In this document: piece by piece, positions 1-64,000 of the stretch
Numbering within the stretch: position 1 is the stretch's first letter
How the letters are laid out: each line of letters starts with the position of its first letter
DNA from: Rhypophila decipiens
Lineage: Eukaryota; Ascomycota; Sordariomycetes; Sordariales; Naviculisporaceae
Reading direction: 5' to 3'
NCBI GenBank assembly: GCA_033297075.1
Contig: MU858133.1
Location: forward strand, 96,585 to 160,584
Length of the DNA: 64,000 bases
Notes under the pieces: generated by a model
Databases searched by the model: none
Seen by the model: the letters and a program-made list of their open reading frames with translations, nothing else
Told to the model about the DNA's origin: nothing
Position numbers and translations under genes: made by a program

Positions 1-462
1 CCGGCTGTGAAATATCAATGGCGTTAGCCTTCAAACTCGTACGGTACTTATACATAGAATAAGTTTGATAATTGCTCGCATACCGTTTTCAAAGGCCCGG
101 AAAGAGGTCTCAAGAGCCAAGCGATGGTGGGGGTCCATGCCAGCCGCCTCTTTAGCGGTGATGGAAAAGAACGGAGCATCAAATGCCGCGGCATCGTCCT
201 TTAGAAAGTGCGCCCCACGACTATGGAGCTACATGTATGCATCAATTTGTCAGACGACTCAAGTCCACTCACGGGCAGCCATACATACCTTGTTCTCAGA
301 AGTCTCATGCTCCTTGACATAGAAAGAATCTATGTTCAGGCGAGATGCAGGCCACTCCGTCATGGCATTGCGTCGATTGGCAATCATGTCCCAAAACCCT
401 TCCTCGTCTACAGCGTCCTGAGGGAGCTTGAAAGCCACGCCAACAATGGCAATGTCTTGCAT
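1..462 (-). CDS. Highly reducing PKS, 5' end only (KS domain N-terminus)
   Basis: Only the N-terminal part is present; the gene runs off the left edge. Three exons can be read on the minus strand: 462-289, 228-84 and 4-1. The start [14 protein letters not shown] is the usual opening of a ketosynthase domain. The second exon carries the conserved GAHFL...[24 protein letters not shown] block that precedes the KS active site. Both introns have GTATG donors and AG acceptors in a consistent phase, and exon 3 would continue as E-N-A-G. The active-site Cys lies outside the window. A KS at the extreme N-terminus without a SAT domain suggests the highly reducing class, but the later domains cannot be seen. 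It is divergent from the FSH hydrolase at 1552, which fits product release by a LovG-like enzyme. An in-frame Met at 528 would add 22 residues; the Met at 462 fits the family better. Confidence 0.85.
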
Positions 463-1551
463 GGTTAGGCCGGAACGTTGAGTGAGTGAGGCAAATGGAG
501 TAAACAAGTGATGAGCAAGAATTGACAAGGGCGCTTTCGAGAGTGAGAATGGAAGTGTAATAGACTTTCAGAACGAAGCCCAATATTGTGCAAGCCCGTC
601 GTGACTCGTGCTGATAAATACCTAGTGCGTATGGAACTTGTGTACTACGCGGCGGAAGTGTACAGTACCAATGGCCATTGAAGTCCTGAGTGTCCCTGGT
701 CAGATTTCACAGAATGGCTCGGTCTGTACTGCCTTTTAGTCATGAAATGTCCATCCAAAATACGTCGGTGTGACTGTTGGTGTGTTTTGATGCAAATCTC
801 ACCCTTACTATCTACATGTAGTCACAACAGATCTCTTTCTTGTCCTGCATTTGAATCGACCGCTGGAAGATTCTGATGTTCAACCCTCCGTCCAAATCAT
901 GACAGCAACTGGAGATTGTCACTAACAATTCAATGGTCCCTTCTCCTGTCATCATCTCACACCAATAAACAGCAAACAGACCTTTGTTGTAGCGTTGGGG
1001 TTCCATCAGGCTTGGCGGCCCCGGCCAACACTCGGTCCAAGTTCCTGTTCGTTATGAGATAGACGGGCCGTGCCGCATGCATAGACTGATCGGTGATAAA
1101 AGGTATCCGGAGGCTGTGTGACGGGCACAGCTTACTTGTCGGAGAGTGGTCGGTGAGTAGTTCAAAGTGATGGCGCCCAGCAACTCAGTGTACCCTTCGT
1201 GGTCGATCATTTCTTTCCAACTAGATCACCTAAAGTAATGTTGGACCGAGGCAAATAAACTGCCCAGTCCCTGGTAGAATGGTTTGTTGGTCTGATCAAG
1301 CAACAAAACATGATGCAGGCAGGGTTTTGCAGAATTATCACAGCGGCGTCAGTGTGATTGGATAGCACACGCAGCGAGAGCATTGTCGCATATATATACG
1401 GGCCCTTGGTTCATCACACTTGTGTTGATCTTGAGCAGAAGGAACTTATCAGATGTATGGCATAGCAGACCCAAGGTTCGTGACTGCTCTGCATGCCGAG
1501 AAAGAACAGTGCTACCTCTCGTATCACCCAGACGACCAACGGCATCACGAA
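463..1551. promoter_or_regulatory. Shared divergent promoter region of the PKS fragment and the FSH hydrolase
   Basis: About 1.1 kb without a convincing ORF. A TATA-like stretch (ATATATA, near 1390) lies about 160 bases before the hydrolase start. The palindrome of the second cluster (TCTCGGCCGAGA) is absent here, which suggests this locus is under separate control. Confidence 0.5.
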
Positions 1552-2472
1552 ATGCGGTTCCTTTGTTTTCATGGTATGGGTACCAACGGATATGTAGGTA
1601 TCTTCCTCCCCGGCCCGCTTTCCACGCCATGGCAATGTTCCTGATCTCGATATGGGCGCGGTACGGATGTCAAGGTGTTCGAGAGACAGACAGGTCAGTA
1701 CTGCTGGTATACAGATACCGAGAGGTGTTGGTTCAGAAGTTGACATCCAACACCTCAGCAACCTTGCGGCAGGCGCTGGGTCGCACCCATGAATTTGTGT
1801 TTCTCACCGGAAGGGTTCCCAGCAGAGCCCCTGGTGAGGCTTGTGAGTACATTTCTTCGCCACCTTCCGAATCAGTAACGTACAGGAGGCGCATCGTTAC
1901 CCACCATAAAAGCCAGAGCGACAGACTTGACTGACAATGCCTTCGATCGTCACGATGCTACCCTAGGTAATGCACATTGCACGAATGACAGCTATCGGTT
2001 CCTAGGGGAGGACCAAGAGACCAACATGGCCCTTCTCAACGATCTGGTCCGGTCCGTACTCGAACTGGGCCCCTTTGACGGGGTCATGGGCTTCTCAGAA
2101 GGCGGTGCAGTGGCGGCCAGTCTGCTGGTTGAGGATTCCAGGCGACCTTTTGCGCGCTTCAGGTGTGGGATATTCCTCTCCGCCGCACGGCCGCCTGACC
2201 CCGACAATATCATGACTGGTTCCGACAGGCGACTGGACTTCTCCACCGATGGGGTCGTGTTGAATATCCCTACGGCCCATATCTGGTCGCCCAGTGGTGA
2301 TATTTGCCCTGGGATGGGCCGGAAACTGGCCTTACTCTGTAACCAGACATTGAGGGAGGAGTTTGTGCACCTGCTTGGCCACCAGGTGCCCGGCCCTGTG
2401 TCGGACGAGTTTCTCAGTGGAACAATCAAGGCGATCGAGCGGACCGTCGAACGAGCGAGGGCTAGCGGCTGA
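1552..2472 (+). CDS. FSH-family serine hydrolase (LovG-like thioesterase candidate)
   Basis: Alpha/beta hydrolase of the fungal FSH1 family, small esterases of which some (LovG, for example) release products from highly reducing PKSs. The start MRFLCFHGMGTNG is the typical first strand and oxyanion region. A middle exon has NTSATLRQALGRTHEFVFLTG, matching the family's block of a residue run before HEF.F..G. The last long exon holds GPFDGVMGFSEGGAVAASLL, with the nucleophile Ser in GFSEGG. The late His lies in HLLGHQVP near the C-terminus. At least three introns are needed in the first 450 bases, and their exact joints are uncertain. It sits head to head with the PKS fragment. The family is clear; the partner enzyme is inferred from position. 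Confidence 0.78.
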
Positions 2473-2727
2473 GCCTAGTGTCAGAGTGTGCAAAATGCAT
2501 CGAACATAAACATGTTCTTCTTAGGTCAAGAAAACATTGGTCCCTCTTGCTCTTCTGGCAGTATCACATAGCGAGTCAATATGTGCTACGGAAGTGCCTG
2601 CTGTTAAAATTCACAACGTACTGATCACAATCTGCCCTGGTAATAGCCCATTACCATCAACCTTCCCTAACTATTCCTCTGTTCATCTGCGCTTCAAAGC
2701 CGAAAGTTAGATCAAAACATAGGTATC

Positions 2728-4976
2728 CTACACCACCAGCTGCTTTTTCTTCCACAGCAAAAAGACAGCAGGAATTTGCAATGCCGAACAGACAACCAGA
2801 ACAATCATCTGCCTATTATAACCCTCGCAAAGAACTAACCTGACCTCGTCTTGCAATTCGATTGGCATGGAGCTAAGCGCCATGCCCAGCTTCAAGAGAG
2901 AGCTCAGGTCAGAGGCACCGAGTAGCCTAGCCAGCTCGGGCCTTACATGGCTGTTGAAGACGGACGTCGCAATGGCCATTGTCACCGCGCCTCCGATCAT
3001 TCTGATTTGGCTGGCTGCGCCCATGCCCACGGCTTATCAAAGCTGCCTGTTAGCCTCTGTGAAATACTGTGGATTTGGAGTCTGGTAGGACGTACCTTGA
3101 TCTCGCAACTCAACAGTTTGCGGGATCAGGAGGTAGAGCAAGGTATAACTCATTCCTCCACCAAACCCAGCGAGGACCTGGAATCCGTAGATTTGGGAAG
3201 GGATGTCGGTGGTGATAGGAAGCGTTCCCAGCAGCGCAAATCCGATGACTTGGAGACAGGACCCGGCAAAGATGACGAATATGACGGGCAGTTTCCCTTT
3301 GTTTGTTATTCCCGCCGCAAAGATGGTACCAATGGGCATGGACATGGTGAATGGCAGGATCTTCAACTCATAGTCAGCATCCTAAGAGCATTCTGAATCG
3401 AAAATGATGGCCAAAATTACTTACCCTAGTACCTGCTTGGATGCCCGAAAGCCCATGGACGAGCTGAAATCTCTGAGGTAGCTGGAATATTGAGACAATA
3501 AGAGGACCACCTAGCAAAGTCAAGCACCTGAACGGAAGCGACTTAGTGCTGTACCTCGGGCTCAGTTACAGGGAACCAGTCAGTAGACACACTTACAGCA
3601 GTATTCCAACCATGAGACGGTTGGTGAAAAACCTCCACGTCAGAATGGGCTCGCGCAGCCCATCTTGAAGGGTGACATATCGCTCCCATAAAAGCAAAAC
3701 AACCCAGCAAATTGCCGATAACACCAATAGCGAGATGACATATGCCGATCGCCAGGGAAACCTGGCATCGGCTTCTTCAAAACCGGCAGTCAAGAAGACA
3801 ACCGCCACGAGAAGAAGAAATGTCCCTGGTATGTCCACTCTCACTAGACTAGACTTGGAGGTCAACTTTTGCACCAGCCCGACCTTTTCTGCATTTCCTT
3901 GTGCTCTGCCTTGGTGTGGGAAGTCGTGCGGTAGACCGATGTGAGCAAACAGTAGGGCTGTAAGCCCGATGGGGACACTGGAAATGTGGAGACAAGTCAG
4001 ATCTCATGGGCTTCAGTTGTCGCACTCTGATTGCTGCAGTTATAGATGCGGATGCTTACTTGATGATAAAAACCCATCGCCAATTTGTATTCGAGCTTAT
4101 GGCACCTCCGATAATTGGACCAAGGAGCAATGCGAGTGAGGTGGCGATGGATAGCTGCGAGACGTATTTTGGATATTTCTCCTTGGGAACAAGCTCGGTG
4201 ATGATGACGGTACTGAGAGAGAAACACCCGCCTCCGCCGATACCTTGGAAAGCTCGAAACGTAATACTGCGTAGTGACATGTTGGCATGGTGTTGACGGC
4301 AATGGGAGAACGCTGACGAGGCAGAAGATGGGCAACGTACAGCTGTGTCATGGACTGCGCAGCACTGCACGCGGCCGAGAAAATAACAAAGACTATGATG
4401 GAAAAGACATAGACGGGCTTTCTGCCAAGGATATCGCTCAACTTGGCCAGGATGACAATCACAGCTTTTCGCAGACATCGAATTGTTTGCTCCTGGTTAG
4501 TCATGGCTGTACACACTCGAGAAAAGAGGAAAAACGCACCGACGTATCCAAGCAAGTAGCTGGATATCACCCAGGCAGCATGTTCAAACCCCCCCAGATC
4601 GTCGATGATGGAGATTAATGCAGTGGTGACAATAGGGATCTCTAGGTGTACCATAAAGACAAATACTGCTAGCCTTCGGGCAAGAACAGTGATGCCGTTA
4701 GCGTATAACCACCTGAAAATATGGGGAAATACAGCAGGCGATCTGCTAGGGTGGTAAAGGGGTGAGAGGCTGTTGGGTTGCGGTGTGTTAGACTCACGAA
4801 ATGGTAACGAGCCAAAATCGGACCCCCTCAAGGTAGACGATGGTCTCTGCCTCCCTGCATTCGTCGCTCGACTCGTGTTGTTTCGCGTCACTGCCTCCAA
4901 TACCTTGGTCTTCCTTCATGTTGAGCGTCTGGGGCATACCCTTCACTCCCTCAAGATCAGTTTTGTCTGTCTCCAT
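2728..4976 (-). CDS. MFS transporter (drug/toxin efflux type)
   Basis: Multi-exon membrane transporter. A charged cytosolic N-terminus (METDKTDLEGVKG...) is followed by LAVFVFMVHLEIPIVTTALISIIDDLGGF and AAWVISSYLLGYVG (TM1-2). Next come KLSDILGRKPVYVFSI (the MFS loop 2-3 signature), FRAFQGIGGGGCFSLSTVIITELVP (TM4), and LALLLGPIIGGAISSNTNWRWVFII (TM5 motif C-like region). The C-terminal half lies in exons near 3874-3593, 3366-3110 and 3030-2728 and ends in ...LQIPAVFLLWKKKQLVV. About five or six short introns interrupt it. The length and motifs fit the fungal 12-14 TM efflux group. Next to a PKS, export or self-protection is the usual role, but the substrate cannot be read. The Met used is at 4976; an in-frame Met at 5045 would add 23 residues. 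Confidence 0.85.
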
Positions 4977-5994
4977 ATTGCTTGAGAGTTGATGATTTGG
5001 TGGGAAAAGGGAGAACTGCAAGAAGTTTGATGACGTCTTTGGCATGGGATAGATCTGAAAGCCCCTGTGAAGTCGAGATTTCGAGAGTCGATGTCACGAA
5101 GACCTATTATCCGTCCCAACGACCAATCGCTTTGACAACTCTTGGCAGCTATGTCCGATAGCAAGTTGATGATTAGCCGTGACATCTTGAGACCCAACTG
5201 CATAAGAGACACTGCCATACCTTCCTAAATAAGTAAACTCTTACCTCGTCGGCACCAACATAGTAAGACAGCGCCAATCCCAATGTTTACCAAACCTGGA
5301 GGTGTTACATTCTGCGCCGTATTTCGGTGTGTTTTCACACTCATTGATCAGGATATATATGATTCCATCCGCGGTTCGTTGTTGACGCTCTCATGGTGCC
5401 CTTTAACTCATGCTGCATCCAATCCTTGTGAACCATTCAGATCTACCATGGCGGAAGGATAAGCCGGTATACGCGGAACTGGAAGGCTGAAACTTATGTG
5501 CGCGCTTGCTTGAGTGAGGTCCTGGACCAGTGAATGACTTCCGTGGCCAAGACTGACTGTCATCCACGTCTGAGGGAACCAAGAGCTCGTCACACGAGCA
5601 GGTTCATGATCACAACGGGCCGCGTCAAAGGACAAAATTACCGGAAAGGCGCCCATGAACGACTCGAAACTCCCGAGTCTGTCCTGCTTAATCACCTGCT
5701 TAGATTATGCTTGTTGGGGGCGAGGTCTTGCTACCCAATCTTTGACTGTTGTCCCCGGATGCCGTCTCGAACCTCGTCGCAAATATTCTCATTCCCAGTA
5801 GTCATGGCCATGGTATTTCTCAGTAGGTACGGTGCCACGAAGAAAAGATTCAAAAGAGCCCAAGGACATTTTATTCGTGGCCACCTGCATCTTCAAAATC
5901 GTAAAGTTCGAAGCAGATTGCCGTCTCACCAACTCCCTGCGCTTTCCGATATCGTTGCAAGTGGTTCCTATCAACAGCGTGAGAGAATATCAAC
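4977..5994. other. Intergenic region between divergent MFS and rhodopsin-domain genes
   Basis: About 1 kb. The small ORFs here show no recognisable domain. It presumably contains both promoters. I see no repeat or RNA gene. Confidence 0.4.
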
Positions 5995-7543
5995 ATGAGC
6001 CTCAGCCAGATCTCTAGCCTTCCTCCTACCCAGCAGGAGGCGATCCTCAACGGCCCAGCGCTGGGGCCTCCGCCCGGTGTCCTGCCGAACCTTATTGACC
6101 CACCAAACAGAAACCAGTTCGCCAGCGCCGTGACCATCATTTGCCTAGTTACAGCTACATTTTCTGTTCTTCTTCGTGTCATTCTCCAGGTCTTTGTCAT
6201 GAAGAAGGTCAGGATTACAGACGGTAAATCCCACCACCACTCGTCCTCACGTCCTCACGTCCTTGGCATCGTGGTCCTCAGGCTTGCTAATGATCTGTCA
6301 ACGAGGGCGATTACAAACAGCATTACTTTTGATAGGATATGTATGTCAGATACTTATTGAGTTTCCACCGACCCTTGATCACAGCTGACCACCAACCTGC
6401 CAGGCAAACTTTCTTGCGTTTGTTTACTGTGTTTATCGTATAATCCACGGGACAGGCTTTTTCGTCCATCAATGGAACGTGCGAGTCAAGGACATTGCTG
6501 AGTTTGGCTATGTATGCCCGTCACCTTTGCTCATTCCCATGCAACATGTTTTTTATCTGACAATATGGACCAACGACAACGCAGGTTATCCATATGGGAT
6601 CCAATCTATACGGGGGAGTGATGCTCTCCATCAAGTCCGCCGTTCTTCTCGAATGGATGCACATCTTTGTCCCACGAGGCTGGCGAAACGGTTTTTTCTG
6701 GTGCTGTGTGGCCATCCTCACTGTCAACGTCATTTTCTACATCGCCGGCATAGTGATCGAGAGCCTCTCCTGCATCCCGTATGCTGCCATATGGGATAAG
6801 ACGATACCAGGCGCCAAGTGCTTGAACCGAAAGGCCCTGGATCTCACGTCTTCCATCCTCAACCTCATCATCGACCTGGCAATTCTGATTCTCCCCCATC
6901 GCGTCATCTGGCAATTGCATCTTTCGGTAACCAAGAAATTCGGTATTTCCGTCCTGTTCATTATCGGTATATTGTAGGTTCTTAGTTTCTTCCTCTAGAA
7001 TTCTGGCGCTAATTCGATTTTTACAGTGCTTGCGGCGCCGCTGCCGTTCGCATTGCCGTAACGTGGACGTATTGCCAGTCAGACGACATAACCTACACTG
7101 TCTCGGCTGTATCACTCTGGGGATTGGCCGAAGTGACAGCCGTCTTCCTCGTCCTTTGCATTCCGCATTGGCCAAAGGTTATGAAAGAGATTGGCGTCAC
7201 CTCATGGCTCACGTCATCTGTCAAGTCATTGATCGGTATAACTTCTTCCGACAAATCCGCCACAGTTGCGGTCGATAATGCCTGGAGTGCCAATGGCCCG
7301 GCTGTTGCAGTTTCCAAAGTGACTGCAGGTGGTGGGACAAACATGGAGATGACAGCATTTGACTCGAGAAGGGACTTGAATGACAGTAACGTCGAGCTCC
7401 AGGGCAGTAACGGTGGAATTGTGCAGACTATTGAGTTGTCTACAAAGTCGTCCACCGAGAACAGCGTTACCCCGTGGGATGTTGAGGATAGCTTTTACCG
7501 GCAACATCCGTGGGCCGAAAGGAAGTCAAATGTTCCTATGTAA
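5995..7543 (+). CDS. Fungal rhodopsin-domain integral membrane protein (PTH11-like group)
   Basis: Seven-helix membrane protein of the fungal rhodopsin-domain family. Exons start with MSLSQISSLPPTQQEAILNG and a first helix FASAVTIICLVTATFSVLLRV. A small exon (about 6305-6340, TALLLIGY) follows, then NFLAFVYCVYRIIHGTGFFVHQWNV, and a long exon with the helices around SIKSAVLLEWMHIFVP, FWCCVAILTVNVIFYIAGIV and LNLIIDLAILILPHRVIW. The next exon has CGAAAVRIAVTWTYCQSDD. The C-terminal tail is long, hydrophilic and Ser/Thr-rich, as is usual in this family. Such proteins are common beside secondary-metabolite genes, but their function is mostly unknown. Joints agree with GT-AG rules; I did not test alternative small exons. 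Confidence 0.75.
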
Positions 7544-8396
7544 GTAACCGTTATGTGAGATTTCCCATCAAGTTCAGATAGTTGAATGCATACTTCGTTG
7601 AACAAACTTTGGGCCAAGTGTTTTGTGAATAAACTGAGCCCAAAACCTAGTAATGAAGCCAACCTTGGCACATTTCTCGAGCCTGTTGATCATACACGAA
7701 TACGACTGTATGAGCCACCAGGCTTCGTAAACAGCTCTGAAAGTGTGAGAGGACAGAATCACAGTGGTTGTCGTGTTTCATGGCATGTGAATTAATCTAC
7801 GGCCCGTTACGCGTTGTTCCCGACATCACCAACCGCATACGTGTATGCAAGAGCGGGATTGGGTCGTTGGCGTGATTACCGACATGTAGGAGGGCAAACC
7901 AAAAAGTCTAGATCAACTAATCGGTGTGCTCAGGGAACCTCGACCTTTCTATTTATCTACTGCTACCACACAGAATGTGACTCAGGGCCTTGGGCCAACA
8001 AAGCCCAAGCATGCTGCAATCTCCTGTCATGAGAGGTCAACAGGACGCCCACCAACAAACCTTGAACCGCCAGCAGCCATCACATATTTGTGCCATATAC
8101 CTACACCATAACACCAACGCCGCATCCGTCGCCAACGTGCCGACCCGGTGAAGACGTGCATTAGCCTTCCCGGTATTGTGCCCCAGCCCTACAGCGCATT
8201 TCCCTGTTTCCTTCCGTTGTGTACCGTGGGCACATATAGCAGTGACCAAACTTTTATCTCGGTCGGCAAGTAATCGCCAGTCCATCACAGTGTCGTTTCT
8301 TCACGTCGCCATCTTGCCTCCCTCCGCTCCCGCTTTAGACACCTTTCTTCTATCACCTACACGACGAGTGCTGACCTCGATTATCGATACACGACC
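7544..8396. other. Intergenic region upstream of the P450 gene
   Basis: About 850 bases with no supported gene, RNA or repeat. It must include the terminator of the membrane-protein gene and the promoter of the P450. Confidence 0.4.
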
Positions 8397-10222
8397 ATGG
8401 CTTCTTGGAGCGGAGGACTCGTAATGGTGGTGGGCTATGGCTCGCTACTTGTGGTGTCTTACGTAAGGTTTCTGCTACAGCGTTTCCGCGCCCAAATTGG
8501 AGGCGGCTCAGGACTGATGACTGGACGAGTGACAATCAGCTTTCCTTACTCTTCACCTACCGTGCCCGGTTTCACCCCCTGAGCAAGTATTCTGGCCCGA
8601 GCATAGCCAAAGTATCTGATGTCTACGGGGGATTTTATGCACTCCTGATGCGGCTTCACCTAGTCACTTACAGAGACCACATCAGGTACGGTCCGGTGAT
8701 GCGCCATGGTCCTAACAAACTCGTCTTCAACTCCGCCGCCGCACTGCAAGGTAATGTCGACACAAAACTGACCTACTCACATCTATGCTGCCTTTGTATA
8801 CTCTAACTAACATGCTTTTCGATAAAAGACATCTACAACAATGACCGCGTCACTAAATCCCACGTCTACCTCCTCACTGTCAACTCCCCCGGTGTTTACA
8901 GCATCTTCAATGCCATTGACAAGCACCAGCATCGCATTCGCCGCAAGCTCATTGGACAGGCTGTCACCGAACGCTCGATGCGCGCCTTTGAACCTACAAT
9001 GACCAGCCAGATCAACATCTTCCTCAAGCGCCTGCTGATTTGCTCCGGGGCGAGGTCGCCACCACAACCCGTCAATATGACAGATATATGTAAACGGCTG
9101 GGCATCGACATTGTGGGGCTCTTGGCCTTTGGATACAGGCTCAATACGCAGACGAGAGCAAAGTACCAGTTTATCCTCAAGGGACTAAAAGCAGGGAACT
9201 ACAAGAGCAACTCCTTTATGCAGTTCCCCTTGCTCAAGAAGCTGAGGATCGACAGTTTGTTGCATGTCCTGAGCGTGGCCCAGCGGACACGATACATGAG
9301 CATGATGGAGACGATGATCAGCTCCAGGCTTGCGCAGGAGACCCATGCGCACAATGACTTGTACTCCTTTGTCGCCCATGACATTGATACAGGTGGAGGC
9401 GGAGGGATTAGAGTTGGACAGCTGTGGACAGAGGCCCTCTTCTTCTTTCCAGCTGGTTGGTCGTGCCTTTCCCGTTCTCCATACTCAATGTCGCAGATGA
9501 CGCTAACTTGGCCGCATTCATCATCAGGAGGCGACACAACATCTACCGCCCTCAGCGCCATGTTCTTCTACCTCTCTCGCAACCCAGACGTCTACAAGAA
9601 ACTCGCAGATGAAATACGAAGTATCTTCACATCCGGCATCGACATTCAAGGTGGTCCCAGGCTCTCCAGCTGCCGATACCTCCGCGCATGTATCGACGAA
9701 ACTCTTCGCATGTCGCCTCCTGTGCCTGGAACATTATGGAGGGAACTCATCTCCGAGGAGGCTTCGAAACAAAATGCGGCACCATTCCTGGTAGACGGCC
9801 ACGTCATATCGCCTGGCACCCAAGTCGGGGTGAACATCTACACTCTGCACCACAACCCCGAGTATTTCCCTGATCCGTTCGTATTCTCGCCAGAGAGATG
9901 GCTCGTGAATGACGAGAAGCAGCTCAAGAGCATGAACTCGGCATTTGCTGCATTCTCGTTTGGAGCAAGAGGCTGTGCGGGCAAGGCAATGGCCTACTTG
10001 GAGATGAGCCTCGTAGTGGCCAAGACGCTGTGGTATTTTGACTTTGAAATGGCTGACGGAGAGTTGGGTGCTACAGGTGCAGGAGTTCCAGGTCCAAGGA
10101 ACTTGAGAATTGGTAGGGGGAGGCCGGAAGAGTTCCAGCTGTATGACATCTTTTCGTCGACGCATGATGGCCCGGTTTTGAAGTTTGCTTGTCGCGGAGA
10201 GCTTGGGAAAGAGCTGGACTAA
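8397..10222 (+). CDS. Cytochrome P450 (benzoate-4-monooxygenase-like group)
   Basis: Four exons: 8397-8462, 8540-8750, 8829-9455 and 9528-10222, giving about 532 residues. The N-terminal membrane anchor is GLVMVVGYGSLLVVSY. Downstream are the PPG-region remnant FHPLSKYSGP, the I-helix PAGGDTTSTALS (formed only after removing the last intron), the ExxR helix CIDETLRMSPP, the PERW block FSPERW and the heme loop FSFGARGCAGKAMA with its Cys ligand. The organisation resembles fungal CYP53-like or related tailoring P450s. It lies with the PKS fragment, hydrolase, transporter and membrane protein and is likely a tailoring enzyme of that locus. The last intron (9456-9527) is 72 nt, a multiple of three and free of stops, so gene finders may read through it. 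The substrate is unknown. Confidence 0.88.
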
Positions 10223-10399
10223 CTTCCTCAGTACGGATCGTGGATAACTTGAACTTGGTAGATCACTGCAAAATCAAGAAGCACTCATATTATTGAGAAC
10301 AAACATGTAACTGGGTCGAGGATTGGGATATGAAATGAACTATATGTGCCTTCTATGACAAATACCAGACATCAAGGGTGTTCTTTTATCAAGCAGTCA

Positions 10400-11299
10400 T
10401 CAGTATCTCTCCATGATGTACCCCGTTTTCAACGAATCCCCCTCCTTCCAATAGCCAGCCTCCTTCAACAAAGCCAAGAGCTCTCCCTGCTTCTCCTTGG
10501 CCTGCGCAATTTCCTCCGTCTTGAACGAAATCTCGACGGTGTTCTCCCACTCCGCCCCAGTCCCCTCAGCAGCTTTGATGGGCCAAATCTCAATATCGAC
10601 CTCCAAACCATTCCAGACTCCTTCATACCGCTCTGCAAAGACTGGTCCGTAAATCCTCGACCGGCTAAGCTCATCAGTCCCCCATCCCTTCACACCACCC
10701 CAATTATCGAATGTCTTGGGAGCGGTTTTCACGAGCATACGACGACAAGTCTCTTCATCGGGTAGTTCAATCGGCCCCTGAGAACCAGACCCAGGGACGG
10801 GAATGTTCCAGTCAGCGGCCTTTTCCTTCTTCTTTTTGCTAATTGACAGTGTAAGCTTGGCATAGCCCCATTCTATCTGCGCGTCGTAGTCTCCTGATTC
10901 GGAGGCGTCAAAGCCGTCGGATGAAGCTTGAGCCAAGACAGAGTCAATGGCGGTGGATAAGACGCTGACGGGGGTGTTTGGGTCCGCGTTGTAGGTCGTC
11001 AGGGGAGATCCCACATCGGGAAGGGGAACATCGAGAGGGACGGGATAGCGCTTTTTGTAGGTCAGCTCAATCTTCTTGGGTTCGTCTTTCATGCGCCTGA
11101 TGCGAGGCGACCAGCCGGCCTGGTAGATTTTCTGGGTCTCGTCGGTGTCGAGGAATGCGACTGTCATTTGGATGGGAGTCGGCTTGGTTGAAGAGTCGGG
11201 GTTGAAAAGAGACAAGAAAGCGGGCAGCGGCTTGGACGTCGTTGGGTCGAGGACGGTCGAGGGATTGAGGAGAAGTTTAACTTCGAAGTCGGGGGTCAT
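10400..11299 (-). CDS. Conserved fungal protein, possibly CYTH-like
   Basis: Single-exon protein of 299 residues. It opens TPDFEVKLLL and continues with MTVAFLDTDE..., YQAGWSPRIRRM and ELTYKKRYPV. This spacing of an E-x-K strand, an R-I-R-R strand and a K-K-R strand resembles the CYTH (triphosphate tunnel) fold, with further acidic strands toward the C-terminus (VDIEIWPIKA, VEISFKTEEIAQAKEKQ). A Lys-rich patch (SKKKKEKAAD) sits in a loop. The family assignment is tentative and no activity is claimed. It is convergent with the P450, with 177 bases between the stops. The neighbourhood gives no functional clue; it may mark the end of the first biosynthetic locus. Confidence 0.7.
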   Translation of the reverse strand: MTPDFEVKLLLNPSTVLDPTTSKPLPAFLSLFNPDSSTKPTPIQMTVAFLDTDETQKIYQAGWSPRIRRMKDEPKKIELTYKKRYPVPLDVPLPDVGSPLTTYNADPNTPVSVLSTAIDSVLAQASSDGFDASESGDYDAQIEWGYAKLTLSISKKKKEKAADWNIPVPGSGSQGPIELPDEETCRRMLVKTAPKTFDNWGGVKGWGTDELSRSRIYGPVFAERYEGVWNGLEVDIEIWPIKAAEGTGAEWENTVEISFKTEEIAQAKEKQGELLALLKEAGYWKEGDSLKTGYIMERY

Positions 11300-11869
11300 G
11301 GGGGCGGCTGGTAGGGGTTTGATTGGTGGTTAGTAACGGAAAGGGAATTCTTGAAGATAGAAAGGGGCATACTGGACGAAGTCATCGTGGGGTTCCTGCA
11401 CTTGACTTGTTGATAAGCACCTGGCAGGGTTGTAAAAACACAGAGGATTTTCAGAATAAAGGTTTGAACTATTAGACTTGGAACGTGGGGAGTTCCAGTT
11501 GTTATCGCTTGCAATTGAAGTTGAAGCCAATGACCCTCGGATGAGAGGGGTTCGGGCTCTTCATATAACATATCGCCGTCAATGGTCTGGACTCGTCTAG
11601 GGCTGAAGATGACATGCATGATCGAAATAGTTTCCCGAATTGTCTCAGATTTGGTCAAATGAGCATCTTGATCAGTGGTCTGGTGGCTTGCCGCGTTCAG
11701 CTGAGCTGAAGAAGAGACACACCACTTCACTTTAGTACAATCTATCCTGCAGGATCGAGACCTGTCTGTAATACCGGTACACTGTCAGATGGTCATATGA
11801 ATAGGGACTACGTATTAGAGTACAAAAAAGTAGGTGCGTGGGTGACGAAAAGAAAGAAAGACAAATTCT
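11300..11869. other. Intergenic region upstream of the CYTH-like gene
   Basis: About 570 bases with promoter and 5' UTR of the minus-strand gene. I see no other gene. Short ORFs on the minus strand here have no recognisable content. Confidence 0.4.
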
Positions 11870-11950
11870 GGATGCACCCGGGATTGAACCGGGGACCTTT
11901 CACATACTCGCGGATGCGAAGCGAAAATCATACCGCTAGACCATGCACCC
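11870..11950 (-). tRNA. tRNA-Ala (anticodon CGC) with a short intron
   Basis: The minus strand folds as a tRNA. The acceptor stem is GGGTGCA with TGCATCC, and the T-arm is CCCGG-TTCAATC-CCGGG, which includes a B-box. The D-arm contains GGTCTAGCGGTATGA (A-box). The anticodon stem TTCGC pairs with GTGAA, leaving anticodon CGC (codon GCG, Ala). About 10-11 extra bases after position 37 form the canonical-site intron. The acceptor stem has a G3:U70 pair, the alanine identity element. CCA is not encoded, as expected in eukaryotes. The exact intron ends are uncertain by one base. Confidence 0.85.
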
Positions 11951-12381
11951 CAAGATGCTTTTGGCTCAGTTCGCAAGTGCTAATACTCTTTTCCCACCTT
12001 TGCGGGGTGCTCTCAAGAACAAAAGAGTCACCACACACCAGATAAAGAGTCCACGCATTTCGTCAGAGGCTCTGTAGTTCAGAACGTTGAACTCTGGAAG
12101 TATGAATACAGGTAAATCACAACAGTATCTGGGGGAATCCACTGTCAGCCCTCCGGCGTGGCTACCCATTACGTCAAGTCAGGGGATCGACACAGGCTTT
12201 CCAAAGATGTAAAACCCGGGTCCCGGGCAGGCAGCAGCTGCGCCAAAAAGGCCAAATCAGGCATCTGACCCCGCTTCATCTTTCCCTCGAACACAACCTG
12301 GACATTGGGCTCCAACGCTCCCTACGTCGCCTATCTCCAATAACTCTTCATTCTTAGCGCAACCGTTGCACACGTGACACG
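11951..12381. other. Intergenic region upstream of the NACHT-ankyrin gene
   Basis: About 430 bases with no gene visible. It holds the tRNA flank and the promoter of the NLR gene. Confidence 0.4.
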
Positions 12382-15300
12382 ATGAGCTTTGGATTCGGCG
12401 TTGGCGATGTCCTAGCTGTACTTAAGCTTGCCAACAAGGTCCGCAAAGACTTTTTTGGGGCTCCGAAGCAAGTCCAGGATGTTTGTGATGAGTGAGTGCG
12501 GCTGCCTTGGCATCTGACAAGATATACCTGCGCTAATCGACATCCCAGAGTCCGCAACCTCTCCATCGTCCTCAGCGATGTCGACGTCACCGTTTCAGAA
12601 TGCGAGCTCACCCAAGCACAACAGAATGACCTGGCCGAGATCCTATCCTCATGTCAAACAGTGCTGCAAGACTTGGAGCAGGTGTTGGGCAAGTTCACCG
12701 AGCTATCGTCCACCAACGATCCAAGTCTTGGCATGCGAGCGAGGCGAGTCTGGAAACAGTTAAAATGGGAACCTGGTGATATACGAGAGTTACGAGAAAG
12801 GATCGTTTCTGTTGTCAGCCTGCTCCATGCTTACCTGGGAGGCATATCTAGGTGAGAATCTGTTCCAATTTCTCTCCAAGGTGGAAAGTCGCTTGAGTGC
12901 AGCAACAGCTAATGTTCATTATCTCATCTACAGTCGAGCCATTCTGGCAACACAAAAGGGCGTTGATCGGCTGAATGAGCGAGAGGATGACAAGACACGT
13001 TCCGAGATCCTCAATTGGTTGACGCCTACTGAATACGCCACTCAACAGCACGACTTCATCAACAGAAAACAAGAGGGCACCGGGCGATGGTTACTCGATT
13101 CCACAGAATACCAAACCTGGATTGATCCCACTTCCGATCAGCGGACACTGTTTTGCCCCGGTATGCCAGGTGCCGGAAAGACCATCCTCACAGCCATCGT
13201 CATCGATGATCTGTTGACGCGGTTCGCCAGTGGTCTTGCCAGTTTGGACATCGGTATTGCCTACATATATTTCAACTTCCGACGTCACGACCAGCAAAGG
13301 TACCCAGAGGTCATGCTCAGTGTCTTGAAGCAGCTGTGCCAAAGCCTGCCGTCCCTCCCTTGCTTCCTTGCCGATCTTTGGAACTCACACAAAAAGAAGC
13401 AAACACGACCTACAGCCGGTGACATTGTCCGAGGACTGGAAGAAGTAGTGCAGGCGTACGCCAACCGGGTTTTTATTGTCGTGGACGCCGTTGATGAAAG
13501 TTCAAGCAACGATGGCACCCGCAGTCGGGTTCTTAAAGAGCTCCTTAGGCTTCAGGATGAGTCTAGTACTCCCTTGTTGCTCTTTGCCACCTCGAGATAC
13601 ATGCCAGACATAATGGAGACTTTTCGCTCCCGATCAACAACTATCAGCGTTGATATTCGCGCCTCCCGTCATGACATTGAGCAGTACGTGGATGGAAATA
13701 TAGGAACGCTGCTGCCCTTTGTACGACGTAACTTGGCGCTTCAGACTGAAATAAAGGATGCAATATCGGAGGCAGTCGATGGAATGTGAGTTCTCTCCGT
13801 CCTTTAGGCTTTCTTGCATTATTGAAGTGGTGGCTGGGACAAGCAAACTGATTACAACTTAATCTCCAGGTTTCTCTTGGCCCAGATTTACCTCCACTCC
13901 CTGGGAGATAAAACCACGCCAAAGTCAGTGAGGACTACCCTCACCGATTTCAAGGAACGCAATTCGGGCTCCAGTGAGGCGTCCAAAGTCCAGACTCTCA
14001 GACGAGCCTATGATGATGCCATGGTGCGGATCGTCGGCCAGCGTCCCGGCTTCAAAGACCTCGCACTCCGAGCCTTGTCATGGATTAGTTGCGCTACGCG
14101 TCCACTAACAACGGTTGAACTTCAACATGCACTCGCTGTCGAAATTGGCGCGCCAGAGTTGGACTATGATAACATGCCGGAAGTCGATGATATCCTGGGC
14201 GCATGTGCGGGATTGGTGACAGTAGACGAGGAGAGCGACATCATCCGCTTGGTGCACTACACGACTCAGGAGTACCTCGAGAATACTCGGTCGCAGTGGC
14301 TTCCAGATGCCGAGGACGATATAACCCGTATATCTGCCACCTACCTCTCATTCCAGGTGTTCAGTTCAGGCCCTTGTCGGAGTGCCGGGGAGCTACGACG
14401 ACGTAACAGGAGGAATCCCTTGTATCCACTGGTTGCTCTTTCTTTCGCCCATTATGCCTCAAGAGCTTCGAGAGTATGGCCCGAGGTGGTAGACTTCTTC
14501 GAGCTGAAGCCAAACGCGAGAGCTGCATATCAGTACTGTGTTAGTGACAAGATATGTCGTAACCTAACTGTATTTGGGCTATCATGGTTAGAAATTGTAC
14601 AGCTGGCAACCTATTTTGGCCTGGTGGATGTTGTGGACTCGTTTCTGCGCCAAGGATACCTGAATACAGGTACGAAAGAGGAACCTGGGAAGGCCCAGGA
14701 TAGCGCCCTCAACCGTGACGATTCGATACCTTCATCGCTGGTTGGTATTCACCCTTGGTTGGCTTTCAAGGTATCAAACCAAACTCCTTTGCACGTCGCT
14801 TCCACATGGGGCCACATCGAAATAGCGCGTCTATTGCTTGCAAGACCCGGTATAGATGTCAACGCATTGGACTCTAGAGGGTCCACACCGTTGCATGAAG
14901 CTGCAATCATGGGCCACGGAGAGACTGTTGAGCTGCTACTCTCGTGCTCGGAAATAGAAATCAACCGCAGGGATGCAAATGGCAACACGCCACTACATTG
15001 TGCTGCATGCGGAAAGCAGGCGGGCGTTGCGAGAATCTTACTCTCCAGGCCAGGCATCCTTGTGAACGCGAGGAACAACACAGGTAGCACGCCTTTACTC
15101 TTTCATTTAGCCGCACAGTGGTGCGATTCGCAGCTGGACGTGATGGAGGTCCTTCTCAACGCACCTGACATCGATATACACGCCGTTGATGACAACGGTG
15201 ACACAGCTTTGTCGTTTGCTGTGTTCAGCGGACCCCATCCAGTCAAACGGCTCATTAGATGTTGGACTGCAAAAGCATCGGCACAGTGGCAATATAGCGG

Positions 15301-15631
15301 AACCAAGGCTTTGCAGAGAGCTTCAAGGGGAAATCAGGTGGAAATCGTCGAAATGCTTCTCGCGGATGATCGTCTGGGTATTGATCTCGCCGCTGACGTT
15401 GGAAGAGACTCGGCAATCTCCACCGCGGCGGTCTGGAATCGTGTAGATATCGTACGTGTTCTTCTCGACACGGCCCAAATACCCGTTTCAGAACAAGAGA
15501 GAGTAATGTTTATGGCTGCGGCCCGGGGCTTAGCTGTGGTGGTCAAGCTATTTATCGAGAGAGGGGCTGTTTCGACCGGGATTACAGACAGTACTGGCAG
15601 GACTCCGCTTGAGGTTGCAAGGAGGCATTGA
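12382..15631 (+). CDS. NACHT-ankyrin NLR (fungal STAND protein)
   Basis: Four exons: 12382-12491, 12549-12851, 12934-13785 and 13870-15631, about 1008 residues. The N-terminal helical domain starts MSFGFGVGDVLAVLKLANKV, like the fungal STAND N-terminal (HeLo-like) domains. The NACHT has Walker A GMPGAGKT near residue 214, Walker B VFIVVDAVDES near 317 and a sensor FATSRY. A winged-helix region ALRALSWISCATRPLTTVELQHAL follows. Ankyrin repeats start near residue 725 (TPLHVASTWGHIEIARLLL, TPLHEAAIMGHGETVELLL, TPLHCAA...) and continue to the end. Fungal NLRs of this type act in non-self recognition and programmed cell death; the ligand of this one is unknown. It is intact in this reading and sits between two biosynthetic loci with no sign of belonging to either. 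Confidence 0.9.
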
Positions 15632-16751
15632 ATGCACCTAAACAACGACCTCCGTCCATTGAAAGTTGGTTGGACAAACTCGAGCCTGTGGTGAGACTGC
15701 TCGAGTCTGCTACATCTTGACCACCCCGTCCTTGATATCCTGGCGATACTGGGGCAACACTGGCTGCTGCGGTCAAGGAAACAGATTACCGGTAACCGAC
15801 CGACGAGTGTCACAGCTGGCAGACTAGGATCAACTAAATTAACCTACAAAAAATGGAAGGGGTTCCAATGGGCTATTTTACATCCAAATAATGGTATACA
15901 CGATTAACAGTAAAACCAATCCAGCTGCTTAATATTAATCAAGTCGAGGTGCTGTGACTTTTTGAACCGGGCTCGAAACGTATACAAGGAGTATCCAATG
16001 CCGGGACTAACGATTTCGCCTGAAGGCCCCCGGGCACTAGAAGCTGTTTCCCACCATCATCCTTACGACCACTGTAGTGGTCCATGGGGTCTTGATCGTC
16101 ACGAGGTCACTATTAGACACATAGGTAGTCACTAGACGGGAAACTATGAAAGAAGGCGCCTAATATACTTGCGATACAGACACTAGTCTTCTTTATACAC
16201 AAGTACTACTCTTGAGAAATATATACTGTAACTTGTTGGAATAAATGCCTTGACTGGCTTAAGTAGATGCCATGGTCAGACTAGAATAGAGGCTTTAACT
16301 AGGTGGAATAAATGCCTTCGCAGGCTGGAATAAATGTCCTGACTGGCTAGAGTAGATGTCCTGGTCAGCCTGGAGTAGAGACCCGAATAAACTGGAATAA
16401 ATGCCTTAACTGGCGAGTATAAACGCCTTGACCTATTAGAATACTGTCCTGACTGGCTGGAATAAATGCCTTGCCTGGGCTGGAAAAATTGGACTGGTGC
16501 CTGTATATGAAAGCACGGGTAGTGCTTGTTTAGTAGGCCTCGGCCCTGAATGAATTGTTCGTGGTAAAGAATCTAACTTAAATTAATTAAAGGAAATCTA
16601 ACAACAAAGGTAGCAGAATATGAGACTTGAGATGCAATGATAAAGGGAAAGTCAGCTACAACAACTAATTCAGGTAAATATCACCAAAAGAACCAAAGAA
16701 AACCATCATACAGCAAAGCAAAGCAACGCTAACTGACAATCATAACTCAAC
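15632..16751. other. Intergenic region between NLR and PKS, mostly repeat and AT-rich DNA
   Basis: About 1.1 kb with no gene. It contains the degenerate 22-bp tandem repeat listed separately and an AT-richer stretch up to the PKS stop codon. It is a natural left boundary of the meroterpenoid cluster. Confidence 0.5.
16236..16490 (+). repeat. Degenerate tandem repeat, about 11 units of 20-23 bp
   Basis: Units follow the pattern GGAATAAATGCCTTGACTGG plus 2-3 bases. Four or five near-exact copies alternate with diverged ones (for example GAGTAGATGTCCTGGTCAG and GAATAGAGGCTTTAACTAG). The same unit occurs reversed at 56364-56480. It lies about 260 bases past the 3' end of the PKS. Confidence 0.85.
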
Positions 16752-19700
16752 CTATACAGACAACTCGCCCATGAAATGCGCAACCAAATGCCCAACAGTA
16801 GGACACTTCCAGACCAAGGTAGGCGCCATCTTGACCTTGACCTTCTTCTGCACCATTGTCCGGAACGCAACAGTCATGACCGAGTCCATACCCATCTCGG
16901 CCAGAGCGAGTGAAGTGTCGACGCTCTCTTCGCTCAGTCCCAATGTCGTCGCAACAGCCGATTTCAACACTTGCATAAGATACTTCTCCAGCTCTGGACC
17001 GGAAGTCGGCCTTCCTGCACCAGATGAGCCACCAGCAGCTACCGGTTCCGTGGCCGAGGTGCTGTGCGCTGCGGCAGCTCGCTCCCGTCTAGGCGCAACC
17101 TCCTCCAGAATAGGTACCGCAGCCTCCTCATCGGCATCCACCTCCAACGCCCTCAGAACAACAACATTGCTCTCCCCGCCATCACCCACCTCGGAATGGA
17201 CATGTCCCTCATGCGAGGTGATCACATCCCAAGCAGCAAACGCCTCTTCAGGCGTGACATCGCCGACACCCCTGGCGGTAAGCTCTGCGCTGATATAGTC
17301 AGCCTTGACCTTGGCATCAGCCTCGGACAAATGTTCCCTTGCGTTACCAGTCGCACCGCCCGCCATGCCAAGATCCTTCCACGAGGTCCACAGAATGGAT
17401 TTGACACCTTTATCGCCTTGCTCACGTCTCAGCTGGGCGAGTCCATCCAAAAAGGCATTTCCACTCGCGTACGAGCCTTGGCCTGGGAACCCGAGCAGTT
17501 GACCGCAGGACGAGAACAAGATGAAGAAGTCAAGGGTTCCGGGAGGGAAAAGGTTGTGCAGATGCAGGGCACCGGTGACTTTGGGCGACAAGACAGCGTT
17601 GAACTCGGGCGTGGTGATTTCTGGGATGGGCTGATCGATGAGGACACCCGCTGCGTGGATTACTCCGCTAATGGCAGGCAGAGAGGAGAGGACACCGCTT
17701 GTCAGGGACTCGGAGAACTGAGCCGGAAAGGTAGGCAAAGTAATGTCCAAGGGCAGGGCGTAAACTGAGCAGCCTAGAGACTCGAGATGCACAATGGTGG
17801 CGATTGCTTCATGGAACGCAGACTTTTCACCGTCGGAGAGGATAGATGGCCAGGTTGAGCGGCCGGGAAGGGATCGACGCGAGAGCAAGACCAGACGGCG
17901 GGCACCACGGTCAGCCATCCATCTGGCTACTTGCAGCCCCAGGGCCCCAAGACCGCCAGTGATAAGGTACGTCCCGGCTGGCGAGAACTCTGTCTTCTTC
18001 ATGGGCTGCTTGGGGGCAGCGGGGCAAAGAAGAGGACGGAGACGTGCAATGCGAGGAATGTAGTCTTGATAGCGGACGATGTCGGCGTTTTGGATGTACT
18101 TGAGGCTGGTGGGCAGCGTGTCAAGGTTATCCTTGGATTCGAGGTCGAAGAGGCCTGCAAAGATGTCGGGCATCTCGGACTTCATGATACGGGACAGGCC
18201 ATATAGCGATGAGAACGCCGCGTTGGAAAGGTCGCCTGTCTTGCCCGACCGAATGATCAGAGAAAAGAGCCTGGTCGAAGTATTTTCCAAAGTCGAGAGA
18301 GCTTGTACGGCAGAGACAAGACCCTCGCAGGCTTTGGCAGCTGCGTTGGAGATGTCTTCTGTGCTGGTCGATCGTGGGGTGCGAGGGACGTGGATGACGA
18401 TGGCATTCTCATCAGCCCGCACAAGGTTCACTAAGTCCTTGGTATGTGCAGTCTGGGCCGTGGAATAGCCCCTGGATTGGAACAGCCTGGTCAACTCACC
18501 CATGGTGACAGAATGCTCGACCCCAGTCTCACCTTCCTCACCAGGAGAGAACAGTATTACCTTGCTAAAGGCAAGAGGTTTCTCGGATGGAGTGGCGGGG
18601 AGCCAGGCAATTCTCTGCACCAGCTCTGTGGCGTTCTCCGACTTGCGACTGTCCTGGCCGCTCCTGCTTGGCGGCTCGATGCCAGCAAAGGCCATCGACT
18701 CAAACTCGACCACCACGTCGCCGGACTCGGATAACACAGCGACGTCCACGACAAACTCTGTCTTGGTCATCTTGGTCCTGACGCAGTGGATATATCCCTT
18801 TTGGAGGTCAACAGGGTATTCGCCTTTGCCCTTGCCGTAGAGACGGACTTTGCCAATGGAAGTGGGCATGCGCAGAAGAGGGTCCTTGTGGAAGATGGTC
18901 GAAGCAATGGATGTGGCTGCGTCCATGATGGAGGCACCGAGATCTTCGAGCCCGGACTTGATGGTGTTGTCCGGGTTGGTGGCTACCAAGGCAAGCATCT
19001 CGGTGCTGTCCTCGGCGTTGTCGACCAGGTGCTCTTGAATGGCCCAGGGGAAGCCCATCTCCGGGACACCAACCTTGGCGAGATAACCAGTCGAGAAGGT
19101 CGACGGCAGGGTGGCCTGAAGGCGAGCTTTGATCTCTGTGATGTCCAGCGTGCGAATGGAAGGGCTCGATGGGGCGACACCAGAAGTGGTATTGACCAAC
19201 CAAGCACCATTGCCATCCGACTCGGAGAGACGTGAGGTGATGGTCAGCGACTTGCCCTCTTCAAGAAGAATCTGGATCTCGCGGGCAGGAGACACCACGA
19301 CAGGGACCTTGAGTGACACGCCCTCAAGGCAGTATGCTGATGTGTCGATGGCATGCAGGAAAGTGTTGACCAGCACCGCAGCTGGCACGATTTCGGACCC
19401 ATGGAGCGGATGGTTGCCGGGGAAGGGCTTGGTGGTGTCATCGATGGTGGTCTGGAAAAGGACGTGGCCAGCCTTGGTGCCAGAAATGGCGGTTCTGGAA
19501 CCCAGCAAGTTGTTGGAGCTGGGATCATGGGCCGCTTGAAGACGCTTGGGCACCTGGCTGACCTCACGCCAGTAAGGGACATGTGACCAGATAGTGCGAG
19601 GGACGTCGGGACACCAAGGCTTGTTGTCGTTCTTGGACGTGTAGTTGACTGGGTAGCCAAGGCAATGGAGACGGCCGACGGTGGTAAGGAGCTGCTTCAT

Positions 19701-22466
19701 GGCCGGCTTTCCGCGGATCATGGTTGGCAGCACCGCCGCATCACTGACGCCGGCAACCTCGAGAATCTCCGACATGGAGTAGGCGGCAATCGGGTGGCTG
19801 GCCACTTCGACAAAGGCGCGGTAACCGTCCTCGGCGATGGCCTGGATGGCGCTGTGCAGCAGAACCGGCTTGACCATGTTGTTGACCCAGTACTCGGCGT
19901 TGCGGGGATGGGCCGACCGGGCATCTGCAGTCCAAGACGAATACAGACGGGTCGTCGTTGGGACCTTGGGCTGAAGGACAGGCTCAAGAGTCTCCCGGAG
20001 AGGCTCAACTAATTCAAGCAGGGACCTGCTGTGGAAGGCGATATCGGTGGGCAGGGGGAAGAGCTTGACACCCGAGGCCATCAGCTCGCCAACAAGCTCC
20101 ATGACCGGCTGCTTGGGCCCCGCAATGACACACGAGGTAGGGGATGCATCAATGGCAACATCAATGCCCTTGTCCTCTCTCTCGGCCAGCTTGGCCCTCA
20201 TCTCGGCCGCACCGATAGAGACCAATGCCATGCCACCAGTGCCCATCTGCCGCCGGTAGAGTCTGGCCCGGGTGCAGGCGAGGACGGTACCTTCCTCGAA
20301 GCTGAGGGCGCCAGAGACCACGGCGGCGGCTGTCTCTCCAAGGGAGTGGCCAACAACGGCGGCAGGCGGTCCAGCCTCGGCAATGAGGATGTTGGCCAGA
20401 CCAATATGCATGGCATACGTCATGATCTGGTTCTCGTCGGTTGAGTGATCCTCACGCTCAGACTGCAGAGCTTGCAAGACGGAAAAGCCGAGTTCTCTTT
20501 GCACGATGGGCTCCAGCCGATGGATGGTCTCTCTGAAGATGGGCTGGGTGGCCATCAGCTCTTTGCCCATACCAGGCCATTGCGCGCCGTGACCCGAAAA
20601 GATCCACATGACACCTTTCTTGACAGTCTCAGCAGATGCCCGGTGCTGGCTCGCATTCGTACCAACAACGCAGGGGTCTTCCTCGCCATTGGCGAGCTTG
20701 TTCAAGGCCGCGATGGCCTCCTCTCGAGTGGCCGCAGTGACAGAGGTCCGGTACTTGTGGTGATTGCGACGGCTGGCCAGGGTAGTAGCAACTTCCTCGA
20801 GGGAAATAGAGTCAGGGGCAGTCTCGAGCCATTGAGCAAGGGCCTTGGCCGCAGCAGGAAGACGAGTCGCTTGAGGGGCCGACAGAAAAAGCAATACCGG
20901 CTGTTGGTCAACGGCCTTCTCGGTGCTCTCAGCCTTCTCGGGAAGGGGGCTGGCCTCAATGATGGCATGCGAAACAGTCCCGCTGTACCCATACGATGCC
21001 ACCGCCGCCCTCATCGGCCTCGCCCACTCGCTGAGTTTTGTCGGTTCCTTGGGGACGACCAAGCTGTGAGAATCCCAGTCAATCTTGGTGCTGTGCTTAT
21101 CCAAGTTGGCCTGTGCAGGAACCACGCCGTGCTTCAAGACCATGACACTCTTGATGAGACCCAGCACACCGGCCGCAGCCTCGAGATGTCCAATGTTGGG
21201 CTTGATGCTGCCGACATAGCATGGGGCGCCCTCAGGTCTGGAAGCCCGACCATAGACATCCGCCAAAGCCTCCATCTCGGTAGGATCGCCAAGCGGTGTG
21301 CTGGTAGCATGAGCCTCAACATAGCCGATACTCTCCGCCGCAAGTTTGGCCTCTTTGAGCGCCTTCTTGGCGACAAGTCTCTGCGCCGCGGCATTAGGCG
21401 CCATGATGCCCAGCGTCTTGCCATCTCCGCAGACAGCGCTGCCCTTGAGAACGGCATGAATCCGGTCGCCATCCTCCAGCGCCTTGTCGAGCTTCTTGAG
21501 CACAACCACCCCACCACCCTCACCACGCCCATATCCCTTGGCAGCGTCATCAAACGAGCGACAAACACCATCGGCGGCAATCGCGCCCGCTTCATCCAGA
21601 ACCCGCGTCAAGCCCGGTCCAATAAGAGCATTCACGCCACCAACAATCGCCACCTCCGTCTCGCCGGCCAGAATAGCCCGGCGGGCCATATGCACCGCGA
21701 CAAGCGAGCTCGCACAAGCAGCATCAACAGCGATACTGGGCCCCATCAGGTTCAAGCTGTGCGATATCCTACTAGGCACGCCGCAATACGCCGTCCCGAC
21801 GCCCATGTGCGCCCCGATGTTGGCCAGATCCTCGAGCACCAACTTGCCGTAATCGTCCGAATTGACGCCCATGTAGACCGATGTCGTGTTTTCGGGTCCC
21901 GAGATTTGCTGCTTGTCGGCTGCGATGCCGGCATCTTCGAGGGCTTCCCATGCCAACTCGAGGGCGAGACGCTGCTGCGGGTCCATTTGCTCTGCTTCCC
22001 GGGGCGAGATGGAGAAGAAGGAGGCATCAAAGTCGGGAAGGTTGGGCAGGAAATAGCCCTTTGAGGTGGTCTTGGAGAGGATGGACTTGTTGAGTGGGTG
22101 GCGCGAGTGGTAGGGTTCCCAGCGGGAGGGCGGGATGCTGGAGGCGGCGCACTCCTTGGCGAGCAGGTAGTTCCAGAGAGAAGAGGGCGACGTGTTGTTC
22201 TCGCCTGGCACTCGCAGGGCCATGCCGACAATGGCAATGTCATCGGCCGAAGAGTCCGAGACGGAGTAGCTCGATACCGAGTCGGCGTTAGAAGTGTCGG
22301 CTGTGCCCGTGTCCGAGGGAGGTGCTGGCGTGAAGATGGGTCCCGGGACAGCCGATGATCCCGAGGATGGCGGAAGTTGAGTCGGGTCTTCAAAGTTGGC
22401 AGCCGCCTCCGAGGGCGTCATGGAGGCGGGAGAATTGGTATCCATGTTGACTTCGAGGGGAAACAT
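16752..22466 (-). CDS. Partially reducing PKS, 6-methylsalicylic acid synthase type
   Basis: Single exon, about 1904 residues from the Met at 22466. Domain order is KS, AT, product-template/thioester-hydrolase-DH region, KR, ACP. The KS starts DDIAIVGMALRVPG, has active-site Cys in VDAACASSL (near residue 250) and His in EAHATST and NIGHLEAAAG. The AT has FSGHGAQWPGMG and GHSLGE (near 707). The dehydratase-fold domain has HPLHGSEIVP (near 1019). The KR has ITGGLGALGLQVARWMADRGA (near 1507). The ACP has GMDSV (near 1860). There is no ER, MT or TE, as in 6-MSAS. It would make 6-methylsalicylate from one acetyl and three malonyl units, which fits the decarboxylase at 32109. The frame stays open to 22694, and a Met at 22445 is also possible, so the start is not fixed. 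It shares a 755-base promoter with the prenyltransferase. Confidence 0.92.
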   Translation of the reverse strand: MFPLEVNMDTNSPASMTPSEAAANFEDPTQLPPSSGSSAVPGPIFTPAPPSDTGTADTSNADSVSSYSVSDSSADDIAIVGMALRVPGENNTSPSSLWNYLLAKECAASSIPPSRWEPYHSRHPLNKSILSKTTSKGYFLPNLPDFDASFFSISPREAEQMDPQQRLALELAWEALEDAGIAADKQQISGPENTTSVYMGVNSDDYGKLVLEDLANIGAHMGVGTAYCGVPSRISHSLNLMGPSIAVDAACASSLVAVHMARRAILAGETEVAIVGGVNALIGPGLTRVLDEAGAIAADGVCRSFDDAAKGYGRGEGGGVVVLKKLDKALEDGDRIHAVLKGSAVCGDGKTLGIMAPNAAAQRLVAKKALKEAKLAAESIGYVEAHATSTPLGDPTEMEALADVYGRASRPEGAPCYVGSIKPNIGHLEAAAGVLGLIKSVMVLKHGVVPAQANLDKHSTKIDWDSHSLVVPKEPTKLSEWARPMRAAVASYGYSGTVSHAIIEASPLPEKAESTEKAVDQQPVLLFLSAPQATRLPAAAKALAQWLETAPDSISLEEVATTLASRRNHHKYRTSVTAATREEAIAALNKLANGEEDPCVVGTNASQHRASAETVKKGVMWIFSGHGAQWPGMGKELMATQPIFRETIHRLEPIVQRELGFSVLQALQSEREDHSTDENQIMTYAMHIGLANILIAEAGPPAAVVGHSLGETAAAVVSGALSFEEGTVLACTRARLYRRQMGTGGMALVSIGAAEMRAKLAEREDKGIDVAIDASPTSCVIAGPKQPVMELVGELMASGVKLFPLPTDIAFHSRSLLELVEPLRETLEPVLQPKVPTTTRLYSSWTADARSAHPRNAEYWVNNMVKPVLLHSAIQAIAEDGYRAFVEVASHPIAAYSMSEILEVAGVSDAAVLPTMIRGKPAMKQLLTTVGRLHCLGYPVNYTSKNDNKPWCPDVPRTIWSHVPYWREVSQVPKRLQAAHDPSSNNLLGSRTAISGTKAGHVLFQTTIDDTTKPFPGNHPLHGSEIVPAAVLVNTFLHAIDTSAYCLEGVSLKVPVVVSPAREIQILLEEGKSLTITSRLSESDGNGAWLVNTTSGVAPSSPSIRTLDITEIKARLQATLPSTFSTGYLAKVGVPEMGFPWAIQEHLVDNAEDSTEMLALVATNPDNTIKSGLEDLGASIMDAATSIASTIFHKDPLLRMPTSIGKVRLYGKGKGEYPVDLQKGYIHCVRTKMTKTEFVVDVAVLSESGDVVVEFESMAFAGIEPPSRSGQDSRKSENATELVQRIAWLPATPSEKPLAFSKVILFSPGEEGETGVEHSVTMGELTRLFQSRGYSTAQTAHTKDLVNLVRADENAIVIHVPRTPRSTSTEDISNAAAKACEGLVSAVQALSTLENTSTRLFSLIIRSGKTGDLSNAAFSSLYGLSRIMKSEMPDIFAGLFDLESKDNLDTLPTSLKYIQNADIVRYQDYIPRIARLRPLLCPAAPKQPMKKTEFSPAGTYLITGGLGALGLQVARWMADRGARRLVLLSRRSLPGRSTWPSILSDGEKSAFHEAIATIVHLESLGCSVYALPLDITLPTFPAQFSESLTSGVLSSLPAISGVIHAAGVLIDQPIPEITTPEFNAVLSPKVTGALHLHNLFPPGTLDFFILFSSCGQLLGFPGQGSYASGNAFLDGLAQLRREQGDKGVKSILWTSWKDLGMAGGATGNAREHLSEADAKVKADYISAELTARGVGDVTPEEAFAAWDVITSHEGHVHSEVGDGGESNVVVLRALEVDADEEAAVPILEEVAPRRERAAAAHSTSATEPVAAGGSSGAGRPTSGPELEKYLMQVLKSAVATTLGLSEESVDTSLALAEMGMDSVMTVAFRTMVQKKVKVKMAPTLVWKCPTVGHLVAHFMGELSV

Positions 22467-23221
22467 GACCAATGGGTGAATTGTCTGGTCTTGACCTGGT
22501 GTCGTCGTCTTGAAGTACCGAGTAATCAAGATCAATAGCTGCGAAAGATAGAGACAGAGAGCATTGACATAAGTAAGGTCGATGGTCATGTAATAGTGGA
22601 CTGGTTCGTCACTTGTGAAGCTGGTGAGAATGGTTGCTTTGCTTGCCCCTGCTGCGTGAAAGGAGATCGGGGAAGGTCTTGGTCGACCTGTCATGCAGGT
22701 TAATATAATTCTTTGTGATGCCGTTGGAACTGGCTAGCACATATCCTTGTGCACGATCCAGTCTGCAATGACAGTCGGGTAGCACCGAGGAAGGAAGTCG
22801 CCGAGCATTCTTCACTGCAGTGGTGTTCTAGCTTATCGCTTGATTCGCTTCCATCTGACTGGAAGCGGAAATGACCACCTGGCAAAAGGAAGCGACGAGG
22901 TTGGATTCTAGCCTCACATGCACAGTGACACCCTTCGTGGGGGCTGCAGCTTCGGAGCATCTCTTTCTCGGTGCTGCAGTCCTTGTTGGTATATCCGGCC
23001 GAGAAGTGACCCGGGCCAAGACCGCCTCCAACTGACCAATCGCAATTGCAGATTTCCGTATCATACTGTTCCGGCCCCCAAAACAGTACGGTTCAGAAAT
23101 CAACATTTGATTCTTATCTCTTGATTGCCCCATGGTGGAGACGGGGAAACGGCTGCCCCTTGTTGAAATCATCAAGTCTTTTCAACTCCAGTCGTCATAT
23201 CACTCAGGAGAAACCACACAC
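22467..23221. promoter_or_regulatory. Bidirectional promoter of the PKS and the UbiA prenyltransferase
   Basis: 755 bases between divergent starts. It contains one degenerate copy of the cluster palindrome (22993-23004). Part of the region (22467-22694) is also open in frame with the PKS. Confidence 0.6.
22993..23004. promoter_or_regulatory. Cluster palindrome copy 1 (9/12)
   Basis: ATCCGGCCGAGA compared with the palindrome TCTCGGCCGAGA. It lies in the PKS/UbiA divergent promoter, 218 bases before the UbiA start and about 527 before the PKS start. Confidence 0.5.
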
Positions 23222-24385
23222 ATGTTGTCCGCGTCCAGCATTCCAACTCAGCTCTTTTCCACCATGACTCCCAAGGCTTCCACCAAACAAACCTCTCAGC
23301 GAGATGTTGCCCTTGGCATCTGGCGACTTGCCCGCTTTCACACCCGCGAGGCCTGGCTCTGCTGGTATCCGGCTGTCTGGGGGGCTTGTGTCGCAGCTGC
23401 CACTCAGGGTGTCTCTCTCGATCTGTACACATTTGCTCGAATCCTGTTTGGCATTTGGAGCAGTGTGACGGCTACTCATGCCGCATTTTGCACTTTCAAG
23501 TAAGTCAGGTCCTCCCTCTATCTTTCAGCCATTCGAGCACTAACAATGGTGAAAAGTGACATCTGCGACCGGAATCTCGATGCGCTCGTGGATCGATGCA
23601 AGACTCGGCCCCTTCCCGCAGGAATGCTCACCGTCCAAGAAGCCATCGCCACTTTTGTTACATGGATCCCGCTCACCCTCTATACCACTCGTCTCACACT
23701 GGGCGATGCCGCAGCCACGGCATTCATTCCCGTCTGGGTTCTGAGCTTCGTCTACCCCTTTATGAAGCGTCTGATCCCGTTCCCTCAAGTGGTTCTAGGC
23801 GCAGTTATTGGAGGTGCCGTGTTTCCAGGCTGGGCCGCGGTCACGGGTCAGCAACTCCTGGAGGGCGAGCTCAACGATGCGATGCCCCTTTTCTGGGCCA
23901 CCTTCTTCTGGGTGATTTACTTTGACGTCATCTATGCTACTCAGGATTCGCCCGACGATGAAAAGATTGGTGTCAAGAGCCTGGCTGTTTTGTTGGGCAA
24001 GAACGTCAAACTGTTCTTGGCGAGTCTGGGCGGTCTCCAAGTTGGACTTTTTGCACTGGCTGGGGCGAGAGCCAACTTGTCCATGGTCTTTTGGGTCTTG
24101 GGACTAGGGGTCTGGACGCTGAGTATCCCGTGGCATTTGAAGACACTGGACCTGAAGGATCGACATTCGGGTGGGCGGGTCTTTATGGCGAATATCAAGC
24201 TTGGCTTGTATCTGACTGGCATTACCCTGGTTGAGTTGGCCCTAACTCGGGTCGAGTTTATGAGTGGATTGAAGGTCCCAGGGGCGGACAAGATGTCTGT
24301 TGTTTTGGAAAGTCTGGGTCTTGGCGAGAAGATGACGAATGGGTCTGCGATTGGCGCTCAGAGCGTTGTGCAGGGAGTTTGGTGA
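23222..24385 (+). CDS. UbiA-family aromatic prenyltransferase
   Basis: Two exons, 23222-23499 and 23557-24385, about 368 residues. Membrane-bound enzyme that attaches a prenyl chain (probably farnesyl) to a phenol. The first Asp-rich motif NDICDRNLD spans the splice joint and the second is YATQDSPDDEKIGVKS; both bind Mg-diphosphate in this family. Hydrophobic helices follow throughout (TWIPLTLYTTRLTL, VVLGAVIGGAVFPGW, LFWATFFWVIYFDVIY and others). The C-terminal 50 residues are unusually extended and soluble. The start at 23222 (MLSASSIPTQ) is used; MTPKAS at 23264 has the better context (CCACCATGA). It resembles YanG-type and UbiA enzymes of meroterpenoid clusters. The acceptor is inferred to be toluquinol or a related m-cresol derivative. 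Confidence 0.9.
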
Positions 24386-25601
24386 AACAGCCCGGATGGT
24401 TTGGGGGTTGGCAGGGGAGTGAATGACGGACCAGACGACAATGGTTGGGTATTTACAGGTGATAACGATCTTGGGGTGGTCAAGTTGTGGTATCTGCTTG
24501 ATGCGATATTAAGGTTGTTTGGTTTGTCACTAAAATCACTAACAGAGGAAAGGTTACTATACTATAACAATCAAGATGTATTTTCTGCAAGTTCTTGCAT
24601 CGACGTAAATTTCCAATTTCTATTTCCATGCCACCTGACGTTGGGTTCCCATGAAAAGGCCACTTAAATACAAAAGTGAAATAATTGTCACAACAAATGG
24701 ATACTCACTCTGTTTGGTCATAGACGACTACCCAGATGAACTGTCCAAGATAATACATATACGGAAGATTTTCTTAGCTAGTCAAGGTTCAACTTCCATC
24801 CTTTTGTTCCTGTCCTTCCTCGGACCAGTATCGGAATAAAATGACGCCCCAACATCTTATCCCTCACCTCAAAGGACTGACAATCAAACCCAAGGGAGAC
24901 TGCTGATAACGATGATAATGAGCCCGCGGCTCAGTCTGGTCAGATCTCCCTAGCAATAACTGAGAAATGTTGCTTTGTCGACCGCACCCCGTTAACTGAT
25001 GCCACATCCGTTTTGGGAATATAGGGCACTTTGCTGCATGCCAAGCCTTCGGGTCAGGGGTATTCAGGGGTCCGAATATCTCGGCCGAGAAGTCAACAAA
25101 CCCCAACCAATCACGTTGAAATCCGGGCTGCATGAACCGTGCCGCCGTGATGGTTGTGAGTAGAACATTCTATGAGCGGGGAGATGCCATCTGGGTGGGA
25201 AGAGTCAATATATGCGAGGCGAGCCTTCTGTAGTGCAACGTGTGTGGGGGTTCGTTGCCCTGTTTCTGGGAAGAGCTGAATAGATTGCGGCTAGCAGCAA
25301 GGTCCCCAGGTCCTATTGTAGTAATATCCCACCCGGAGATGTCATTGCTATCGTGCGATTGAGCTCAATGTGGCGTGGATTCTTTACCATGGGAGGAGCC
25401 AAACCAGACGGGCAATAGTCCATGCGGCGCTCAGGGGCAGATACCCGTAGTAAAGTTCTATCCGCCTGCACATATAAGACCTAGTAGATACCAGGTATCA
25501 TTTGTTGTATCAAAGCTTGACCTGCCCGGTTGAGTGCAGTCCTTCTTACTTGCACCACGTGAGTGCCCTGTCGTCTGCGTCCTGCTGTCATACTCGCCAA
25601 G
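24386..25601. promoter_or_regulatory. Intergenic region with promoter of the FAD oxidase
   Basis: 1.2 kb without a gene. It has a perfect cluster palindrome at 25079-25090 and a TATAAG-like site near 25475, about 125 bases before the oxidase start. Confidence 0.55.
25079..25090. promoter_or_regulatory. Cluster palindrome copy 2 (12/12)
   Basis: Exact TCTCGGCCGAGA, 512 bases before the FAD oxidase start. Confidence 0.75.
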
Positions 25602-27279
25602 ATGCTTCGAGGTAGCATTGCAGCCGTCCTTGGCTGTGTTCTTTCTCTGCCAATCGCTGTCCATGCTCGACCTTCACGGGGGGGAGAACAGTATGACCCC
25701 GCCGTCATCCAAGCCATGGGCAACGCAAGTCGTCCTCCGCTTGGCAATCCGACTTTCACCTGCCGAGCTCTCGATATTGCCTTTAGCGGGTCCAGTGTCG
25801 TTACACTGCCCAACAGCACCGTGGGAGCCTATGAAATCCTTACTGAAGTGAACTAGTAAGTCAATCACGACAGCATGCTACCCAGCCTTGTCTGACATGC
25901 CCTAGCTCCGAGACTTGCTGGCTGACTCCAGCTTGTATCGTCACCCCGAGGACAGCAAGTGAGACCGCTCGGGTTATCAAGATCATCGGGTCGGTGCAGA
26001 CCAAGTTTGCAGTCCGGAGTGGCGGCCACAAGTCGGCTCCTGGCTTTGCTAGCATTGATGGTTCGGGTGTCCTGATTAGCCTGGCCAATCTTACCACAAT
26101 CTCCTTGTCCGGCGACAAGTCGTCGGTAGTAGTGGGAACCGGTAATCGGTGGCAGGCCGTCTATGACTTCCTTACACCCCAGGGCCTCACTGCCGTCGGT
26201 GGACGGGTTGGCATGGTGGGCGTTGGCGGCTTCCTTCTAGGCGGTATGTACACGTCGCAGTCCACTGCATCTCAATTGTGCCTAACAGGACTGGAACCCT
26301 TCTAGGCGGCGTCAGCTTCATGACCAACGAGCGCGGCCTGGGCATTGACAATATCAAGTCCTTCGAGGTCGTCCTCGCAGACGGACGCATCGTCACGGCC
26401 AGCGCCACCCAAAACAAAGACCTCTACCGTGGCCTCCGAGGTGGCGCATCCAACTATGGCATCGTCACCGCCTTTGAGCTCTACGCCCATCCCCTAGGTA
26501 CCATCACCTTTGAAGCCCGCGCGCTCAGCCTCAACCAATCGACCAATGCCATTCGCGCCTTGGCAGAATACCAACTCTCCGCCACCGGCCAGAAAGCAGA
26601 CCCCTATTCCCGGATCGACGTAACAATCACCAAAACAGCCGTCAATGTTCTTCTCCTGCACACAAAGCCTGTCGCCTCTCCGGTCCCTGCATTCCAGCCA
26701 TTCTACAACATTGCCCCTTTTACACCATTAGCTCCATCCACAAACGCTACCTTGACCACGCTGCTGTTCTTGTCAAAGCAAGCCTTCCCAAATGAACACA
26801 TTCGCGTTCAAGGCGGGACATTTACCCACACCGTCAACGCAGATTTCATGGTCCAGGCGTACAACATCTTCTTAGCTGAGACTGCCAATCTCCCGACAGG
26901 AGCGACAGCTACTTGGGTACCGATTGCCATGCCCGCCAGTGTTGCGTCTTTTGCGTCCCGAAACGGCGGGAATCTACTCGGATTATCGGCCGTCCCGCAG
27001 GTATGGTACGAGTGGTACATCAACTGGAAGAATCCAGCAGATGATGGAGCAGTAGCGGCCACTGTCAAGAATGTGAGGGAGAAATTGGACAAAGCCGCTA
27101 GACAAAAGGGCGTGTTGCTGCCGTATCTGTTTATGAATGTCGCCGGACGGGAGCAAAATGTGCTGGCGAGTTTTGGCAAGAAGAATTTGAATGAGATCAA
27201 GGCTGTGGCGAGAAAGTATGATCCCTCTGGGGTGTTTCAGCGGCTCCAGAATGATGGATATCTCATCCGAGATGCTTAG
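25602..27279 (+). CDS. Secreted FAD-linked oxidoreductase (BBE-like)
   Basis: Three exons, 25602-25855, 25906-26243 and 26306-27279, about 521 residues. The N-terminal signal peptide is LRGSIAAVLGCVLSLPIAVHA. The PP-loop FAD domain has VRSGGHKSAPGFASIDGSGVLISL, where the His is the usual covalent flavin anchor, and GGRVGMVGVGGFLLGGGVSFM. The C-terminal berberine-bridge element (YDPSGVFQRLQNDGYLI) is near the end. Enzymes of this family carry out two-electron oxidations and ring closures; the YanF-type oxidase in yanuthone-like clusters is a likely relative. Several N-glycosylation sequons (NAS, NST, NLT, NAT) agree with secretion-pathway location. In this cluster it probably acts on the prenylated quinol or epoxyquinol. 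It is the only cluster enzyme with a signal peptide. Confidence 0.9.
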
Positions 27280-27779
27280 ATACTTGAAGACGGGACCGCA
27301 GTAGAGAATAGCTGGCTTGTGTTGAGTTTATTATTATTATTCTGTCACTGGCACTCTTTTTATTTGTTATTTAGTTGAGCTTTCGTTGTCTTGTTTTGTG
27401 TATCAGTAGTAGAAATAAAGTCAGTATGAAATCCGATTCGCAAATTGCCATGATGCACAACTCAACACTAAAAGCAACCCAATACTCTCCATATCGGATT
27501 AGACAGCAATCAGACTCTAGGTGCAGCTTTTTGAAATGTTTGGTATGTGAATGGAGGTATGGAGGACTATGCAAGTTCAAATAGGCCAAAGTGTCATTGA
27601 CAGCAAGTCAACACCAGTTTCCCGCCACCTCTTTCCCACACATTAACCATTGGCAGTTCCCACGCCTTCGCTGAGTACCTGTCAAAGTACTTGAGAGGAA
27701 AGTGCATAATAGTTCAAGGTTTCCATATTATCTATAAACCAAACAACACCAAATACAACTTGAACCAGACAAAGACCAC
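27280..27779. other. Convergent 3' region between FAD oxidase and cupin genes
   Basis: 500 bases between two stop codons, AT-rich (TTATTATTATT near 27330). It holds both 3' ends. No gene seen. Confidence 0.4.
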
Positions 27780-28661
27780 TCAAACGTTCTTCTTGGTCTC
27801 ATTCTTGGCAGCCCACTCTTCATACCCGCCCGCCTCCTCGATATAAATCCCCTGATTCCCAATATCCTCGCCCCTCTTTACAAACTCAGCTCTTCGTTCC
27901 TTCTGCAAGTCCCGAATAGCAAATTTCCGCTGAGTCCAGTGACTGGCCATCTTATCACACGCAGCCTGCCAATCCGTCGTCCACTCTGGATAAAAGGGTG
28001 CGTACCCCAGCAATCCACCGATCCATCTGCCAATCACGATCCCCAGAAACTTCCCCAGTGGTCGTCTGAGTGGTCCCATCCACCACGGCGGGCTGAGGTA
28101 ACTATCCCCCGCATCAAACATACTCAGCACTTGGATCGGGTCCGGCTGGACGCCCCTCAGCAAGATATCCTCCTGGTAGCCATACCAATTCTCAAAGAAG
28201 GCCTGGTCAAGTTCAGCTGCTCCGCCTGAGGGACTCGCACTGAGCCAGAACTCGAGAACTGCATCAGGGGCTTGACCAGGCGTGGCGTACAGACAATGGT
28301 GCGGTCCAGGCGGGAGGGCATATTCCCCGTCTTCTTTTGTGAACTGGTGGGGCTTCCCGTTGATCTCGACTGTGAGGGAGCCTTTTTCAACCTTGAAGAA
28401 TTCCCATTGTCGCGGATGAAAATGTGTCGGTGGCTTTTTGCCGGATGCCGAGATTTGGATCACTCTGGGATGGTTGGGCTCGATGCGGACATGGAAGTGG
28501 ATGTTTCGTCCGGGCGGAGGGGTGTGTCGGTTTACCACGAAGGCGTTTTCGAATCTGATTGTGGCTAATTAGTAGATGGCAGGATGGAAGGGAAGTACAG
28601 GTACTCACTTGCTCACGGGGTTGGAGCCCGCTGTGTAGGCAAGGGGCTTTGCAGGTGCCAT
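27780..28661 (-). CDS. Cupin-domain protein with hydrophobic C-terminal segment
   Basis: Two exons, 28661-28609 and 28554-27780, about 275 residues. Cupin motif 1 is THFHPRQWEFFKVEKG (HxH, Glu and Gly of the metal site). Motif 2 is GEYALPPGPHHCLYA (PxG..H). All four expected metal ligands are therefore present. Residues around GKFLGIVIGRWIGGLLGY are hydrophobic enough for a membrane hairpin, unusual for a cupin. The tail is charged (RDLQKERRAEFVKRGED). Function is not known. Cupins in polyketide and meroterpenoid clusters act as isomerases, dioxygenases or epoxide-handling enzymes. Its position between the FAD oxidase and the P450, with a perfect palindrome 206 bases upstream, supports a role in this pathway. 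Confidence 0.85.
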
Positions 28662-29554
28662 GGTTGTTTAAGGTACAGATTGAAAAGGGGTAAAGATGAG
28701 TCGAAATGCTTGATGACCAATTTGCAAATGATGTGAGCGTTGGGAAGTCATTGCTCCTCGTTTTATGAACATCTTGCCCGTAAATCTTGTGACTGCATGC
28801 GAGTATTGGTGAAAACCCCGAGTGGTTCGTCGGGCCATGCAGCGGGCACGGCACGCACCGGGAGCCTCTCGGCCGAGAAAAACATATAAGACGAGCAACC
28901 GCAGGAATCGTACGACAAGTTCCTGAAATGCACGATTCTGCTTTTTTAAATCAGAAAAATGAACTCGGGGATTAGTCGGTCATGGAAACGGAGCAAGTCG
29001 AGCAAAAGGGGCCTTATCCGGGGACGAGGCCGAGGGGATTGATAGTGTCATTTGTTCATAACCCTAACCCTGGGCATTCATGTCTGCCAGTCTCATAAAC
29101 TGAACAAGGCTTAGAGTCCTGCTAGCCCCTGTCAATACCCGCTCTTTGCTTTGACATTTCAATGGAATGATGAAACAAAACGATAATCGTAGAAACTTTT
29201 ATATGAGTATTCGATGCTGCAAATTTGGACGTCTTGTTGTGAGTATTTGATCCCGAACCTTAGACATAGAGTATGTAACATGACACGGACAAGGCCAGAC
29301 AACGATCAACCACCTGTCATAGCCAAGGTGACCTTTCAAAAGGAAAAATATTCACTACAGAGAATTTTGCTTTATGTGTGAAATTTGCAGTCATGAAAGC
29401 AGGGCTATGAGCGCTACACACAGTGTACAGCAGAACAAACAGAATGATATACTCAAAATCAACTACTCTGAAAGAAGTGTCAAGACTCTTCTGTTCTCAC
29501 TTTGCCATAACACTGCAATGCTGTACCAGACACAAAAACCAATAAAACGGTTAC
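28662..29554. promoter_or_regulatory. Cupin promoter and P450 3' region
   Basis: About 890 bases. It contains an exact cluster palindrome (28867-28878) and a short (TAACCC)2 telomere-like tract at 29059-29071. No gene seen. Confidence 0.5.
28867..28878. promoter_or_regulatory. Cluster palindrome copy 3 (12/12)
   Basis: Exact TCTCGGCCGAGA, 206 bases upstream of the cupin start. Confidence 0.75.
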
Positions 29555-31264
29555 TTATCCACGATACTTGCTAAAAACCTCCACATCAGCCTTCTCAAAC
29601 TCACGTAAAATAGTCTTGGCCCGTTCCCCACTCCTAACCGTGACCTTGCAAGGAAAGTCCGCAGGGCAAACCAAAAAGCCCTCGGTGTATCCCGTCGTCG
29701 GATCAGTATCAATCGGAAGCTTAAGCCCAGTCTTTTCATCAACCACCTGCTCGAAATTGAACCCCCACAACAATTTCGCCGTCCCGAGGAACATTTCCCG
29801 CTCGGCAAGATGAATTCCCGGGCATATTCTTCGCCCAGCCCCGTAGATAAAATGATCTCTGTCAACTCCCGAGGCAGTGTACTCTGCTGCTGGACGAGTC
29901 TGGTTTGCGAACCGGTCAGGGTTGAATTCATCTGGATTCTGAAATCGCTCGGGGTCATGGTGTAAGCCCCAGACGTTGAGAAAGACGGTTGTGCCCTTTG
30001 GAAGGAAGAATTGGCGACCATCCGGGGTTGTGATTGTGTCGTCTTGGGAGAGGGCATGCGGGAAGGCCAAGGGAGTCACGGGTCGCCAGCGCATGGCCTC
30101 TTTGACAATCTGTGCGATATATGGCAGTCTGTTGTAGTCCGACCAGGCGGGTGAGGCTTTGTCTGTACAGACCGCGTCAATCTCAGCTTGTGCCCGGCGT
30201 TGGACTTCTGGGTGGAGAGTCAAGGCTTGGATGACCACCAGCATCATTGTCGAGACTGTGTCGGACCCGCCTTCCATGAGCACACCACCGATGAAGTCGC
30301 GCTGGTTTTCTGTCAGGGGCGTCTGGGACTTGATGTTGTTGCTGTCGAGGACTTGGTCCATGAATGTGGGGACTTTTTGGGATCCGGAAGCACGCCGAGC
30401 GATGACCTGGGCTTTCATCGAGCTATAGAGGCTCTTCATCCTATTGCCGACGTCGAGAGATCGCTGAACCCAGTTGTTGAACAAGCTCTCGGGCGCATAC
30501 TTGAGGAAGGGGAAGATATCGACCGGAGGGGTGGCGCCAACTTCCATGACCTCGGACCAGCGCTCCATGACGGCGTATAGTTCCTTCATGTGGGGAGTTT
30601 GGTCCGAGTCGGTGCGGATGCCAAAGACAAGTGACATGATGATGCTGTTGCTGGTTCGCTTGGTATGGCGCATGTGATTTTCGGGTTTGACGAGAAAGTC
30701 TCGCATCATTTGGACTTGTTCAGCGTCGACCAGGGACTTGATCTGCTCCGACTCGCACGCTGTTTCACGGAAGAACTGGTGAATTGCCCGGCGGAACGAC
30801 CGCCATGTCTCGCCGTACTTCATAACCAGCAGATGGTCGCCCTTTGTGATCAGGTCATGCGAGACGTAAGATGGCGGTCTGTCGCTGTAGATAGCCGATT
30901 TCTTGTCGAGCAGGTCTTTGACAATTTGCCGGTCTGTAATCACCACGGCAAGCGCCGGCCCCATCTTAAGACTGAAGATGCCGCCATAGGTCTTGGCCCA
31001 TTCTGTGAACCTGCCATGGCGCAATTATTGTTAGTGAAAGACGGACCGAGTCAGAAACCAAGGGGTTATTACTCACAGGCGATGGGCGCCAGTCTTGGGA
31101 AGTTGATGGAGGTTTCCAATGAGTGGAAGGCCTGGAGGTCCGTCTGGTGGACGCAGTGCTTGGGACTTGGGATGGGTGGACATGGCTGCCATCAGTAGTT
31201 TGACGACAACGTAGACCACTGTTCCTGTCACCAGGAATGGCACGAGAGGAGAAGCGAGAGCCAT
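29555..31264 (-). CDS. Cytochrome P450, m-cresol/toluquinol hydroxylase type
   Basis: Two exons, 31264-31077 and 31010-29555, about 547 residues. N-terminal anchor PLVPFLVTGTVVYVVVKLLM, then the proline hinge RPPDGPPGLPLIGNLHQLP. The I-helix is GGVLMEGGSDTVSTMML, ExxR is VKEAMRWRP, the PERF-type block is FNPDRF, and the heme loop is FIYGAGRRICPGIHLAER with its Cys ligand. The sequence style (GGSDT, YGAGRRICPG) matches the P450s that hydroxylate m-cresol or m-hydroxybenzyl alcohol in patulin and yanuthone biosynthesis. With the adjacent decarboxylase this suggests conversion of m-cresol to toluquinol or the benzyl alcohol. It has a weak palindrome (10/12) 248 bases upstream. The exact position hydroxylated is inferred. 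Confidence 0.9.
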
Positions 31265-32108
31265 GGCTCTTCGGTGGTTGGCAAGAGTGATCGTTAGTGG
31301 AGAGAAGTAATCGGAATTCCACGATACCCAGCCACGAAAATGTGGGTGTTCGGCAACTTGTAGAGGTCGTTCTGCCCGAATGATTTTCTTATATGATGTA
31401 GCACGATGTGAAGACGTACAGCCTGTTTATACATGCTCGAGTAGGATTCACACACGGTGGTAAAGTAATGATGAAAGCACATACACCCAGGTACCATTGT
31501 CAGGGGTCAGGGGTCGGCCGAGAATAAAAAGCAATACGGCTTGCCGTTTACCTGCTTGGATGGTCTGATTTCCGTTAATTTTCGGAGAATCTCCCTGTAC
31601 ATACAGCATTCCAAGCTCAAGTGTCAAGTTACTTTACCTATTTTGTCCATGCGTGACCTACTGTGGGGGAAAGCCATATATATACTACTGAGCCAAACAC
31701 GCCTTTCGGTGATTGCAGTCATCTTTTGGTTGTGTGGTTCAGTGGTTGAGCGTTTTCGCTCCTTAGACCTACGTTATATTAGGTAATGTAGCTTACTTTC
31801 GACACAAGCCATCTGATTGGCCTTCAAAGTTGGGTATTCACAAAATATCAAGACTTTTCAAAGTGCTGAGTAAGGTCCTTGAATTTGTCAATTGGCCCCT
31901 TTAGGGTCCTGAGTAAGGCCGCCCGTTGTGCAGGTGGTGCCAAGGCTTCCAAGAACTTGGTACGCAGCATGCGCAGCATCACAGGCATTTGCGAGTAGAC
32001 TAATGCACATTTTCGATAGGAATCACACGCATTTATTCCTATATTGAACATCTCAAGGAGGAGAAGATGATGTGTTCATTTTCGCCACTGCAAGCGTGCG
32101 CCGGGCAT
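31265..32108. other. Intergenic region: P450 promoter and decarboxylase 3' flank
   Basis: About 840 bases. It holds one palindrome copy (31512-31523). A minus-strand ORF (32051-31848) ends in a helical charged stretch (ALLRTLKGPIDKFKDL). It could be a remnant of a gene but has no recognisable family. Confidence 0.4.
31512..31523. promoter_or_regulatory. Cluster palindrome copy 4 (10/12)
   Basis: GGTCGGCCGAGA, 248 bases upstream of the P450 start at 31264. Confidence 0.6.
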
Positions 32109-33089
32109 TCACTCCTGTTCCCCCTTCCCGCGCAATCTAGGAAATAACTCCAAAGCAGCCCCCCGGTCCACAGAATATGCCGTGTCCTGGTCCAATCTCT
32201 CTGCAACATACTCATCAAGCATCTCCACATGTGTAGTGATGGACTTGGTGGGCGCATATGGGAAATCGCTTCCATACAGGATATGCCCGGGCTTGGCAAA
32301 CCTGAACAGCAATTCCAGGGTAAGAGGATTTCCAGACAGTGCCAAGTCAAAGTAGAAGGACTTGGCCTGATCGAGAAAATCGTCCGCAGAAATATGGCTG
32401 GTCAGCCCAAAGTCAGACAGCAGGTGGGCTGCGCGAGTTGCCAAGTACGGCAGGGTGCCTCCTGCGTGGGAAAGAATGATCTTGACGTTGGGGTGTTCTT
32501 TGAAGGTGCCCGATGTGATAAGATCCACAGCCGTTCGGGTCGTCTCGTGAGGATAGTCAATCACTGGCTGAGGAAGAACTGACGAGACCAAGTCGGCGCC
32601 GACCGAATGGGTTGGGTGAATGAAGACCACAGCTCCGCGCTTGTCGAGCTCATCCCAAAGGGAGCCGAAACTGGGGTGACCCAGGTAGTGCTTGCCATAG
32701 CGGGTGAAGAGCGTGACGCCATCAGCCTTGAGGGTGTCAAGTGCGTACGAGACTTCATCCAGAACGGCGGGGAGATTGTCAGCCAGCGGAGGCAGGGTTG
32801 CGAAGAAGCCAAAGTTGTCGGGATGCTCCTTGGCGATGGCTGCAGCGGCCTGGTTGATCTCGCGAGCTAGAGTGTTGGCTGCCTGCAGGTCTCCTTCTAG
32901 AACAGTTGTCCCGGGAGACGTGATGGAGAGGATCGCTGTCTTGGTGCCGTGCGACTGCATCAAGTCGAGACTCGATTTGACAGACCACTTGGGCAGGGTC
33001 CATCCAGATGGGTCTCCTTTGGCAGATGCCTGGAAGGCCCTAACGTATGCCTCGGGCACAAAGTGATGATGGACGTCGATTCGGCTCAT
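32109..33089 (-). CDS. Amidohydrolase-2 family decarboxylase (6-methylsalicylate decarboxylase type)
   Basis: Single exon, 326 residues. Metal-dependent TIM-barrel enzyme of the ACMSD-like decarboxylase family. Visible ligands are the N-terminal HxH in RIDVHHHFVPE, the HPTHS motif near residue 158, the LSHAGG motif and the late Asp in YGSDFPYAP. The characteristic DNFGFFATLP stretch is present. PatG and YanB, which turn 6-methylsalicylate into m-cresol, belong here. Beside a 6-MSAS-type PKS this assignment is well supported. A TATATATA box lies about 80 bases upstream, and two palindrome copies lie 590 and 660 bases upstream. It has no membrane or signal segment and is probably cytosolic. Confidence 0.92.
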   Translation of the reverse strand: MSRIDVHHHFVPEAYVRAFQASAKGDPSGWTLPKWSVKSSLDLMQSHGTKTAILSITSPGTTVLEGDLQAANTLAREINQAAAAIAKEHPDNFGFFATLPPLADNLPAVLDEVSYALDTLKADGVTLFTRYGKHYLGHPSFGSLWDELDKRGAVVFIHPTHSVGADLVSSVLPQPVIDYPHETTRTAVDLITSGTFKEHPNVKIILSHAGGTLPYLATRAAHLLSDFGLTSHISADDFLDQAKSFYFDLALSGNPLTLELLFRFAKPGHILYGSDFPYAPTKSITTHVEMLDEYVAERLDQDTAYSVDRGAALELFPRLRGKGEQE

Positions 33090-33166
33090 GTTGTTTGAAA
33101 TGATGGGCGCGGTAATTCGGTGTTATGAGTGAGTAATTGGGAGACCGAAGACAATTGATGAGCTGG

Positions 33167-33175
33167 TATATATAT
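33167..33175 (-). promoter_or_regulatory. TATA box of the decarboxylase gene
   Basis: TATATATA about 80 bases before the start codon on the minus strand. It is the clearest core promoter in the cluster. Confidence 0.5.
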
Positions 33176-33677
33176 CGGATGAACCTTCGGACATAAGGGC
33201 CAGGCGAGCATCGTGAGTGACTGTACACGGGACTCATTACCACCAATGAAGCGAGGAGCGAGATGAAACAGCGAATTGGCGAGGAGCGAGAATGACTGTA
33301 ATACGCTCCTTGTACGACCAATGAGGCAACTTCGCACCCAACATCATGGCATGACGTCACTTAGAATACATACACCATGTCACAGCAGTGAATGTGCAGG
33401 CAGGGGACATCGCAACAACATTGGGTTACGAATATAACGACTCTGCAAAAAAGCGACCAACATTGATCGTTCTTGTCTTTGGTCGCGTGACCTTCATGTG
33501 CAACCTTAACGCCAAGCCAGGCTGGAAAGAGTACGAAACTACAGTGCTTTATCTCTAGCCCGGTGCTCACGGCCATAGTACAACTCGAATGATCGATGAT
33601 ATCCTTCAAAAAATCCCCAAAACCCTTTGCTGACAAAAGGGGAGCATAACATATTCTTTGAGTCGGGCTTTGTCATC

Positions 33678-33689
33678 TCCCGGCCGAGA
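33678..33689. promoter_or_regulatory. Cluster palindrome copy 5 (11/12)
   Basis: TCCCGGCCGAGA, 73 bases from copy 6. Such pairing is common for real operator sites. Confidence 0.65.
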
Positions 33690-33750
33690 GTTCCGGTCTT
33701 CTAACAACCTGAATGGAGGCTTGGTAAAATGAGCGCTGATTGGTCCGATT

Positions 33751-33762
33751 TCTCGGCCGAGA
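33751..33762. promoter_or_regulatory. Cluster palindrome copy 6 (12/12)
   Basis: Exact TCTCGGCCGAGA in the decarboxylase/P450 divergent region. Confidence 0.75.
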
Positions 33763-34006
33763 AAGGATAGCCAATCATAGCCTGACCCGAAAACATCCAC
33801 TCCCCCGTTTATTGAATTAGGCCGGTTCGCTTTTTCCAGCAACCACCACTGAGAGCGATGGCGACACTGGAGGCTTGTAGGAGTATACAAGTCTAGAGTC
33901 TGATATGTTTTTCGTGGGTTTAAAATGACATTTGGCACGGATCTAACCAAGGAAGTAATGCTTCTTATTTAGTATGAACTCTGTTGTGCTCAACCGTTTT
34001 TCAGAA

Positions 34007-34114
34007 GCCTTCGCTGTTAAAAGGACGTGGATATTAATTAAATTGCCGCCCTCAAACTTTGTTAGATATTCTCAAGCTCTTTATTAATGATAATCGAGAA
34101 CTAACAGCGAAGGC
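34007..34114. mobile_element. MITE-like element with 13-bp terminal inverted repeats
   Basis: GCCTTCGCTGTTA at 34007-34019 is matched exactly by its reverse complement at 34102-34114. The 82 bases between are AT-rich. I see no clear target-site duplication and no coding capacity, so a non-autonomous transposon or a long hairpin are both possible. Confidence 0.45.
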
Positions 34115-34774
34115 AAATATAGGATCAAGACTTACCGACGATTCTAATGGTAAGAATCTTGTTTTACCGATACCACACCCTTAGGACGAGGTATGCAGTC
34201 ATCTATCAACCAGAGAATTTATCATGCGTGGCATCCTGAAGCAAACCGGGCATTACAGCCTCATGTCTTTGGGGGACAAATAGTATGGCAGGCTGTGAGG
34301 TTGACGAGACGACCCATTATCAATCAACAAGGAAAAGGGTGCGAGGTGAACCTTTTCACGTAGAGAGTCTAAGTTCACAATGAATGGAAAGTACCCCAGC
34401 TATTTTGGTCCTTCAGAGGCTTAGATCTGTCTCACATGTTACCTTTTGAATGAGATCAAGAAGCCATACCCAAAACGGGCTTTCCCCGACCAAGCTGCCT
34501 TGCCTGAAGTGTCACATCTCCGAGGTAGAATCCAGGATGGCGTGACATTGCAGTGTTGATTAGCATTAACAACAAGCCAGCTTTCCATATAAGAGAATCT
34601 GATAAGCCTCTGGATAATAAGTGGGTCGTACCTCCATAAACAATTTCAGACCAGTACTGTAGGAACAGACATGTGACGCCATGGTCAATCCCTTCCAAGC
34701 AAGTATGGCCTGATTCAGTGGTCTGGGGAGGGGCCCGTTATGTAACGGACAACGATGTTAGCTATCAATTGGTG

Positions 34775-34786
34775 TTTCGGCCGATG
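34775..34786. promoter_or_regulatory. Cluster palindrome copy 7 (9/12)
   Basis: TTTCGGCCGATG, 211 bases upstream of the P450 start at 34997. The core TCGGCCGA is intact. Confidence 0.5.
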
Positions 34787-34996
34787 TGACAGAGTCTGAC
34801 TTGAGCTGGCCATGGAGTTGAGAATTCTCTTCCCATCAATCATGTGACCAACAGTAGTTATAACCTAGTTGCTCTCCAAACTGGCAGGACGCAGAGAACA
34901 AAACGGAATCAATGCCCATCAAACATTGTCGACTTTTGACCACTCATCCTCACTTTATTTTGTAGTCCTTCCGTCCATCATCGACGTTCCACGACA

Positions 34997-36905
34997 ATGG
35001 CAGCAGAACATAGCTTCACCTTCGTCTTTGCATGTGGCGCTTTGCTGGCATATGCCGTCTACCATGTCATTCGGGCCATCTATCTCATCTACTTTAGCCC
35101 TCTCGCGGCCTTTCCCGGCTCTCCATGGGCGGCTCTTGGTGAATAGTGAGTACCATCTCCTTGTCTCATGATTCTCAGCTGTCTCAGCCCCATGTAAAGT
35201 GAGAGGACTCGCTAACCAGTACTGCCCGTTGAAAATCCCTCAGCTGGGAAGCATGGCACAACATTGGATCCAAAGCCGGAAAGCGAGGACAGACTCTGTT
35301 TCTCCTCGAGAAGATGCATCGAGATCCGAAATATGGTGAGCGTCCCCGCCAGCACAACTACTTGTTATAGGTACTGACCTGTCAATTCGCGCCCAGGAAG
35401 TGCCATCCGCCTAGGCCCCAACGAAGTGCACATCTACGACCCACGCTACTTCCACACTCTCTACTCCCTCAACACGCAATTCTACAAAGACCCCTCCATG
35501 CACAAAGTCTTTGGCGCACCCTCCTCTACGCTGGCCGAAGCTGACCCAGTCAAGCACAAAGCCCGTCGTCAGCCCTTGGAGTCTCTCTTCTCACGACAAT
35601 CTGTCCTCAAACTGGAGCCAATGCTCCTGACAAAGATCGACCTGGCATGCTCTCGTTTCCGAGACATGTACAGCGCCGGTAAGCCCGTCAAGGTCGAGTG
35701 GGCGCTCAAAAGTCTCAGTTTTGATATGGTCTCGGAATTTTGTTTCGGCCAGAGTCTCGGTGCCTTGTATCATGATGATTTCATGTCCGATGGCGTTCAG
35801 GTATTCCGGACCTATCTGAATAGCTTGCATGTGATCAAGGCTTTCCCGTTTGTGAGGGTCCTGTCCCAGAGCTTGCCGCTCTGGTTGGCGAGACGGGTGA
35901 GCAAGACTATTGCTCGTGGTAAAGAGTTGGAGATTGTAAGTTGCCCCCTCAATATCTCTCAATAATCAAAGGTCTTTTTATTGACTTGACAAGTTCATCA
36001 AATCCCGAGTAGAAAGCTTCGTCAGGGCCTATGAGGGCGGGTCCCGTCCATTGTTCCCAACACTAATGGAACGTCTCCTCTCGGCCAACGCAAAGCAGCA
36101 AAAGCTTTCTCAAGGCGGGGACCCAACCTCGCTCCAACAGTGGAAATCCCACGACAACCTCCGCGACGAAGCCATCACCATGATTTCCGCCGGAACAGAC
36201 ACAACCGGCATCTCAGCCCTCGTCGGTCTGTTCAACATCATCCACCATCCGCACGTCCAAGACCGACTGCTCAAAGAGCTGAGAACCGTCTTGCCGGGCA
36301 AAAACGACACTGCGCCATTCACAGTCATTGAAAAGCTACCCTACCTCACTGCTGTGATTAAAGAGACCTTGAGGTATGCCAGTCCGGCCGCTAGTCGTAC
36401 CCCAAGACTGGTCCCCAAGGGCGGCACTACGCTCCCCGATGGACGTTTTATTCCCGAGGGCACGAGAGTCGGCATGGCCATCTATCATGTTCACTATAAC
36501 GAGAACATCTTTCCTGAGCCGAGAAAGTTCATGCCGTAAGTCATCAGTCTGCTCCCCGCTCTTCGGCTTTAAGCAATTTACCAAGACAATGGACTATACT
36601 GACCCACGCCATCCAATAAAACCATTTCCGCAAATAGTGAACGCTGGCTAGACGCTTCCCAGGGTGGCATCATGCCCGAACGTCTGCCCGAAATGAACAG
36701 GTTCCTCGTCGCCTTTAGCAAAGGGACCCGGGCTTGCCTGGGTATCAACCTCGCGTACATGGAGCTGTACCTCACATTAGCCTATCTCATCCGTCGGTTT
36801 GACTTCCAGACGAACACTACTAAAGAAGACATGCGCTGGGATGACATGGTTGTGCCGTCGTTTTACGGCGAGTTTACAGTCATGGCAAAACCCAGGGCTG
36901 ATTAG
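34997..36905 (+). CDS. Cytochrome P450 (trichodiene-oxygenase-like group)
   Basis: Five exons, 34997-35145, 35244-35335, 35397-35935, 35994-36535 and 36638-36905, about 529 residues. N-terminal anchor [31 protein letters not shown] with FPGSPWAA; then the fungal block [18 protein letters not shown]. The I-helix is [14 protein letters not shown], ExxR is [10 protein letters not shown], and PERW is split by the last intron. The heme loop [18 protein letters not shown] has its Cys ligand. This subtype matches fungal P450s acting on terpenoid and meroterpenoid substrates. A role in oxidising the prenyl chain or the ring after prenylation (YanH-like) is inferred. It is divergent from the decarboxylase, and all splice phases agree. 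Confidence 0.9.
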
Positions 36906-37110
36906 CGGTGCGCTGGGACCTGAATATCACATTCCTGTCACGACGTGCATGTTAAAGGAGTGGTGGGAGAGACCGAAGGAAGGCAGAAAGGAGGATGAGA
37001 TATGTACGGGAGATTTAAGTCAGCTAGACGGTTGTTAGATGAATGTCGACGATTTCTTTGTAGTTCTTTGTCTCGATCGACGATGTTTCAGCAGGTTATA
37101 TAGGGAATAG
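36906..37110. other. 3' flank of the P450 gene
   Basis: Short intergenic stretch before the truncated paralogue. Nothing else seen. Confidence 0.3.
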
Positions 37111-37451
37111 TTATTGTGTTTGCATTTTAATTTTCTTGAATGCCAGCCCTGCCAATCTGAATTGCACGTTAGCGCTGAGGTAGTATAGAGATGAACATCT
37201 TCGCCGCATGATTCCATCAATGTTCATTCCGACCTCTCTCTTGCCCTCTTCGCACCTCATAGTCCGTTCGAGTTCATCGGGCTCGTCATCCAAAGTGTAT
37301 TGTCCATCAAAACCGCGGAATTCGGCAATAGAACAGTCCCTCGGATCGGCATAGAAAAATAGGTCTCGACTAACTGCATAATATTGTGCCATGTCATATA
37401 TGCACCAAGAGCAACTAATGGCAAAGGAGGCGGGGAGATAGTAGAGACCAC
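37111..37451 (-). pseudogene. Truncated paralogue of the 38569-39360 gene
   Basis: The frame ending at 37111 has YADPRDCSIAEFRGFDG and DDEPDELERTM. These align with YANPRDCHFLDFRGVDG and DDELDELERTI of the intact neighbour. Upstream, the matching piece (FVVSTISPPPLPLVALGAYM against YFFAVASEGGLWALAV) lies in a different frame, so at least one frameshift separates them. No start or N-terminal half was found. It is best read as a decayed partial duplicate. Confidence 0.7.
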
Positions 37452-38568
37452 AAAGATGCCCGGAAATGTGATACCATCGCTGTTGCGTAAAGGTCAGACT
37501 GTCGTCGTCGATGGACTGCAGCGTCCCCTCCAGCTCCCGAGAGAAGGCGGGCGGCGAGGGTCACGCGACCATGGGTGCCGAAGTAGCATTGATTCGACGG
37601 CTAACACCCGGTGTTTCCCCTAGGTCTACGGCTGGTGGCTCACTTTTGGCTCAGCTTCCCGTGCGCTACTAGACAGCACAAATATCACGTATTTTCAAAC
37701 AACATGACGTTAGTACACTGGCATAGAAAGAACCATATCAGGTATGGTTTGTTGACGGTATCCGGGCCGGATATACCCGGTGAATAGCCTATCAATTGAT
37801 AAAAGTCACGAAGGATGTGTAACCATGTCAAGGTGTCGTTGGGTGCTGCAAGGAGTGGAGCATCAACGCCATCAGCAGAAAGACATTGCTCAGCATCTGC
37901 ATTAGCACCATCTCAGATCTGCCTCGGTATGTTACCGTTGTTGGGCGCTTATGCGATACTACTGTAGGTCCAAAAGGTGTGACAGCTCGACAAGACGACA
38001 AGATGACAAGACAACAAGACAACAAGATGACAAGACGACAAGATGCCAAGACGACAAGATGCCAAGATGACAAGACGATAAGACTTGATAAGGTTCCTTT
38101 TTTAACTGGGCATATCGGAGGAAAGGGTGCAGGTTATGATGACACCAGAAGAACTTGAAATCGACCGTGCCTAGCCTGAGGTACGCAGATAACCTTTTTT
38201 GAACCCAGTTCTCAGTGCAAGAAAGTCGTTTTCCGGAAAGGGTCAACCACCGTGGATTATTCGCAAGTACAACGCTCCGAGTCAATTCAACAACATATCA
38301 CAGTCAATTGAACGTGTTAGAATCACTAGCCGGCGAATGGGCCGAGGGAGAAGGGACTGGCCTTGGCGGCTCCGTAACGCATCCACTACTTTGAGCACCT
38401 AAGGGGTAGTTGCGCCGGCGTTAAAAGGGGTATAAGGCGCAATTAGCTTGATTCCTAGAAGCCATGAAAGCTTAGCTTGCTATACGGGAAAAGCCTATTT
38501 TGTCCTCCTGGCTGCTATACAACGCCTTCTCACAAGGTGGGCGGCTCAAATAAGCCAAGTTACCTTTG
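37452..38568. other. Intergenic region between paralogues
   Basis: 1.1 kb with the minisatellite listed separately. I found no other part of the duplicated gene here. Confidence 0.4.
37988..38084 (+). repeat. Minisatellite, 9-10 bp units
   Basis: About ten tandem variants of GACAAGACGACAAGATG-type units (ACAAGAYGA core) over 97 bases. Low-complexity purine-rich strand. Confidence 0.85.
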
Positions 38569-39360
38569 CTACGAACTAGATCCAATATCTGATGCATTGT
38601 GACCCTGCCGTTGTGATGCTTCTCCGCGGATAATGGTCCGTTCCAGTTCATCCAACTCATCATCCGAAGTGGGTAGTCCATCAACGCCTCGGAAGTCGAG
38701 GAAGTGGCAGTCCCTCGGATTAGCATAGAAAACCGCGCCCAACTTGTCCATTTGCTTGCACTTTTCCTCCATATTTGGACTGTTCTCGATCCTCCCCACC
38801 CCCTTCCTTGTCCCCTCATCTTTATCCACTGCAAGGGCCCACAGACCCCCCTCTGATGCGACGGCAAAAAAGTATACCTTCTTCGCGTGTCGCAAGGATT
38901 TCACGCCGGGCGGCGGCTCCGGTCCAGAACCCGGAGGGTAGTTCATTGCTCCTTCATAAGCGTACTTGGCAGGCAGGCTCGGCCACCACTCAGCACCTAG
39001 GTGCAGCAATTTGGCGCAGAAAGCGTTCTCCTCATCCGGGTCCGGCGACGGCGGGAGAGTGTCGAAACGGGGCAGACCAAGGAAATCAAGCACCATCGGA
39101 GAGCAACGGCGCTCGTAAACGCCGCCCTTGCTGGGGAAGCATTTCACCGAGGCACCCTGGGTGGCGTCGAAGGACAGACGGAGATCGTCGCCTGGTCGCA
39201 CTGGGATATAGCCATCGCGACCGAACTTGTAATAGCCGGCCCCATTCTTGGAGTAATAGATTTTCGAGCCGGGCGGTGCATGAAAGCAATGTGAGGATAG
39301 TGAGGTCGATGAACTGGAGCTGAAGTAAAGTTGAGCTGTCGATGACTGAGAGGAGCCCAT
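38569..39360 (-). CDS. Uncharacterised fungal protein with N-terminal MGSS
   Basis: Single exon, 263 residues; family not recognised. It starts MGSSQSSTAQLYFSSSSS; Gly2 with Ser6 fits an N-myristoylation signal, but this is only a pattern. The middle contains KIYYSKNGAGYYKFGRDGYIPV and GDDLRLSFDATQGASVKCFPSKGGVY. The C-terminal part, YANPRDCHFLDFRGVDG...DELDELERTI, is shared with the truncated copy at 37111-37451. A T13 run lies just upstream of the start. It sits between a P450 and the SDR and has no palindrome upstream, so it may be a passenger in the cluster rather than a pathway gene. Confidence 0.65.
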   Translation of the reverse strand: MGSSQSSTAQLYFSSSSSTSLSSHCFHAPPGSKIYYSKNGAGYYKFGRDGYIPVRPGDDLRLSFDATQGASVKCFPSKGGVYERRCSPMVLDFLGLPRFDTLPPSPDPDEENAFCAKLLHLGAEWWPSLPAKYAYEGAMNYPPGSGPEPPPGVKSLRHAKKVYFFAVASEGGLWALAVDKDEGTRKGVGRIENSPNMEEKCKQMDKLGAVFYANPRDCHFLDFRGVDGLPTSDDELDELERTIIRGEASQRQGHNASDIGSSS

Positions 39361-40553
39361 TTTCTTGACGAATTTTTTTTTTTTCGGCGTTGAAGGTTTG
39401 CTACAAATGCCGTTCTGGTAAGTATGGATATCTCTCTTTTTCGACTGTTTTATTCAAGGTATGGGAAAGAGGGCTTTCCACACACGTTATCTGTGGTCCA
39501 ACCATGGCATCCAGCTAACCGCACAAGGCAAAACCGCAGAACCAACACGCAGGGACACGTCGGCATTCCACACATCCAGGCAAGTCAAATAAGTCCGAGT
39601 CACGGCCGCTTCTTAGCTTGACCTAACGTAAATCAAAGAACCATAGGCTAAAACGATCTAGGTTTAATTGAAACGAATAACTTGACCTGAAAAGGCGGGC
39701 TTATAGTTATAAGTGAAGCTATTTCCAATATTCTTTTCCTTCTGTTCGAAGAGGGTTAGGGTAAGGGTTAGGGTTAGGGTGCTCTTATACACAGATTAGC
39801 CAGGAACAGCCAAGTCGAGCTTGCAGATAAAACTGAATTAACTTGGCGGACTTTGGAGGTTCAATGGGTTGAAGTTGATTGAAAGAACCTTGTACCTTGG
39901 TAAATGGACGTTATCGGGTGGCGGGAACGAAAGCGAAAAGCCATTAACATGGCGATGGAGCTGCTATCGTTAGAATTATTTACCAGGGTGCCTTACAATC
40001 AACGCATCCACTCTTGCACCATCTCTCCTTACTAGTCACGGTCGTGAAAATGAATCTCCGCGGCACCACGCCGTCTCTCACAGCTAGATGCATGTGCCAT
40101 GAGACACTCAACTGAGGGCCGCGTGCATCAGTCTTGGGTCTTGGAAACTTGAACTACTTTTTTGGTACGTGAACTCGCGCGGGGCCTCTTCTGAGCTACG
40201 CTGTTATCATTACAGGCAGTGTTTCTAGTCGTTGTCATTCTGTAATGCCACTTTATTATCTAAGAGAAATCACGCTAGTATTAGTCTTACTATGCTTCAT
40301 CCCCGAGCCCCCACACTACCTAGTCTAGAATAACCCCCGATTCATGATCAGCGTTTCTCCAAGATCCAGACGATCTCCCGAGGTGTCAGCCCATCCCCGG
40401 TCCTTCCCAAGATGGGCTTGGCGTAATTGAACCCCAGCTTATCATCTTCTGCCGATATCCGGATTCTGGCCTCGCCCCTCTCGGAATGACCGACAACAAG
40501 ACTATGGTCGGACTACAACCCAAATATCAACCACTGCCCCCAATACAACGAAA
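39361..40553. other. Intergenic region with interstitial telomere-like tract
   Basis: 1.2 kb without a supported gene. See the tract at 39753-39780. Confidence 0.4.
39753..39780 (+). repeat. Interstitial telomeric repeat, 28 bp of TTAGGG type
   Basis: GGGTTAGGG followed by a one-base variant (TAAGGG) and two further exact TTAGGG units. TTAGGG is the telomere repeat of most filamentous ascomycetes. Confidence 0.9.
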
Positions 40554-41697
40554 TCAAGCAAATGAGGCGAGCGCGGGATCCACCGCCGCGACATCCTGGA
40601 CTGTCTCCTTCCAGAGACGTTCGGTGAATTTCTTCCCGTCTGACTCGTTGAGCCACGTGTTGCCCCTGAAATATACCAACATAAGAGGTTAGCGCTGATA
40701 TGTGGACCGCCGGAGGATCTGGTGCTGGAGGTACTTACTCCGCGACAGCGTTGTGCTGAATGAACTTGCCGTTCGACTCCGGACCCGCGACTGCAGAAGC
40801 ATAAACCAAGGTCCTAGCACCCTCCTCGACCGTGCGGCCCATGGTTTTGCGCATAAGGACCATGGTGGTCTTGAGCAGGAATGGCAGATTCTTATCCAGT
40901 CCTGTTTGCACAAGACCCGGGCAGAGATGGTTTACAATCACCTCGCCCGGGGCAATCTGACCAAGTTTGCTGACACAGGCGGCCACTGCGAGCTTGGAGT
41001 CCGCATAGCGGCCCATGTTGGTCGAGGTGGCCCTGTCGTCCAAGATGGGCATCAGGGCCTTGTCGGCAGCAGGAAATGGTGTCAGGGATGTGGGGAAGGC
41101 GACTTTGTTGACGTGCATGCCGGAGCCGGTGAATGAGACATGGGTAGGGGACCCGCGCTTCGCAGCAGTGGCGCGGAGCAGAGGGAAGAGCTCGAGAGTG
41201 ACTAGGATGTGCGTGTAGCAGTTTACTGTGGTTGTTTGGGTAGATTAGCCGTCGTAATCACTATAGTACGCCTGCTTGGTACTTTCGTGGGGCTTAATCT
41301 TCTTACCTTGCATGTGCCGCTCGTGCCCAGTTTTGCTTGTCTCATACTTGATGGTGGCGATTCCGCCATTGTTCATGAGAATGTCCAGCTCGGGTACCTC
41401 GTTCTTGACCTTTTGCGCAAAACGAAGGCCGGATTGGTAGTCGTCCAGATCCAGCTCGAAGACGTCAGTGACGGCGCCGGGGTTATGCTTGGCAACTTCG
41501 GGGTCGGCCCTGAGCGTTGTAACGGCTTCCTTGGCCCGGGCCACCGAGCGACATGCTAGAATGAGACGCGCTGCGCCGAGGATCAGATATTGGCGTGCGG
41601 CCTCTAGGCCCAGTCCGGCGTTGCCACCCGTGACAATGACGGTTTTACCAGCCAGCGAAGTGCCCGCTGGCGTTGGTGGAATCCTTGGCTGGCCCAT
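40554..41697 (-). CDS. Short-chain dehydrogenase/reductase
   Basis: Three exons, 41697-41307, 41225-40739 and 40665-40554, about 329 residues. NAD(P)-binding TGGNAGLG near residue 24, a DLDD motif, NNGG (variant of NNAG), and the catalytic YADSK with Ser upstream in VSFTGSG. Size and motifs match the WWOX/retinol-dehydrogenase-like SDRs found in many fungal clusters. In this cluster it could oxidise a quinol or alcohol of the epoxycyclohexenone (YanD-like), which is inferred. The last exon (NTWLNESDGKKFTERLWKE...) is typical of the family C-terminus. An in-frame ATG at 41820 would add 41 residues. A palindrome (10/12) lies 347 bases upstream. Confidence 0.88.
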
Positions 41698-44600
41698 GGT
41701 GCAAGTGATTTGCTGTGCCCTGAGAGTGTCCGTTGCTGTATGCAGTGGATGTTGAAAGATGTCACTAGCGGATTTGGATTGGTGGATTTGGTGATGTAGT
41801 TTGATAACGTCGCGTGTCAAAGTTCCGAATTGGGGCCTTCACATTCATCGCCTGTGCTTTGGCAAGAACGACAAACACAAAAGGATCATGCAGCGGAGCC
41901 CAGGCCAGCAGATATAACCCCAAGGAGTCCACAAAGCCACGAAAAGGATTAGAAATCATGGTGCGATCACATGAGCCAAAAAGTCTCCGTCGTTTAGAAT
42001 GCCGTCGTCCAGTTTGGCCGTGTTTGTTGTGTCGTCAACGGTCTTCCGGCCGAGAGATGTGACTGAAGGGCCATTTGGTAGGTCGCGATCGGGCTAATTG
42101 ACCCCCGTTCCGGAGACTTTCACACGGGACGCGGCGCGAATCGAGATCGATGAGATTCCATGCAGGTCATGTGGCTGCCTGTATCAGCACAAAGAATTGA
42201 CACACCTCAGCATCTCATTGGTTCGATTATTCATGCAAGATATTAAGTAATCCCGTGACCCCCACTTTTGACGGATTTTCCCGTCGTCTCGGTCTTTCTT
42301 TGCTCCTCCCCCTCCCTCCCTCGACCCTCCGCTCCGTGTTGTTCATGGAGAGGGGTATTAGAGGCGGTCTGCTGGCCCGACACCTTGCATGTAACAGAGA
42401 GACCACAAGTACCAGATGCGCTGTTCCTCCGTTCAGTGGTTGAATCTACGAAAATACTGCGATTTCGAGCAGTGGGATTCACGAAAACCCCAGACCGCAA
42501 TGCAGCCATGGCTTATCTTAGTCACAGTACTGCCTCTTGTTTTCGTCTTGAAGCCATAGGGCATCAACCCCCAGCATTTGACTTTGATCTTTCAGTTCGA
42601 GACATGAGGTCGAATTAGAGTAAGTTCTACACGTAATCCAGTCCAAGACCGCTAAACAAAGCTTGACCTATGCCAAGGCCGAACGTTGGTTCATCCTTGG
42701 AGCCAAGCCGAGCTCCCGTTGTCAGACACGCCGGACAGGGTATATGATGCCTTTAATATACGGACACAAGCAAATTGTCCAGTTTATTTTCTAGATTAAT
42801 CGTCTTACTACACGTATCTGCGTGCACACGCCCCGAACTCTGATGATTGGAATCATCCACCCATTCTTCGTTCTACTATGCTAGTTCAATCCTACAATGA
42901 GACGTTAAAGTAACATCGGCTAATATCAACTGTGCGACTTGGTCCTGTTGTGCAGCCCGCGCGTCAACTGCGGTGTACTGCCTACCCGGTTCCTAGCTGA
43001 CAAGGAGGAGTCGTAATGAGGAAACAGCCCATATGATAGCTTGCAGGACAGGCGAATTCTGCTCTGTGCGCGGTTTCCATTTTGGTTCCCGATGGCCTCG
43101 CTTCTTCGCGCCTTGTTTACTCACCTTCCATACCGAGACTGAGTCAAGCAATACTGGACGTACCCGGACATAATCTGTCATGCCCGTTCCTTGCACGGTT
43201 ACAATTTCCCACCCGCTCTCGCCGCGTAGATTCCACTACCCCGGCTCGAGTTGCATGGTTGATATTTGCGTTATGGTTATCTGAGTTATCAGTGATGGGG
43301 TCGTTCTGCGAAACTAGGCTCATTTCAGCTTTCGACAATGAAAACAGCGAAAGCGAGAAAGATACGGAGTAGAAACTAGTGCTCCGATCCTTTGCCAAGG
43401 ACACGAATCTGATGCTAGTTTTGAGATCTGTGGCTGGTATCCGTCAGCCTGCAGTAGTGTCCTTTTCCCGTCACTTTAGTGTCTTCTCAACGGCTCAACG
43501 CCCCGGTTACGGATACCTGTGCTCCGATTAGCCCATCGTGTCTTTCCATTTGACTGGCTGTCCTTGGTGGGATTGTGAGCGGTTTGTCTCCATTAGTCGC
43601 TGATAGCATGGACACACCACAATCGGAAAATAAATCGTACAATGGGTGAAGGCCCGGTCCTAAACCACAAGGAGATAGGTGCTCGAAATGGGAATACTCG
43701 GTGTTTCTGTCCGCCTCTCGGGTTCCAGAGCCTTCTATCCATTCAATCTCGCTCACCAGCAAGGAGCGACGAGGGGCCCAAAGTTCCGTTTTCCGGTCGG
43801 ATCCAGGCTTGGATGCGGCACAACGGGAAAGGCCTAGGGGTCAGATTTTGGGCGAACCGGGGTTGTGTCATCAGTCATGGTTACAATGCGGCTAATGCGC
43901 CGACCACATGCGCCATGATAAGCCTGTTCACCCCCTCTCAGATGTGTTATTGAGCCCTTGATCGGGATGACCTTACAGCGCCCATTGGGCAGTGTATGAA
44001 CATGAATGGTTGCTGAAGGCGTCATTAGGGGCTTGTCTACAAACGTCAAGGCTTGCCTCAGCAAGTCGTACCCAGTTCCCTTCCCTAAATCGAGATCGGC
44101 GATGGCTTGCATTCAATACTTTCTTGATAGGCAGTGCCATTATTCCCTCCGAAGAGTCAATCCACGCCACCTCTGTGATACCCCTGTTATGAACATACTC
44201 AGCAAGGAAAGCAAGTCAACAATCGAACGTTCAAATTCTCCACAGCCCTCCATGACTTGCCGTCTCTACTGCAGTCTAAACCGCTGTTCACCAGACTGTT
44301 CACTATCCCTCCAGGATTTTCATTATCTCCGCCTCACTACTGCCTTTCGTTGTCTGACTCTCACAGCTTGCAAAGGGGCTCCACAGGAACAGCTGCTCTC
44401 TTCGGTGACCAAGAGGACTGTAATGACTAGGTACCTTGCGTATTGCTCGTGGTGGGACCGCTCAGCTGCGAGACTAAGGCGAAGCTGATAACAGAGGGTT
44501 TAAAGTGATTCCACCAGTTTCTACACGTGTACATCCTGGCCTCAACTGCTACCCTCTTTCGTCTCACTATTGGCCGACCCAACTATTACATAACTTCCCA

Positions 44601-44841
44601 ATTGAGTGGTATCGATTGAATGTGAAGGTAACCCTGAACGCACTGCATATTGCTATGTCTACAGAACCCACAGTGGGCTGGGGTTTCTGGAATAGCGGTT
44701 TAATATGAATGATCTGCACTCCGCATCTACATTGCCAGTCTAAGTCTTGACATTCTCCAGCACAACGGAACGACCCGCCTTTTCTGTTGTTCCTGTTACT
44801 ACCATCACTGTCCTTCTCCTCTTACCGAGACAGCGGTAATA
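41698..44841. promoter_or_regulatory. Long gene-poor region upstream of the first regulator
   Basis: 3.1 kb, the largest gap of the cluster. The only signal seen is palindrome copy 8. Minor ORFs (to 160 residues) have no domain, no conserved motif and no splice support. It could contain a decayed gene or an unannotated RNA. Confidence 0.4.
42044..42055. promoter_or_regulatory. Cluster palindrome copy 8 (10/12)
   Basis: TTCCGGCCGAGA, 347 bases upstream of the SDR start. Confidence 0.6.
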
Positions 44842-47800
44842 ATGCATACCGACGACGACAATCCATTGTCGGCTTACACCAGATCATCGGAACCCCATTT
44901 GGTCGCAGCTGCGAAACAACATTATCCACAACAACGACAACGGCAGACAGCCATGGGCGAAGGGCGCGTCATTACTAGAACGCGTCCTTCCCTAACTTGC
45001 ATTCCGTGCAAAAGGAAGAAGGTAAACATGGCCGAAAACCGTCAAACGATCTCGTTAGCTGTAAAATCGTGCTAAATCGAAATCCTTAGATCAAATGTGA
45101 CAAACAAAAGCCAGTTTGCTCCCAATGCGGCCGATCGAGCGCTACATGCTTTTACGAGACCATTTCGGCACCAGCATCGGAAAGCGGTCGATCGTGGGGG
45201 GCTGGAGTTAAGCGGGCAAGAAATGGGCAAAGCCACGCAATGGTCGCTCAGGCAAACGGGAACGTTTTCCAGTCGCAGCAAGATATGGACTCAGACGCAC
45301 AAAGAGGATCCAGAGAATCAACTCAGGGGCCGACAAATCACCAACTTGCAGGTGGCGAGGAGATGGCCATGGACATGGACATGATGATGCAGTGGCAATC
45401 AGAAACAGCAAACGAAAGCCACTCGGAGCATAGGGTACCAGTCGGGATGCACTCGGACTTTGGCAATATGGAGGCCGAAATGTCCAACTTTCTGGACGAG
45501 ACGTGCCCACTTTTCAGCGCGGCAGACTTGAAAGAGATGGAGAACTTTTATCATACCGTTCATTCACCCGAGTTTCTGCGGGAAGCCGCCCCGTGCTCCG
45601 CAGCTTCCGCTGCAGCTGCCGTCACAACGGTCCCCACTCCGCCCGCTACCGCCGGCAGCAGCGGGAGTAGCACCGGTCCAACTGTGTTCAACAGTTCCCA
45701 CCTTGCACCTTCCCTCTCAGGCTTTCCTGGACCGGCCGAAAGCTCCACCAATACCCGGAAGGAGACTCGGAGTGTGAACAAGGCCTCGGTCTCCGTCACA
45801 AATCCTCTTTCCCCGCGACATCAGCAACAGCAACAACACTACCAACGGCATCGAAGTCACCAGGAAGAACAGCGGCAACAACGAGCTTCGTCTACAACCA
45901 GTATGGATACGCTCGACTTTGACGACAAAGCAGCTCGGCCACGGCGGTATATTCCCCGTGAGAATGAAGGAACCTTAGCCACTCCGGCCGGAAACCTCCT
46001 CATAAACAATGCTCCAGGGCATCACGTCCGGTTTCTTGGCAGCCCGTTCTGGGCCTGGACCAGCACCAGTCAGGTAAGATACCTGACCCCGATGAAAAAC
46101 CATGGCACTTGGCCGATCCTGACAATGGTGCCTAGAAATCACTGGGAAATATTCTCCTCTCCAGCCACCTCTCACAGCACCAGGCCAGCCAGATGCACCA
46201 CTGTCGACAGGCAGAGCTGTCCCGGATGATGCAAAGTTTACCTCCGAAGAAGATGTGTGACATTCTGCTGGACTCGTTCCTTCTCGGAGTCCAACCTCTT
46301 CTGCCCATGGTGCATGTCCCAAGTCTGCGAAGCCGTTATGATGCCTTTTGGTCCCAGTTCTCCAGAAACCGCCATACTCGATCAAGCAGCACTCCTCCAA
46401 TGCCCGACATCATGCCTGCACTGAAAGAAGATCCATCCTTTGCCTCCTTGTTGTGGGCTGTTCTCTATTGCGGAGCGGTGGCCGCGCCTCCGAACCTCTT
46501 GGCACGGGCTTCGTTCAAAGTCAGCGACAAATGGACTTTCCTCTCACGGTTAAGATCCTACGTCAACCAGGCCTTGCATCTCAGTGGACAAGCCAAGTTT
46601 CCAACTCTAGACGGACTCGTCGCCTCCATCCTGGCCCAATGGTGCGACCCTGGCGTGGACCAAATCATCGACATGCCGCCCTTCATCGCTCAATGCGTGC
46701 AGGCTGCCCGCGTGTTGGGGCTGCACAAAGACGACGCCTTGGCTGCAATGTCTGTGACAGATGCACAGACTGGTCGCATGGCCTGGCAGCATGTTATGGA
46801 ACTTGAGATCCTCGCTACAGTGTGCTCCGGGGCCTGCCTGGCATTCTTAAGCAGCGACGAGTCGTTCGATATGCCGCCCCCTCTGAAAGTGACCGACATC
46901 GCCCTTGACTCAGTATTGACCTCCTCATCGTCCAGGATTCTGGCAACGGGCCGTCTGGAGATGATCCGTATTATGCGACGCATCATCAAAGTGTGTTACT
47001 ATACCAGCAGCAGCAGCAGCAAGGGCAGTGATAACGCGGCCTCTTACCCTACCAAGGATGACATCAAGAATCTCTCAAAGGAAATTGAGTCCTTTGAAAA
47101 CATAATGGATGCTCTCATCGGACTGCTGAATGTTCGAGGTCAGCCCGAGCAGGGGCAAATCTCATCTCTCCTACTTGGCGCGAATCCACTTGTCCACGGC
47201 GAGCTCTACACAGACAACCCGCGAGACATCACCGTGCCAAATGCATTCTACCGAATCATCCTGACCATGATGAAGTTCTTTGTCTCTGTCCTATTCAACA
47301 GGCAGTTTCTGCAGCAGCGGAATCTCAGTAATGAGCAGCAGAATAACGACGAGGGCGATGACAATGTCCGCATGATCTGGAACCTGCAGCTCTCCAACTG
47401 TGTCCAGCTCATTCGCAACTATCTCGATCTTTCCAGACTCCCTGCCTTTGTCCCTTACAGATGGCTATGCCCGGGGAAGGTGGATTGCTTTCAAGAGTGC
47501 ATGATTGTCCTCAACTTTCTGAAGGAATATCCCGAGGCGATGAGCGAGCGTCAGCTGTTGCAGTATCTGCTTAGTGAGGTATTTGACATGTTTGACTCGA
47601 GAGTGCAGATGGCCGGTATGGGATCCGGAACCGGGAGCTCCACAGACGACGAGTATGATTCAGAGCAGAGGAAGAGGCAAAGTGGCAAGACTGCGAGTTG
47701 GCTGGTTCTGCGACAGTTGTTTGATGAGGTCTTCAACGAAAGTCAAAACGGGCGAGACGAACCTGTCGGCGCAGCTGAGGATGAGGATGACGAGATGGAA

Positions 47801-48523
47801 AGCGAGGACGATGCTGCTATGGAGGACGACGGCGACGAGTCTGACCATGCCACATTCCAGCTTGGACAGCACCGGACCTCATATCCGCCGCCGCCAACGC
47901 CAATGAACTCGATTATTCTTTCCCCACAGCCCCAGCACCCTCGCCGTCTGGGCCAGAGCTTCAATACGGTTGATCGCCCGCCGCCACAACAAGAGAGAAG
48001 GTCCCGTGCTTCAACGAGCACCAGTGCCTCTGGCACTTCGAACCCAGACCGTGACCGCCGAACTCAGTCCAATTACCCCGATGTTGGACAGCTTCGGAGA
48101 GGTGTTTCATTTCAGGGAGAATACCCAGCACGTAGACTCCGTCCCCACCAGAGCCAAGATGCACGATATCAAGAGCAAGAAAGACCATATCCTACCAGCA
48201 GACCATACAGTACTGCACTGGCCAGCGACGGATACGAAACCAACAATACCACATTCACGATACCCAACGGATGGATTAAACAGCATCCCACCCGACTTTC
48301 TTCGCCAACCAACGCAAATATGATAGCCAGGGCGGATGGTTTCGGCATCCAGCCCATCACGGCCTCCAGCTCAAGCAGTTCGCTCCGATCAGCCGGGAAG
48401 AACAGCGCTAAGGAACCAGGACTACCACATTCTTTGCCATGGTCTCTCGCTAGACCGTCGACAGGAATCAATAGCTCCGCCGTCGATGAGATGCCTGATG
48501 AATGGTTGGATGTCCTGAGCTAG
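44842..48523 (+). CDS. Zn2Cys6 transcription factor 1 (fungal-specific TF domain)
   Basis: Three exons, 44842-45021, 45090-46073 and 46136-48523, about 1183 residues. The zinc cluster is split by intron 1 and reads CIPCKRKKIKC...VCSQCGRSSATC, all six Cys present. A long Gln/Ser/Thr-rich linker follows. The middle homology region begins near KMCDILLDSFLLGVQPLLPMVHVP. A strongly acidic segment (AEDEDDEMESEDDAAMEDDGDES) may act in activation. The C-terminal 200 residues are disordered and Arg/Ser-rich. It lies beside the second regulator and is a candidate pathway activator. No palindrome was found in its own upstream region. The start is the Met at 44842; no upstream in-frame alternative was examined. 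Confidence 0.88.
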
Positions 48524-49373
48524 GAATACATCACACTGATGTGGCATATATTACTGGCATGCTTTTTGTATATAATATCAGTACCACCAACATAGACTCT
48601 ATCACACGGCATGATCTACATAGCTTACAATCCATGTCACTTTCCACTGTTTTTCATGTCGATTGAATACTCGACTTGGTGACAATCTCTCACTCGGCAA
48701 GTTAGTGTCTAACTGTAAGGTACGGATATAGACCAATGAACGAACGGGTGTGCTGTTCATTCCACCATGAACTGGATCTTGCTGACATTGTCGCACCACC
48801 AGTCACTGCACAGCCATCTGAGCTCTCTCCTTACGTATGTGGCAGGTCCATTCAATGACCCCCACTCTGTTTTCCAGTGTCAGATAAAATCGCATAGAAA
48901 CTTCCTCGGTGAGCTGGCAGGTGGATTGCAGGAGTTGTGTAACCATCGGTGCGGCTCAGCTCACCGTTTCTCGGCCGAGTGGGGGCCAGCACCTGGGCGT
49001 GGCCGGGGCTAGCGGTGAAGGATTTCCGGTACGAGAGTACTTGCTACACATGTGACATGGCTCATGTCCAGGTCGGCACTTCGGATCCAACGGCCTACCG
49101 CCTCGGTCAAGACTATCTGCCATCCTACCTCTCTGTGTCTCGCTGATACTAAACCCCACAGCGGGGAACTTGAAGATATTAACAGTAGTAAACCCTGGCC
49201 AGAGTTCCAGTTTGGTTTGAGAAACGAAAATACGACATCACACTACTCTGGACATAACTCCTCGTACATCAAGTACATGCCCCGTTGACAAGTTCATACT
49301 ATTGAGCAAGTCAAAGCCCTTGCTTCTTGGCACGTCATTACTAATCTCTTACCTATTCCTTGCCCTCCCTGCC
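48524..49373. promoter_or_regulatory. Intergenic region between the two regulators
   Basis: 850 bases. It contains palindrome copy 9 (48969-48980) and the promoter of regulator 2. Confidence 0.5.
48969..48980. promoter_or_regulatory. Cluster palindrome copy 9 (11/12)
   Basis: TCTCGGCCGAGT, 394 bases upstream of the regulator 2 start used here. It suggests autoregulation or control by regulator 1. Confidence 0.7.
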
Positions 49374-51424
49374 ATGTTTGGACTGCTCAGACAGGAGCCC
49401 AACTCCACCCTAGGCTCAAGCCTATCGGTGGTAGACAGTGATGACAAGCCACTCAGGAGAGTCCGTGCCTGCACCGCTTGTCGGAACAGAAAGGTAGATT
49501 GACTTGCAACAAAGCCCCTTTAAGCAACCGCAGTTCAACTGAAGTTACTGTTTTTTCATCTGGGGGCTAACAAGTATCCTTCTTTAGCTCAAATGCTCGC
49601 TAGCACGGCCCCAGTGCAGCCGATGCGAGGCTCAAAAGATCACATGTCACTATCCCGAGACCGGTGATGGATCCAAGAAGTCTACCACGGATGCAGCGCC
49701 AAGTTCTACTTGCACGGATGACGCCAGCTTGAAGAGGAAGCGGGTCAAGAAGACGCATACTCCGACCAGCCAGAGCAAGCCCAAGTCCAGCAGCAGTCAT
49801 CATAATGCAGCAACCAAGAAGGAGCGGTCCAAATCTGTAGAGAGCTCCACGTTGTCACACCAGCTATCTCTTCATCCTCTGCCGTCTCCCATCAGTCCCA
49901 CAGCCACAACAGAGGACAACGACGATCACGCGGATGAGGCCACCGTGGGCCACAGCAATATTGATGACGGGTCATGGATTAACCAACTGCTCATGTACAC
50001 CAATGGCGAGGGTCTGGAACCGTATATTGGTAATACGGATGTGATCGACATGCCCTCCCAATGGCTCGGTTTTGATCAAGACGCGTCGATGTTGTCAAGT
50101 AAGGCTTCTCAGAGGCAGCCATCACATACACCAAGAGCAGTTCAGTGCTTGGACTCTGCGATAAGCCCAATTGACGAGACTCCTGAGAGCATGGACCTGG
50201 ACCACTATTTCACAGGTGAGACCCACATATCCAACAAGCACCAATGCGGCATCGTTGTTCTAACCTTGACATCAATCATTAGACTCTCCTGACATGCTAC
50301 TTGAATCACCAGCATATTCGGACCTTGGATTCCCCGGCTTTCCTCTCAACGGTGTTAACCCATTCCATGGTGGTGTAGATGGCGGTCCTCAGGGCTGGGC
50401 ATGGGAAGGCCAGCAAGACACGGACTTGTTTTCTACACTCGCCCAGTCAAGCCTGGACCCAGCTATCGACCTCGCAGTCTCCCTCTCGCAGACGTCTACT
50501 TCTCCGTCATCCGTTTGGTCCAGGTCCAGCACAGACCGCGAGACCAATACGACGGCCAGCAGTCCCAGCCACGTCCTCTTCCCCGACCCAACAGAGAATA
50601 CAGCGCCTATCACAACAGCCCCAGCCACCGGCGGCAAAAGGTCTATCAAGACCAGGATCGAGTTCAGCAACCAAACCTCGTCACATAAAAGTTTGCAGCC
50701 AAAGCCGAAAGTCTCACGGCCCAAACTGACCCGGTCATCCTCGCCCTATGGGACCACCCAGGCTAAGCTGAAGGGAACAGTGGAATGCTACCCATCGCAT
50801 GTCCAACCGCTCCTCAAAGCCTTTGAGAAGCTCCAGGTGTCATCCTTCAACTTCTTACAAGCGACTACTGCATCTCGAAACAAAAAGAACAAGCACCGTG
50901 CTGACAAGGCAAAATCACCGCCATATGATACCCTCCTCAAATCACAAAAGCAGGCTCTTTCTGCATGTGCGGTATTGCTTGATTGCTCGAAATGCAGTGC
51001 ACACTCGGAGCTGGTCATGCTTGTTGTTTCGGTTTGTAGTCTTTTGGTGGGCAGTTTGGACGGGCTGGATAGGTCCATGAATGGCAAGACCGGCACAGCA
51101 AAGCACGGGGACATGAGAATGATGGACTCTGCAGAGGCTGGTTATTATCCCGGGGATGGGACTGGAGATGGGTTTACTTCGGAGAATTGTGATGGGGCTA
51201 TGACAATGATGATGGATGAGCATGACGAGGAGGATACAGCGCAGATCATCAGGACCTTGACGGCGAGTAGGATTGCAAAACTGAGGGGTATTTTGGAAAT
51301 GGTGGTTAAGGCTGCAAGAAGGGCAGAACAACGAGGGGTGGAACAAGGGCTCGCGGCGGCGGATTGGTCTGCCCATGTAGGACTGGCGACTTTGTTACAG
51401 GGCAAGCTGAGGCGCTATTCGTAA
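49374..51424 (+). CDS. Zn2Cys6 transcription factor 2 (AflR-like)
   Basis: Three exons, 49374-49493, 49588-50215 and 50283-51424, about 629 residues. The zinc cluster joins across intron 1 as CTACRNRKLKC...QCSRCEAQKITC, with the spacing of AflR-type regulators. A basic Lys/Ser linker follows (KRKRVKKTHT). The C-terminal third has ALSACAVLLDCSKCSAHSELVMLVVSVCSLLVGSL, resembling the aflatoxin-regulatory-protein domain. It ends in helices (RIAKLRGILEMVVKAARRAEQ). The open frame extends to a Met at 49302 that would add a hydrophobic leader (LLLGTSLLISYLFLALPA). That leader is odd for a nuclear protein, so the Met at 49374 is preferred. It is the best candidate to bind the cluster palindrome. Confidence 0.85.
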
Positions 51425-51777
51425 ACATGTCTCAATTTACAGGATGGGGTTTGATATATTGGCACCAGTGATTGATATAAGGAAAGTAGTCCAGTTACAA
51501 TCTTTGTCTGTTGGGGCATCTATTCTAGCCTATCAACGTATCCATTCAAGCCAGTCATGCCATCTATTATAGCCCGGACCCCGGTAAACCTCATCTGCCA
51601 GGTAACAAGTACATCCCGCCCACCTCACCACGTACAACCCTAATTTTTCCGGCCATCCAAAGTCGTCCAGAAGTTCCTTCCACCGGCTCTCTTGTATCAA
51701 GATACCCCTCAGCCTGTCTTCCACTGACTTCCTCTTCCGCCATCTGCCCATGCTTCTTGACCTATACGGCCCAATCT
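51425..51777. other. Right boundary of the meroterpenoid cluster
   Basis: About 350 bases. A minus-strand ORF (51751-51533) with Trp-rich text (LGLYVVRWAGCTCYLADEVYRGPG) may be a leftover of the damaged gene next to it. Confidence 0.35.
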
Positions 51778-53666
51778 CTATATCGGAAGACCATCCAATA
51801 GTACTGTTGGATCAAACGCTGTAAGCGAAGGTTCTGGCAGTGGCCAGAACCATGTATTTGTAATAAGTTGCCACAGCCGCGTAAACTGACGCGTAATGGC
51901 TTGCCACCATTCACAACTATAAGAGGCTCTCTGGCGAGGCCAGAGAACCGAGATAGAAAAAGCAAGAACAACAGACCTGATCACAACGCATAACAGCCTG
52001 CCACAGCAGTAGGCCTCGTGCAACGTGATCTGGGTCCGTGACTTCACCACTTCAGACGTCTTTACATTAAATTGCAACCAACAAGTACATTCTGGGTTCA
52101 GCTCAAGGTCCTGCCGGAACTGGACCAACCGGGCTCTGTCCCAAAATACACATCCGTGTTCCCTGAACGGATCGTCTGGGAAACTTGAGGGAAAGTGATC
52201 GTAGAAACCACGGCGCGAACCGATTACTCGGTAACGGCTGTGCCAGCTCGGAGTCCACGTGGGCTGGCGGACCGCGCGGAGAAATTCGCGATATCCAATG
52301 TTAGGCCGTGTAGGATCTTCCCTGTCGTTGTCGCAGCAGATACTTTCTTCCGTATCACCGCCCTCTCGCCATTCTGGCTCGCTACTGCTCTCCTGGCCTT
52401 CAGGGGAATGGGTAAGGCTTGTGGTAGAAATTCCCTCTTCCCAAAGATCGTGAAGTGCCGCATTCCGAGGCTACGAAGCTTGTCCCGTCGCTCTTTTGGC
52501 GTGCTGGCATCGATGAGACTCGAGAAGAATTCGAGCCCAAGGGAAGCGAGCTGGTTGGCGAAGTCTGCCATTTCAAAACTTTGGCAAAATTGATCGAAAA
52601 AATCAAGGCCATGAAGCTCGGGTGCATAAAAGGGAACCATTCTTTCCTCCGGCTTTTTCTCTGAAGCGCAATTATACCACCCTTTTCCCATATTGGCAAC
52701 GCCCGTCCCTCTTAGTGATCTTGAATTTCCTGAACAAGGAGGAGGGACAAATGACGGCAACTGTGCAGGGGCATCGGAATTGGCAGCGTCCCAAGTCCTT
52801 TTCCTCGACCACTTGCCGGTCAGGCCAGGAGTGCCAGCCGCGAGGAACGACTCTACAAACTGGTCTTCCAAGTCGGCCATGTAGTCGGCAGCAAGATTGA
52901 AGAAGAAACGGTGGATAGAGGAGAGCTCCTCAACCTCCCACGGCTTCAGACGGCGAATGAACAGGTCAAACTGGCTCTCTCCTGAAATTGACGACTCGGT
53001 AAATTCGCTCTGCGCTTCCTCGTAAGGGAATAGTCGACAGTACAGCTCATAACGCAAGAATGCGCGTTGGAGCCGAGCGGTCTCGGCCCTGGAGAGGGGC
53101 GCACGAATGGCCTTCCCAGTGTTGAAATCGAGCATATTGCCGTTGCTTAAAGTCCAGATGCCCATAAGAAGCTTGGAGGTGTGGGCAAAGTAGCGATCGG
53201 TAAGGCGGCGCATAGTCTTGTAGACCTGCAGGATTTGTGATATACTGCCTGCGTCGCGAAGGTCCTCGAACGGCCGTGTCGAAAAATAGTGTTCGAGGTA
53301 TGGCTCCAAGACGGCTATGAGGCAAGCCTCATCTGTCTTGTTGTTAGTGTCGATTTTGAGGTCCCTGCGGGATGCTCTGCGTACCTCTCCATGTAATCCC
53401 ATAGTGGAGACCCCCGCGGGGATGTGGGCGATGGCGAGCAGTTCGCGGTAATTCGTAGGCCCCAGCTCATTCAATAGGACTGAGCTGATGATCGAGTTTC
53501 GGTGTGTCGAGAAGGCGTTGTAGCAAGGTCGCGATACACAAATGAGAGACTCCAGGTCTGTAAGGGACTCGGCAGATGAGGCAATCTCAAATGCAATGTC
53601 GAAAGGCAGCGTTTGAAGGGTTTTCATCTTGTTCGTTGTGCGGTATTTGCTTTTTGCCACGATCAA
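51778..53666 (-). pseudogene. F-box-like protein gene with probable frameshift
   Basis: The main frame runs from 53666 and holds an F-box-like start (LQTLPFDIAFEIASSAESLTDLESLICVSRPCYNAF). A long helical region follows, ending near KERRDKLRSLG. From about 52,465 the natural text continues in another frame: NAALHDLWEEGISTTSL, an acidic stretch, YREFLRAVRQPTWTPSWHSR, GFYDHFP and REHGCVFWDRARL. The original frame stays open to 52224 but turns into low-complexity text. A one-base loss explains this better than an intron, as no good splice sites were seen. The second frame stays open to 51778, but its last 80 residues look non-coding. Family: fungal F-box-like proteins of unknown function; expressed status unknown. 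Confidence 0.6.
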
Positions 53667-54367
53667 AGTGGTTTCTGTTGGTCGGTGAGAGGAGGAAGTT
53701 GAGATTGGGCGCTGGAAGTCTCTTTATAGGCCCAACTTCCCTTGCAAAAAGTTAGCATTTAGGTTTAGGAAGCTTCATCGCTGGAGGAAGGACCTCCCGA
53801 CTTGAAGTCAGGTGGCGCTTTTAGCTCATGACGAGCACAGGACATGCGAAGATTCCGAGTCATTCCAGGCTTTGGGACAGAACCGAGCCACCGCGCACAT
53901 GCCCCATGGTTGCACTCGCGTCTTCCATGCTGGCCTTGAACGCCCTCAGGTTAGTTAGCTGTGTAGAGTAAGGGTGGCCGAAAACCACAGTCCTCCATTA
54001 ATTACTACGAGCGCACGCGGGTTGTACTTCTACCGAGGAAGCAAGAGAAAATTGCTACAAAGACAAAGTTAACGTCCAGCCCCACTCTGCGCCGTGTGCG
54101 CGGCGACTGAAGGGACCCGACACTTCCAGAGCCATTTAAAGTTTGCCAGTGTGAGGTTTTGTACTCGTCATGGGGCGCAAAAACACTGATAAAGTTCGAC
54201 ATTTTTCCCGTTGGAGTTTTTCCGGAATGAAGTTGCCGAGGATGTAACCCAAAAGCGTCAGCAATGCGAAAGCTCCATTCATCTACCATTCTCTTTCCCT
54301 CACACCCTTCCCGGGGTCTTCTGAAGGTCTCCTCTGGACCATCTCGCGACCCCTTCATCGTTATATC
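53667..54367. other. Divergent intergenic region between the two F-box-like genes
   Basis: 700 bases. No gene, RNA or repeat seen; presumed promoters. Confidence 0.4.
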
Positions 54368-56179
54368 ATGGTTCAAATAACCATGGATTCTCCAGGCTCC
54401 CATGCCGCTGCGCCCAACCGCGATTCTCAAAGCTACAATGAGGCGCAAAATCACCCCCTAACGGCACCGATGTTGCACAATGCAGCCCGAAGTTTGCTCG
54501 CGAGTCTACCCGACAAGATCCTCCTGCGTATCATGAGCCACGCCGACGACATCGATCTCTTCTGCCTTAGACGCACGTGTCGGACCATGCTAAGGCTCTT
54601 CTCCGACCCGAGCTTTCTCCGGTTGCATGACGATAGTGCCGACGTCGACGAGAGGTCGGAATCCCGGACATTTGGTCACTGCCGAATGGACAATGGTCTC
54701 TATGTCTGGCCAAGAAAAAGGGGTGCACCCTGCAAGAGAGAGCTTCTCACGGAAGCTCCCAAGAAAGCCCTACGGGAGCTGCTGTTGAGAGACATGTACT
54801 GTGAGACCTGTCGTAACGTTGATCCGGCTGTCGAGAAAAGGCTTCGGACGGAGATGCTTTACAGCAGCGGATGCAAGGAATCTCACCCAGCCGGACTCTT
54901 TTCGTACGCCGAACGACATAAGGGAGACGCAGAAGCGCGGCAATGTATCGGTCGCCAAGGTCGTATACGAGCTTGTGAGCACCGGACAGTCTCATGGGAA
55001 GACGTCGAAATGTTCTTTGCCACGGGTCAATCTCGAAGACTTGATTGTAATCATCCCTCTCACACCAGTCCCTTTGAGGGGTCTGAATCACCGTGCTGTC
55101 CTTGTCCTGGTGGGGGACTGTCTGCTCAAGTTCGGGTTAACATCGTACTTCGTACCACGTCCTGTCGCGCGATGGGGGGTTCGTCGCAGCCCTGCTGCGC
55201 GGGACGGTGACGGCGTCCCGGCCTGCTGATCTTTTGGTACCCTCATATCCGTTTCCCCAACTTGGGAAAGAGAGATGCGCTCGATTATAGTGACTTGCTA
55301 GCCCTATTTGAGTGGGCTCGCTCGGAAAGGGGCGGGGCAGCGTATATCTTCGGGCCAGCGCGGAGGAACGAATTTCGCCATGAGATGATTCCGTTCGACC
55401 CCAACTATTGTTCGTGTGTTAGAATACCCGCTCCTCCTCCTGGACTCAAGAATGGTCTGGATAAGTGGATATTCTCCGACAAATAAAGTTTCACAAGGCG
55501 CTGTCCCACGCATAGAGCTGAAGTGAATTGGGAGGAGCAGGGGAAGACGCTCGATCAGTCGCGCTGGCTGCAAAAGGCTCATATATGGATTTCTTACCTT
55601 TTGAGATGCAATTATAGTCCACAGGAATGCATTGCTATGAGATACGTCAAATGGATCCCCCTGGGCGAATGCAACACGAGCGTCGGGTCTCGTTTTCCAC
55701 AGTTGTTGTCCAGGCTATGGAGCATCATGACTTTCACATCACCACGCCAGGAGCCGATCAGATTTCCCGGCGGCAAGACGCAGCCATGGTCGGCTGCATG
55801 GTTCATGGCCCTCGACCCGGAGTCGTATGAACTTCGGGACGACGTTGAGAGCCGAGGAGTGTATTGATGCGACACACCAAGCTGTCGGAACCACTACCGG
55901 CATCACAGGATCAATGTTTCCAGAAGGAGGCTGGATGCGGACGCTGATGACTGTCTGACAGTGGGGCTGGAGTCACCGAAGCCAGTCCCTTTGTCCTGGA
56001 TATCCGGTGCTCTCTTTTCGAAGCTTGACGCTGTCTTTTCCAAGCTACACGATGGGCTTTCATATGTTTCGCGTAACCCTCGGGACATTTTCCCTTTGAT
56101 GGTTGTATTTATTGCGATTATTTGCCTTCTAGGGAAGATTTATGCTCTACCGCTTCTAGGTCAGCTAGACAAACCATGA
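54368..56179 (+). pseudogene. F-box protein gene with possible premature stop
   Basis: The first segment (54368-55210) has the F-box LLASLPDKILLRIMSHADDIDLFCLRRTCRTMLRLF and the family block CIGRQGRIRACEHRTVSWEDVE. Three further open segments lie in the same frame: 55262-55486 (FDPNYCSCVRIP), 55523-55867 (ECIAMRYVKWIPLGEC) and 55868-56179. The stop between segments 2 and 3 can be removed by a 52-nt intron (55459-55510, weak donor GTGGAT, acceptor TAG). The stop at 55865 is a TGA exactly where related proteins have Trp (RGVY-stop-CDTPSCRNHYRHHR). Past it the frame remains open for about 104 codons and ends in a hydrophobic helix (IFPLMVVFIAIICLLGKIY). It is either a nonsense mutation, a splice missed by eye, or readthrough. 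Confidence 0.55.
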
Positions 56180-56935
56180 AGAATCGTTCACTAGTACCAA
56201 GAAGTTAAACACTATACACTACTAGTAGAGACGGCCATTTCCCCAATATGAAATAGATATTACATTTGAAGTTATTATGCAAGACTTTGGTGAACCGACT
56301 CTACTGCTTTCAAATACAGGTTCCAGTCTTATTTGACATCCTAGATCAGTTAGAACTAAGCACTTTTTCCAGCCTGTCAGGGCGTATATTCTAGCCAGGT
56401 AATCCTTTTACTCCAACCCTTCAAGGCATCGATTCTAGTTAGCCACGGTGTCTATTCCCACCGGCCGGGCGTATCTTTCCCATGGACCGTCCTCCAAGAT
56501 GTGTGTTACAGTCTTACAGACAACAAAAAAAGGAATCCACAGGTTAGCCTTAACCCGTCTTTCGTCTTTTCCTCAACCGGTTGGTTCACTTCCATATCAC
56601 TAGATGTCACAGGCATATTTAGGTGATGATTAATTGTCGTATTGGCTAGACTGGCTGTTCGTTGCGCGCACAAAAACAGGTCCCCCCGTACTTGCATCAC
56701 TTTTGTTTTCATGACCTTCTCAAAGGCACAAAAAGAAAGAGATCAAGACTCAAGACTCGAGTCCAATCGGTAAAGACAGTCTTGGAAAGGAAAGAAAATC
56801 AGAACCACAAAATTCTTATCCTCCTCTGTCCCAATCACCTCTCAAACCTCAAATTGAAACCTTTCACCACAAAGAAAACCAAGATCCACACGTTCTAGCT
56901 GCCGGGCAAGATGTAGGTATCCGTCAGCTGGCCAT
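56180..56935. other. Intergenic region with the second copy of the 22-bp repeat
   Basis: 750 bases, no gene seen. See the repeat at 56364-56480. Confidence 0.4.
56364..56480 (-). repeat. Degenerate 22-bp tandem repeat, second locus
   Basis: Read on the minus strand, about five units match the family at 16236-16490 (GGAATAGACACCGTGGC, GAATCGATGCCTTGAAGG, GAATATACGCCCTGACAGG). Orientation is opposite to the first locus. Confidence 0.7.
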
Positions 56936-57268
56936 CTAAGGGCCGTGGCATTGCCAGTCCCAGACGGTGCCTCCGCCGCAAGTGGCCCAGGCGTCGCTGC
57001 CAAAGTGGTTGTAGCAGTAGACGTTGACGTTGATGCCGCGGTCACCATCGCAGCGCCAGTCGTTGCAGCCGTTGCCGATGGTGTAGGCCTTGGTCCCGCC
57101 GCCGTACTGGAACTCGCAGGCGGCGTTCATGTCGATGTTACCCAGCCAGCGGTCCCGGACGTTGAGGGTCGTGCCGGGCTCAGCGGCCGGGGCGGCGTTG
57201 GGAGCCGCGATGGTGGCGCTGGCCAAAAGGCCGAGGACGGCAGTGATGGTTGCGATTGGGGAGATCAT
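56936..57268 (-). CDS. Small secreted Cys-rich protein A (internal duplication)
   Basis: Single exon, 110 residues. Signal peptide ISPIATITAVLGLLASATIAAP, a short pro-like region, then about 70 residues with six Cys. The mature part consists of two similar modules: NIDMNAACEFQYGGGTKAYT...DWRC and GINVNVYCYNHFGSDAWATC...DWQC. Both follow [IV][DN][MV]-x3-C-x3-[YF]G...W-x-C. It resembles fungal effector-like secreted proteins but I recognise no named family. It is a paralogue of the protein at 60874-61206. A TATAAATA site (minus strand, near 57480) and AT-rich leader lie about 210 bases upstream. Confidence 0.8.
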   Translation of the reverse strand: MISPIATITAVLGLLASATIAAPNAAPAAEPGTTLNVRDRWLGNIDMNAACEFQYGGGTKAYTIGNGCNDWRCDGDRGINVNVYCYNHFGSDAWATCGGGTVWDWQCHGP

Positions 57269-60200
57269 TTTAATGGTTGGCTGAATGATCTGTAGTGGTT
57301 TGATGGTTAGTGGCTAAGGTAGGCTTGATCTGGGCGGTTGGACTTTTGGTCTCACCTCAAGATTGTAATCTTGTGAGTTGTCAAGTTGAAGCTGGCTGTT
57401 GGAGTCTTGTGGAAGTGGGAGTGATGAGGATGGTGGTTAGAAGAATTTTTTGAGAACGATTGCGAGAATGTCGACCCCTATTTATACCCGAGAGATCATG
57501 GCCATCGTCGACTCCTTGACGCCCAGTCTTCGCGGCCATTTCCAACACAAGGGCAAAGACCGACGATCCACCAGTCTGTTCATGAAAATCAGGCAACCAG
57601 TCTCATCCTCCTTGCCATGATGCTTCCATGAAAAAGAGTTGATCCCGACCAGATGCAGAAGGTGAGAGCCCGGACAGTAGTAAGACACCGCCTGGTTGCT
57701 GAACAAGCGGGGATCATTTCCTGAGGACAGAGGAGCTGTTCCATGTCAAGTTTGCCAACTTGAACACGTCTCCATGCTCACGGCATATGCCCACCTTGAT
57801 CCTTCCAGAAGTTGGTGATGGTTACACGGTTTGGATGATGTGGCCCAGGTTCTGGCGGGATTGTCTGCGCGGTGTCCAGTCTAGGATTATCACTTCCTGC
57901 CGTAGAAGAGTAATTCCATGCCGACGGATTTCCTTGGTCAGGAATGCCTTCACTCATGATCCATGCCAAGGTCGGGTGATACCTGCTCACCGACATGGCC
58001 GACCCCGCTTGTTGAGGATGTGTGATCTAGGTTGATGGAGCGGCGGTCTAATAAGGCGGAGGGTCAGGTTTCATGCAAGGATTGTAAGAGATCGACCTTG
58101 GTTTGGTTGTTTTGGTGTCCCTGGTGAGTCTGGTGGGTGAGCATTGTTGTTTTCGTCCAGGTCTTTGCCGCCTGGCTGCAAGGCTGTATAGCTGGGTTGT
58201 GAATATCCTTTCTATTTCGAGCTTCAGGCCAGGCCTTTGGGTGCACCTCATTTCCCTAGCTAGCGAGCGAGGTTGACCCCGTTGACCCTAATTACCTGCT
58301 TTGAGTCTTTAAGATTGCAAGGGCGCTTTCTGTACTACGCACAATGTCATGGTACGGTTGCCACCACTAAACACAAACCATCAACTCACGGGGTTTGGAG
58401 ATTGCCTACAAACAAACGATGACGCTGGTGGTCATTTCCCGGAAATGATGAGCTGTACGGCAGACCAGGGCCGCATCTGCGGCGGAGCCGAGGGATTCTA
58501 TCTGCATACACAGTTACACAGAGCACGCCGTGACACATTGCAGCGGCCGCGACACTTTGTAGCGGCCGCCCGCCGGGGTTTCCAAATCAGTGCATCAAAC
58601 CGACATATCCGCTCTGCCGCCCTGAAATAGCCGCAGCGCCTGATGATCCTTGCTGTCTGAGCTTGGAAGAGGGGTTTGGAACTGGAATCGCCACCCTTGC
58701 CTGATCCAGGGTTCTTTCCAGGTCGTCGGTATTCTCTTGCAAGCAGACTGCAATGGCAGACAAGGCAGGACGGTATTTGTCAAGGAGGATCGGATAGCCT
58801 CACGGGGTCTTGAACGGCTCAAGTTACGTCACTAAGATTGACTAGTGGGAGTACAGGCCCCTTTCGAATAGGGTACCCTTCAAATATGGCAGAGTGAGAA
58901 GCTCAGCGGGTAGCCATAAGCAGTACTTGGCCGTTGGCCGTCATCCGACAACACGTGCGGGCTGAGACAGCCAGGCAGGTACCGATCAAAACAATGAAGT
59001 GGGGGCCGGCTTATGCCAGCAACTTGCTGCCATCAGGAGCCCATTTTTCTTGTCATTGCCTGCCAGAGACGACCGGGAATCGGCACGGTGAGTTGACAAG
59101 TCCGTAAACATGCCGCTTGGCTCCTGGACCCTTACTCATCTGATAACCTAACGATTCCACATTTCCAAGGCACAAAGCAAGGGATCTACGGTAGAATCTT
59201 CCCCGGGGGTATTCACCTTGCACATGCACGCGCTTGTGGGTGTAAGCGATCCTTCACTGCATGTGGAATCACGCAACATCTGTGTAGGTTGGGATGGCTC
59301 CAAGCCATTAGCTATGCCGCGCCGGCAGGGTCTCAGGGATGGCACGATGAAAGGATTTGCGGGCCGAAAAGGGAAAGTGATTGTCAATGCGCTTCGTTTC
59401 ACGTCGTACAAGGTGAAGGAAGGCGGCCGACTTATATGACGAGCGGAAATTTCCATGTATCTGGGATAATTTGTAAGCTTCATAAAGTTTCTACCCGCTT
59501 TTAAGGTAGTCATCAACCCAGTATGAAGTGTGCCACGTGCTTGGGAAATCCAGCCCATTTTGCAAGTGCTCCACCGGTTGAAGGCAGACATGGCAATGAG
59601 ATGGATATAGATTATAATACCTTGCCAACTCAGGTAATCATATAGTGTCCCGACCTGTACGGATCTTGTGTATAGTAGGGTCACAACGCTTACATCTTCG
59701 TACATGACCGAAATACATCAAATAGAGGACACACATCATGTGTCATCTGGCCAGAAGACCCAGAGGTTCAGACAAAGAATTGCGCCAGTAGCATACACCA
59801 CGCAGCCTTGCTCGTCCTCAAGACGCAGGTATGTAGTGCTGTCCAGTACCCCTTCGCCCATCATATTTACAAATATGCGCCCGCAAGGCCTAAAACACCA
59901 TCTAATAACTATGGCTCTTTCTTTTGGTTGATCCAATAAGCATAGGGGGATACGCATGACTGCGGCCTAGCCAGGATGAGGTTCGTCACCGTGTAACTTC
60001 ACCATTCCCATGGACACATCATTCTGCAGTTCTGGAATGGAATCAATTCCCCTTCATTTGCCTGTTTACATTCCATCTCCAGGTAGAGTTCTCTGGTATA
60101 CGATACAGATTAGACAATCACCGACCAGCCTCAACCAAGCCCTTGGCAACGAGCCTTGTTTGGAAGTGGAATGTGCCTATCAACTGTTTTGTCAGGCTAA

Positions 60201-60799
60201 ATGGCATCCAATAGCTTATTGAATCCCTCAACCAACATCAAGACCACCTGTGTAACCTTGCTGTAAAGGTTGGGTCTTTGTAAACATTTATGCGTTGGGC
60301 ATTGCGCGTCAATTTCCGGTATTAGAATCTTGTATCAATCAAGGTGCCCTACTACCTATCAACTCATCGTTGACCTTCCTCATTGGAGCTGGGGATATTC
60401 TTGCTCAGCCATCGTGGAGGTGGCGGTGTGCATGAACGGCTCACAAAGCATCAAGACTACGAGCGCGGATCCTTTCAGTTGAGCATCGATGTGGCCATGT
60501 GCTCAGATGGAGACTGAACCATGGTAATTCGTATTCTTTGTGTAGATGGGCCAAGGTTCTTGAGGGCCCTCGACAACAGCAACTCAATGCAAAGGGCGGA
60601 GGTTGACCGTGGCAGCACCATCTATAAAAGCCACACGAATCCGAGACGTTCAACGACATCTTGATATCACTGTCTTCATCACACTTCCCTCTTTTGAACA
60701 AGCATATCCTCACAACCTTGTCCCAAATAGACGAGACTTGGTAAGTAAGTGGACGATGTTGAGACAAAGCCACTGCAGCTGTACTGATAACTCGCCATT

Positions 60800-60800
<1 letters not shown>
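57269..60800. other. Long region between the two secreted-protein genes
   Basis: 3.5 kb. The longest ORF (59705-59148, minus) has no signal, domain or splice support. Nothing else was recognised. Confidence 0.4.

Positions 60801-60802
<2 letters not shown>
60741..60802 (+). other. Probable 5' UTR intron of secreted protein B
   Basis: GTAAGT donor, TTCAG acceptor, 62 nt, ending right at the hexanucleotide repeat and 71 bases before the start codon. Confidence 0.5.

Positions 60803-60852
<50 letters not shown>
60801..60852 (+). repeat. Microsatellite (AGCAAC)n in a 5' UTR
   Basis: About 8.5 perfect hexanucleotide copies, ending 21 bases before the start codon of the secreted-protein gene. Confidence 0.9.
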
Positions 60853-60873
60853 TCATACAAAACAACAGTCAAA

Positions 60874-61206
60874 ATGTTCTCCTCCTTTAGCACCGTTCTT
60901 ACCACCACTCTTGCGGCATTTGCAACTACCAGCAATGGCCTTCCCGCTGATGCTTCCGGCCAAGCCACCGCCGCGCTCGGGCGACGTGGATGGGTGAGCA
61001 ACGTCGACATGGTGCAAGCTTGTCAAATGCAATACGGGGGCGGCACACCGGTTCGAGTTACGGACCTCTGCAACGGATGGCGATGCGATCTGGGAGGCAA
61101 AGGGCTAGGTGAAATAAGTGTGGACTCTTATTGTAAGGCGTTGTGGGGACCGGCCGCCTACTCTCAATGCTTTCGGACGGTCTGGGATTGGCAATGCCAG
61201 AATTAG
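60874..61206 (+). CDS. Small secreted Cys-rich protein B (paralogue of A)
   Basis: Single exon, 110 residues. Leader FSSFSTVLTTTLAAFATTSNG, then two modules: NVDMVQACQMQYGGGTPV...GWRC and EISVDSYCKALWGPAAYSQC...DWQC. It shares with protein A the strings DM..AC..QYGGGT, CN.WRCD and VWDWQC, and the same Cys count and length. It lies 3.6 kb away in the opposite direction, so an inverted duplication is likely. The (AGCAAC)n tract and probable 5' UTR intron lie upstream. Function unknown; secretion is the only prediction I can support. Confidence 0.8.
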   Translation: MFSSFSTVLTTTLAAFATTSNGLPADASGQATAALGRRGWVSNVDMVQACQMQYGGGTPVRVTDLCNGWRCDLGGKGLGEISVDSYCKALWGPAAYSQCFRTVWDWQCQN

Positions 61207-61731
61207 ACAAAGACGACTGTGAAAGGGCTTGCGCTACGGTTGCTGGTTGTCGTAGTGCTTAAGGTGGTGGATAGTCCTGTGGGAGATGTTTGACGATGTT
61301 TTCTTCAAGTTTACTATGGTGCAGGGCTTCATAGCCAACACCTTTGGATCGTTCAACACGTCCTCCACTTTCATTGAATATACCTACCTTTTACCTTGTT
61401 TTATCTGCCATGCTGGGGCTCTCGCGCGGTGAGTCTCCAACTGCCCACGAACACCGGCGCGGGGCTCGGAACGGGGCCTACCTAACAGCCTAGAGAAGCA
61501 CCTTGCCACCCCTGGCCATGCACTGCCACAAACCTCATGCAACATCAACTGCCACTTTTCGCCAACTCTGCCTTATTATTTTATTAAAACGCCAAGGCAT
61601 TTTTGTATAACCGGGGATATATTACTCGTACACCGCATAGAAGCATCATAACGAAACCCAGCTGGCCTTCCCAACCAAGGTGTATCTAGACCGGCAGTCT
61701 CCTGTTACTAAAGCCGACGGACTTCCCTAAG
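61207..61731. other. Intergenic region upstream of the HeLo gene
   Basis: About 520 bases, AT-rich near 61570-61620 (TTATTATTTTATTAAAA). No gene seen. Confidence 0.4.
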
Positions 61732-62574
61732 ATGGATCCAGTTAGTATCTGTTTGAGCATACTGCCTATCTTCAAGGTTTGCCTTGACTATTTTGATTAT
61801 TTCAAGACTGTCAGGTCTTTACATCTTGACTGCCAGATTCTCCTCCTGAAACTGGACTTCGAGCACGAACGGATGATCATCTGGGGCGAAAAGCACGGTG
61901 TCTTCAGCACCATCGGCGACGGCCATGACAATCACGAACTCAACAATCCACAGGTATCAAAGCGTTTAGGTCAGGCTCTCGGTCTTATCAATGCTCTCTT
62001 CAGCGACGGCGAGAGGCTGAAATCTCAATACGGGGTGAAGCTTCTCGAGGATGACCAAAAGAGCAACAACGCCAGCGGCCCCAAGGAGAAATATGTGACC
62101 ACCTCGGCTCTTAAACGAATAAGCAAGTGGATCAATGTGCAAAATGCGTTAAAGGCCAATGAAAGCTCGATGAAGAAGCCGAGCCTTATTGGGAAGACGA
62201 AATGGGCAATTCAGGACAAAGCGAAATTTGAAGCACTCACCAGGGACATTTGGGAGTTGGTCTCCGGCCTATACGATGTTCTATCGGTCCCAGACAAAGA
62301 GAGAAATAGAGTAGCCCTGGATGATATCCAGGAACTGCTGCCCGATATCGGTAGATTGAAACAGGTCGAAGCAGCAAGCGAAAATATTTACCCAGCGTGG
62401 TCCGAAGCCGCTAGTGTCATCGTTCTAGCATCGGAAATGGGAAGCCTCTGGTCTGCATCAGCATCGAATCACCGGCATATACAACAGGCCGTCCAACAAA
62501 CCATGGACGCTCAAGAATCCGAAGATGAACAGGGTATGGATCGTTCCTCGCGCAGTGGACCACTGCATGTGTGA
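61732..62574 (+). CDS. HeLo-domain protein (HET-S/LOP-B type effector)
   Basis: Single exon, 280 residues. The start MDPVSICLSILPIFKVCLDYFDYFKTV and the following LLLKLDFEHERMIIWGEKHGVF match the HeLo domain, the membrane-damaging N-terminal domain of HET-S. The helical region continues to about residue 230 (SEAASVIVLASEMGSLW). The tail is short and polar (about 35 residues, QQAVQQTMDAQESEDEQG) and has no visible G/N-rich amyloid repeat, unlike HET-s. A C-terminal exon would have to lie in 62575-63571, where I saw none. The next gene is an NLR with an amyloid-like N-terminus. The pair is typical of fungal cell-death systems; the function of this copy is inferred. Confidence 0.78.
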   Translation: MDPVSICLSILPIFKVCLDYFDYFKTVRSLHLDCQILLLKLDFEHERMIIWGEKHGVFSTIGDGHDNHELNNPQVSKRLGQALGLINALFSDGERLKSQYGVKLLEDDQKSNNASGPKEKYVTTSALKRISKWINVQNALKANESSMKKPSLIGKTKWAIQDKAKFEALTRDIWELVSGLYDVLSVPDKERNRVALDDIQELLPDIGRLKQVEAASENIYPAWSEAASVIVLASEMGSLWSASASNHRHIQQAVQQTMDAQESEDEQGMDRSSRSGPLHV

Positions 62575-63571
62575 GAGATGCTAATATTTATTACATCTCA
62601 AGTATAAGTTTTTGGGAAATTCACCTCCATTTCTAGAGGTCGCGACTCTAAATCTAGGCGCCTGTATCGCCGATTTTGGAGTCAAATTTTCCACCAAGAC
62701 CTTCTTCCACTAGGTACACTCCTGTGAGGACCGACCTCAAGAAGGTAGCACGTGACAACGCGTGGCAACACGGTCCCCAGCTGTTGAACTATCAAGCCCG
62801 GGACACCTGTCGGCGCACAGCCGCCAACGGGCACTAGCGGACGCGAGCAATGGGGACGGGTGGGCCATAAAGGCAGGATACCTCTTTCAGCTCTTTCTTC
62901 TTTTCCTCCTTTCTCCTTAGAGTAGAATCTTCGTCCCTAGTACTCAAAAGACTTGATTCTCGGATCCGGCTGCACGAGTCGTGACAGTGCATATGCATGA
63001 GGAGATTTGCAAATACCGCATGGCCCAGGGTTAGGGTTGTCGTCAGTCAGCGGCTGATTTCGAGCCAGTCAGGCCTCTGGATGGATGGGGGACCTGAGGG
63101 GGTCGGAATATGCGACCTTTCGGGGGCTGAAGAATCTAAGCTGTATGAGGGAGACTGTACCACCTTATGCAGCAACAGGTGGAACGCATTGATTGGTGGT
63201 TCTCCTGAAGCGCCTTCGGTGGTCTGCGTTTTCCGACGTGTCGCCAGGGTTGAGCGCGATAAATGGAGGTGCCGTGCTATTTGAACTGATTTGCTGTGAG
63301 ATGCCCTACGACCCTCGGCTGAGCGCCAACTGTGACCTGAACCTACCACCCTACTTCCCATGGGATCCGTGCAAATGTGATATCTTACCCCGCTTCCTAG
63401 TGAGTAGTTTTCGAACCCGAGGTAGGAATAATAATCCGCAATTGCCTCCACAATCTTCAGACAGTAGAGACAACCTCCATTTCGGTCTTTATATGTACAC
63501 TTCGCAAGATATTAGCGATAAGTTAACCCACAAAACCGACTATCAACAGTCTGATCGTAGGGCAACACAAC
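62575..63571. other. Region between HeLo gene and NLR start
   Basis: 1 kb. It contains a short telomere-like AGGGTTAGGGTT at 63027-63038. No C-terminal exon of the HeLo gene was recognised. Confidence 0.4.
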
Positions 63572-64000
63572 ATGAACCCCTTGCCTTCGCGCGACTTGGA
63601 TATGGAGGGGCAGCCCGGCACAGCCAACCAGTTCGGAGACGGGAACCGGATGTTCGCCAGCTTCGGGGGGTTGCAGAAGAATATTGAGGGCGGCAACTAC
63701 GAGTCAGGCGGGGGGGTTATGAACATTGGTATGATGCCGTCCAAAGAGTCGACCAGGTAAAGGGGTATGGATTACTCCTTGAGACGTTGAGCGGAACGCT
63801 GACCTTGGGAGTAAATAGTCAACAATATCAATCGCGTTTCTGCGGAGGGTTAGTACTCGGTCAGCCTAAGATGCCTTCGTATCTGACAGTCTACAGAATC
63901 AGCAGCCAGCTCCAAAGTCAGTCGTGTAATCCCCTTCCCACGCAATGAGGATATCGTCAATCGCGCACATATCTTCGCACGGCTCGACACCCTCTTGCCG
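63572..64000 (+). CDS. NLR, 5' end only, with N-terminal amyloid-motif-like peptide
   Basis: Exon 63572-63728 encodes a 52-residue G/N-rich peptide: NQFGDGNRMFASFGG, then LQKNIEGGNYESGGGVMNI. It has two GN-containing pseudo-repeats, as in the short prion-forming motifs at the N-termini of fungal NLRs. A second exon begins at 63897 in matching phase (GAA TCA) and reads SRVIPFPRNEDIVNRAHIFARLDTLLP. This is the entry sequence before NB-ARC domains in fungal NB-ARC/TPR proteins. The intron would be 168 nt, or small exons may lie inside it. The nucleotide-binding domain itself is beyond the window. It is adjacent to the HeLo-domain gene, and an amyloid-signalling NLR of the NWD2 kind is inferred. 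Confidence 0.7.

Follow-up and report, generated by a model that had tools for sequence, protein, structure and literature searches.

A zero-spaced CGG/CCG palindrome recurs in the promoters of one meroterpenoid-type gene cluster in Rhypophila decipiens

The 64-kb stretch of Rhypophila decipiens DNA analyzed here (the window) contains a gene cluster whose members and candidate regulatory sites are listed in Table 1. Judged from its domain order alone, the polyketide synthase (PKS) appears to be 6-MSAS-like. Yanuthone and macrophorin clusters combine a PKS, a decarboxylase, a UbiA prenyltransferase, P450s, an oxidase, and a dehydrogenase, and this set is found here by domain matches together with the decarboxylase names borne by relatives of the Amidohydrolase-2 protein. 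The inventory of a 6-MSAS-like PKS, a relative of 6-MSA decarboxylase, UbiA, two P450s, an FAD oxidase, a cupin, and a short-chain dehydrogenase (SDR) therefore looks to be of the yanuthone type. Neither a terpene cyclase nor an acyltransferase was seen in the ORFs scanned, 35 of 222. The 2 putative regulators, TF1 and TF2, both match the Zn_clus domain, placing Zn2Cys6 proteins within reach of these promoters, and the solved relatives of the two DNA-binding domains found by sequence are HAP1/CYP1, RSC3/RSC30, GAL4, LAC9, and PPR1.

Table 1. Cluster genes and candidate sites, in window coordinates. Distances are to the ATG of the named gene unless stated otherwise.
Feature	Position	Strand	Description
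Polyketide synthase (PKS)	16752..22694	-	KS-AT-DH(N part)-KR-ACP; coordinates of the longest ORF, actual start possibly downstream
UbiA prenyltransferase	23264..24385	+	2 exons
FAD-linked oxidase (FAD_binding_4)	25602..27279	+	3 exons
Cupin protein	27780..28661	-	at least 2 exons
Cytochrome P450, first	29555..31264	-	
Amidohydrolase-2 protein (decarboxylase-like)	32109..33089	-	relatives bear the name 6-methylsalicylate decarboxylase
Cytochrome P450, second	34997..36905	+	introns modelled in part
Short-chain dehydrogenase (SDR)	40738..41697	-	coordinates without 3' exon
TF1, Zn2Cys6 regulator	44842..48523	+	1183 aa, 3 exons
TF2, Zn2Cys6 regulator	49374..51424	+	629 aa, 3 exons; AflR-type domain
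Site 1	22993..23004	.	ATCCGGCCGAGA, 3 mismatches, half-site intact on one side; between PKS and UbiA, UbiA 260 bp away, start of longest PKS ORF 299 bp
Site 2	25079..25090	.	exact palindrome; FAD oxidase 512 bp downstream
Site 3	28867..28878	.	exact palindrome; cupin 206 bp downstream
Site 4	31512..31523	.	GGTCGGCCGAGA, 2 mismatches; first P450 248 bp downstream
Site 5	33678..33689	.	TCCCGGCCGAGA, 1 mismatch; decarboxylase-like gene 589 bp downstream
Site 6	33751..33762	.	exact palindrome; decarboxylase-like gene 662 bp, second P450 1,235 bp
Doubtful site	34775..34786	.	TTTCGGCCGATG, 3 mismatches, no intact TCTCGG half on either side; second P450 211 bp downstream
Site 7	42044..42055	.	TTCCGGCCGAGA, 2 mismatches; SDR 347 bp, TF1 2,787 bp
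Site 8	48969..48980	.	TCTCGGCCGAGT, 1 mismatch; TF2 394 bp downstream

Nine copies of the palindromic 12-mer TCTCGGCCGAGA occur in the window. The initial annotation had found them by eye and scored them as 3 exact, with 2 each at 11/12, 10/12, and 9/12, and had called them intergenic; both points hold, since all nine lie outside the modelled coding stretches, in seven promoter-bearing intergenic regions that reach across the gene map from the PKS to TF2. Every copy contains CGGCCG, that is, the inverted CGG and CCG half-sites at zero spacing that had been described, and such triplets are the usual contact of Zn2Cys6 proteins (PMC11419344). What 8 of the 9 have in common is one whole TCTCGG half-site with an abutting CCG; the exception is the copy at 34775, a doubtful site that had been assigned to the second P450. 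The TCTC/GAGA extension is found on 8 of the 9 CGGCCG cores in the promoters versus 2 of 20 elsewhere in the window. A full TCTCGG half with CCG directly beside it thus describes the site better than a symmetric 12-mer whose mismatches are scattered evenly. The one-sided 9-mer, CGGCCGAGA, is absent from the cluster's remaining three intergenic stretches (27280-27779, 36906-40650, and 51425-52226), and two ORFs within the cluster span, at 37114 and 38572, have no site.

The exact 12-mer has 10 copies in the 45.7 Mb genome, 3 of them in this cluster inside a span of 8.7 kb, and no triple this tight arose in 2000 uniform simulations. The promoter-bearing DNA, 9.4 kb delimited after the motif was known, has 8 occurrences of CGGCCGAGA versus 0.21 expected from the genome-wide rate. 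Over 26 kb the expectation is 0.59, and 8 places were reached in 0 of 400 simulations, while 7 were reached in 11 of 400. An unbiased k-mer search of the seven promoter-bearing intergenic regions returned CGGCCGAGA as the top 9-mer, present in 7/7 regions (p 6e-13), whereas the best p among 111 random region sets given the same search was only 1.4e-7.

Looser forms of the word are less informative. Full 10-bp cores do lie at 25080, 28868, 33752, and 48970, four within 24 kb as had been noted, but they were expected about once per megabase and the true rate is 3.3 per Mb (151 in 45.74 Mb, versus 50 for the 10-mer written backwards). Since 20 of 2000 uniform simulations match this clustering, the 10-mer alone is modest evidence. 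The claim that no copies lie outside the cluster stands within the window for 0 to 1 mismatch (5/5 inside) and fails at exactly 2 mismatches, where 3 of 6 matches are outside (4369, 9885, and 13875) and another, at 27261, falls in FAD-oxidase coding DNA. Allowing as many as 3 mismatches yields 46 matches in the window versus 28.4 expected, so a single 9/12 match means nothing, and on these 2 grounds mismatch counting was dropped as evidence. The same claim does not extend to the genome, which has 338 copies with up to one mismatch and 7 other exact copies. Six of these 7 are inside ORFs of at least 130 codons, with C38:86409 the sole exception. About 1,029 further CGGCCGAGA places were counted genome-wide outside these promoters, regardless of promoter position.

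Could a GC-rich palindrome, spotted after the fact, have clustered by chance? Coding DNA often contains the word, as the excess of the 10-mer over its backwards control indicates, loose matches in the window barely exceed expectation, and 7 one-sided 9-mers are occasionally simulated. Set against this, the simulations never yielded 8 such 9-mers or the exact triple, the k-mer search outdid all 111 random sets, and the copies sit between genes, which makes chance very improbable. That the copies are pieces of a dispersed repeat or transposon ends rather than a binding site is scarcely credible; several do fall inside 26 kb, but a longer repeat around them was sought and rejected, as inspection by eye of 17 bases on each side of the nine copies showed flanks that differ and have no alignable common sequence. 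Rarity, position, and the unbiased k-mer search make a common promoter element of one meroterpenoid-type cluster well supported, and to that extent the original interpretation stands, with the regulon and its Zn2Cys6 binder putative and the symmetric 12-mer giving way to the one-sided form. Recurrence in one cluster's promoters and concentration there relative to the genome are both as expected of an operator.

Other words and loci were also considered. ACTGCA occurs 17 times in the cluster promoters versus 4.9 expected, but it was rejected as a second promoter word because the extended version, TGCAGTCAY, is frequent throughout the genome (346 + 363) and correction for the number of words leaves weak evidence. 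CCAAT is not clearly enriched (24 versus 19.3 expected), although 4 of the 9 sites have one no more than 60 bases away. The nearest decarboxylase paralogue in the genome, on C116, is 53% identical. Its locus was rejected as a sister cluster, as 5 of the 9 neighboring ORFs scanned have no family and the other 4 resemble PNK3P, an epimerase, a nucleoside transporter, and an S41-type peptidase. CGGCCGAGA is absent from 20 kb at this locus, where only 0.45 are expected, so it is no real control, and likewise for 40 kb of random stretches (0 versus 0.9 expected).

Because the palindrome lies in the promoters of a single cluster and is seldom found in the rest of the genome, it is probably a switch site for a regulator that the cluster itself encodes. 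We give an even chance to the fuller reading in which a pathway-specific activator of one yanuthone-type meroterpenoid cluster uses TCTCGGCCGAGA as its operator, with TF1 as the binder and TF2 as a target. A Zn2Cys6 protein, most likely a TF1 dimer, would recognize the complete TCTCGG half together with the inverted CCG directly next to it, and this binding would co-activate the PKS/UbiA pair, the FAD oxidase, the cupin, the first P450, the decarboxylase, the SDR, and TF2, the last as a second-tier target. The second P450 may be co-activated from the intergenic region it has in common with the decarboxylase. The copy nearest to it lacks the half-site, a point against this reading, as are the two siteless ORFs inside the cluster span. 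The site nearest to the TF1 start, 42044, is more than 2.7 kb away, and TF1 would instead respond to signals from outside the cluster. In Diaporthe citri, a TF1 relative (INS49_000074) and a decarboxylase relative (INS49_000079) are numbered close together and lie on contigs of equal length, and the 2 TF1 proteins are 64% identical in their DNA-binding segments; the five TF1 matches include one in Xylariaceae.

The close upstream site, however, belongs to TF2 and not TF1. TF2 might therefore itself bind the palindrome and activate both the enzymes and, via 48969, its own gene, with TF1 standing above it or using another site. The AflR site is a TCG-N5-CGA palindrome, and here too there are TCG/CGA arms, so that TCG-N2-CGA can be regarded as a spacing variant, consistent with the AflR-type Pfam domain of TF2; in two further genomes, locus numbers also place TF2 beside TF1. 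The spacing of 2 is nonetheless unlike the 5 of AflR, a difference from the consensus that had been recognized at the outset, and the binder here is putative. Furthermore, the relatives of TF2 among the 4 matches listed come only from Rhypophila and Naviculisporaceae sp. PSN 640, while TF1 has a counterpart as far away as Diaporthe, close to a relative of the decarboxylase. We consider binding by TF2 doubtful.

If TF1 is the reader, the promoters of a yanuthone-type cluster in Naviculisporaceae are mapped and a candidate for its master regulator is named, which opens a direct route to testing the pathway and turning it on. The site would also be a test case for two Zn2Cys6 modules reading abutting inverted triplets. 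A broader proposal, which we consider less likely than not, is that this is an undescribed zero-spaced class of Zn2Cys6 operator with an obligatory TCTCGG half. Its TF1-type readers would accompany 6-MSA meroterpenoid clusters across the Sordariomycetes (Rhypophila, Diaporthe, and perhaps Xylariaceae), and TF2 would be a second-tier target particular to its lineage. In that case, the word could be used in all these fungi to predict where clusters end and which genes are regulated together. Searches of open-licence literature suggest that the element is undescribed: judged by title, no paper with the exact or core word in its full text concerns a fungal regulator site, and such a site was found neither for CGGCCG with Zn2Cys6 or TCGGCCGA nor through papers on Rhypophila gene clusters or yanR. 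No published yanR/macR binding site was found there, and none of the 5 TF1 matches is named yanR or macR.

Arrangements of this sort are familiar, and this version of the site is unusually tight. GliZ of the gliotoxin cluster has the site TCGG-N3-CCGA (PMC7022936), and both systems pair an in-cluster Zn2Cys6 regulator with an inverted TCGG/CCGA palindrome in the promoters of its own cluster. They differ in spacing (3 in GliZ versus 0 here) and in the extra TC/GA flank common to the present sites, which are candidates from sequence. Motif M1 of PnPf2/AbPf2, RWMGGVCCGA, also has an almost abutting inverted CGG/CCG pair followed by A (PMC11419344), with a one-base gap and a genome-wide effector regulon rather than one cluster, and the FarA/FarB and CTF1 motif CCTCGG (PMC5068947), one base off TCTCGG, has its CTCGG core, as a lone half-site at fatty-acid and cutinase genes; both were compared by motif alone. 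These likenesses and the many CGGCCGAGA places beyond the cluster promoters would suit a regulator whose gene lies outside the cluster, or a broadly acting one such as the Far/Ctf or Pf2 type, with TF1 and TF2 acting through other sites. The concentration of the word in this one cluster and the coding position of most other exact copies argue against such a regulator, which we regard as unlikely. For the favored reading of TF1 as a pathway-specific activator, the closest parallels are yanuthone in A. niger and macrophorin in Penicillium, with 6-MSA-derived meroterpenoid genes and an in-cluster regulator, yanR or macR; overexpression of macR activates the related macrophorin cluster (PMC7806857), and a yan-like cluster is reported in Xylaria hypoxylon (PMC8403587). 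The Rhypophila decipiens cluster differs from these in having two regulators.

The palindrome is well supported as a shared promoter element. All nine copies claimed in the initial annotation are present in the window (9/9), with the mismatch counts as given. Clustering was examined in four ways, namely with the exact 12-mer (the full palindrome), its 10-mer core, the one-sided 9-mer CGGCCGAGA, in which a TCTCGG half-site abuts CCG, and an unbiased k-mer search; the window (96585-160584) takes up the last 64 kb of its contig, which is 160,584 bases long, and genome-wide counts cover 45.74 Mb in 408 contigs. The exact 12-mer occurs 10 times genome-wide, with 3 of the 10 inside 8.7 kb of the window, a proximity reached by 0 of 2,000 simulated uniform placements. 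The 10-mer, expected earlier about once per megabase, is commoner than that (151 genome-wide, 3.3 per Mb), and since 20 of 2,000 simulated uniform placements reach four in 24 kb, the evidence from its clustering is modest; in the first 50 copies listed, no 24-kb stretch contained more than 2. CGGCCGAGA has 536 + 511 strand hits at about 1,037 places, and 8 fall in 26 kb of the cluster versus 0.59 expected, a number reached in 0 of 400 placements (7 were reached in 11 of 400). In the first 99 places listed, which run from contig C1 into C6, no 26-kb stretch contained more than 3.

In the unbiased search, all 8-, 9-, and 10-mers were ranked under a third-order Markov model by the number of regions holding them, across the seven intergenic regions that carry promoters, 9,419 bp in all, as defined from a gene map drawn up once the motif was already known. 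CGGCCGAGA was the top 9-mer (7/7 regions, p 6e-13), while random stretches of equal lengths, which mix coding and non-coding DNA, gave a best 9-mer of only 1.4e-7 over 111 usable sets (150 drawn, 39 dropped for overlapping stretches). The word is absent from the cluster's three left-out intergenic stretches (27280-27779, 36906-40650, and 51425-52226), and the ORFs at 37114 and 38572 therefore have no site, their upstream DNA falling in the second of these. A different word, ACTGCA/TGCAGT, occurs 17 times versus 4.9 expected in the seven promoter regions (22814-48805), several copies taking the form TGCAGTCAT/C; across the genome, however long the search, its longer form is frequent (709 hits).

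Counting mismatches to the symmetric 12-mer blurs the site, and matches with 2 or 3 mismatches are dispersed across the whole window. Promoter copies are distinguished by an intact TCTCGG half-site running straight into CCG, present in 8 of 9 promoter CGGCCG cores versus 2 of the 20 remaining window cores (Fisher p 9e-5). Among the 7 other exact 12-mers genome-wide, 6 lie inside ORFs of at least 130 codons, though an ORF does not prove coding; these ORFs include one CDC37-like and one ankyrin-repeat. One of the six (L006), in an ORF of 134 codons and 200 bases ahead of a hydrolase-like ORF, could well be intergenic. The single outside copy in no such ORF (C38:86409; L005 5001) is flanked on one side by a HET-domain ORF.

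Features of the window and the matches on which they rest
Feature	Position	Remarks
Palindrome copies	22993, 25079, 28867, 31512, 33678, 33751, 42044, 48969	promoter cores with full half-site
Palindrome copy	34775	sole promoter core without full half-site; doubtful
CGGCCGAGA, non-promoter	4372	ORF with weak MFS match
CGGCCGAGA, non-promoter	20204	PKS coding
Polyketide synthase (PKS)	16752..22694 (-)	KS-AT-DH(N)-KR-ACP; domain matches
Decarboxylase-like protein (amidohydrolase-2)	32109..33089 (-)	domain matches
Second P450	34997..36905 (+)	domain matches
SDR	40738..41697 (-)	domain matches
UbiA prenyltransferase, cupin, other P450		domain matches
FAD oxidase		domain matches, spliced protein
TF1 (Zn2Cys6 regulator)	44842..48523 (+)	domain matches, spliced protein
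TF2 (Zn2Cys6 regulator, AflR-type domain)	49374..51424 (+)	domain matches, spliced protein
Adjoining ORFs, perhaps one NLR-like fungal gene	12764-15628	NACHT-like (NPHP3_N) and ankyrin-repeat parts
GACAAGA-type imperfect tandem repeat	37989-38085	between second P450 and SDR
Short internal telomere-like TTAGGG run	39753-39780	between second P450 and SDR
HeLo (prion-inhibition and propagation) domain ORF	61690-62571	close to contig end

The gene set resembles the yanuthone/macrophorin type; a yan-like cluster has been described in Xylaria hypoxylon (PMC8403587), and macR overexpression switches on the macrophorin cluster (PMC7806857). The putative polyketide class is assigned from domain order. 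Relatives of the amidohydrolase are named 6-methylsalicylate decarboxylase in several sources (best 120 of 4,251 listed), and its nearest paralogue found in its own genome is 53% identical. Another R. decipiens record has a protein, V8F06_009450, that is 85% identical over 81% of the decarboxylase-like protein, besides the one at 96%. No terpene cyclase was found among 35 scanned of the window's 222 stop-to-stop ORFs of at least 90 codons, the spliced FAD oxidase and regulators being counted apart.

TF2, as spliced from the window, matches a protein of R. decipiens (Sordariales, Naviculisporaceae) with 100% identity over 629 aa. The protein searches with both regulators covered the roughly 8,000 candidates that had the most words in common with the query. 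Among these, TF2 has 4 relatives, from Rhypophila or Naviculisporaceae sp. PSN 640 only, and TF1 has 5: R. decipiens V8F06_010596 (adjoining TF2 V8F06_010595, near decarboxylase relative V8F06_010600, whose contig has the same length), PSN 640 V8F20_012734 (adjoining TF2 V8F20_012733, with the decarboxylase relative on another contig), Diaporthe citri INS49_000074 (near decarboxylase relative INS49_000079), one Xylariaceae protein, and one weak Chaetothyriales match, with adjacency taken from locus numbers, not DNA. In the DNA-binding segment, TF1 shares 64% identity with its Diaporthe counterpart and 30% with TF2. By locus numbers, TF1 appears to be the regulator that accompanies the pathway over the longer distance, and we therefore prefer it to TF2 as the candidate behind the site. 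The nearest site lies 394 bp upstream of TF2 and 2,787 bp from TF1, which suggests that TF1 may stand above TF2 in a hierarchy, but self-activation by TF2 would also fit. The element offers a testable regulator hierarchy.

A literature search of open-licence papers found none reporting the word as a fungal regulator site. The candidate operator would be ordinary in type and slightly unusual in geometry. The AflR operator is of the same sort, and such operators, that of GliZ included, are an already known kind. The GliZ site is TCGG-N3-CCGA (PMC7022936); the R. decipiens candidate differs from the GliZ and AflR sites in its zero spacing and TCT/AGA flanks. The Pf2 M1 motif RWMGGVCCGA (PMC11419344) is closest in spacing, and the Far motif CCTCGG (PMC5068947) differs from the R. 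decipiens half-site by one base.
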